Origin: Chryseosolibacter histidinae
GTDB lineage: Bacteria; Bacteroidota; Bacteroidia; Cytophagales; Cyclobacteriaceae
Direction of reading: 5' to 3'
DNA length: 33,672 nt
Assembly: GCF_018598225.1 (NCBI RefSeq)
Contig: NZ_JAHESF010000059.1
Span: 1-33,672 of the forward strand
The notes under the pieces are model-generated. The model was not told the origin of the DNA, did not search any database, and worked only from the letters and a program-made list of their open reading frames with translations. The position numbers and the translations under genes were made by a program. Position 1 is the first letter of the stretch; each line of letters starts with the position of its first letter. Below are positions 1 to 33,672 of the stretch, piece after piece.

Positions 1-56
1 CCGGCATCCGCGCTTGCCTCTTGTCTCGGGGGCGCGGAGAGGGGTATAAGAGACAG
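1..56. other. Residual Illumina Nextera P7/i7 adapter (assembly artefact)
   Basis: Bases 23-56 match the 34-nt Nextera read-2 transposase adapter at 30 of 34 positions, ending in the mosaic end GTATAAGAGACAG, and all four differences are T read as G (29, 34, 41, 43). Bases 1-14 match the end of the P7 primer with four A-to-C changes (1, 8, 11, 13). The eight bases between, TGCCTCTT (15-22), equal the Nextera i7 index N711 as I remember it. Index, adapter and mosaic end are in the correct order and spacing, so this is library sequence and not genome. Genomic DNA begins at about 57. Confidence 0.95.
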
Positions 57-913
57 ATACAAAAGCAACTTTCTTTTATTCGGCAGACGACCGAGTTGAC
101 TTCCGCGAGCTTATTAAAATTCTGGCGGGCGAATTCAAGATCCGCGTAGAGATGCGCCAGATCAGCCTGCGCCAGGAAGCCGGAAGACTCGGCGGCATCG
201 GCGTGTGTGGTCGTGAGCTTTGTTGCGCCACCTGGCTGAGTGAATTCAAGAACGTGGCTACGAGCGCGGCACGTTACCAGAATCTTTCCCTGAATCCCAG
301 CAAGCTTTCGGGCCAGTGCGGCAGGTTGAAATGCTGCCTTAACTACGAGCTGGAGACCTACATCGAAGCGCTGGAAGACATTCCGAAGATCGAAGGTCCG
401 CTGCTGACGGAGAAAGGTGAAGCCACCCTTCAGAAAACGGACATCTTCAGAAAGATCATGTGGTTCGGCTTCAGCGAAGAGAATACATGGTACCCGCTGA
501 ATGTGGCGCGTGTGAACGAGATCCTGCGCCTTAACCGCGAAGGCAAAAAACCCGCGAGCCTCGACAAAGATGTGGTGGAGGAAAAGGCGCCGGTGGAAGC
601 GCTCAACAGCGATCTTCAGCGCATGGATCAGAAATACAAGAACAAGGCGAAGAAGAAAAAGAAGAAAAAGAAAGGCAAGGGCGGTGCACCGTCAGATCAG
701 GCCAATCAGGGCGGCGGTGGAGAGCAGCGTCAGCAGCAAAATCAACAACAAAACCAGCAGCCACGCAGGCAGGGTGAACAACGCAGGCCGAACGAGCAAC
801 GGAAGCAGAACGATCAGCGAAAACCGAACGACCAGCGTAAGCCCAATGATCAGCGAAACTCAGGTGGAAATCAACGCAACCCCAAACCCGATAAACCGCG
901 CGACCCGCAATGA
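57..913 (+). CDS. PSP1-domain protein, RicT/YaaT-like (5' partial)
   Basis: The frame is open from the adapter junction, and conserved PSP1 residues (KATFFYSADDRVDFRELIK) are read from codons before the first ATG at 152. The start is therefore missing and 152 is internal. The core keeps the family cysteine clusters CGRELCC and GQCGRLKCC. In Bacillus RicT such cysteines take part in Fe-S cluster binding within the RicA/F/T complex, which affects RNase Y-dependent RNA processing; the role in Bacteroidota is not settled. After the PSP1 core comes a run of eight lysines and then a Gln/Arg/Asn-rich tail of about 70 residues with a six-residue tandem repeat, probably disordered and nucleic-acid binding. 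The stop overlaps the gldH start (ATGA), so the two are translationally coupled. Family call is confident, function less so. Confidence 0.9.
788..859 (+). repeat. 4 x 18-bp in-frame tandem repeat in the RicT-like tail
   Basis: Four consecutive 18-nt units encode PNEQRK, QNDQRK, PNDQRK and PNDQRN. Codons differ between copies (for example CAGCGA and CAGCGT), so the copies are not recent identical duplications, and selection may act on the peptide. The unit is polar and basic, as in flexible RNA-binding tails. Confidence 0.85.
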
Positions 914-1386
914 GAATTGTATTTCCTTTTTTATTGCTGGCTGTATTCCTGTCGGCCTGCGATAATACCCGCGTGTATGAAAAGAACCGCGATTTTGATG
1001 GCCGCCACTGGGATGTGAACGATACCACGGCATTTGAATTCGAGATCAAAGACACCGCGCAGCGATACAATCTTTATTGCAATCTGCGCAATACAGTGTC
1101 GTTTCCATACGCGCGCCTTTTTGTCAATTATTCACTGGAAGACTCCACTGGCAAGCCGTTGCAGAAAAAACTGGTTCAGACCTTTCTGTTCGATCAGGAA
1201 ACCGGAAAGCCTCAGGGCACGAGTGGGCTGGGCGACATCTACGATCACCGGATCCGCCTCATGGGCAATCACCGTTTTCCCTACGCGGGCAAATACAACA
1301 TGCGTTTTGAGCAGTACATGCGCACCGATACGCTGGAAGGAATTCTGGCTGTAGGCCTCCGGGTTGAAAAAGCGGTGGCAGAGTAA
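910..1386 (+). CDS. gldH: Gliding motility lipoprotein GldH
   Basis: A 158-residue lipoprotein with a short hydrophobic signal and lipobox LSAC, so Cys17 is the likely lipidation site. The mature N-terminus VYEKNRDFDGRHW is typical of GldH. GldH belongs to the Bacteroidota gliding and type IX secretion-associated set; it is needed for gliding in Flavobacterium, though its biochemical role is not well defined. The start at 910 overlaps the upstream stop by 4 nt (ATGA). A PSP1 gene directly before gldH is a common Bacteroidota arrangement. No other gld gene is in the window. Confidence 0.88.
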   Translation: MRIVFPFLLLAVFLSACDNTRVYEKNRDFDGRHWDVNDTTAFEFEIKDTAQRYNLYCNLRNTVSFPYARLFVNYSLEDSTGKPLQKKLVQTFLFDQETGKPQGTSGLGDIYDHRIRLMGNHRFPYAGKYNMRFEQYMRTDTLEGILAVGLRVEKAVAE

Positions 1387-1623
1387 CACCTGAAGCAACA
1401 CCGGTATCCTGAGTGGTGGTAGCGCGCGGGATCGTGCGAGCGAAGGATCCCCGGATCGACGCGGAACTTTGATGTGCGAGGTTACTCCTCACACGCACAC
1501 AGCTGTGGCATATCTTACATACCTGCCATTTCTTATAAGAAACACCGCTACGGTTTTTTCTCATACTTGATTCTTTGTTACCTTTTCAGATCATTAACCT
1601 TGAACTGTATCAGGCACGCTGGC

Positions 1624-3501
1624 ATGAGACGCATTTTCTTGTTTCCGATCTTTGGCTTATGCGCCATGCTCGTTTCATGCCGGGGTACAGACGTTCCTGA
1701 AGACCGTTCTACTTATTTCCTGCTGGAAGATTCAGCGACGAACACCACGGCGCAGCAAGCCTGGCAATTTTTTGAGGCGGGCAGGTTTCAGTTACAATCG
1801 TCGCACTCCTTCAATCCCGGGTTCACCACTTCGTGCTTTTGGCTGGTGGTCAGGAACGACACCACGGCCAATGAGCAACGTCAGCTGGAGATCGGTATCG
1901 CGCAGATCAATGTGATAGACCTTTATGAAGTAAGTAATGGCGTTCCTGTGAAAAAATATTCCACGGGTGACCACCAGGTATATTCAAGCCGGCCCGAGCC
2001 ATCGCTGAATTTCAATTTTCCGCTCGCGCAAAAGGTGCCTTACTACCTGCTGAAGATAGATAAGCGTAACGAAGCGCTGCAGCTCACATTCGTGACACGC
2101 CCTTCCGTGTTTTTTAATAACGAGTCTTTGAAGTCATCATTGATCACAGGCATTCTGACGGGTATCATTGTGCTGATGCTGATCTTCGGTTTGTACCTGA
2201 GCATTATGACCCAGGAACGGGTGTACCTGTTCTACATTCTCTATGTTTCTGCCGGATGGTTGTATGTGCTCTCCAACCAGGGTTATGCATATAAATATCT
2301 TTGGCCAGATAATCCGTGGTTCAACACCCGCACACGTGTTTTGTTTTCGTTCCTGACACTGGCTTTTTCACTTTCCTTTATTCAGTATTATGCCGGTAAA
2401 GCTGCCCACCGGTGGCTGCGCATCACTATGATGGCGTTGGCTGGCCTGTGTTACTTTCTTGCAGCCCTTACTTTCGCGCCGGGAGTTGACCTGAAAATGA
2501 ATACGGCCGCATATTATTTCCAGGTGCTGGTGCCGGTGCTTACACTGGTTTACATCTTTGTGATCCTGTACACGCTGATCCAGAAGATCTGGAACCGGAA
2601 CAAGATGGCCATGTTCTACCTCGCCAGCATTCTGCCCATTGCAGTATTCAGTGCGTTGCAAGTTTCTTACTACTCCGGTAGTGTGGATTTTTCGCTTTCG
2701 TATCTTCAGCAATATGGGCAGGCCACGGGGTTTATCATGGAAGCCGTGATCCTTACGTTCGGGCTGGTGTACCGCTTCAACAGTTACAGGCTTGAAAAAG
2801 AGCAGCTCCTGGTGAGCATCAACCAGCAGCAGGCGCGTTATACCAAAGCGATCATCACTACCCAGGAGAGCGAACGAAGACAACTTGCCGACCAGCTTCA
2901 CGACGTGGCCGGCTCACTGCTCTCGGCGGCGAAGCTCAACCTTTCATCTGTGCGGGAAAAGAACTTCATTACCGATGTAGAAGCGCAGACGAAATTAAAC
3001 CACGCTGAAGATGCCGTTACGAGCATCTCGGAAATGCTGCGGAACCTGAGCCATGCCATCAGTCCCATCATGCTTGATAAAGTGGGATTCAAGCAATCGG
3101 TGGAGAAGATCGCCGCTATTTTTAATTCATCAGGAAAAGTGAAAGTTGAGCTGGAGGTGATCGGCTTCGAGCAGGAGCAGCCGGAGCTACACGAAAAATA
3201 TGCTGTGCTTTATGGCATTCTGTACGAGCTGGTGAATAATATTATCAAACACGCGCAGGCCACGCACGCCCTGGTGCAGCTTATTGAGCACGAAGAGAGT
3301 GTGGTGATGATCGTGGAAGACAACGGCAAAGGAATCGATCATGAGGCTGCGAGGAGCTCCACTACCCATGGCCTGGCTGCCATTCAATCTAAAATTCATT
3401 ACCTTAATGGCATCATCATGTTCGATGATGCGGTACCGCAGGGATTAATTGTAACGATAGAACTACCGAAAAGCAACGATGACGAAGATTATCCTGGCTG
3501 A
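1624..3501 (+). CDS. 7TMR-DISM sensor histidine kinase (HisKA_3 type)
   Basis: Starting at ATG 1624 gives 625 residues with an N-terminal signal ending LVSC, possibly a lipobox. An in-frame extension back to 1474 lacks signal-peptide character and was rejected. The order is an extracytoplasmic DISMED2-like sensor (about residues 25-165), seven membrane helices (about 175-390), a short coiled linker, then a HisKA_3 dimerisation domain with ESERRQLADQLHD (His426, the phosphoacceptor), and an HATPase_c domain with an N-box-like ELVNNIIKHAQA and G-box VEDNGKGID. It should autophosphorylate and pass phosphate to the LuxR-type regulator encoded next, whose start lies 23 nt inside this gene. The ligand is unknown; DISM sensors often resemble carbohydrate-binding folds. 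Confidence 0.9.
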   Translation: MRRIFLFPIFGLCAMLVSCRGTDVPEDRSTYFLLEDSATNTTAQQAWQFFEAGRFQLQSSHSFNPGFTTSCFWLVVRNDTTANEQRQLEIGIAQINVIDLYEVSNGVPVKKYSTGDHQVYSSRPEPSLNFNFPLAQKVPYYLLKIDKRNEALQLTFVTRPSVFFNNESLKSSLITGILTGIIVLMLIFGLYLSIMTQERVYLFYILYVSAGWLYVLSNQGYAYKYLWPDNPWFNTRTRVLFSFLTLAFSLSFIQYYAGKAAHRWLRITMMALAGLCYFLAALTFAPGVDLKMNTAAYYFQVLVPVLTLVYIFVILYTLIQKIWNRNKMAMFYLASILPIAVFSALQVSYYSGSVDFSLSYLQQYGQATGFIMEAVILTFGLVYRFNSYRLEKEQLLVSINQQQARYTKAIITTQESERRQLADQLHDVAGSLLSAAKLNLSSVREKNFITDVEAQTKLNHAEDAVTSISEMLRNLSHAISPIMLDKVGFKQSVEKIAAIFNSSGKVKVELEVIGFEQEQPELHEKYAVLYGILYELVNNIIKHAQATHALVQLIEHEESVVMIVEDNGKGIDHEAARSSTTHGLAAIQSKIHYLNGIIMFDDAVPQGLIVTIELPKSNDDEDYPG

Positions 3502-4114
3502 TGACCATCAGCTATTCATAGAAGGTGTAAGAACAGTGCTGACTGAAATACCTGAAGTTGAGATCACAGCTACTGTCAACAATGGGAGCGACCTGATGGA
3601 GAAGTTCCGGAGCACAACCGTAGACCTCGTGCTGCTCGACCTGAACATGCCCAAGATCGACGGACTGAAATGTCTGCAGGAGATCAAAAAAGAAAGGCCG
3701 CATGTGAAGGTGCTGGTGCTCACCAACTACAACCAGCCTGAGCTGATGGAAGAAGTGAAACAGCTGAAGGCCGATGGCTTCATGGTAAAAAATTCAACGG
3801 CTACCGAGCTCAGGCAGGCCGTTGAAAGAATACTGGCTGGTGAGAAGCTCTTCTCCGAGCTTCAGAAGCCCGGTGTGCTCGATGAGAGCTCTTATTTCTT
3901 TGACGACTTCCTGAAAAAATTCAAGCTCACCCGTCGCGAAGTGGATATCATCAGGCTGGTTTGCCGCGAGTTCAGCAGCAAACAGATCGCCGCCGAGCTT
4001 CACCTCAGCGAGTTCACCGTAAACACACACCGCAAGAATATCCAGCGAAAGCTGAATGTGAAGAATGTTGCAGGGCTTGTGGCGTTTGCAAAAGAACATC
4101 AACTAGTGAGATGA
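3479..4114 (+). CDS. NarL/LuxR-family response regulator
   Basis: A 211-residue regulator. The receiver domain (1-120) has the acidic pair Asp8/Asp9, phosphoacceptor Asp54 in LVLLDLNMPKIDG, and Lys at the usual beta-5 position in GFMVKNSTATEL. A LuxR-type helix-turn-helix follows (about 145-205: LTRREVDIIRLVCREFSSKQIAAEL, then FTVNTHRKNIQRKL). It overlaps the upstream kinase gene by 23 nt, so the two are almost certainly a cognate pair. The target genes cannot be told from the sequence. Confidence 0.93.
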   Translation: MTKIILADDHQLFIEGVRTVLTEIPEVEITATVNNGSDLMEKFRSTTVDLVLLDLNMPKIDGLKCLQEIKKERPHVKVLVLTNYNQPELMEEVKQLKADGFMVKNSTATELRQAVERILAGEKLFSELQKPGVLDESSYFFDDFLKKFKLTRREVDIIRLVCREFSSKQIAAELHLSEFTVNTHRKNIQRKLNVKNVAGLVAFAKEHQLVR

Positions 4115-4124
4115 AATAAAAAGA

Positions 4125-4221
4125 AGCCAGGGGTCAGGAGGCAGGAGGAGCAGGTCTTCGATCGGACCGGTTTACAATCGTACTTCGTACCTCGTATTTT
4201 GTACCTGCATACCTCATACCT
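4125..4221. repeat. Heptamer tract between convergent genes
   Basis: Two short heptamer runs lie in the gap. The first (4125-4145) has three units ending in CAGG: AGCCAGG, GGTCAGG, AGGCAGG. The second (4179-4221) has six units of the form YRTAYYT: CGTACTT, CGTACCT, CGTATTT, TGTACCT, then CATACCT with one extra leading G, and CATACCT. I see no inverted partner for either run. The tract begins 11 nt after the response-regulator stop. Unit length and one-base slippage match the paired elements elsewhere in the window. Confidence 0.75.
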
Positions 4222-4268
4222 GGATATCTCCCCGCCGGTCTCCGCGACCCTTCGAACGATAGCACTTT

Positions 4269-4808
4269 TCAACCAGCCACTACGTTGCCGGCTTTCGGTT
4301 TTCGTTTCAGCAGCAGGGCGCTGATGAGCGTGATGATCAGTGCCAGAGGTAGCACCTCAGCATACGTGACGAGCAAAAAGAACAGGGGATTCTTATAGTT
4401 CTCTTTGAAGTCGGCCATTTCTGCGGTTTTCTGTTGTAGCTCGGCCGCGGTTGCTCCGTCAAGTCGTTCCACGTACAGAACGTGTTGGATGTATGAATCT
4501 AAAAACTCCGGGAACAGAGATTTAACAGTCCACCAACCAGCCAGCACATAGATGGTAGACGCGATCAGGGAAATGTAAAATCCGATCTTGAAGGCGCCAC
4601 CAAACGTGATGAACCCGCCGTTGTATTTTTCGCGGTGATTCCTGATGCCCACAAAAATAAAAGAGAAGGCCGCTACCATCCCGGCGTAGCCAAGCACGTC
4701 GTTGCCTTTCATCTCAGGGTTGGCACAACATATCGATGCCGCATAAACCATCATGGCGGAGATGACGACCCCTGAGATCAGTCCAAATACCAATACATTT
4801 TTTTTCAT
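4269..4808 (-). CDS. DUF4199 membrane protein
   Basis: A 179-residue membrane protein with four predicted helices: about residues 5-25, 40-57, 70-93 and 143-166. The arrangement, with a polar loop of about 45 residues before the last helix, fits the DUF4199 family common in Bacteroidota. The function is unknown. It is the same strand as, and downstream of, a membrane-anchored LuxR regulator; DUF4199 genes are often beside such small regulators, suggesting a shared envelope or signalling role. The gap of 125 nt to the upstream gene leaves room for its own promoter. Confidence 0.75.
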   Translation of the reverse strand: MKKNVLVFGLISGVVISAMMVYAASICCANPEMKGNDVLGYAGMVAAFSFIFVGIRNHREKYNGGFITFGGAFKIGFYISLIASTIYVLAGWWTVKSLFPEFLDSYIQHVLYVERLDGATAAELQQKTAEMADFKENYKNPLFFLLVTYAEVLPLALIITLISALLLKRKPKAGNVVAG

Positions 4809-4933
4809 TGTTAAAAGTGTTAATTCTTTGTTAGCTCAACGGGCTCAAAAATGCGGCATTTACCCGGTTTTCCGTTCATACCAAAGGTTGATTTGATGGT
4901 GATGGGCCGGTCTCAGTCGAAAGTACGAGGCGC

Positions 4934-5413
4934 TCAGGGGATGATGCCGAGCTGCTTGGCCTGGTTGATGGCCTGGGTTCTTCTTTCAACACCCATTTTA
5001 TCGAAGAGATTGTTGGCGTGCGTCTTCACGGTGCTGAGCGATAAAAATAGCCGGTCTGCTATTTCCTGGTTGCTCAACCCCTGGGCCATCAGCTGAAGCA
5101 CTTCGAGCTCGCGTTTGCTGAGGTTGAGGCGGTTGAGCTCCGTTTCATTCATGGTGAAACCGACATTTTTCTCCACCATCACTTCCTTCTCTATTACTAC
5201 GATCTTTTCTTTGGGTTTGGCGAGCTTTAGCGCCACCCAGATGCCGATGCCTGTGAAGATCAGCGCGATGGCACCATTGTACACTTCGAAGGCATGGTCA
5301 ATGATCACCAGCCGCAGCTTGAGCCAGTTGAGCAGCACCAGCAGTATCGCCAGCGAAATACCGTAGATGATAATATGCTTTTTCCCCTTCAGAAAATTAG
5401 ACGCCATTGGCAT
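4934..5413 (-). CDS. Membrane-anchored LuxR-type transcriptional regulator
   Basis: A 159-residue protein with two N-terminal membrane helices (about 12-28 and 43-62), a charged linker rich in Val/Glu/Lys, and a C-terminal LuxR/GerE helix-turn-helix (about 98-155: LSKRELEVLQLMAQGLSNQEIADRLFLSLSTVKTHANNLFDKM). There is no receiver domain. Met1 and Met3 are both possible starts. A DNA-binding domain tethered to the membrane could respond to envelope state; the neighbouring DUF4199 protein is a candidate partner by context only. Confidence 0.87.
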   Translation of the reverse strand: MPMASNFLKGKKHIIIYGISLAILLVLLNWLKLRLVIIDHAFEVYNGAIALIFTGIGIWVALKLAKPKEKIVVIEKEVMVEKNVGFTMNETELNRLNLSKRELEVLQLMAQGLSNQEIADRLFLSLSTVKTHANNLFDKMGVERRTQAINQAKQLGIIP

Positions 5414-5442
5414 ATCCGTGATTGTTCGCTCTAAAATAAATG

Positions 5443-5518
5443 TTTCCCGCAGATTTCGCTGATGAACGCAGATTGAAATGCAATTTAATCAGCGCCAATC
5501 CGCGCGATCTGCGGGAAA
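5443..5518. repeat. Foldback element, CGCNGAT family, copy 1
   Basis: Perfect 12-bp outer arms TTTCCCGCAGAT (5443-5454) and its complement (5507-5518). Each arm continues as three CGCNGAT units whose starts are spaced 9 and then 10 nt: left arm at 5448, 5457 and 5467, and the right arm has the same 9-10 phasing on the other strand. It lies between the start of the LuxR gene and the stop of the YdeI-like gene. GGGAAATGGTT, at the edge of the right arm, is repeated once just after it. Confidence 0.85.
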
Positions 5519-5537
5519 TGGTTTTACGGGAAATGGT

Positions 5538-6116
5538 TCAATGGAATTTCTCACCTTTTGCCAGCATTTCAATAATCTCTTTCATGCGCTTTTCTCTTGT
5601 CTCTTGTTTTTTTGCGGTCTGAAGGCGAAATCCAATAGAGAAAAGGTTGGTCTTATTGAGACCTTTGAAAAACGCTTCTGCCTTTTTGTTTTTGCGCAGC
5701 TCTTTTAGAAAGTCTTCAGGTATGGTCATTTTGCTCGGGGAATCGTATGCCTTATCCCAACTACCATCGGCTTTGGCTTTTTCGATAACTTTTAACCCTG
5801 CAGGCTTCATTCTGCCTTCGTTGATCAGTCTTTCGACATGCCCGATATTTATTTTGGACCAAACACTTTTTGCGCTTCGGGGACAAAATTTTTGCAGCCA
5901 GGCTTGTTCGTCATGCGCTTGTTTTTGGCCATCAATCCACCCGTAGCAAAGCGCTACGTCAAGTGCTTCTGCATAGCTGATGGTCTTTTTCCCCGAATCT
6001 TTCTTGAATATTTTGAGCCAAAGCCCGTTGGAGCTATCGTGATTCTTTATGAGCCAGGTTTCAAATGCCTCGGCCGTTTTAAATTCTTTTGTTGGAAGCG
6101 TATTTAATTTAGTCAT
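5538..6116 (-). CDS. YdeI/OmdA-family protein
   Basis: A 192-residue soluble protein of the YdeI/OmpD-associated (OmdA) family. Supporting stretches are the N-terminal FETWLIKNHDSSNGLWLKIFK, ALDVALCYGWIDGQ, PRSAKSVWSKINIGHVERL and the C-terminal helical part with KLSKKEREKR-like content seen here as TAKKQETREKRMKEIIEML. Some members have been linked to bacteriocin tolerance or membrane-stress phenotypes; the molecular function is unknown. It appears monocistronic, with a repeat element just downstream of its stop. Confidence 0.85.
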   Translation of the reverse strand: MTKLNTLPTKEFKTAEAFETWLIKNHDSSNGLWLKIFKKDSGKKTISYAEALDVALCYGWIDGQKQAHDEQAWLQKFCPRSAKSVWSKINIGHVERLINEGRMKPAGLKVIEKAKADGSWDKAYDSPSKMTIPEDFLKELRKNKKAEAFFKGLNKTNLFSIGFRLQTAKKQETREKRMKEIIEMLAKGEKFH

Positions 6117-6228
6117 ATGACCGTGGCTTTTTTGTTCGATGTGCTTGTTATTAACGTCCGGATAATACGCGAATGTCTTATATTCCCTTTATATATTCAA
6201 AACGTGCCCTTAACGCTGGTGAATTTGA

Positions 6229-6236
6229 TACCTTTG
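6229..6236 (+). promoter_or_regulatory. Putative Bacteroidota -7 element
   Basis: TACCTTTG matches the Bacteroidota -7 consensus TAnnTTTG and lies 27 nt before the ATG at 6263. I see no clear TTG at the expected -33 position, so support is partial. It would place transcription start downstream of the alternative ATG at 6173, favouring 6263. Confidence 0.45.
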
Positions 6237-6262
6237 GGGTTGGAAGGGCAAAGGAATGTTCT

Positions 6263-6664
6263 ATGAAAAACTTATCCAGGTATCTCATACTTCTCATAAT
6301 ACTAAGCTGCACTGTAAATGATCCGCCAGGCATTGACGAGATCGTAAGCCAGGGCAATTATAAGATCGAATGCAGGTACCAGGGATGTTTTGGTGGCGGA
6401 ACTGCTTTGTTGGAGATAGAGAACTTCAATAAGGCGACGTATACAAATGACAGCGGATTACAGCGGGAGAAGAAACAAATTGTCTGGAATGCGAAAAAAG
6501 ACTCTCTTGTCAGAGAATTCTTTAAAGTTGGAATAACTTTCAATGATACAGTCGGCTCGTGCACCACAACGTCATCGTACAGGCTGAGCCATTTCACGCA
6601 TGTGGTAAAATTTGACGACCTGGATTGTGCGATGAATGAAAAATTTGGTGCGCTGTTAGAGTGA
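6263..6664 (+). CDS. Small lipoprotein of unknown function
   Basis: From ATG 6263 the product is 133 residues. Its signal peptide MKNLSRYLILLIILSC ends at a likely lipidated Cys16. A longer frame from 6173 would place 30 non-signal residues in front and was rejected. The mature part has Cys residues in ECRYQGCFGGG, GSCTTTSS and DDLDCAM, which could form disulfides in the periplasm. I do not recognise a family. It converges on the membrane AraC gene, with a half repeat element in the gap. Confidence 0.7.
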   Translation: MKNLSRYLILLIILSCTVNDPPGIDEIVSQGNYKIECRYQGCFGGGTALLEIENFNKATYTNDSGLQREKKQIVWNAKKDSLVREFFKVGITFNDTVGSCTTTSSYRLSHFTHVVKFDDLDCAMNEKFGALLE

Positions 6665-6666
6665 TA

Positions 6667-6699
6667 CTATCTGCGCTAATCCGCGCCATCCGCGGGAAA
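6667..6699. repeat. Foldback element, CGCNGAT family, single arm inside the AraC gene end
   Basis: Read on the minus strand, TTTCC is followed by three CGCNGAT units spaced 9 and 10 nt, the same phasing as the copies at 5443 and 26265. No second arm is seen nearby. The arm encodes the last residues (FPADGAD) and the TAG stop (6676-6678) of the AraC-family gene, so the gene's present end is supplied by repeat sequence. Confidence 0.8.
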
Positions 6700-7839
6700 C
6701 ACATCCGAAGCCCTAAACTCCGACGGCGTCATCCCCGTGATCTTCTTGAACGCATTGTTGAACGACGACTTCGAGCTATACCCCACCTGGTCGGCGATCT
6801 CTTCAACCTTGATGTTGCGGCGTTCTTTCAACAGCTTCTTGGCTTCGTCCACGCGGTAGCTGGCCGTCATTTCGAAAAAGTTCTTGCCGAGACCTTCATT
6901 GATCACTTGCGATAGGGTATGCACCGTTGTGCCCAGGCGTGTTGAAAGATCGGGCAGTGAAAAGCCCGCGCTTAGAAAAGGTTTTTCCTGCTCCATTACT
7001 TCTGTGAGCTTTTGCAACAGGCTCCGATGCAGCTCCGGTGTTACGCTGGAACCCTTGTACTTTTGTGGCTCTGCCAGCGAAGGTTGTCTGAAGAAACCGG
7101 ACTGGCCGATCACGCTGAAGCTCGTCAGGTAGATGGTCACGGCGAGGTACGCCGCCAGCCAATGATCGCCGGTATCGTTCACATTATACATTTTGATCAC
7201 CAGTATCAGCACAATGACAGAGATCACCTCCAGAACACCACGCTGCAGCTTGCGTAGCACAGGGTTTGCCGGACGCAGAAACGACTCTTTACGATACTTG
7301 AAAGCTTTTATTATTTCTATAAGTGAAAGCACCAAATACAACGCAAGGCTGGTTAAGGTGAGCAGCGTGTGGTGGTCGGTGATCCAGAAGATCCTGCCAT
7401 CACCGCGGTCATAAGTATACTCTTTTAAAGGCAACCCCGGCTGATACGATTCGATCCATGAGTTGTATTTCACTACTTCAGGCTGTATGAGAAATGGAAC
7501 GATGCACGCTGTATATACCAGCACGAAGGCTAGGTGCCAGTAATGTTTCTTCTCCACCTTGCCGTGAATAAGGCTCAGCACCAGCAGGTAAAAGCACGGA
7601 CCGATGGCAAATGGAAAGGGTTCAGAGAAATCTACGAGGTAAAGGCATTTCACAATATAGCCGGTGTACATGAGAAAGATCTCCACGAGACACAACGCCA
7701 TTGAAAGCAGCATGAGCCCGTGAAAAACATTGGCATCCGACTTTCTGTTCTCCTTTGAAAAAAAGAAAACGCAGAGGAACACCGCCTGTACAATACCCAG
7801 GAACATGAACACAGCGAAAAGATCGAGCCTGTATTCCAT
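6676..7839 (-). CDS. Membrane-bound AraC-family transcriptional regulator
   Basis: A 387-residue protein. Residues 1-235 hold about seven hydrophobic helices, and the C-terminal 100 residues form an AraC/XylS double helix-turn-helix (FFEMTASYRVDEAKKLLKE, then VEEIADQVGYSSKSSFNNAFKKITGMTPSEF). This multi-helix plus AraC layout is common in Bacteroidota and suggests a sensor that controls transcription from the membrane. It is the last gene of a minus-strand operon with the EEP-fold protein 12 nt upstream. Its final residues and stop come from a repeat arm. The signal sensed is unknown. Confidence 0.88.
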   Translation of the reverse strand: MEYRLDLFAVFMFLGIVQAVFLCVFFFSKENRKSDANVFHGLMLLSMALCLVEIFLMYTGYIVKCLYLVDFSEPFPFAIGPCFYLLVLSLIHGKVEKKHYWHLAFVLVYTACIVPFLIQPEVVKYNSWIESYQPGLPLKEYTYDRGDGRIFWITDHHTLLTLTSLALYLVLSLIEIIKAFKYRKESFLRPANPVLRKLQRGVLEVISVIVLILVIKMYNVNDTGDHWLAAYLAVTIYLTSFSVIGQSGFFRQPSLAEPQKYKGSSVTPELHRSLLQKLTEVMEQEKPFLSAGFSLPDLSTRLGTTVHTLSQVINEGLGKNFFEMTASYRVDEAKKLLKERRNIKVEEIADQVGYSSKSSFNNAFKKITGMTPSEFRASDVFPADGAD

Positions 7840-7851
7840 TGTACGGCCGGT

Positions 7852-8694
7852 TTATTTTTTCGGCAGCGAGAGCTCTACCAACACGGGCAAATGATCGGAG
7901 GGGTAATTTTTGCCGTCGTTATCGGGGAGCACCTTGTAATTGCTGGCGGCCCACTCTGGTGTATGGAAAATGTAATCGATGGGCCTGCAGGTGATGGAAT
8001 TCACGGTGAAGCTGCAGAAGGTACCTGGCGGATCTTGTGGCGCGGGATCGATCAACGTCAGGCTGGATTTATCCATGATGGTTTTGTACGGAAGCTCGTC
8101 GCGCGTGCAGTTGAAGTCGCCTGTGATGACCACCGGAAGGCCTCTGCCGAGATCGAGCGCCTTCGTCTTGAGCAGTGTAGCGCTCTTGGTGCGTGATTCG
8201 CGGCCGATATGATCGAAGTGTGTGTTGATGAAGAAAAACTCTCTGCCACTTTTCTTATCGCGCATCCTGGCCCAGGTGGCTACGCGGGTGAGCGCCGCAT
8301 CCCAGCTCTTGCTGCCAGCCACGTCAGGTGTTTCAGAGAGCCAGAAGGTGCCCTGGGCAAGAATGTTGAAACGCTCTTTTTTGTAAAGGATGGCCGAGTA
8401 TTCTCCTTTTTCCTTTCCATCTTCCCTGCCAACACCGAGAGACCCGTAAGCAGTGACGTTGTTGGTGAGGTCTTGCAATTGATTGTGCATTGCTTCTTGT
8501 ACGCCGAGCAGATCGGGGTCGTATTTTCTGATCAGGTCATATACCTTTTCTTTTCTGCTGCTCCACTGGTTGATGCCGTCGCCGGGGTTGTCGTAGCGGA
8601 TGTTGTAGGTCATAACGGTTACGGACTGCGCGAATGCCGTCAATGCACCCAATACAAAAAGAAATGTGATAAAAGATCGTCTGCTTAAATACAT
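7852..8694 (-). CDS. Secreted endonuclease/exonuclease/phosphatase-family protein
   Basis: A 280-residue protein with a Sec signal ending ALTAFAQ. The EEP (DNase I-like) fold motifs are all present: VMTYNIRYDN (metal-site Asn), LGVQEA (metal-binding Glu), FFINTHFDHIG, VVITGDFNCT (Asp/Asn), PIDYIF and YPSDHLPV (catalytic His). It should be an active metal-dependent phosphodiesterase or phosphatase outside the cytoplasm. The substrate (nucleic acid, phospholipid or inositol phosphate) cannot be read from the sequence. It lies 4 nt after the upstream unknown and 12 nt before the AraC gene. Confidence 0.9.
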   Translation of the reverse strand: MYLSRRSFITFLFVLGALTAFAQSVTVMTYNIRYDNPGDGINQWSSRKEKVYDLIRKYDPDLLGVQEAMHNQLQDLTNNVTAYGSLGVGREDGKEKGEYSAILYKKERFNILAQGTFWLSETPDVAGSKSWDAALTRVATWARMRDKKSGREFFFINTHFDHIGRESRTKSATLLKTKALDLGRGLPVVITGDFNCTRDELPYKTIMDKSSLTLIDPAPQDPPGTFCSFTVNSITCRPIDYIFHTPEWAASNYKVLPDNDGKNYPSDHLPVLVELSLPKK

Positions 8695-8698
8695 ACTG

Positions 8699-9448
8699 TT
8701 AGTTAGCGGTTAATTGCTGGTAGTGTTCCAATATGCGGACCAGATCATTTTTCCGCTTGAAGCTCAGCTTGTTTTCATCGGCAAATTTAACCAGCGTTTC
8801 GTAGTGAGGTTTTGTATAGGTCTCCAGCAGCTCATCGTCAATAAGCTTGTTTTTAACTTTGGAGCGATCGAACAAATAATTGTCATCAATTTCTTTTTCT
8901 ACGATCCTCGCATACGGCATGATCTGCCCGTTGGGATCCATGATATAGATGGTTTCAACCTGTAAGATCTCTGTGGAGGTATAGGTGTACCCTGGCCCAT
9001 AACTTCCTGAAGGTGTGGTGCCGGAGGTTGTGTGGCTTTTCTGCTTCATTTGAAGCGGATCTGTTTTTGACAGCACGGCAAATGTTTTAAATTCTTTCAC
9101 CACCTCAAAGAACAGGGGACTGACAATGTCTGTCTGAGGGTCGGGATAAGAAAACACATAAAATACGCGCTGCTTGTTCCGCTCCTCATCGAAGAACTCG
9201 AAACCGGCTACACTTTTCGCGGTAAAGGACTTTGAGATACTGCCACTTTCGAAGGATAACACGCCGGTATCGTCATTGTATCGAAGCAGGCCAACCAGCT
9301 CTGTTCCGTCATTTACCATGATGCTGCCATCATACCATCTGCCTGCCCCACCAACGATCGTAGTTTTTGACGAGCGCTGGGCAAAGGTGGGTATGAGAAA
9401 ACTGGAAAAGACTATGCTTAAAAAAAGTGAGGGTTTTACTGTATTCAT
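8699..9448 (-). CDS. Secreted protein of unknown function
   Basis: A 249-residue protein with a Sec signal (MNTVKPSLFLSIVFSSFLIP, cleavage near FAQ). The mature part looks beta-rich at first (YDGSIMVNDGTELVGLLRYND), then has a Ser/Thr/Gly/Tyr-rich linker (about 140-157) and a charged helical C-terminus. I do not recognise a family, though similar secreted unknowns are frequent in Cytophagia. It is the first gene of an apparent operon with the EEP and AraC genes. Only 43 nt separate its start from the divergent pnuC start, so the two promoters must overlap. Confidence 0.75.
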   Translation of the reverse strand: MNTVKPSLFLSIVFSSFLIPTFAQRSSKTTIVGGAGRWYDGSIMVNDGTELVGLLRYNDDTGVLSFESGSISKSFTAKSVAGFEFFDEERNKQRVFYVFSYPDPQTDIVSPLFFEVVKEFKTFAVLSKTDPLQMKQKSHTTSGTTPSGSYGPGYTYTSTEILQVETIYIMDPNGQIMPYARIVEKEIDDNYLFDRSKVKNKLIDDELLETYTKPHYETLVKFADENKLSFKRKNDLVRILEHYQQLTAN

Positions 9449-9491
9449 AGGATTATTAAGTTAATGAAAGTTTAACTTGCTCGCACAAATT

Positions 9492-10157
9492 ATGGATTTT
9501 TTCAACATCGATCACATTTTCTTCAGCGTCTGGAATTACGACGTGAGCTACCTCGAATTTTTCGGACTTATATCGGGCATCATTGCCGTGGTGCTGTCGG
9601 CGCTGGCCAACGTCTGGAGCTGGCCCGCGGGCATCATCAACGTAACCCTTTCGTTTTTCCTCTTCTTTCAGGTGCAGCTGTATCCGGATATGTTTCTGCA
9701 GATCTTCTTTTTCATCACCAACGTTATGGGCTGGTGGCGCTGGACTCACCCCAAGCCTTACGAGGAAGACCGCAAGCACGAGCTGAAGATCAGTTTCCTG
9801 AAGACCTCCGAGCTGATACTGGTATCGGCCGCCGGCATTGCCGGTACACTGCTGCTGGGCTTATTTGCTGAAAATCTCCACGAGCTTTTCCCATCGGTCT
9901 TCACCAAGCCCAGCGCCGCGCCATACCTCGATTCTTTCATTACTGTGATGAGCATTGTTGCCACGATCTACCTGATCCAGAAAAAGATCGAGAGCTGGGT
10001 GATCTGGCTGCTGGTGGATGTGATCGCCACCTACCTGTACTTTTCGAGAGACATTAAGTTATACGGTGTTCTTTACCTGGTGCTTTGTTTCATCGCGGCG
10101 TTTGCGCTGTGGAACTGGGTGCGTGAATTCCGGAGCTACAGAAAGCATCATTCATGA
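9492..10157 (+). CDS. pnuC: PnuC-family nicotinamide riboside transporter
   Basis: A 221-residue membrane protein with about seven helices. ATG 9492 was chosen over an in-frame TTG at 9477. PnuC features are the conserved NVWSWPAGIINV stretch and NVMGWWRWTHP, with later WVIWLLVDVIATYLY. PnuC proteins carry nicotinamide riboside (or, in relatives, thiamine) into the cell by facilitated diffusion driven by phosphorylation inside. The ATGA overlap with a ribosylnicotinamide-kinase-like gene supports the riboside as substrate. I see no thiamine or NAD riboswitch in the 43-nt leader. Confidence 0.9.
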   Translation: MDFFNIDHIFFSVWNYDVSYLEFFGLISGIIAVVLSALANVWSWPAGIINVTLSFFLFFQVQLYPDMFLQIFFFITNVMGWWRWTHPKPYEEDRKHELKISFLKTSELILVSAAGIAGTLLLGLFAENLHELFPSVFTKPSAAPYLDSFITVMSIVATIYLIQKKIESWVIWLLVDVIATYLYFSRDIKLYGVLYLVLCFIAAFALWNWVREFRSYRKHHS

Positions 10158-10675
10158 ACAACGTGAAAATAGTTTGCTTCTATGGTCCTGAGAGCACGGG
10201 CAAGTCTGTGATGGCGGCGCATATGGCACAGAAGTATCATACGGAGTTTGTGCCCGAAGTAGCCCGCGAGATGATCGTCACCAATGATTTCACCACCGAA
10301 GATATTGTGCGGATCGGTCATGCGCACTACGAACGCATCCGGCAGAAATCGCGCTTAGCCAACAAGATCCTTTTCTGTGATACCGATGCCATCACCACGC
10401 AGCTGTACTCACGGCATTACCTGAACGAAGTGCCTGACGTTCTGTATACGCTGGAGAAGCAAGTGAAATACGACCTCTACTTTTTATTCGACATAGACGT
10501 GCCCTGGGTGGAAGACGGGCTGAGAGACCTGGGTCATGTGCGGCAGCAGATGTTCGATGCTTTTAAAGTAGCCCTCGACCAAAGAAAGATTTCTTACATA
10601 CTTGTTAAAGGCAACTGGGAGCAACGTGAGCGCATCATCACAGAGGCGGTTGACAGGCTTTTACAACAACCTTGA
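10154..10675 (+). CDS. NadR-type ribosylnicotinamide kinase domain protein
   Basis: A 173-residue P-loop ATPase: GPESTGKS (11-18) is the Walker A, followed by VPEVAREMI, and a Walker B-like ILFCDTDAITT. This matches the C-terminal kinase domain of NadR, without the N-terminal regulator or adenylyltransferase parts. It probably phosphorylates nicotinamide riboside to NMN and so traps the PnuC cargo. Coupling to pnuC by ATGA overlap is strong support. NMN adenylation must be done by another gene. Its 3' end overlaps the convergent sigma-factor gene by 15 nt. Confidence 0.87.
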   Translation: MNNVKIVCFYGPESTGKSVMAAHMAQKYHTEFVPEVAREMIVTNDFTTEDIVRIGHAHYERIRQKSRLANKILFCDTDAITTQLYSRHYLNEVPDVLYTLEKQVKYDLYFLFDIDVPWVEDGLRDLGHVRQQMFDAFKVALDQRKISYILVKGNWEQRERIITEAVDRLLQQP

Positions 10676-11917
10676 TCGTTTCTTTTGCAGCAATTCCCTT
10701 TCCGGCTTTGAGCTTACAAGTGACAAGGCTTTGTCGTACGCCAGCATCGCTTTTTCGCGGTCGTTCACCTCGAAATAAAAATCACCCAGCACAGCGTGAT
10801 AGCGGTGTGATTCTTCCAATCCTTCGATGGCCACCAGCGCTTTCAATCCCTCGCGTGCAGACTTCCAGTAACCGAGTGCTATCGCCTTGTTCATTTCAAC
10901 AACCGGGCCGGGTTTTATATTGGAGAGTGATCCGTACAAATGAAAGATAGCCTCCCAGTTGGTGTGCTCAAAACTGCCGGCCATGGAGTGGTGGGCGGCG
11001 ATGGCAGCTTCGAGGTGATAGTCGGTGAGGCCCGGACCTTCTGATGCCCGGTTCAGGTACGATATCCCCTCTTCGATCAGCGCCTTGTTCCACAGTGAGC
11101 GATCCTGGTCTTTCAGCAATATCATCTCGCCATCCTTGCCAAGTCGTGCTGCCTCACGGGATGCCTGCAGGCACATGAGCGAAAGCAAGGCGTTGGTTCG
11201 CGGTGTGCTGGTAATGCTGTTACGGGTCAGCAGCAGGCAGAGTCGCATGGCTTCTTCGCAGAGATCGTTCCTGATCAGCTGATCGGGATGCGATGAGTTA
11301 TAACCTTCGTTGAAGAGCAGATAGAGTGTATGCAGCACAACGTCCAGCCGTGCCGGTAAGCTTGCCGGTGCCGGCACTTCGAGCGCAATGTTCTCCAGGC
11401 GGATCTTCTCCCTGGCCCGGTAGAGGCGTTTGGCGATGGTCTCATCGGTGGTGAGAAAGCTGCGGGCGATCTCTGACACACTCAGCCCACACAAGGTCTT
11501 CAGCGTAAGCGCGATCTGCGATTCATACGGAATGGCGGGATGACAGCAGGCGAAGATCATTCTCAGCTGACTGTCTTCGATCTCGTTTTCGATGAACAGC
11601 TGATTCACCGTTGGCGCAAGTGTCCACTCCGATTCCAGCGCCTGGGCCAGCTCTTCGTGCACGCTTTCGCGAAGCTTGCGCTGACGCAGCACGTCGATAG
11701 CTTTTCTTTTCGCAACGGTATAAAGCCAGGCAGAAGGATTGTCAGGTATACCTTTGAATTTCCAGACGGTGACAGCTTTGAGCAGTGTATCCTGAACAAT
11801 GTCTTGCGTGATGTCGAGGTTGCCGAAGCCCAGCAGGCGTGTTAACACAGCGGCCATCTTTCCTGCTTCCTTACGGAAAAGATGGCCCACCAGCTGATCT
11901 ACCTGTTGTTCGCGCAT
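10661..11917 (-). CDS. ECF sigma factor with TPR-like C-terminal extension (ECF42 type)
   Basis: A 418-residue sigma-70 family protein. Region 2 is at about 15-80 (DITQDIVQDTLLKAVTVW, NPSAWLYTVAKRKAID). Region 4 is at about 120-175 (LTLKTLCGLSVSEIARSFLTTDETIAKRLYRAREKI). A 240-residue extension follows, carrying LYLLFNEGYNSS and helical repeats up to FYFEVNDREKAMLAYDKAL. That extension and the link to a DGPF/YCII gene define the ECF42 group, which has no membrane anti-sigma factor; the extension is thought to be needed for activity. A DGPF gene lies upstream on the same strand. A nested repeat element separates this gene from the NTF2-like gene, so it may be transcribed separately. Confidence 0.92.
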   Translation of the reverse strand: MREQQVDQLVGHLFRKEAGKMAAVLTRLLGFGNLDITQDIVQDTLLKAVTVWKFKGIPDNPSAWLYTVAKRKAIDVLRQRKLRESVHEELAQALESEWTLAPTVNQLFIENEIEDSQLRMIFACCHPAIPYESQIALTLKTLCGLSVSEIARSFLTTDETIAKRLYRAREKIRLENIALEVPAPASLPARLDVVLHTLYLLFNEGYNSSHPDQLIRNDLCEEAMRLCLLLTRNSITSTPRTNALLSLMCLQASREAARLGKDGEMILLKDQDRSLWNKALIEEGISYLNRASEGPGLTDYHLEAAIAAHHSMAGSFEHTNWEAIFHLYGSLSNIKPGPVVEMNKAIALGYWKSAREGLKALVAIEGLEESHRYHAVLGDFYFEVNDREKAMLAYDKALSLVSSKPERELLQKKRSRLL

Positions 11918-11927
11918 GCTTAAAGTT

Positions 11928-12176
11928 AGTTGACAATTGACAAAGACTCAATCCGATTTCAAGGCTTGTGCTGATGAAGAGTCCATGGTCGATGGTCCAT
12001 AGTCCATAGTCGTGCAGTGTTAAGCATCATTACCGTCTTACAATCGAAGGGTGCCTTGTTCACCTAACCTTAACTGCCATGGACCATCGACCATGGACTA
12101 TGGACTTTCCTAACCGACAGCACGAATGTGATACTGACTCTAACCGTTGTCAACTGCCTCTTGTCAATTGTCAATT
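11928..12176. repeat. Foldback element, RRTTGAC family, copy 1 (outer)
   Basis: The right arm (12144-12176, minus strand) reads as heptamers AATTGAC, AATTGAC, AAGAGGC, AGTTGAC and then AACGG. The left arm (11928-11949) has AGTTGAC, AATTGAC and AAAGACTC, and degenerates after that. TTGACAATTGACAA is a perfect 14-bp inverted match between arms. The right arm contains the stop codon of the NTF2-like gene (12171-12173); the left arm begins 11 nt before the sigma-factor start codon. A second element of another family sits inside its spacer. Confidence 0.85.
11980..12106. repeat. Foldback element, RGTCSAY family, copy A (nested)
   Basis: Two 28-nt arms of exactly four heptamers each. With a = AGTCCAT, b = GGTCGAT and c = GGTCCAT, the left arm (11980-12007) is a-b-c-a and the right arm (12079-12106, minus strand) is a-a-b-c. 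A perfect 20-bp match joins 11981-12000 with 12079-12098. The spacer is 71 nt and shows no reading frame. The element lies wholly inside the RRTTGAC element at 11928-12176. Confidence 0.9.
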
Positions 12177-12593
12177 ATCATAATACGTCGCGTCTTTCAC
12201 AATCAACCCATCCTTAAAAGTCAGGATCGTGGCAATGGGAAGCCGGAAGCTGCTGCCATCGGGTGCTGTTCCGGACGAGACAAATTCAACGGTCACCTTA
12301 TCGCCGGAAGCGTAAAGCCCTGTTACTTCATCATGAACATCGGGAAACATCTTCTCAAGATCAGCGTATTTGGCAGCGATCTCGTTCCTGGTTTTGCTCA
12401 CATGATCCATGCCGAATGACGGGTCGAGAAACGATGCAGGTTCAGTGTAGAACGATGCCATGGCGTTCCAGTCGTGACGGTTAAACGCTTCGAACATTTG
12501 CTTTGCCTTGGCTGTATTCACGTCATGATCGGTGCCGGGTGGCTGGCAGCCTGCCACGCAAACTGCCAGTATTATCACGCAGACCGTTCTCAT
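12171..12593 (-). CDS. NTF2/SnoaL-like lipoprotein
   Basis: A 140-residue protein with a short signal and lipobox VAGC (Cys16). The rest is an NTF2-like cone fold: AKQMFEAFNRHDWNAMASFYTEPASFLDP, then DEVTGLYASGDKVTVEFVSSGT, and FRLPIATILTFKDGLIVKDATYYDN. SnoaL-like domains may be enzymes or ligand-binding proteins; no catalytic assignment is possible. TGATG couples its start to the upstream DGPF gene stop. The stop codon falls inside a repeat arm. Confidence 0.85.
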   Translation of the reverse strand: MRTVCVIILAVCVAGCQPPGTDHDVNTAKAKQMFEAFNRHDWNAMASFYTEPASFLDPSFGMDHVSKTRNEIAAKYADLEKMFPDVHDEVTGLYASGDKVTVEFVSSGTAPDGSSFRLPIATILTFKDGLIVKDATYYDN

Positions 12594-12937
12594 CAGGGCA
12601 TGTCAACTTTCATTACCTCGCGTACCTCAACACTTCCGCCGAGCTCATAGTCAGGACAATCTTTCGCCATCTGTACGGCTTCATCGATGTTTTTGGCATT
12701 CACCACAAAGAAACCTGTGGTCACTTCTTTACTCTCGGCAAAAGGGCCGTCAGTGACAGTTTTTTTTGAGCCGGCCACTGTTTTACCTCCGGGCAGAAGT
12801 GGTTCGCCCGACACATATTTTCCTTCTTTTGTCAGCTTCTCGACCCAGGCCAGCCATTTCTGCATCTGGGCTCCTTGTTGTTGGGCAGGAAGGTGGCTCA
12901 CATCACCGCCGCGGAATAGAAACATGTACTTTTCCAT
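12593..12937 (-). CDS. YCII-related DGPF-domain protein
   Basis: From ATG 12937 the protein has 114 residues, usual for the family. An upstream frame extension to 13072 is repeat-derived and was rejected. It begins MEKYMFLFRGGD, has PLLPGGKTVAG and the hallmark VTDGPFAESKE, and ends in a ferredoxin-like alpha-beta fold (GFFVVNAKNIDEAVQMAKDCP). DGPF proteins are genetically linked with ECF42 sigma factors, as here, and are typical targets of them. Enzymatic activity is not established for this group. The stop and the next start share one base (TGATG). Confidence 0.92.
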   Translation of the reverse strand: MEKYMFLFRGGDVSHLPAQQQGAQMQKWLAWVEKLTKEGKYVSGEPLLPGGKTVAGSKKTVTDGPFAESKEVTTGFFVVNAKNIDEAVQMAKDCPDYELGGSVEVREVMKVDMP

Positions 12938-13051
12938 AGTTTGTAAAGTTTTGGTTGAACATAATTTACCCCATGACGGGCGGATTGACACCTTTCGGAC
13001 AAAGATTCGGAAATTTTTTCTAGATGTCTCCCCGGAATTGCGGGATGGATT

Positions 13052-13229
13052 AGTCCACGGTCCACAGACCACAGTCCACGGCCGGGCGAGTCAGTCGTCA
13101 GACCACTGACATGGCCAGGGTTGCCGCGCAGTGGTCCGACGACTATCCGGGATAGCTATTGCAAATACGAAGCACAACCGTTGACTTACGTTGAAACTGC
13201 CGTGGTCCGTGGACCGTCGACCGTGGACT
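13052..13229. repeat. Foldback element, RGTCSAY family, copy B
   Basis: Two 28-nt arms of four heptamers. The left arm (13052-13079) has units AGTCCAC, GGTCCAC, AGACCAC, AGTCCAC. The right arm (13202-13229, minus strand) has AGTCCAC, GGTCGAC, GGTCCAC, GGACCAC. The right arm ends 2 nt from the stop codon of the transporter gene. The 122-nt spacer contains a separate 52-nt hairpin (13093-13144). Of the 294-nt gap at 12938-13231, nothing else is recognisable. Confidence 0.9.
13093..13144. repeat. AGTCGTC hairpin, copy 1 (nested in copy B)
   Basis: The 16-bp arms are AGTCGTC + AGACCAC + TG (13093-13108) and, on the other strand, AGTCGTC + GGACCAC + TG (13129-13144), matching at 15 of 16 positions with a 20-nt loop. 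The second heptamer is the same as one used in the surrounding RGTCSAY element. A second copy with the same arms lies at 19140-19193. Confidence 0.88.
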
Positions 13230-13231
13230 CT

Positions 13232-14491
13232 TTACTTCTTCCCGGCCTTGTAACCTCTGGCTGCAAAATAAAGGATGTACAGGTAGCAGGGGATCATGAT
13301 AGCATAGGCTTCACGTGTGCCCCATGACTGAGAAAGCTTGCCGTAGATGAGCGGCAAAATGGCACCGCCTGCAATGGCCATCACCAGCAATGCCGAACCG
13401 ATCTTGGTGAATCGCCCGAGACCATCGATGGCCAGCGGGAATATGGCAGGCCACATCAGCGAGTTGGCAAGTCCCAGCAATGCGATGAACGTTACAGAAG
13501 TTTTTCCGTTGGTCACCACTGCTGCCAACGTGAATATCACACCCAGCACGGCACTGATGCGCAACGCCATGGATTGCGAGAGAAACTTGGGAATGGTGAA
13601 AATACCGATCACATAACCCACCAGCATGAAGGCCAGCGTGAACTGTGTATAAAATCTTGCTTCGCTCAGCTCGATGCCAAGTGACTTTCCATAACTGATA
13701 ATGGTGTCTCCGGCCATCACCTCAACGCCTACGTAGAGGAACAACGCCAGCACACCCAGCAACAGGTGCGGAAACTGGAGCACACTGGTTTTTCCGGAAG
13801 CGTCGCTGCGTTTGGTCTCATCTCCATTCTCGTCTTTGATGTCGGGCAGTGAAGAGAACAGGATCGCCACAGCGAGGAAAGCCAGCACACCTGAAATGAT
13901 GATATAAGGAACAACAACACGGCTGGCCAGCTCGTCGAGCTTCGCATCCCTGGCAACGGTATCCATCGCACCCAGGCTTTTTTCGAGGGCGTCGGCGTCT
14001 TTCAGTGCAATGTAGCCAAAGATCAAACCGGCGAGAATGCCCGCTACTTTATTGCAGATGCCCATGATGCTGATGCGTTTTGCGGCGCTTTCGATGGGGC
14101 CGATGATGGATACATAAGGATTGGAAGCAGTCTGAAGCAACGCAAGCCCGGTTCCGATAATGAACAGGCCTACCAGAAACATATTGAAGTTACGGGCATT
14201 GGCAGCGGGCACAAAAAGGATTGCACCCAGCGCCATGATGAGCAACCCTATGGCCATGCCTTTTTTATAGCCGGTCCTGCTCAGTACATAAGAAGACGGC
14301 AGCGCCATCACAGTGTACGCGATGAAGAAAGCAGTCGCTACAAGATAAGATTGAAAATCGGTTTCAAGCTGACAAGCAATTTTCAGGTAGGGGATCAGTG
14401 TACCGTTGACCCACGTGACAAAACCGAAAATAAAAAATAGCGCCCCGATGATGATCATCGGAAGGGTATACGATTTTTGCTGTGAGGTCAT
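13232..14491 (-). CDS. FucP/GluP-type sugar:proton MFS transporter
   Basis: A 419-residue protein with 12 predicted membrane helices. Motifs of the FucP/glucose-galactose porter branch are FFIFGFVTWVNGTLIPYLK in helix 1, AYTVMALPSSYVLSRTGYKKGM, and GTGLALLQTASNPYVSIIGP in helix 4. It should import a hexose or related sugar with protons; the exact sugar is not readable. It is divergent from a nucleotidyltransferase and sugar-kinase pair, suggesting import followed by activation. The intergenic region holds three dyads that could be operators. Confidence 0.88.
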   Translation of the reverse strand: MTSQQKSYTLPMIIIGALFFIFGFVTWVNGTLIPYLKIACQLETDFQSYLVATAFFIAYTVMALPSSYVLSRTGYKKGMAIGLLIMALGAILFVPAANARNFNMFLVGLFIIGTGLALLQTASNPYVSIIGPIESAAKRISIMGICNKVAGILAGLIFGYIALKDADALEKSLGAMDTVARDAKLDELASRVVVPYIIISGVLAFLAVAILFSSLPDIKDENGDETKRSDASGKTSVLQFPHLLLGVLALFLYVGVEVMAGDTIISYGKSLGIELSEARFYTQFTLAFMLVGYVIGIFTIPKFLSQSMALRISAVLGVIFTLAAVVTNGKTSVTFIALLGLANSLMWPAIFPLAIDGLGRFTKIGSALLVMAIAGGAILPLIYGKLSQSWGTREAYAIMIPCYLYILYFAARGYKAGKK

Positions 14492-14516
14492 TGATACAGG
14501 TTTTAGGTGGTGATAA

Positions 14517-14627
14517 ATCTTTTTAAAGATGTGTGTTTAAAAGCACATTATTCGCTTAAAGTTTTAATTTTGCGCCCTCGCATCAATGGCTTTCTAAAGC
14601 CTGAAAAAAGGAATGTTTGCGCAAACA
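14517..14627. promoter_or_regulatory. Dyad sites in the divergent sugar-gene control region
   Basis: Three dyads lie in the 160-nt gap: ATCTTT-TT-AAAGAT (14517-14530) near the transporter start, GGCTTT-CT-AAAGCC (14588-14601), and the perfect palindrome TGTTTGCGCAAACA (14614-14627). The last has a central CG and resembles LacI-family operators in form. The second and third lie just downstream of a -7-like element, a typical position for repression. No regulator gene is adjacent. Confidence 0.5.
14565..14572 (+). promoter_or_regulatory. Putative -7 element for the nucleotidyltransferase operon
   Basis: TAATTTTG fits the Bacteroidota TAnnTTTG consensus. It would start transcription near 14579, about 70 nt before the ATG at 14652. 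A matching -33 TTG is not evident. Confidence 0.45.
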
Positions 14628-14651
14628 CAAAACCGAAATAACTAAAAGACA

Positions 14652-15569
14652 ATGGACACACCAAATCGCACACAAAAAAAACTGACCTTAATGGTACTGG
14701 CCGCGGGCATCGGAAGCCGCTATGGCGGGATCAAGCAGATCGACGGCTTTGGACCGAATGGCGAGACCATCATGGATTATTCGCTTTTTGATGCCATCCG
14801 CTCCGGTTTCACAAAAGTGGTGTTCATTGTCCGCGACGAGATCCTCGATATCGTAAAAGAAAAGTTTGGTCCCAGGCTGAAAGGCAAAGTAGAGGTGGAG
14901 TATGTGGTACAGACGCTTGACAAACTCATTCCCCCGCAATTCAAAAACCCCGAACGTGCAAAACCCTGGGGAACCGGCCACGCTATGTTGTGCGCCCGTG
15001 AAGTGATCAACGAGCCCTTCGTGGTGATCAACGCCGACGATTTTTACGGCAGAGATTCGTTTGCTTCCATTGCTGATTTCTTTTCGAAGGATACCACCGG
15101 CGCGCATGCCATGGTAGGTTATACCCTGAAAAATGTGCTCTCCGAGCATGGCAGTGTTTCGCGCGGTGTTGGTGCAACCGATAAAGATGGTAATCTCACT
15201 TCCGTGGTGGAAAGAACCACCATCGTGGTCGAGAACGGCAAGATCATTTCGAAAGAAAAAGATGGCGACTTGGAGCTGAGCCCCGAAGCGCCTACGTCCA
15301 TGAACTTCTGGGGATTTCATCCTTCCATATTCCCGCTCACGGATTCTATGTTCCAGGATTTTCTGAAGAACAATCACCAGAACATCAAAGCAGAATTTTT
15401 CATACCTCTCATCGCCAACGGCATGATCCAGCAGAACAAAGGCAAGATAAAAGTACTCGGGGGCGGTAACATCTGGTTTGGTGTTACCTACAAAGAAGAC
15501 AAAGAAGCCGTTTCTGCCAGGATCAAAGAGCTTATCAAAAAAGGACAGTATCCTGAAAAACTTTGGTAA
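14652..15569 (+). CDS. Sugar-1-phosphate nucleotidyltransferase
   Basis: A 305-residue NTP-transferase. The nucleotide loop is VLAAGIGSRYGGIKQID (14-30), and the metal-binding segment is FVVINADDFYG. Later segments (MVGYTLKNVLSEHGSVSRGV, SMNFWGFHP) fit a Bacteroidota subfamily of hexose- or hexosamine-1-phosphate nucleotidyltransferases. The product would be an NDP-sugar; neither the base nor the sugar can be fixed. Its stop TAA shares a base with the ATG of the anomeric sugar kinase (TAATG), so kinase and transferase are probably made together. Confidence 0.85.
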   Translation: MDTPNRTQKKLTLMVLAAGIGSRYGGIKQIDGFGPNGETIMDYSLFDAIRSGFTKVVFIVRDEILDIVKEKFGPRLKGKVEVEYVVQTLDKLIPPQFKNPERAKPWGTGHAMLCAREVINEPFVVINADDFYGRDSFASIADFFSKDTTGAHAMVGYTLKNVLSEHGSVSRGVGATDKDGNLTSVVERTTIVVENGKIISKEKDGDLELSPEAPTSMNFWGFHPSIFPLTDSMFQDFLKNNHQNIKAEFFIPLIANGMIQQNKGKIKVLGGGNIWFGVTYKEDKEAVSARIKELIKKGQYPEKLW

Positions 15570-16621
15570 TGGGTCTTTCACCTGAAAGTCTGATCCCCGG
15601 CATCATCAGTCACTATGGATTATCGGCCGGTAATTTCAGCATTGAACGCCTCGGCTCAGGCCACATTCACTATACATACAAACTGAACGCAAAAAAAAGT
15701 TATGTGCTTCAGCGTGTGAACAAGAATGTGTTCAAAGAGCCTGAAGTGATCGCGTCAAACCTGCGTGTTGCAGCCGATTACCTGGGCAAAAACTTCACAG
15801 ATTTTCTTTTTCTCTCGGCCATCGAGACACTCGAAGGCAAGGAAATGGTATACGACGCAGAAGGTTTTCCCTGGCGCCTGTTTCCTTTCTTCGATAATAC
15901 TTTCACCGTCGATAAGGTCTCAACAAAGGAGGAAGCTTTCAGCGCGGCAGCCGAGTTTGCGCGCCTGAGCCGTTACCTGAAAGATGTCGATACATCGCGC
16001 TTCAGCCCCACCATTCCGGGGTTCCACGACCTGAGTCTGCGGTACAGGCAATTTGAGACAGCGCTGAAAAACGCGACACCCGAGCGGATCCAGCGTGCAC
16101 AGGAAGCCATTGCGCAAGCAAAAGCATTCAGCCACCTGGTAACGGAATACGAAACGTTGATCAGCAGCGGAAGCCTGAAGCTGCGCATCACACACAACGA
16201 CACAAAGATCAACAACGTGCTGTTCAACGCCAACACGGGTAAAGCCCTTTGTGCCATCGACCTGGATACACTCATGCCCGGCTATTTCATTTACGATATC
16301 GGTGACATGATCAGGACTTTTGTGAGCCCCGTGGATGAGGAAGAAAAAGATGTGAGCAAGATCACGGTGCGCCAGGATATTTACCGCGCGCTGGTGGATG
16401 GCTACCTCTCGCAGATGAATGATTGCCTTACGCCCGAAGAGAAAAAAGCGATCCCTTTTTCAGGTATGATGATGACCTACATCATGGCGCTGCGCATGCT
16501 GGCTGACTTTCTGAACGGCGATATCTATTATCATATCAAATACGAAGGCCAGAACCTGGTGCGGGCCACCAACCAGCTGAGGCTGCTGCAGGAACTGAAG
16601 ACGGTAAACGGTAATCAGTGA
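15569..16621 (+). CDS. Phosphotransferase-family sugar kinase (NahK-like)
   Basis: A 350-residue protein of the aminoglycoside-phosphotransferase/choline-kinase fold. Its N-lobe GSGHIHYTYKL and YVLQRVNKNVFKEPE, catalytic ITHNDTKINNVLF, and metal-binding ALCAIDLDTLMPG resemble N-acetylhexosamine 1-kinase. I infer it makes a sugar-1-phosphate for the coupled nucleotidyltransferase. ATG 15569 (TAATG overlap) was preferred to TTG 15563. The last residues TVNGNQ and the stop are encoded by a heptamer repeat, so the original C-terminus may have been replaced or extended. Confidence 0.83.
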   Translation: MGLSPESLIPGIISHYGLSAGNFSIERLGSGHIHYTYKLNAKKSYVLQRVNKNVFKEPEVIASNLRVAADYLGKNFTDFLFLSAIETLEGKEMVYDAEGFPWRLFPFFDNTFTVDKVSTKEEAFSAAAEFARLSRYLKDVDTSRFSPTIPGFHDLSLRYRQFETALKNATPERIQRAQEAIAQAKAFSHLVTEYETLISSGSLKLRITHNDTKINNVLFNANTGKALCAIDLDTLMPGYFIYDIGDMIRTFVSPVDEEEKDVSKITVRQDIYRALVDGYLSQMNDCLTPEEKKAIPFSGMMMTYIMALRMLADFLNGDIYYHIKYEGQNLVRATNQLRLLQELKTVNGNQ

Positions 16622-16728
16622 TCGGTGATCGGGTAATCAGTAATCGGTGATCAGTATTCGGTGATCCGTTAAACGCTTTTCATTATAAACTCTCGAAACC
16701 GATTACTGAATACCGGTTACTGATTACT
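16603..16728. repeat. Foldback element, RGTRATC family
   Basis: The left side (16603-16666) is a run of nine units: GGTAAAC, GGTAATC, AGTGATC, GGTGATC, GGTAATC (with one extra G), AGTAATC, GGTGATC, AGTATTC, GGTGATC. The right arm (16701-16728, minus strand) has four heptamers: AGTAATC, AGTAACC, GGTATTC, AGTAATC. The spacer is 34 nt. The left run begins inside the kinase gene and supplies its stop. This is the longest unit run in the window. Confidence 0.9.
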
Positions 16729-16825
16729 ATTTTTACTTAGCAACGCTCGGCTTCACTCAATTTGCACTAAACCTCCGTTCGAGCAACTTTAAATTTTAAA
16801 CCTTAAATTTTAAACTTCCAGACCC

Positions 16826-17563
16826 ATGAAAAAAATATCCTTTAAAACTTTCATGTTGATGATGATGTTGATGACAGGCAGTGTCTCCGTAGTGAATGCA
16901 CAAGTGAAAACTTCAGACCTTACGGGCGCCTGGGAAACGGGCACCGAAGTAAAAATGACCAGGATCTATGCCGATCAGATCTTTACGGTGACGGTGTATA
17001 ACGTGAAGGATAAACAATTCATTTCCACGGCAGGCGGGCGATGGAGAGTGAACGGTAATACCATTGTTGAAACTTTCGAATTCAACTCGGCAAAACCTGA
17101 GCTGGTAGGCACCGAAGTAAGCACACCCGCTTCGCTGAAAGGCGGCAAGCTTACGCTGATGATCAACGGTCGGAAAGAAGAATGGACGAAGCTCGACGAC
17201 GGAACACCCGGAAAATTGTCGGGCGCCTGGCTGATCACCGGACGTGTGAGAGATGGAAAAATGGCCACCATGACTCCGGGCGCACGCCGCACCATGAAGA
17301 TCCTTTCAGGCACGCGCTTTCAGTGGATCGCTTACAACGTTGACACAAAAGAATTCTCCGGAACCGGCGGCGGCACTTACACCACCGAGAATGGCAAGTA
17401 CACGGAGAACATCCTTTTCTTTTCCAGGGATAACAGCCGCGTTGGCGCAAGCCTTAGTTTCGATTTTGCACTGGAAGACGGCAACTGGCGTCACAAAGGA
17501 CTGAGCAGCAAAGGTGAGGCCATCGAAGAGGTGTGGACCAAACGTGAGAAGATCGGACTTTGA
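16826..17563 (+). CDS. Secreted protein with two lipocalin-like repeats
   Basis: A 245-residue protein with a Met-rich Sec signal ending VVNAQ. The mature part is an internal duplication. Copy 1 (about 31-122) runs from [11 protein letters not shown] through [23 protein letters not shown] to KEEWTKLDD; copy 2 (about 130-240) runs from [11 protein letters not shown] through [21 protein letters not shown] to IEEVWTKRE. Each copy looks like a small beta-barrel of the lipocalin-like type that opens with L-x-G-A-W. A ligand-binding role in the periplasm is plausible but unproven. Its TGA stop overlaps the queG start (TTGA). Confidence 0.8.
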
Positions 17564-18507
17564 TCAACCGGCAACACCATACAGATCTTATCAAACAAAA
17601 AGCCCGCGCGTTGGGCTTCAGCTACTGCGGTATTTCGAAGGCGGAGTTCCTGGCAGATGAAGCGCCGCGACTCGAAGAATGGCTCCGGCGCGGATACCAG
17701 GGTAAGATGGGCTACCTGGAAAATCATTTCGATAAACGACTCGATCCTACCCTGCTGGTGCCGGGCGCGCGGTCTGTGATCAGCCTCATCTACAATTATT
17801 TTCCCGTGCAAGACCTTGCCCGCGAAGGTGAGTACAAGATCGCCAAGTATGCCTATGGTGAAGATTATCACTTTGTGGTGAAAGACAAGCTAAAGACCTT
17901 TCTCGAAGGGCTCCGCCAGGAAATTGGGGATATCAATGGTCGTGTGTTTGTTGACTCGGCGCCGGTGATGGAACGGGCGTGGGCAAAAAAAGGCGGACTG
18001 GGTTGGATCGGCAAGAACAGCCTGCTGCTGAATCGTGAGATGGGAAGTTTCTTTTTCCTGGCCGAAATGATCATCGATCTCGAGCTGGAGTATGATGGCC
18101 CCGTCAGGGATTACTGCGGTACCTGCACGGCTTGTATGGATGCCTGCCCGACGGATGCGATCACAGAACCTTATGTGGTGGATGGAAGCAAATGCATCAG
18201 CTACTTCACCATAGAGCTGAAAGAAGAAATCCCGGCAGATGTGAGCGGCAAGTTCCAGAACTGGATCTTTGGCTGCGACATCTGCCAGGATGTTTGCCCC
18301 TGGAACAGCTTTGCAAAACCACACAGCGAGCAGCGCTTCGCTCCTCATCCTGACCTCGCAAAGATGCAAAAGCAGGAGTGGACCGAGCTTACAGGAGAGG
18401 TGTTTGAAAAGATCTTTAAACACTCCGCTGTGAAACGCACAAAGCTCACGGGGTTACAACGCAATATCGGTTTCCTGAAAGAAAAAGATCAGGAGCCCGG
18501 GAGTTAG
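17560..18507 (+). CDS. queG: Epoxyqueuosine reductase QueG
   Basis: A 315-residue cobalamin-dependent Fe-S enzyme that makes queuosine from epoxyqueuosine in tRNA. It carries [24 protein letters not shown] and two 4Fe-4S binding motifs: [12 protein letters not shown], and [10 protein letters not shown] paired with a lone Cys in GSKCISYF. The length fits the family without a long C-terminal extension. The start is TTG 17560, because no ATG exists between the in-frame stop at 17545 and the conserved region; TTGA overlaps the previous stop. Its TAG stop overlaps the convergent TM2 gene stop. Confidence 0.92.
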
Positions 18508-18848
18508 CGGATCATCACAATAACCTCGTTGGCAACCTTTGAGTTGTACTCGAAGGTGAGCTTCTGATGGTTGACGAGATCAACGATGGTTCCGATGAGA
18601 CAAAGACCTCCGGTGAAGAGATAGAGGATGCCCATGCCCACCTGCCCCAGAATAAAACGGTGAACGCCTGCCACCACAATGAAGCCCAGCAAACCCGTTA
18701 CGAGGATCAGCATAGGCTCTTTTCTTCGCGCGCGATAAACGTTTGCAAACTTGCGCGCAGTTTCATCGTCCATATCTTTGATCAGGTTCTGGATGTAAAC
18801 CATTTCTTCGCCGGTAACTTCGGGAAGCACATCAATTACTTTTGCCAT
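18504..18848 (-). CDS. TM2-domain membrane protein
   Basis: From ATG 18848 the protein has 114 residues. An amphipathic N-terminal half ([34 protein letters not shown]) is followed by two membrane helices joined by the TM2 turn: [39 protein letters not shown]. The role of TM2 proteins in bacteria is unknown. The start lies 17 nt inside the DUF2752 gene, so the two are co-translated, a pairing common in Bacteroidota. Confidence 0.87.
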
Positions 18849-19137
18849 GGGATTTAAGGTAATCTTTTGATAGTTGTATGATCCTGAAAGATAGAACAAT
18901 CACAGCAAAAATCCCCAACGGATGTGTTTTTAACGAACTGATGATCTCGCCATGAAAGAACAGCGCGATGGATCTGCCCAGTCCGCAGCCGGGACAGAAA
19001 TCGAATCCGAGATGATAGAAAGGGCAGAGCGTAAAGTGTTCGCCTGAAGGTGTGTACAATGCCAGCGCTATAAGTCCGCACGTCCATACAATGGCTTCGA
19101 GCGGAAGGCTTCTGATGAAATGAATAACGCGTAGCAT
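18832..19137 (-). CDS. DUF2752 membrane protein
   Basis: A 101-residue protein with two or three membrane helices and the DUF2752 signature CPFYHLGFDFCPGCGLGRS, holding three Cys residues. The conserved Cys-Pro pairs may bind metal or act in redox chemistry, but no function is established. It overlaps the TM2 gene by 17 nt. A 54-nt hairpin begins 3 nt upstream of its start codon, so the hairpin lies in its 5' region. Confidence 0.85.
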   Translation of the reverse strand: MLRVIHFIRSLPLEAIVWTCGLIALALYTPSGEHFTLCPFYHLGFDFCPGCGLGRSIALFFHGEIISSLKTHPLGIFAVIVLSFRIIQLSKDYLKSHGKSN

Positions 19138-19139
19138 AG

Positions 19140-19193
19140 AGTCGTCAGACCACTGACTTGGCGCGCAGCCATTTGCGCAGTGGTCCGACGACT
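19140..19193. repeat. AGTCGTC hairpin, copy 2
   Basis: The arms at 19140-19155 and 19178-19193 are identical in sequence to those at 13093-13144 (15 of 16 pairing), but with a different 22-nt loop. Conserved arms with variable loops point to a dispersed hairpin family. It lies between the DUF2752 start codon and the terminator downstream of the 61-residue gene. Confidence 0.88.
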
Positions 19194-19202
19194 AAAGATC
19201 AT

Positions 19203-19230
19203 AAAAAAAGCCCTGATCGCTCAGGGCTTT
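19203..19230 (-). terminator. Rho-independent terminator
   Basis: A perfect 10-bp stem AAAGCCCTGA / TCAGGGCTTT (19207-19216 and 19221-19230) with loop TCGC. On the minus strand it is followed by a T run (complement of 19203-19209), fitting termination after the 61-residue gene. The plus strand also has a T run after it (19234-19240), so it could work both ways. Confidence 0.85.
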
Positions 19231-19250
19231 CCATTTTTTTCATGACTTGT

Positions 19251-19436
19251 TTAGGCTGCCACGAAGCAGCGATTGAGGATTGCCTCGTGTTCTTTCCCAA
19301 AGCTGGTATAGCACCAGCGTTTGAGCTCATTGATCTCGTCGGCTATCAGGACCTTGATAGCTTTTCTCAGCTCTTTTTCGAATAAGAGAGCGTCAAAACT
19401 CACTTTGGTGAGCACAGTTTTGACATAATTCAGCAT
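19251..19436 (-). CDS. Small conserved-looking protein (61 residues), unknown function
   Basis: From ATG 19436 the protein is 61 residues: MLNYVKTVLTKVSFD, then LFEKELRKAIKVLIADEINELKRWCY and a short tail. It is helical, charged and soluble, without a signal. I recall very similar short proteins in many Bacteroidota, but cannot verify this here. A strong terminator 20 nt after the stop supports a real transcription unit. An upstream Met at 19478 adds 14 residues that look non-coding. Confidence 0.72.
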   Translation of the reverse strand: MLNYVKTVLTKVSFDALLFEKELRKAIKVLIADEINELKRWCYTSFGKEHEAILNRCFVAA

Positions 19437-19644
19437 TTTTTTAATAACTGTAAAGTTTAAAAAGTTATAAGCTAACAACCGTTAAGTTAAAAAATGTTTG
19501 GAGAAACCGGAAGAATTTGCCGCCAAAATTTTTACCCCTCCCATTTTCTCACTTTTTCTGGCTGTTGCATAGATTTCAGGCTATTTTTCGACAATTTTTG
19601 TTCCCTGGTATGGGTTTATAGGTGGAAGATCACCCAGATTTAGC

Positions 19645-21093
19645 ATGAAATTCACATTTTTGGTCAAATTCCTGTCGCTGTCCCTGTTTACAATCGCTGG
19701 TTGCCTGGTGCAGGCCCAGAACGTGCAAATTACGCTGGGCCCTGACGAAATAGGCGAAAACCAGGCCTGGACCATCACTGTCACGGCCAATAACGACAGG
19801 CTTAAAAGTTATGATAACTTCCCCGACCTCGACGGTTTCCGCAAGCGGGGAACCTCCACACAATCAACCACCAACATTGTCAACGGCCAGGTGTCTTCGT
19901 CACAAAGCGTGATCATGACCTACCTTCCGCTGAAGCAGGGAACGGTGACCATTCCTTCGTTTACCATGAAAGTGAACGACAAGCCCATCAGGGTAACGGG
20001 AAAAAAAGTGAAGATCGGTCCTGCCGTGCAACAGCAGCGCGATCCGTTCCGCAGCCTGTTCGATCGCAGTCCTGCTGATGACTTTTTTGGCCGTGGTGAA
20101 ACCGAGTTCGTCGATGTGAGAGACGATGCGTTCCTTGCCTTCACTACCAGCAAAGACGAAGTGTACACCGGTGAAGGTTTCAATGCCACGCTTTCATTTT
20201 TTGTTTCGGAAGATAACCGCGCACCGCTCCAGTTTTACGAGCTGGGCAAACAGCTCTCGGAGATCCTCAAGAAAGTGAAGCCGAACAATTGCTGGGAAGA
20301 GAACTTCAACATCGAAAATATCGAAGGGCAGACCGTGCAGATCGGTGGCCGTGATTTTACACAGTACAAGATCTACCAGGCAACCTACTATCCGCTCAAC
20401 GCCGAGCCGATCGTTTTCCCGAAAGTTGGCCTTGAGATGATCAAATATAAAGTAGCCAAGAACCCGTCATTCTTCGGACAGAATCGCAAAGAGGATTTCA
20501 AAACCTTTTACTCGCAGCCCAAAAGAATTACTGTAAAAGAGCTGCCGCCACACCCGCTGAGAGAGACCGTTGGCGTAGGGAATTATCAGTTGTATGAGCA
20601 CATGCCCACTACGGATATCGAGACGGGCAAGAGTGCCTCGTATGTGTTCAATATTTTCGGCGAGGGAAATATCTCCGCCATTCCCAAACCTGTTGTGTCT
20701 AACGACGACAAATTCGAATTCTACGAGCCCAACGTGCGCCAGGATATCAACCGGGAAAACAGCAGGGTGACGGGCACCAAATCGTTCAACTATTTTCTCA
20801 TCCCCAAGGAGCCGGGCCAGTACAACCTGGGAAAATATTTTCAATGGATTTTTTTCAACACGGAAAAGAAACGCTACGACACGCTGCGTTCGAAGCTCAC
20901 GGTGTATGTAACCGGTGAGAGCAAAAAGAACGAAGCGATCCAGGCAAACGATGCCGGTGCATTTTACGACAAGCTTGAAACCGCTGACAACACGCTCCGT
21001 ATGGTTGAAGACACCGATTGGGTGAAGACCGCGTTCAGTGTTTTTACCGTACTGGTGCTCGGTGCATCGGCTTACTTTGTGTTCAGAAAATAG
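19645..21093 (+). CDS. batD: BatD-family protein
   Basis: A 482-residue protein with a signal peptide (ending CLVQAQ), a long periplasmic part and one C-terminal membrane helix (about 460-480). The BatD start NVQITLGPDEIGENQAWTITVTANN, the pattern SSSQSVIMTYLPLKQGTVTIPSFTMKVNDK, and EVYTGEGFNATLSFFVSEDN are typical of the oxygen-tolerance family. Elsewhere BatD works with BatA, BatB, BatC and a MoxR ATPase in envelope stress resistance; none of these is beside it, so it is a stand-alone copy. It is followed by a repeat element and aroC. Confidence 0.9.
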   Translation: MKFTFLVKFLSLSLFTIAGCLVQAQNVQITLGPDEIGENQAWTITVTANNDRLKSYDNFPDLDGFRKRGTSTQSTTNIVNGQVSSSQSVIMTYLPLKQGTVTIPSFTMKVNDKPIRVTGKKVKIGPAVQQQRDPFRSLFDRSPADDFFGRGETEFVDVRDDAFLAFTTSKDEVYTGEGFNATLSFFVSEDNRAPLQFYELGKQLSEILKKVKPNNCWEENFNIENIEGQTVQIGGRDFTQYKIYQATYYPLNAEPIVFPKVGLEMIKYKVAKNPSFFGQNRKEDFKTFYSQPKRITVKELPPHPLRETVGVGNYQLYEHMPTTDIETGKSASYVFNIFGEGNISAIPKPVVSNDDKFEFYEPNVRQDINRENSRVTGTKSFNYFLIPKEPGQYNLGKYFQWIFFNTEKKRYDTLRSKLTVYVTGESKKNEAIQANDAGAFYDKLETADNTLRMVEDTDWVKTAFSVFTVLVLGASAYFVFRK

Positions 21094-21100
21094 GTTCGGT

Positions 21101-21198
21101 AGTTGACAATTGACAAACGAACAGTTGACAAAGGTTTGAGTAGGCTTATTGAATGTGTCAAGCGCCATTGTCAATTGCCTTTTTGCCAACTGTCAACT
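21101..21198. repeat. Foldback element, RRTTGAC family, copy 2
   Basis: Two 34-nt arms with identical 7-7-8-7-5 phasing. The left arm (21101-21134) has AGTTGAC, AATTGAC, AAACGAAC, AGTTGAC, AAAGG. The right arm (21165-21198, minus strand) has AGTTGAC, AGTTGGC, AAAAAGGC, AATTGAC, AATGG. The divergent third unit is in the same place in both arms and in the copy at 12144-12176. The element begins 7 nt after the batD stop and ends 20 nt before the aroC start. Confidence 0.9.
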
Positions 21199-21218
21199 TT
21201 TCTTATCTTCGGCCCCGC

Positions 21219-22298
21219 ATGAGCAATTCTTACGGAACACTTTTTAAGATCACAACCTTTGGCGAATCGCATGGCCCTGCTATTGGTGTGATCATCGATG
21301 GCTGTCCTGCAGGACTGCCTGTTGACGAAGCTTTTATCCAGGCAGAGCTCGACAGAAGGAAACCAGGACAATCGAAGATCACCACACAGCGAAAGGAAGA
21401 CGATACGTTCAGGATCCTCAGTGGTGTTTTTGAGGGTACCACTACGGGAACGCCCATTGCCATGGTGATCGAGAACCAGGATCAGCGCAGCAAGGATTAC
21501 AGCCACATTGCAGAGGCGTTTCGTCCTTCTCATGCCGATTTCACTTACGAAGCCAAGTACGGCATCCGCGATTACCGAGGTGGTGGCCGGAGCTCGGCGC
21601 GTGAAACCGCAGCACGCGTTGCTGCCGGAGCCATTGCAAAACTGCTGTTGAAAAAATCAGGCATCGATGTAAATGCATTCGTATCGCGCGTAGGCGATAT
21701 TGAAGCACCACCTTATACAACACTCGACCTTACAAAAACTGAAGACAACATTGTACGTTGTCCGGATGCTGCCACGGCCGAAAAGATGATCGCCCTCATC
21801 GATCAGGTACGCCTCGACCGCGATACTATCGGTGGCGTGGTAACTGGTGTGATCCGCAATGTACCGGTGGGTCTTGGTGAGCCGGTATTCGATAAGCTGC
21901 ACGCTGAGCTTGGCAAGGCTATGCTCGGCATCAACGCCGTAAAAGGTTTTGAATACGGAAGCGGCTTTGCGGGCATCAAGCTCAGGGGCTCGCAGCACAA
22001 CGATGAATTTTATAACGATGGTGGAAAGATCCGTACGCGAACAAACCTCTCGGGAGGTATTCAGGGTGGCATCTCCAATGGAGAAGATATTTATTTTAAT
22101 GTCGCTTTCAAACCGGTGGCCACCATCATGCAAGATCAGGCCAGTGTAGACAAGGCGGGCAATGAAGTAACGGTTTCAGGAAAAGGCCGTCACGATCCGT
22201 GCGTTGTTCCGAGAGCCGTGCCGATCGTTGAAGCCATGGCTGCTTTGGTGCTGGCCGATTTCCTGTTGCGCAGCAAAGTGTCGAAGCTGCCGCTGTAA
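21219..22298 (+). CDS. aroC: Chorismate synthase
   Basis: A 359-residue enzyme making chorismate from 5-enolpyruvylshikimate-3-phosphate with reduced FMN, the last step of the shikimate pathway. Signatures are [14 protein letters not shown] near the start, [29 protein letters not shown], and the C-terminal [22 protein letters not shown] 21219 gives the usual family start (MSNSYG); the frame extending to 21153 runs through repeat sequence and was rejected. It appears monocistronic. Confidence 0.97.
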
Positions 22299-22397
22299 TC
22301 TTTACCTTTACTATGTAGAATCTGTTCCCCGGGTGGCGCCGCTCCATCACGGCATGAGTTTTACCCTTACTCAGGTACGTCTAAACATCATTTATTT

Positions 22398-22613
22398 ATG
22401 AGAACTGTAGCGATCTTACTCATCGTGATTGGAGGAATCATGACAGTGTTCACGGGATTTAATCTTGTGACCAAAAAAGAAGTGGCAGATATCGGACCTA
22501 TTGAGATCAATAAAACTGAGAAAACGCCGATTTATTGGTCACCGGTAACCGGCGCGATCTTGCTGGTGGCGGGCATTATCGTGCTGGCTACAAGCAAGCG
22601 CAATACGGCCTGA
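22398..22613 (+). CDS. Small two-helix membrane protein, unknown function
   Basis: A 71-residue protein with membrane helices at about 4-22 and 48-65, separated by a polar loop (KKEVADIGPIEINKTEK). The charge pattern and the terminator directly after it support a real gene. Short double-helix membrane proteins of this form are common in Bacteroidota; I do not know a function. Confidence 0.7.
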   Translation: MRTVAILLIVIGGIMTVFTGFNLVTKKEVADIGPIEINKTEKTPIYWSPVTGAILLVAGIIVLATSKRNTA

Positions 22614-22642
22614 AGATCTTGCCAGGATGAGTTCACATTTTT

Positions 22643-22678
22643 AAAAGGCACCGGGTAACACCGGTGCTTTTTATTTTA
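22643..22678 (+). terminator. Rho-independent terminator
   Basis: GCACCGG (22648-22654) pairs with CCGGTGC (22661-22667) around loop GTAACA; flanking A and T runs extend the stem with one bulged G, and five T residues follow. It lies 30 nt after the stop of the small membrane protein. Confidence 0.8.
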
Positions 22679-22801
22679 CGGGTTTGCCGAACAAAGAACT
22701 TCAGGAAACGTTGATTTCTTACATGCGAAAGGCCGCCCGGCTGTATGGCGTGAATGCGCCCATGAATAAGCCGACTTTTATAAAGGCCCAAGAAGCACGG
22801 T

Positions 22802-23290
22802 ATGAGAAAAATTGCAGTAGGATTTTTGGCGTGTATAGCGATGAGCGGAGCATTGGCCAATGACAGCATGCCTGGAAAAGTGGTGTCGGTTGTTGACGGT
22901 AACACCATCGAGATGCACGGCAGTGATCAGGAAAAATACATCATTGTGCTGGCCGGCATCGACAGCCCAGAGCTCACACAGAAGTATGGTGAAGAGGCGA
23001 AGCGGTACCTGGAGAAATTGCTTCTGCAAAAAGAAGTCACTGTTCATTTTCAGGGAAAAGACCGCAAAGGAAATTATCTCGCGGTAGTGCTCAAAGGAAA
23101 GATCGACGCGCGTGTTGAGCTGCTGAAAGAAGGCCTTGCATGGACCGCCGAAAAAGATCCGTTGCCTGAGTTGGAAGCACATCGTACCGCGGCGCAGGAA
23201 AAAGGAAGAGGGCTCTGGAAAGAAGAAAACCCCACGCCGCCTTGGATCCATCGCCGCCAACAGTCGACAATGCAGCCTAAAAGCAGTTAA
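22802..23290 (+). CDS. SNase-fold protein lacking key catalytic residues
   Basis: A 162-residue protein with a Sec signal (to about ALAND) and a staphylococcal-nuclease-like OB fold: GKVVSVVDGNTIEM, VLAGIDSPEL, QKYGEEAKRYLEKLL, KDRKGNYLAVVL, LLKEGLAW, AAQEKGRGLW. Aligned with S. aureus nuclease, Asp40 and Glu43 are kept (Asp54, Glu57), but Asp21 becomes Asn34, Arg35 becomes Val49 and Arg87 becomes Asn91. The two arginines stabilise the phosphate in catalysis, so nuclease activity should be weak or absent. It may bind nucleic acid or protein instead. No partner gene is obvious. Confidence 0.85.
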   Translation: MRKIAVGFLACIAMSGALANDSMPGKVVSVVDGNTIEMHGSDQEKYIIVLAGIDSPELTQKYGEEAKRYLEKLLLQKEVTVHFQGKDRKGNYLAVVLKGKIDARVELLKEGLAWTAEKDPLPELEAHRTAAQEKGRGLWKEENPTPPWIHRRQQSTMQPKSS

Positions 23291-23352
23291 AGAGTTGAAA
23301 TACCTTTTTAGTGGTAACAATTTTAGGTAAGTTATAGAGTTATTATAGCGCT

Positions 23353-23730
23353 ATGCGTTTCAAGATCTTCCTTATCATATTGCTTGCCTGCAGCACGGCG
23401 CTATCTTTTGGCCAGTCGCGTAAAAAGAACAAGAAGAGATCCAAAAGAACAGAGCAGTCTTCGCAGCCACAGCAGCCCACAGCGTTGAACCCGCTTCCGC
23501 AGAAAGAGTATGCACCCAAAGCGCGTAAAGCCACGAAGGGTGCAACCTATGAATCAGAACAGCAATACTATGAGCGCATGGAAGCGCTGGCAAAAACCCG
23601 CCGCAAGAACGAAACGCTTCAACAGAAACCGCAGTACTCCGATCCCATGTACTTCGGTCACAAACGCCCACCCAAAAAACGCAAACCAGGAAAGATGAAG
23701 TATTGTAAAGAGTGTGGGCTACGACATTAG
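23353..23730 (+). CDS. Basic secreted protein, unknown function
   Basis: A 125-residue protein with a Sec signal (MRFKIFLIILLACSTALSFGQ) and a very basic mature part: SRKKNKKRSKR, PKARKATKG, and RPPKKRKPGKMKYCKECGLRH at the end. The C-terminal CKEC could bind metal. Tyr-rich EQQYYERMEAL lies in the middle. It may associate with polyanions such as LPS or extracellular DNA, but that is inference. The TAG stop shares bases with the first heptamer of a foldback element. Confidence 0.7.
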   Translation: MRFKIFLIILLACSTALSFGQSRKKNKKRSKRTEQSSQPQQPTALNPLPQKEYAPKARKATKGATYESEQQYYERMEALAKTRRKNETLQQKPQYSDPMYFGHKRPPKKRKPGKMKYCKECGLRH

Positions 23731-23879
23731 TCCACAGTCGACGGTCCACAGTCCACGGTAGTGTAGTGTGACCTCAATAAATCGTCCTTGGCATCTTGCG
23801 CCAGTAGGCGAAAAACAGTAGGCAGTACTCCCATTCAAACACCTCACGGCCGTGGTCTGTCGACTGTGGACCGTGGACT
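23729..23879. repeat. Foldback element, RGTCSAY family, copy C
   Basis: Two 28-nt arms of four heptamers. The left arm (23729-23756) has AGTCCAC, AGTCGAC, GGTCCAC, AGTCCAC. The right arm (23852-23879, minus strand) has AGTCCAC, GGTCCAC, AGTCGAC, AGACCAC. Units two and three are swapped between the arms. The first two bases of the left arm are the last two of a TAG stop. The 95-nt spacer shows no frame and no similarity I can see to the spacers of copies A and B. Confidence 0.9.
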
Positions 23880-23967
23880 CTTCCCTCTCTACCGATCGTT
23901 AGTTCTTCCCCGTTACCTGGGCACGACTTCTACTTCTAATTTCAAAAGTTCGTCGTAACTTGCTCTG

Positions 23968-24633
23968 ATGAACATCGCCTCCTACATCGAGCATACAAAC
24001 CTGAGTCCTACGCTCAACATTCATGCGATCGATAAGCTGGTGGACGAGGCCCGGCAGTTCGGTTTTCTCGGCGTTTGTGTTCCACCATTTTGGGTGAAGC
24101 GGGCGCAGCGCGAAATTGGCAACGACAATATTTTGCTTGTCACCGTGGCTGGTTTTCCTCTCGGCTACAACATGACCGAGACAAAACTGGACGAAATAAG
24201 TCGTGCAATCGATAACGGTGCAGATGAGATCGATCTCGTGTGGAACGTCACTTCGTTCAAAACCGGCATACCATGGACCAAGATCGAGATAGCAAAGTGC
24301 AGCAAATTAGCGCATGATCATCAGAAGCTGTTGAAAGTAATCATCGAGACTGCGTATCTTTCAGACTCCGAAATAGAAAGAGCCTGTAAAATGTGTGCAG
24401 ACGCCGGTGTTGACATCGTTAAAACATCAACCGGTTTTGCGCCAGCAGGTGCAACTGTTGAACACGTTACGTTGATGAGAAAAAATTTACCACCCGTTGT
24501 AGGGATCAAAGCTTCAGGAGGCATCAAGACCTATGACCAGGTGCTTGCCATGATCCATGCGGGTGCCACCAGGATAGGTACGTCATCTGGTGTAACGATA
24601 CTTGAGTCCACTAACCCTAAATCCAGACCATAA
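23968..24633 (+). CDS. deoC: Deoxyribose-phosphate aldolase
   Basis: A 221-residue class I aldolase cleaving 2-deoxyribose-5-phosphate to glyceraldehyde-3-phosphate and acetaldehyde. The Schiff-base Lys152 is in VDIVKTSTGF, the second Lys181 in VVGIKASGG, and the catalytic Asp in ADEIDLVWN. The N-terminal IEHTNLSPT matches the family start. Only 2 nt separate it from the aldehyde dehydrogenase gene, so they form an operon. It serves deoxynucleoside breakdown. Confidence 0.95.
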   Translation: MNIASYIEHTNLSPTLNIHAIDKLVDEARQFGFLGVCVPPFWVKRAQREIGNDNILLVTVAGFPLGYNMTETKLDEISRAIDNGADEIDLVWNVTSFKTGIPWTKIEIAKCSKLAHDHQKLLKVIIETAYLSDSEIERACKMCADAGVDIVKTSTGFAPAGATVEHVTLMRKNLPPVVGIKASGGIKTYDQVLAMIHAGATRIGTSSGVTILESTNPKSRP

Positions 24634-24635
24634 TA

Positions 24636-26255
24636 ATGAGCCAAACGCTTGCAAATGTTTTCCCGACGGAAAGCAACATCCCTGAACAATTCAGAATTTC
24701 TCAATCCATCGAACAGCGCGAATACCTGATCAATGGAGAGCTGAAGATCTGGACTGGCAGCCAGAACCCTGTGCTGAGCCCTGTCTTTGTGAAAGAAGGT
24801 GATGCATACAAACAGAAGATCATCGGCAGCACGCCGTTGCTCACGTCAAAAGAATCGCTCGAAGCGCTCGACGCCGCCGTGAAAGCGTACGACATGGGTC
24901 ACGGACTGTGGCCAACACTGAGCGTAACCAGCCGCATCGAGCACGTAGAAAAATTTCTGACAGCCATGAAGGCGAAGCGCGCCGAGGTGGTGAAGCTGCT
25001 GATGTGGGAGATCGGCAAAACGCTGAAGGACTCAGAAAAAGAATTCGACCGCACGTGCGATTACCTTGTCGACACCATCAAGGCTTTGAAAGACCTCGAT
25101 CGCAATTCCGCCAAGCTGGTGGAAGAGCAGGGCTTTATGGCGCAGATCCGTCGTGTACCCTTCGGTGTGGCGCTTTGTATGGGACCGTACAACTATCCGC
25201 TGAACGAAACCTTTACAACACTTTTCCCTGCGCTGATCATGGGCAACACAGTGGTGTTCAAACCCGCTAAATATGGTGTGCTGCTGATCAAACCTTTGCT
25301 GGAAGCTTTCCGCGATAGTTTCCCTGCCGGCGTGATCAATATCATTTACGGTAAAGGAAGAGAGACCGTGGGCGCGCTGATGGAAAGCGGAAAGATCGAT
25401 GTGTTCGCCTTCATCGGCACGAACAGGGGAGCCAATGATCTGAAGAAGCTTCATCCCAAGCCGCACCGGTTGAAATCCATCCTGGGCCTCGATGCGAAAA
25501 ATCCTGCCATCGTTCTTCCGGATGCCGACCTCGACAACGCTGTGGCTGAGTGCATCACCGGGTCACTGTCGTTCAACGGTCAACGCTGTACGGCGCTGAA
25601 GATCCTGTATGTGCATAAAGATATTGTGAAGCCCTTCATCGAGAAGTTCAAGGCCGAGATCAAAAAACTGAAACCGGGCATGCCGTGGGATGCCGGTGTG
25701 GGACTCACGCCACTGCCGGAGCCAGGTAAAGTAGAGTTTCTCAGAGACCTGGTGGAAGACGCTAAAAAATATGGTGCCGAAGTGGTGAACGAAAACGGTG
25801 GCGAGTACCTGAACTCTTTCTATTATCCTGCCGTGGTGTATCCTGTTAACGATAAGATGAAGCTGTACTATGAAGAGCAGTTCGGCCCCGTGATCCCTAT
25901 TGTTCCGTTCGATAACGACGATGAGGCTATCCGCTACGTGGTGAACTCTAACTTCGGCCAGCAGGTGAGTATCTTCGGCACAGATTCGAAGCGTGTAGCC
26001 AGGCTGATGGATGCATTCGTTAACCAGGTGGGAAGGATCAACCTGAACACACAATCGCAGCGTGGACCGGATACATTCCCTTTCAACGGAAGGAAAGATT
26101 CTGCGGAAGGTACATTGTCAGTAGCAGATGCCCTGCGGGTGTTCTCCATCCGTACGCTGGTGGCCACGAAGACAACAGAAAACAATAAGCAGATCATGAC
26201 CTCAATCATCCGCAATCGTGAGTCTGCGTTCCTCAGCACAGATTATATCTTGTAG
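24636..26255 (+). CDS. GAPN-like NADP-dependent aldehyde dehydrogenase
   Basis: A 539-residue ALDH-superfamily protein of the type annotated as non-phosphorylating glyceraldehyde-3-phosphate dehydrogenase. The cofactor region has GPYNYPLNETFTTLFPALIMGN and VVFKPAKYG, and the catalytic Cys318 is in FNGQRCTALKI. The usual general-base Glu, 34 residues before the Cys in an ELGG motif, is Gly284 here (LGLDAKNPAIVL). Placed 2 nt after deoC, it could oxidise the aldolase product to 3-phosphoglycerate with NADPH formation. Acetaldehyde is an alternative substrate. The family call is firm; substrate is inferred. Confidence 0.85.
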   Translation: MSQTLANVFPTESNIPEQFRISQSIEQREYLINGELKIWTGSQNPVLSPVFVKEGDAYKQKIIGSTPLLTSKESLEALDAAVKAYDMGHGLWPTLSVTSRIEHVEKFLTAMKAKRAEVVKLLMWEIGKTLKDSEKEFDRTCDYLVDTIKALKDLDRNSAKLVEEQGFMAQIRRVPFGVALCMGPYNYPLNETFTTLFPALIMGNTVVFKPAKYGVLLIKPLLEAFRDSFPAGVINIIYGKGRETVGALMESGKIDVFAFIGTNRGANDLKKLHPKPHRLKSILGLDAKNPAIVLPDADLDNAVAECITGSLSFNGQRCTALKILYVHKDIVKPFIEKFKAEIKKLKPGMPWDAGVGLTPLPEPGKVEFLRDLVEDAKKYGAEVVNENGGEYLNSFYYPAVVYPVNDKMKLYYEEQFGPVIPIVPFDNDDEAIRYVVNSNFGQQVSIFGTDSKRVARLMDAFVNQVGRINLNTQSQRGPDTFPFNGRKDSAEGTLSVADALRVFSIRTLVATKTTENNKQIMTSIIRNRESAFLSTDYIL

Positions 26256-26264
26256 CAAAAAATG

Positions 26265-26343
26265 TTTCCCGCGGATTCCGCAGATTTGCGCAGATTTCTA
26301 AAAAAAATAAACTTCTGCGAAAATCTGCGAGATCTGCGGGAAA
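26265..26343. repeat. Foldback element, CGCNGAT family, copy 3
   Basis: The arms at 26265-26287 and 26321-26343 match at 20 of 23 positions. Each starts TTTCC and has CGCRGAT units whose starts are 9 then 10 nt apart, the same phasing as the copies at 5443 and 6667. It lies 9 nt after the gapN-like stop and 7 nt before the acylphosphatase ATG, so it may form a hairpin in the shared transcript. Confidence 0.87.
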
Positions 26344-26350
26344 TTGTATT

Positions 26351-26623
26351 ATGATCAAACACGTCAGCATCAGGATATCAGGAAAAGTACAGGGTGTATT
26401 TTTCAGAGCCTCGACCAAAACGAAGGCAGACGAGTTATTGGTGCGGGGCATCGTGCGCAACGAGCCCGATGGAAGTGTTTATGTTGAAGCAGAAGGTGAA
26501 GAAGAACCGTTGAAAAAATTCATTCAGTGGTGCTACCAGGGTCCACCGGCTGCCAGTGTCAGGCAATGTGAGATCACGCCTGGTGAAGGCAAGGGGTATA
26601 CAGATTTTTCGATCAGGCGTTAG
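26351..26623 (+). CDS. acyP: Acylphosphatase
   Basis: A 90-residue enzyme hydrolysing acyl phosphates such as 1,3-bisphosphoglycerate or carbamoyl phosphate. The catalytic Arg19 (VQGVFFRAST) and Asn37 (GIVRNEPDGSV) are spaced as in the family, and the C-terminal YTDFSIRR is typical. It follows deoC and gapN on the same strand with 95 nt of mostly repeat in between. Its 3' end overlaps the convergent kinase gene by 11 nt. Confidence 0.95.
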   Translation: MIKHVSIRISGKVQGVFFRASTKTKADELLVRGIVRNEPDGSVYVEAEGEEEPLKKFIQWCYQGPPAASVRQCEITPGEGKGYTDFSIRR

Positions 26624-28586
26624 CTGCGGCCTTTAGTGTAAACTTGAATTTGCTGCCCTGCTGCCGTTCACTTTCCACCCAAAGTGTGCCACCATTTTTT
26701 TCCACAAACTCTTTGCACAGCAGCAGACCGATGCCGGCGCCTTTTTCATTGTTAGTTCCCCTGGTGGTGCGGTTGATATCAACTTCAAAGAGGCGTTCCC
26801 TGAACTCTGTCGGAATGCCAACGCCAGTATCGGCAACACAAATTTGTGTATGATCGTCGTTCACGGAAGCCGACACCTCTACTGATCCACCCGCAGGTGT
26901 GAACTTTATTCCGTTCGAAACAAGATTCCGTACAATGAGCTTGGTCATGTTGGGGTCGGCCATCACCTCGATGCCCGTGCTCACCTGGTTGACAAGCCTG
27001 ATGTTCTTATTTCTTGCAATGGTCTTGTACAATGCCAGGTTCTCTTCAACAATGGGTGCCAGCCTGATGCGGTCCGGTTTTGCGCTCATACCTTTCATCT
27101 GAGACCCAGCCCAGTTCAGCAGGTTGTCCACGAGCTGCAGCGACCCGTTCAGGTTCTGCCGGATCACGGGCAGCAATTGCTGAAGCTCTTTCTGGCTGAT
27201 GGTTTCCCGGCCCGTGAGCTCGAGCAATCCCCTCAACGAATTCAACGGGCTTCGCAGGTCGTGTGAGATGATGGAGAACAACTTGTCTTTTACCAGGTTG
27301 GCGCGTGAAAGCTCTTCTGTTCTTTTTTCAACACGTTTCTCCAGGGTGTGGCTGAGCTCTTCAATATCTTTAAAGGCCCTCGAAAAACGTACGGACAACG
27401 CCAGCGACTGGAAGAGCAAAAAGAAGATCACGCCAATACCCATCAAGTTAGGAAACGGAAATACTCCTTCGGGCAGCACGTTCGAGATCATCAGCATTTC
27501 CACCTCCGTTAACGTACTGCATACCAGCAGTCCCACGAAAATAAGCCACGCGCCCTGCCGGTGCCTGCGCATGGCCTTGAACAGCACCCACAATACAAAA
27601 AAGAAGGCACCCGTCATCAGTACGTGAAAGACGTCTAATGCCTGGCCGAAAATATATGGGGGTGTAAAAAGGGTAAGCAGCATCAGCAGTGCTCCCGAAA
27701 CCTGGAAAACCCGCACGCACCATCGCGGCGTTTCTTCCCTGAACAGGCTTTGGATGAACATGGGCAGCAGCATGAGGGCTGCATAGGTGATCCCAAACTC
27801 AAATTTTTTGATATATGAAAAATCGACAGAAGGAAAAAGGCGGAACAGGAGCTGTGAGCTGTGATACGTGGTGGTAGCCCTCACCAGCACAATGCCGCAC
27901 AAACCACTCAACAGCAGGTATGAAGCATTTCTCCCCAGCTGCAGGTAAAGTCCCAGGTGATAAAAGATCATGATCAGCAAACAACCGATCTCGATCATTT
28001 CAAAATTATTTTCAAACTTCTCTTTCGCCATCAGGTCAGATTCATGTCCTAACAGCACGGTGTGTGAAATACCGGGGATGGCGTACTCATGGTTCGAGGC
28101 CTGGATCACCAGCGTGATGATCTCGGTGCCGGGAAGTTTGATAAAGTTGTGGAGGCGTGAGGCCCGGCTTTGCGCCGAGGCGGTGGCAACGGTGCCCTGC
28201 GAGCTGTAGAGCGTGCCGTTCACCCAGATGGTGCAGGCCGTGGCAATGCCCGGGATCTTGATAAGCAGATCGTTCAGCTGGTCGGGGTTGGCAATGGTGA
28301 GCCTGTACGTTGCATATCCGCGAACGGAGAGCTTGCTGCCATCCATGCGATAGTTGTTCCAGCTTAATGGCACATGCTGATAAACCGGGATGATAGAGCC
28401 AGATGAGAAATCACCAGGCGTAAGCAGCCTGTTCCAGTAAAACTCCCATTCGCCGTCAAGTGAGATGATCCTGTTTTTGCTGAGGGTTTCTGCGACGACG
28501 AGACATTCGCCTTTTTTTACGGCGGGCTCAGCGGCTACCCTTGCGAAGGTTGCCAGCAGAATGAAGCATATGGAATATCTGATCAT
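26613..28586 (-). CDS. 7TMR-DISM sensor histidine kinase (HisKA type, orphan)
   Basis: Starting at ATG 28586 gives 657 residues with a signal peptide ending ARVAA; a GTG at 28604 is an alternative. The order is a DISMED2-like jelly-roll sensor (about 30-190: LDGEWEFYWNRLL, ATYRLTI, IPGIATACTIWVNG), seven membrane helices (about 200-390), a coiled coil, a HisKA domain with His442 in FSIISHDLRSPLNSL, and HATPase_c (VRNLVSNGIKFTPAGG, CVADTGVGIP, GAGIGLLLCKEFVEKNGG). No response regulator is adjacent. The sensor resembles sugar-binding beta folds, so a carbohydrate signal is possible. Confidence 0.92.
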   Translation of the reverse strand: MIRYSICFILLATFARVAAEPAVKKGECLVVAETLSKNRIISLDGEWEFYWNRLLTPGDFSSGSIIPVYQHVPLSWNNYRMDGSKLSVRGYATYRLTIANPDQLNDLLIKIPGIATACTIWVNGTLYSSQGTVATASAQSRASRLHNFIKLPGTEIITLVIQASNHEYAIPGISHTVLLGHESDLMAKEKFENNFEMIEIGCLLIMIFYHLGLYLQLGRNASYLLLSGLCGIVLVRATTTYHSSQLLFRLFPSVDFSYIKKFEFGITYAALMLLPMFIQSLFREETPRWCVRVFQVSGALLMLLTLFTPPYIFGQALDVFHVLMTGAFFFVLWVLFKAMRRHRQGAWLIFVGLLVCSTLTEVEMLMISNVLPEGVFPFPNLMGIGVIFFLLFQSLALSVRFSRAFKDIEELSHTLEKRVEKRTEELSRANLVKDKLFSIISHDLRSPLNSLRGLLELTGRETISQKELQQLLPVIRQNLNGSLQLVDNLLNWAGSQMKGMSAKPDRIRLAPIVEENLALYKTIARNKNIRLVNQVSTGIEVMADPNMTKLIVRNLVSNGIKFTPAGGSVEVSASVNDDHTQICVADTGVGIPTEFRERLFEVDINRTTRGTNNEKGAGIGLLLCKEFVEKNGGTLWVESERQQGSKFKFTLKAAANA

Positions 28587-28806
28587 TACAAGGTAAAGCC
28601 TCACCGAAAGACCTTGATCTTGGTTTAAAGATTGGGTTTTGCCGAGTGGTAAAAAAGTCGGTTTGCTGCCAGATCAAACGGTGCGTAAGAAACGGACTGA
28701 AAATGCATAAAAGGATCTGCACTACGGGAACATTACGGGTCAAAACCTCCCACGTCTATGGGATTTAAGATTAAATGTTTTGTTGTGAAGGTCCGCCGGG
28801 ATGCGG

Positions 28807-29316
28807 TCAGGCCATTTTTTTGGCGTTGAGGATGCCCTTTTGGGGATGGATCTTGATCTCGAAGTATTGGGTAATGAAGGCATTCATCCTGTTATCGACC
28901 ATCAGCACGGGGCTGTCTGCGGGATAGAACACGGTGAGGTCAAGCACCGCCCTGAGAAAATTCTGATGTTTGCAAAACTCCTTTGTCCACAGCTTGAATT
29001 GCTGGCTCCATTCTTCCCGGTACTTGGTGAAGTCATCATTGCCATCGAAGAGGAACTGGAGCTGGTTATCGGAATACCGGGTATACCTGAAAACACCCAT
29101 CAGGTTCACATAGAACTCATGCAGGTGTCTGAAATCTGTGGTATGATGGTCCCCGATCCGCCGGCTCATGTCATCTACAATACCCAGGGGGTTGCTGCGC
29201 AAAAGGTATTCTACTTTAACAAAGTCTACCAGGTAGTGGAGCAGGGTATTTTCGAGGGAGAGCTGTGCCTCTTCCAGAATGTAATTCTTGTCAAGTGGAA
29301 AGAATTTTCGAAGCAC
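28807..29316 (-). CDS. Protein of unknown function (169 residues)
   Basis: A soluble helical protein rich in aromatic residues: NTLLHYLVDFVKVEYLL, DFRHLHEFYVNLMGVFRYTRYSD, FTKYREEWSQQFKLWTKEFCKHQNFLRAVLDLTVFYP. I do not recognise the family. No ATG lies near the N-terminus; an in-frame stop (TAA) is just upstream of the GTG at 29316, so GTG is the likely start. A -7-like TACTTTTG lies 18 nt before it, in line with its own promoter right after the terminator of the upstream gene. Confidence 0.65.
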   Translation of the reverse strand: MLRKFFPLDKNYILEEAQLSLENTLLHYLVDFVKVEYLLRSNPLGIVDDMSRRIGDHHTTDFRHLHEFYVNLMGVFRYTRYSDNQLQFLFDGNDDFTKYREEWSQQFKLWTKEFCKHQNFLRAVLDLTVFYPADSPVLMVDNRMNAFITQYFEIKIHPQKGILNAKKMA

Positions 29317-29333
29317 AGGTGTTATGAGTTTTG

Positions 29334-29341
29334 CAAAAGTA
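29334..29341 (-). promoter_or_regulatory. Putative -7 element for the 169-residue protein gene
   Basis: TACTTTTG on the minus strand fits TAnnTTTG and lies 18 nt before the GTG start. It directly follows a terminator hairpin, and I see no -33 TTG, so the assignment is tentative. Confidence 0.35.
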
Positions 29342-29343
29342 AT

Positions 29344-29372
29344 AAAAAAGGCCTTCTGTGAAGAAAGCCTTT
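29344..29372 (-). terminator. Rho-independent terminator after the FMN protein gene
   Basis: On the minus strand AAAGGC then TTC (with one mismatch between) pairs with GAA then GCCTTT, around a 6-nt loop, followed by a run of six T (complement of 29344-29349). It lies 22 nt after the stop of the glutamate-synthase-like gene. Confidence 0.8.
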
Positions 29373-29394
29373 GTTCAAAAAAAATTGATTTTGG

Positions 29395-30978
29395 TTAAAA
29401 ATTCTGTGCAGACGCCCGCTCCAGGTATACATCATATTCGATGGGAGAGTCGCCACCCTCCAACAGGCAACCTTCCGGCAACGGGGGATATATTTCCTCG
29501 TAGGTCTTCACCATATTCATGAACACGCGTCGGTATACATGGGTTCGGTTGATCTTGTGGGTGCTGTCGATGCCCGCTGCCGCCATCAGCTCCACAAAAC
29601 TTTCAACGGTATGCTTATGGAAGTTGGCTACCCGCACTTTTTTGTCGTCGATCACCAGGCCATTCACCAGGGAAGGGTCTTGTGTAGCCACCCCGGTAGG
29701 GCAGGTGTTCTTGTTGCACTCCAGCGCCTGGATACAGCCCAACGCCATCATCATGGCCCGGGCGCAATTACAGGTATCCGCCCCCAGGGCCATCGCCCTT
29801 AAGATGTGGAACCCGGTGAGCACTTTGCCGGAAGCGATCAGTTTCACCTGGTCGCGGATGCCAAAACCCCGCAGGGCGTCGTCGGCAAAAGCCAGGGCAT
29901 CCAGCAGCGGCATGCCTACAAAATTAGAGAACTCAGGCGGTGCGGCCCCGGTTCCCCCTTCGCCACCATCGATGGTAATAAAGTCCGGATAGCTGTTCAG
30001 CTGAACCATGGCTTTGCAAATGCCGAGAAACTCGCTTTTGCGGCCGATGCAGAGCTTGAAGCCTACGGGTTTGCCACCCGAAAGCTCCCGAAGCTTGTCA
30101 ACAAACCCGATCAGCTCAATGGGCGTGTTGAACGCGCTGTGAAAAGGAGGTGAAAAAACGGTGGTTCCGGGTTTCACCAGGCGGATAGCTGCGATCTCCG
30201 GTGTATTCTTCTTGGCCGGAAGGATGCCGCCATGTCCTGGCTTGGCACCCTGCGACAATTTGATCTCGATCATTTTTACTTCGGGGCGTGAAGCGTTTTT
30301 GGTAAAAGCTTCCGGAGAGAAATTCCCCGCTTCATCGCGGGCGCCAAAATATCCTGTGCCGATCTGCCAGATCAGGTCGCCTCCGTTTTTGGTGTGATGC
30401 GGGCTGATGCCACCTTCGCCGGTATTGTGGGCAAAGCTGCCGATCTTAGCGCCTGCATTCAAGGCCTCTACCGCGTTGCCGCTCAAAGAGCCGAAGCTCA
30501 TCGCCGATACGTTAAGCACGCTGGCACTGTATGGCTGCTTGCATTTTTTTCCACCGAAAACTACACGCGGATTCGGATCGATCTTGTGATGGTCTATCGG
30601 TGCAATGGAGTGGGTCATCCATTCATAACCTTCGGCGTAAACATTCAGCTGCGTGCCGAACGGAATGGTATCGATCTGTTTTTTTGCCCGCTGATAGATC
30701 ACAGACCTTTCGTTCCGGTTGATGGGTGCGCCATCGGTATCTGACTCGACAAAGTATTGCTGGATCTTGGGCCGCAGGTCTTCAAATACATAACGCAGCC
30801 TGCCGAACAACGGAAAGTTGCGCCTGATAGACTGCCGCGTCTGGATCATGTCTGCAATGCCCATGTAAATGAACGGCACTACAATCACCAGGAGGGCGAG
30901 CGCATAGATCCAATAAAAAGCCCAGGCCAAAATAAGCGCGGTGATAACCACGCTGCTGACAATGAATAGTTTTTTCAT
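29395..30978 (-). CDS. FMN-binding glutamate synthase family protein
   Basis: A 527-residue protein with one or two N-terminal membrane helices (about 3-45) and the FMN/Fe-S barrel of the GltB large subunit. Motifs are SAMSFGSLSGNAVEALNAGAKIGS, GEGGISPHH, LSQGAKPGHGGILP, FITIDGGEGGTGAAPPEF, and the 3Fe-4S motif CNKNTCPTGVATQ. There is no glutaminase domain. Stand-alone membrane-linked forms are widespread and their reaction is not well defined; glutamate synthesis is possible but not assured. It has its own terminator. Confidence 0.9.
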   Translation of the reverse strand: MKKLFIVSSVVITALILAWAFYWIYALALLVIVVPFIYMGIADMIQTRQSIRRNFPLFGRLRYVFEDLRPKIQQYFVESDTDGAPINRNERSVIYQRAKKQIDTIPFGTQLNVYAEGYEWMTHSIAPIDHHKIDPNPRVVFGGKKCKQPYSASVLNVSAMSFGSLSGNAVEALNAGAKIGSFAHNTGEGGISPHHTKNGGDLIWQIGTGYFGARDEAGNFSPEAFTKNASRPEVKMIEIKLSQGAKPGHGGILPAKKNTPEIAAIRLVKPGTTVFSPPFHSAFNTPIELIGFVDKLRELSGGKPVGFKLCIGRKSEFLGICKAMVQLNSYPDFITIDGGEGGTGAAPPEFSNFVGMPLLDALAFADDALRGFGIRDQVKLIASGKVLTGFHILRAMALGADTCNCARAMMMALGCIQALECNKNTCPTGVATQDPSLVNGLVIDDKKVRVANFHKHTVESFVELMAAAGIDSTHKINRTHVYRRVFMNMVKTYEEIYPPLPEGCLLEGGDSPIEYDVYLERASAQNF

Positions 30979-31085
30979 AGTGGGATCAAGAGTATCACAT
31001 CAAATATACTAAATCAATTCGGGGCAGTGGTTACATCTGATACACCAAGTTTTTAATTTATTTTGATGACTGAAAATCCTGGCTT

Positions 31086-31742
31086 ATGGAAACCTCGCAA
31101 CTTACGCAGTATGTAGATTTCGATTCTACCTTCGCGGCCTTCGACCTGATCGCTGTTTTTCTTTTTGCGATCTCGGGCGCACTGGCAGCCATTGAAAAAA
31201 AGTATGATTTCATCGGCGTGCTGGTGCTGGCATTCTTTTCAGGTGTTGGCGGAGGGTTGATCCGTGACGCCATCTTTATTCAGGCGGGCCCGCCAAAGGC
31301 CGTTACCGATTCGAAATACCTGATCGTGATCTTCGGCGCCTTTTTGTTGTCGATGATCTTTCACAAACCGCTGCGCCGCCTGCACAGAACCATCCTGCTC
31401 GTGGATGCCGTGGGCCTCGGTACCTATGGCGTGGTGGGTGCCCATGCTGCGCTTCAGGGTGGACTTGTGCCACTGGCGGCGATCCTGGTAGGTGTGTTCA
31501 ATGCCACCGGCGCAGGCATTATCCGCGACGTGCTACTCCGGGAAGAGCCCATTATTTTCAAACCGGGCCAGTTCTATGCTGGGGCTGCCATTGTGGGCAC
31601 CGTCATCTATGTTACACTGACCGTGGTTGTAAAACCCGGCGATATGTGGGCTGCGCTGCTGGCCATTGCCGCGGCGTTTGTCATCAGGCTTTTGTCCGTT
31701 AAATTCAATTGGCGCACCCGCCCGATTTTGAAAGAGAATTAA
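31086..31742 (+). CDS. Trimeric intracellular cation channel (TRIC) family protein
   Basis: A 218-residue membrane protein made of two similar halves. Each half has a conserved G-x-G-x-IRD segment: FSGVGGGLIRDAIF in the first and FNATGAGIIRDVLLREEP in the second. About seven helices are predicted. This is the former UPF0126/YicG family, now known to include TRIC-type potassium channels. The start codon follows a 107-nt divergent gap to the FMN gene. Confidence 0.9.
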   Translation: METSQLTQYVDFDSTFAAFDLIAVFLFAISGALAAIEKKYDFIGVLVLAFFSGVGGGLIRDAIFIQAGPPKAVTDSKYLIVIFGAFLLSMIFHKPLRRLHRTILLVDAVGLGTYGVVGAHAALQGGLVPLAAILVGVFNATGAGIIRDVLLREEPIIFKPGQFYAGAAIVGTVIYVTLTVVVKPGDMWAALLAIAAAFVIRLLSVKFNWRTRPILKEN

Positions 31743-31861
31743 ATCGCTTAACTTGAGAACAATTATGGCCAGGTTGGCACGGCGTGTAAACTGGCTGTGA
31801 TGACAACTCGGATGCTTCTCTCCCGATGAAGACCTGAGTTTTTACCGTAACCCCTGTTCGC

Positions 31862-32317
31862 ATGAAAGCTTATCGTAAAATCGGAATTCTGTTGCTCAGC
31901 ATTCTTGTGGTCATACAGTTCGTTCAGCCTACCAAGAACCTTGCAGACGGGCTGGGACAAAATGATATCAGCGAGGTTTATACCGTACCACAGGACCTTC
32001 ACCAGATGCTGGTGAAAAAATGTTACGACTGCCACAGTAACAACACGCGGTATCCGTGGTACTTCAACCTTCAGCCCATCGGATGGTGGCTGGCGGCACA
32101 CGTGCACGAAGGCAAGGAGCACCTCAACTTTTCAGAATTTAAAAACTATGCGCCTGAAAAAGCCAGGCACAAATTGGAAGAGCTTCTTGAAGTAACGGAA
32201 GACCGCTCGATGCCCCTCAAGGCATACACCATGTTCCACGCCAATACCGAGCTTACGGCTGAAGACGAGGCGGCTATGAAAACGTGGCTGACAACACTGG
32301 GTGCGCATCACCATTAA
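31862..32317 (+). CDS. Haem-binding domain protein
   Basis: A 151-residue protein with an N-terminal signal anchor (about 6-24) and a single c-type haem motif CYDCH, followed by NNTRYPWYFNLQPIGWWLAAHVHEGKEHLNFSEF. This matches the Haem_bd domain common in Bacteroidota. Late MPLKAYTMFHANTELTAEDE may give the distal Met ligand. It is probably a periplasmic electron carrier. The stop overlaps the convergent outer-membrane gene stop (TTAA). Confidence 0.9.
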   Translation: MKAYRKIGILLLSILVVIQFVQPTKNLADGLGQNDISEVYTVPQDLHQMLVKKCYDCHSNNTRYPWYFNLQPIGWWLAAHVHEGKEHLNFSEFKNYAPEKARHKLEELLEVTEDRSMPLKAYTMFHANTELTAEDEAAMKTWLTTLGAHHH

Positions 32318-33672
32318 TTGTACGTAACAAACTCCGGCGGTTTTACAAAGCTTGCGCTGTACTTGACGCGAAGGTTGCTGCTAAGTCGTATCACAAAGGA
32401 ATTCATATCTTCCACCGTTCTCGGGAAAAATACTACGCGCAGCTCTATCGTTCCGAATACGAGGTTCTCATTCCGGGTCCTGATCCCTCCGCCTAATCCG
32501 AAGTAAGGCTTGTCATAGAAGATGCTTTTGTTCTGGTCGCCGAGCATGGCCATTTCTCCGAAAACAAAGGGAGCCATTCTGAACCCCGCCAGACTCAACG
32601 GTGTAAAAGCGAGCGTTTCGGAATTGACATGGAACCGTTTTGTTCCCAACAAACTGTCGGCCGCAAAATACCGAAGTCCAAATTCATTGTTGATGTCCAG
32701 TGGCTGACTGGTGCGTTGGTTGGAGACGCGGGCGAAGTCTATTGTAATGGATTGCCGGATGAGCAACTGTCCATAAGGGATCAGCCTGCTCATGAGCGAG
32801 CTGTAAAGCAAAAATACGCCGTCTTCCAGTCCCTTGTTGCGAAAGCCTCCTGCCCTGAAGCCCACCGTATAAAAAGCGTTGTTGCGGCTAACGATAGACT
32901 TCTCCGCTTCAATTCCCAGGTAAGGTCGCTCAAGTCCGAGCTGGCGCATCCAGCCGTAGTACATGGAAACACGATGGCCATAGGGAACGTCTTCCGTACG
33001 ACCGAACCCGTAGATGTAGCTGGCTGTATAGAAGTTCTGTTTGAAAATAGTGAGCCCGCCAAGCACATACGTTCTGTTGTTGTACAAGGCATTCAGTCTT
33101 TCGAGTGACTGGAATGGCTGGTTCGTGAACCGCTGGTTGAAAGCGCGGATGGCCACGAAATGACGGGTACGCGTGCGCCAGTTGGCGTTGGCGCCGATGT
33201 TATAACCGATCCAGAAATCGTTGACCACATAACGGTAATTAAGGAACAGGGAGTCTTTGATCCTGAAAAGATTCTCGGACCAGTTTCTGCTGATCTCCAT
33301 ACCTCCGGCGAAAGTTGTATACGGCGATACGAGTGGCCGTTCGAGCCGCAGGTAATACGCTTTTTCTTCTTCTCTTCCATAACTGCTGCCCGTGTTCAGC
33401 TGTGTATATCCCGCGGTGCCACTGATAAAGCTTCCGCCGATGCTGTTCTTCCGGTAGAGCACTTCATAACCGAAGGGTGGTTGCCTGCCTTCCTGCAAAA
33501 GTCCGTTGAATTGTAAGCGCTGGCCCCAACCACCAAGGTTCACATCATAAAGCCGGAACCGCGTTTTGGTAGGGCCGCTGGGGTTGAACGATCCACCGAT
33601 GCTGAAAACGTCGCGGGTCAACCCCCCCACCTCCACTGAATCTTTGGAGCTGCGCCGGGGCACCACATAGAA
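32314..33672 (-). CDS. Outer-membrane beta-barrel protein (5' partial)
   Basis: The frame is open to the window edge, so the N-terminus is missing; 452 residues are seen. It has many alternating hydrophobic/polar strands with aromatic girdles (YYLRLERPLVSPYTTFAGGMEISRNW, SLFLNYRYVVNDFWIGYNIGANANW), and glycine turns, as in Omp85/BamA-like or surface-antigen barrels of Bacteroidota. The end is not a canonical terminal Phe. Whether it carries POTRA-type domains cannot be seen. Function unknown. Confidence 0.75.
   Translation of the reverse strand, partial: FYVVPRRSSKDSVEVGGLTRDVFSIGGSFNPSGPTKTRFRLYDVNLGGWGQRLQFNGLLQEGRQPPFGYEVLYRKNSIGGSFISGTAGYTQLNTGSSYGREEEKAYYLRLERPLVSPYTTFAGGMEISRNWSENLFRIKDSLFLNYRYVVNDFWIGYNIGANANWRTRTRHFVAIRAFNQRFTNQPFQSLERLNALYNNRTYVLGGLTIFKQNFYTASYIYGFGRTEDVPYGHRVSMYYGWMRQLGLERPYLGIEAEKSIVSRNNAFYTVGFRAGGFRNKGLEDGVFLLYSSLMSRLIPYGQLLIRQSITIDFARVSNQRTSQPLDINNEFGLRYFAADSLLGTKRFHVNSETLAFTPLSLAGFRMAPFVFGEMAMLGDQNKSIFYDKPYFGLGGGIRTRNENLVFGTIELRVVFFPRTVEDMNSFVIRLSSNLRVKYSASFVKPPEFVTYN

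Follow-up and report, generated by a model that had tools for sequence, protein, structure and literature searches.

The window analyzed here, a stretch of 33,672 nucleotides from the 8.04-Mb genome of Chryseosolibacter, a soil bacterium of the Bacteroidota, carries phased short repeats between its genes and raises the question of whether these follow a single design and, if so, what produces and spreads it. The window arms of the RGTCSAT, RGTCSAC, and RGTRATC families were located as inverted pairs, as the original prediction had it (Table 1). Some of them run into the adjoining genes: the ORF ending at 23730 stops at a TAG that is completed by the first two bases of an RGTCSAC end, and the ORF ending at 16621 takes its stop codon from a unit of the RGTRATC left arm, which consists of two phase blocks (16603-16630 and 16632-16666). 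No Rfam family matches the window at gathering scores.

Table 1. Positions of the repeat features in the window.
Feature	Position	Strand	Remark
RGTACGR-type array	4178..4206	-	single; no partner called
CGCNGAT inverted element	5443..5518		phasing 9-10 nt
RRTTGAC pair, left arm	11927..11943	+	pair encloses RGTCSAT element
RGTCSAT element, left end	11980..12007	+	four heptamers
RGTCSAT element, spacer	12008..12078		71 nt
RGTCSAT element, right end	12079..12106	-	four heptamers
RRTTGAC pair, right arm	12161..12177	-
RGTCSAC element, left end	13052..13079	+
RGTCSAC element, spacer	13080..13201		122 nt
RGTCSAC element, right end	13202..13229	-
RGTRATC element, left arm	16603..16666	+	nine units
RGTRATC element, right arm	16701..16728	-
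RGTTTRA-type array	16785..16817	-	single; directly upstream of gene at 16826
RGTCSAC element, end	23729..23756	+	GTCGAC is unit 2
RGTCSAC element, spacer	23757..23851		95 nt
RGTCSAC element, end	23852..23879	-	GTCGAC is unit 3
CGCNGAT inverted element	26265..26343		phasing 9-10 nt

Heptamer runs occur well beyond chance, as had been predicted: in 433,672 bases (the window plus 400 kb of the same genome) a self-similarity scan gave 78 clusters at lag 7 versus none in one Markov-shuffled copy, with at most six clusters at each lag that is not a multiple of 7. Eleven unit patterns recovered 108 arms from the same bases and none from the shuffle; one of the eleven, CGCAGAT, yielded no arm. Genome-wide, RGTNNNCx3 has 950 matches and the pattern read backwards 212. 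A census of ten heptamer families in 934 kb (12% of the genome), counting arms of at least three units, returned 237 arms, of which 149 have exactly four units and 58 have three, the longest reaching nine. Hence, four units per arm and a length of 28-34 nt, originally given for every family, hold as the mode and not as a rule; in the window, the RRTTGAC pair has two to three units per arm. Likewise, the proposed general form RGTNNNC describes some families but is fitted by only 58 of 151 lag-7 arrays: RGTCSAT, RGTACGR, AGYCAGR, and RGTTTRA depart from it, and RRTTGAC fits in part.

Among 69 neighboring same-family pairs in the 934 kb, 67 are convergent, two lie on the same strand, and none is divergent; in the 400 kb held out, 25 of 26 pairs are convergent. 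Seven words form convergent arm pairs, and this polarity is present in every paired family. Spacer lengths are family-typical (RGTTRCC, 79-158 nt; RGTCSAT, 44-104; RGTCSAC, 73-201; RGTRATC, 9-44; RGTACGR, 1-29). The second base past the last unit is G in all 92 ends from three families, and RNA fold z-scores average between -2.9 and -4.6 by family. RGTCSAC and RGTCSAT have unlike ends: one end carries its odd unit in second place and the other in third, a pattern seen in 18 of the 20 elements whose two ends could both be classified (binomial p=0.0004; 10 unlike vs 2 alike in the sample alone). RGTTRCC is without this asymmetry (two unlike, four alike), and only six cases were usable for relating the orientation of unlike ends to the flanking genes. 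The CGCNGAT elements, which had been placed under the same design, belong to a distinct one. Their predicted phasing of 9-10 nt was recovered both in the two window elements and in 36 of 43 short unit spacings in the 934 kb, which also contain 17 TTTCCCGC ends and four close pairs, every one of them convergent.

Arms are predominantly intergenic (135/143) and favor convergent gene pairs: the arm-bearing gaps number 28 beside 46 gaps of at least 60 nt between convergent genes, 47 beside 147 between tandem genes, and 12 beside 57 between divergent genes. Two congeners have merely one and five RGTNNNC array matches versus 950 here. Other genera use other words, AGTNNGC being one, and neighboring arms in five of twelve sampled genomes were convergent in seven cases, on the same strand in five, and divergent in none. 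The arrays of some relatives are not inverted but direct (G003, no inverted and four direct; G002, six and nine).

The original prediction also held that some process spreads the units, and this was supported by some copies that share a spacer in unrelated flanks. Three elements on one contig (C34:120370, 123226, and 124360) are 75-86% identical over their full length, with flanks 53-65% identical (random 40-mers, 56±5%) and local alignments that stop with the arms or run a single base past them; as they lie within about 4 kb, local duplication is possible for this triplet. A second triplet (C11:127497, with copies on C26 and C34) has the spacer of an RGTACGR element in common, its flanks being unrelated by eye and its third copy incomplete at one end. 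The two sets of three copies thus have spacer and arms in common amid unrelated flanks, from which the unit appears to move; both combine the MITE traits of short non-coding length, terminal inverted repeats, and unrelated flanks. Further, for the window element at 23729-23880, with its spacer at 23757..23851, almost full-length relatives lie on contigs C111 and C36 (70-72% identity) and a weaker one on C78 (67%). Most spacers have no relative in the 934-kb sample: a match of at least 18 nt was found for eight of 50 spacers of at least 60 nt, as judged from 13 matches with nested arrays uncounted. One element searched genome-wide gave 76 matches, three of them full length including itself, with 40 of 208 candidates scored. 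Among unpaired arms, 81 of 103 are without even a two-unit partner in the 260 nt toward the inside. No clear target duplication was found at element ends when direct repeats were compared with re-paired ends in six families (means of 1.05 vs 0.83 for RGTTRCC and 0.86 vs 0.80 for RGTCSAT, and below the re-paired value in the other four), and no empty site was demonstrable in relatives, the nearest of which are at 66-82% DNA identity. A spacer core motif was too weak to define the elements (RGTCSAC 4/13, RGTTRCC 3/21, and RGTCSAT 0/14 vs 11/305 intergenic windows; the Fisher test did not include RGTCSAT).

On balance, we favor the view that the arm-spacer-arm unit is a small, non-coding, non-autonomous mobile element resembling MITEs or REPINs, with heptamer-phased ends. 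Each element, of about 60-260 bp, would have its two heptamer arrays as terminal recognition regions, which face inward and may fold into an imperfect hairpin. Several families differ in the heptamer word and keep the polarity, the arm of about four units, and the typical spacer length, and elements of RGTCSAC and RGTCSAT have unlike ends. Copies would arise by transposition through an enzyme acting in trans that reads the 7-nt-phased ends, such that the ends are constrained and the spacers drift freely; the want of clear target duplications would be in keeping with a mechanism that makes none, whether HUH-type or another. The Y1 transposase domain (PF01797) has six matches in this genome at E<=10, four of them over the cut-off. 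One of five inspected matches (on contig C63) lies about 0.5 kb from an RGTACGR element, and of 20 Y1 loci in 11 genomes three have lag-7 arrays within 1 kb, the array density being 0.11/kb near Y1 versus 0.07/kb far from it; no consistent linkage of Y1 to the repeats was found in either set. Across genomes the two do co-occur: a strong Y1 gene (E<1e-17) is present in 33 of 59 genomes and in all 12, this one included, with at least 14 RGTNNNCx3 matches (hypergeometric p=0.0003, with cut-offs chosen after the tables were seen and phylogeny uncorrected). However, since the Y1 genes are not flanked by heptamers, we did not adopt a Y1/RAYT protein as the mobilizer. The 12 long-range pairs include one of RGTTRCC arms that encloses a gene for a 432-aa protein, and no transposase was seen by eye in the ORFs of three of these regions, one covered in part.

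Could one arm instead have been copied from the other, through template switching or an inverted duplication at replication forks? The inverted geometry and imperfect palindromes would fit, and one arm pair in relative G019 matches closely. Such an origin, which the original prediction had entertained as a replication or repair mechanism, calls for a better match within elements; what we observed is worse, with identities of 0.824 for arms of the same element versus 0.847 for those of different elements (61 pairs, five families; 0 of 5,000 re-pairings as low), and each of the 20 four-plus-four RGTCSAC/RGTCSAT pairs has at least three mismatches. This argues against template switching in this genome, which we regard as highly improbable. 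An arrangement with the same unit order and each unit flipped is not claimed, as its pooled identity (0.840) is not above that of re-paired arms (0.837), with RGTCSAT alone leaning that way (0.874 vs 0.857, p=0.04). Active avoidance of identical arms was likewise rejected, three families having four identical pairs each versus 1.7-2.7 after column shuffling. Another way of making such arms is by a reverse transcriptase that repeatedly copies a short RNA template, as telomerase and DRT10 do, with the products then inserted. Such enzymes are known (PMC12632851), and variation of the units at fixed wobble positions would agree with this; however, no RVT_1 domain (PF00078) was found at E<=0.001 in this genome, and it is absent too from two of ten other heptamer-rich genomes (G008 and G019), leaving this origin scarcely credible.

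A weightier alternative is that the arrays are microsatellites born in place by slippage and kept for a hairpin or G-quadruplex effect on transcription or mRNA ends. Among long simple repeats, heptamers are the most frequent kind in many genomes, according to the sections of PMC4692102 and PMC4679880 drawn on here; moreover, the arms abut gene ends and favor convergent gene pairs, and most spacers are unrelated. Against this, a small set of words is found again and again, at many loci and with fixed polarity, and some copies have spacers in common. Furthermore, in four of seven families a unit is identical to its neighbor more rarely than among shuffled units (e.g., 13 of 145 in RGTCSAC vs 29.8), the opposite of fresh slippage, with no such deficit in RGTRATC, RGTACGR, or RGTTTRA. 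GGG is absent from the common units RGTCSAC, RGTTRCC, RGTRATC, and RGTACGR, and G-quadruplexes therefore cannot account in general for the number of four. We therefore hold slippage to be unlikely, if still a serious contender. Somewhat less likely still, in our estimate, are sites for a DNA- or RNA-binding protein, paired as a dyad for looping, nucleoid organization, or transcript processing and spread by selection. The constant positions of the units are held and same-element arms are unmatched, as if single units were read, and convergent polarity recurs in other genera with other words; on the other hand, the near absence of RGTNNNC arrays from the two congeners is unlike a conserved function, and shared spacers require copying.

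More tentatively, the mobile-element reading may extend to a large and largely unnamed class, whose putative mobilizer would read terminal DNA in seven-base words. It is conceivable that within this class the word changes (RGTCSAC, RGTTRCC, RGTRATC, AGTNNGC, GGGAATC) while the inward polarity and about four units stay fixed, and perhaps, too, that the heptamer 'microsatellites' of many bacteria are its ends. Slippage, G-quadruplexes, and regulation are the explanations so far given for the heptanucleotide repeats of Xanthomonas, cyanobacteria, Beggiatoaceae, and Bacteroidetes; should many of these be mobile-element ends, the old puzzle of the seven bases and the four units would become one question about a recognition system, which strain comparison could answer.

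Tandem heptanucleotides make up the STRRs of cyanobacteria, a tandem arrangement that the elements here share. With the REPINs/BIMEs of RAYT (TnpA-REP) they have in common a dispersed, intergenic, hairpin-capable inverted pair; unlike REPINs, they are heptamer-phased, not consistently linked to Y1, and without a GT[AG]G foot (found within -8 to +11 of the outer ends in 9/134, with 275/3,000 for random 19-mers). For RAYT subclass 2.6 of Bacteroidetes, the relevant part of PMC6006769 mentions 'atypical secondary structures' around the genes. The MITE BrickBuilt of Porphyromonas gingivalis is likewise small, intergenic, and from the Bacteroidota, and it too combines inverted ends with tandem repeats; however, as described in the portion of PMC4596501 used here, its tandem units are of 23 nt and lie between small inverted ends, whereas here the inverted ends are themselves the tandem repeats, of 7-nt units. 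The intergenic TAACTGA heptamers of Beggiatoaceae, Cyanobacteria, and some Bacteroidetes, read on the other strand and in another phase, become AGTTATC, which fits RGTNNNC and forms arrays in relative G056; they differ in being direct repeats, with 169 direct sets and one indirect repeat reported for the BOGUAY genome (PMC4679880). In the literature searched, with subscription papers largely outside it, we found no description of convergent heptamer pairs in Bacteroidota. Although the paired arms had been thought to match no named element, their layout agrees with that of the GGGAATC arrays, mostly of four degenerate heptamers, in Xanthomonas campestris and axonopodis (Rehm et al., 2015; PMC4692102, which also mentions Calothrix heptanucleotides). 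In the sections of that paper used here, 70 and 75 close pairs are convergent, about 90% of arrays are intergenic with few between divergent genes, and G-quadruplexes are proposed. The four-unit mode (149/237 arms), the convergence, the intergenic placement (135/143), and the avoidance of divergent gene pairs recur here. The differences are that Xanthomonas has one G-rich word and, in those sections, no evidence of movement, whereas here there are seven paired words, the common ones without GGG, two families with unlike ends, and copies that share spacers. Thus, the four-unit convergent layout is not new; the many different words and the signs of movement are what the present elements add to it.

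The genome of C. histidinae comprises 8,041,252 bases in 122 contigs, the window being contig C77; a protein encoded in the window has C. indicus as its nearest named relative (84% identity), consistent with a Chryseosolibacter-like bacterium of soil. The statistics below come from 933,672 bases, of which 533,672, including the window, served for discovery and 400,000 were held out. Self-similarity at lag 7 stands alone, with 78 clusters in 433,672 bases as against 0 in one Markov-shuffled copy of them; lags 14 and 21 come next, and every other lag yields at most 6 clusters. Patterns for the unit families likewise recover 0 arms from shuffled sequence, confirming the original prediction that heptamer runs exceed chance. 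The arrays fall into at least 10 unit families (RGTCSAC, RGTCSAT, RGTTRCC, RGTRWTC, RGTACGR, AGYCAGR, RGTTTRA, RRTTGAC, GGAGTAA, and TGAGAYA), and since only 58 of 151 lag-7 arrays fit RGTNNNC, this form, proposed as general for the units, is too narrow. CGCNGAT had been proposed as a further family of the same design: its two copies in the window are real, and its close pairs are convergent (4 of 4; 17 ends in 934 kb), but its phasing of 9-10 nt and its TTTCCCGC end led us to keep it apart from the heptamer families.

The pooled sample contains 237 arms with at least 3 units, 149 of them with exactly four. Same-family neighbors at most 400 nt apart comprise 67 convergent, 2 same-strand, and 0 divergent pairs (held-out bases alone: 25 convergent, 1 same-strand); a test of the discovery sample free of family assignment gave 34 inverted versus 1 direct neighbor pair, with 14 inverted and 13 direct among 400 random pairs of arrays. 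The predicted preference for inverted arms thus holds, and each family has a typical spacer length. A partner with 2 or more units lies on the inner side of 22 of the 103 unpaired arms, and on the outer side no partner was found, so that some single arms are decayed pairs; the remaining 81 have no such partner. By a rough gene caller written for this analysis, 135 of the 143 arms in the discovery sample are intergenic, where intergenic DNA makes up 15%. Arm-bearing gaps number 28 beside 46 gaps of at least 60 nt between convergent genes, 47 beside 147 between tandem genes, and 12 beside 57 between divergent genes (convergent versus divergent, Fisher 5e-5). The heptamer families also nest in one another (see table).

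Within four-unit arms, the units follow a grammar: exactly one GTCGAC occurs in 33 of 41 RGTCSAC arms (as the second or third unit in 32 of these), exactly one GTCGAT in 20 of 29 RGTCSAT arms (19 of 20), and exactly one GTTACC in 18 of 26 RGTTRCC arms (16 of 18). Two identical units stand side by side less often than in shuffles in RGTCSAC (13/145 versus 29.8), RGTCSAT (8/95 versus 20.8), RGTTRCC (19/144 versus 35.9), and AGYCAGR (4/67 versus 11.8), though not in RGTRATC, RGTACGR, and RGTTTRA. Shuffling within arms kept P <0.02 in three of the four families (RGTCSAT, P = 0.06), and in the held-out part alone the deficit is clear for RGTTRCC only (P 0.006 across arms).

Complementarity between the two arms of a single element (0.824) falls below that of re-paired arms (0.847; 61 pairs, five families), with 0 of 5,000 permutations as low; this counts against arms copied from each other by template switching or repair. 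In RGTCSAC/RGTCSAT the lower value arises because the two ends differ: among 38 elements, 12 of them non-independent as they were retrieved by similarity to a window element, 20 carry in each end exactly one odd unit, located second or third, and 18 of these 20 have it second at one end but third at the opposite end (sample-only count, 10 unlike and 2 alike). Mobile elements commonly have a left end that differs from the right one, whereas arms copied from each other would show the opposite. By eye, the two arms of RGTRATC elements also seem to differ (GGTATTC/GGTAACC opposite GGTGATC/AGTAGTC), possibly another such case. RGTTRCC does not follow the asymmetry rule (2 unlike, 4 alike), although in many of its elements the fourth unit of one end looks, by eye, modified, for example to GGATAGCC.

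The best explanation, and one we consider moderately probable, is that these are small non-autonomous mobile elements with heptamer-phased ends. Three RGTTRCC copies on one contig are 75-86% identical across the whole element, their 40-nt flanks are 53-65% identical (random level 56+/-5%), and their local alignments break off where the outer arms end or a single base later. Three RGTACGR copies on three contigs, the third with one end incomplete, have a common spacer region and flanks unrelated by eye, and the RGTCSAC element of the window has near full-length relatives (70-72%) on two further contigs, besides a weaker relative on yet another. On the other side, with nested arrays set aside, 42 of 50 spacers of at least 60 nt have no match of at least 18 nt in the sample, full-length matches to one element amount to 3 of 76 in a search that scored 40 of 208 candidates, and element ends show no clear target duplication. 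Taken from these comparisons, movement would be slow or old, with ends constrained and spacers free. Alternatively, the arrays could be heptanucleotide microsatellites arising in place by polymerase slippage and kept for structure, which we regard as unlikely; the lack of odd-unit asymmetry in RGTTRCC nevertheless gives slippage slightly more weight and mobile elements slightly less.

Candidate mobilizers of such elements include Y1 transposases (PF01797) such as RAYT. Six Y1 matches occur in the genome, with a heptamer element near one of five inspected, and at 20 Y1 loci in eleven genomes array density near the gene is about equal to that away from it. All 12 heptamer-rich genomes among 59 (C. 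histidinae included) have a strong Y1 gene, to which the arrays are not physically linked. Two RAYT-like genes 6 kb apart, with other repeats in their flanks, have in common a 777-nt stretch at 98% identity, a recent duplication. The genome yielded no RVT_1 reverse transcriptase, and no transposase was seen by eye among the ORFs of three regions (one in part) between long-range arms, of which 12 pairs were recorded. One pair of convergent RGTTRCC-type ends surrounds 1.7 kb with a minus-strand gene of 432 aa, possibly a passenger, whose product resembles surface proteins and seems to include an S74-like region.

Coordinates of elements, arrays, and genes discussed in the text (C. histidinae unless stated)
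Feature	Location	Remark
RGTCSAC element	window 23729-23880
RGTRATC elements	window 16603-16728; C11:26542; C11:62413
RRTTGAC pair	window 11927-12177	encloses an RGTCSAT element
RGTACGR arrays	C21:28062; C21:53036	within spacers of two RGTCSAC elements
RGTTRCC copies	C34:120370; C34:123226; C34:124360	first two: right arms identical, left arms with the same three units rotated by one
RGTTRCC-type ends	C21:156035-157796 (L048:16035-17796)
RAYT-like genes	C45:122144-122953; C45:128322-128984
Gap with CAATRAY pair in G002	window 23730-23968 (L088)	RGTCSAC element in C. histidinae
Gap with array in G002 too	window 12937-13232
AGTNNNC arrays of G003	e.g., C34:29585-29675 (G003)	long, direct, 13-14 units

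RGTNNNC arrays are almost absent from two congeners (1 and 5 matches versus 950 in C. histidinae), where the backward pattern is more frequent (45 and 69); neither congener has a match to the RGTCSAC element of the window. One orthologous gap in congener G002 holds a different heptamer pair, CAATRAY, consisting of ~24 consecutive units (AATCAAT) and an inverted partner array; two other G002 arrays lie at places without an array in C. histidinae. RGTNNNC arrays recur across the phylum: counted by eye, ~46 of 296 genomes reach 20 matches or more with a threefold excess over the backward-pattern control, and ~14 of 296 show the reverse. Neighboring RGTNNNC runs, present in 5 of 12 other sampled genomes (G003, G019, G038, G133, and G168), are convergent in 7 cases, divergent in 0, and same-strand in 5. 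When lag-7 arrays are counted regardless of their word, G002 has 6 inverted and 9 direct neighbor pairs, G003 has 0 and 4, G038 has 7 and 3, and G051 has 1 and 0, with no neighbor pairs in G008, G052, and G022; the inverted layout is therefore not universal. The G003 arrays have a fixed frame of CAGT plus three free bases that change constantly. G022 has, at one locus, a lone RGTCSAC-like arm whose third unit is the odd one and, at another, two such arrays on one strand.

Nearest in behavior to the heptamer elements are REPINs with RAYT, MITEs, and BrickBuilt. The elements lack a consistently linked Y1 gene and the GT[AG]G foot of REPINs (9 of 134 ends versus 275 of 3,000 random 19-mers), and they show no clear target duplication, a feature of most MITEs. 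The design had been thought to match no named element, but its layout is already in print for Xanthomonas: two species have 186 and 183 GGGAATC-type arrays, usually with four units; 70 and 75 close pairs are convergent, ~90% of the arrays are intergenic, few of them lie between divergent genes, and G-quadruplexes are discussed (Rehm et al., 2015; PMC4692102). To the features listed here, C. histidinae adds many words within a single genome, of which the common ones contain no GGG, two families whose ends are unlike, and copies that share spacers.
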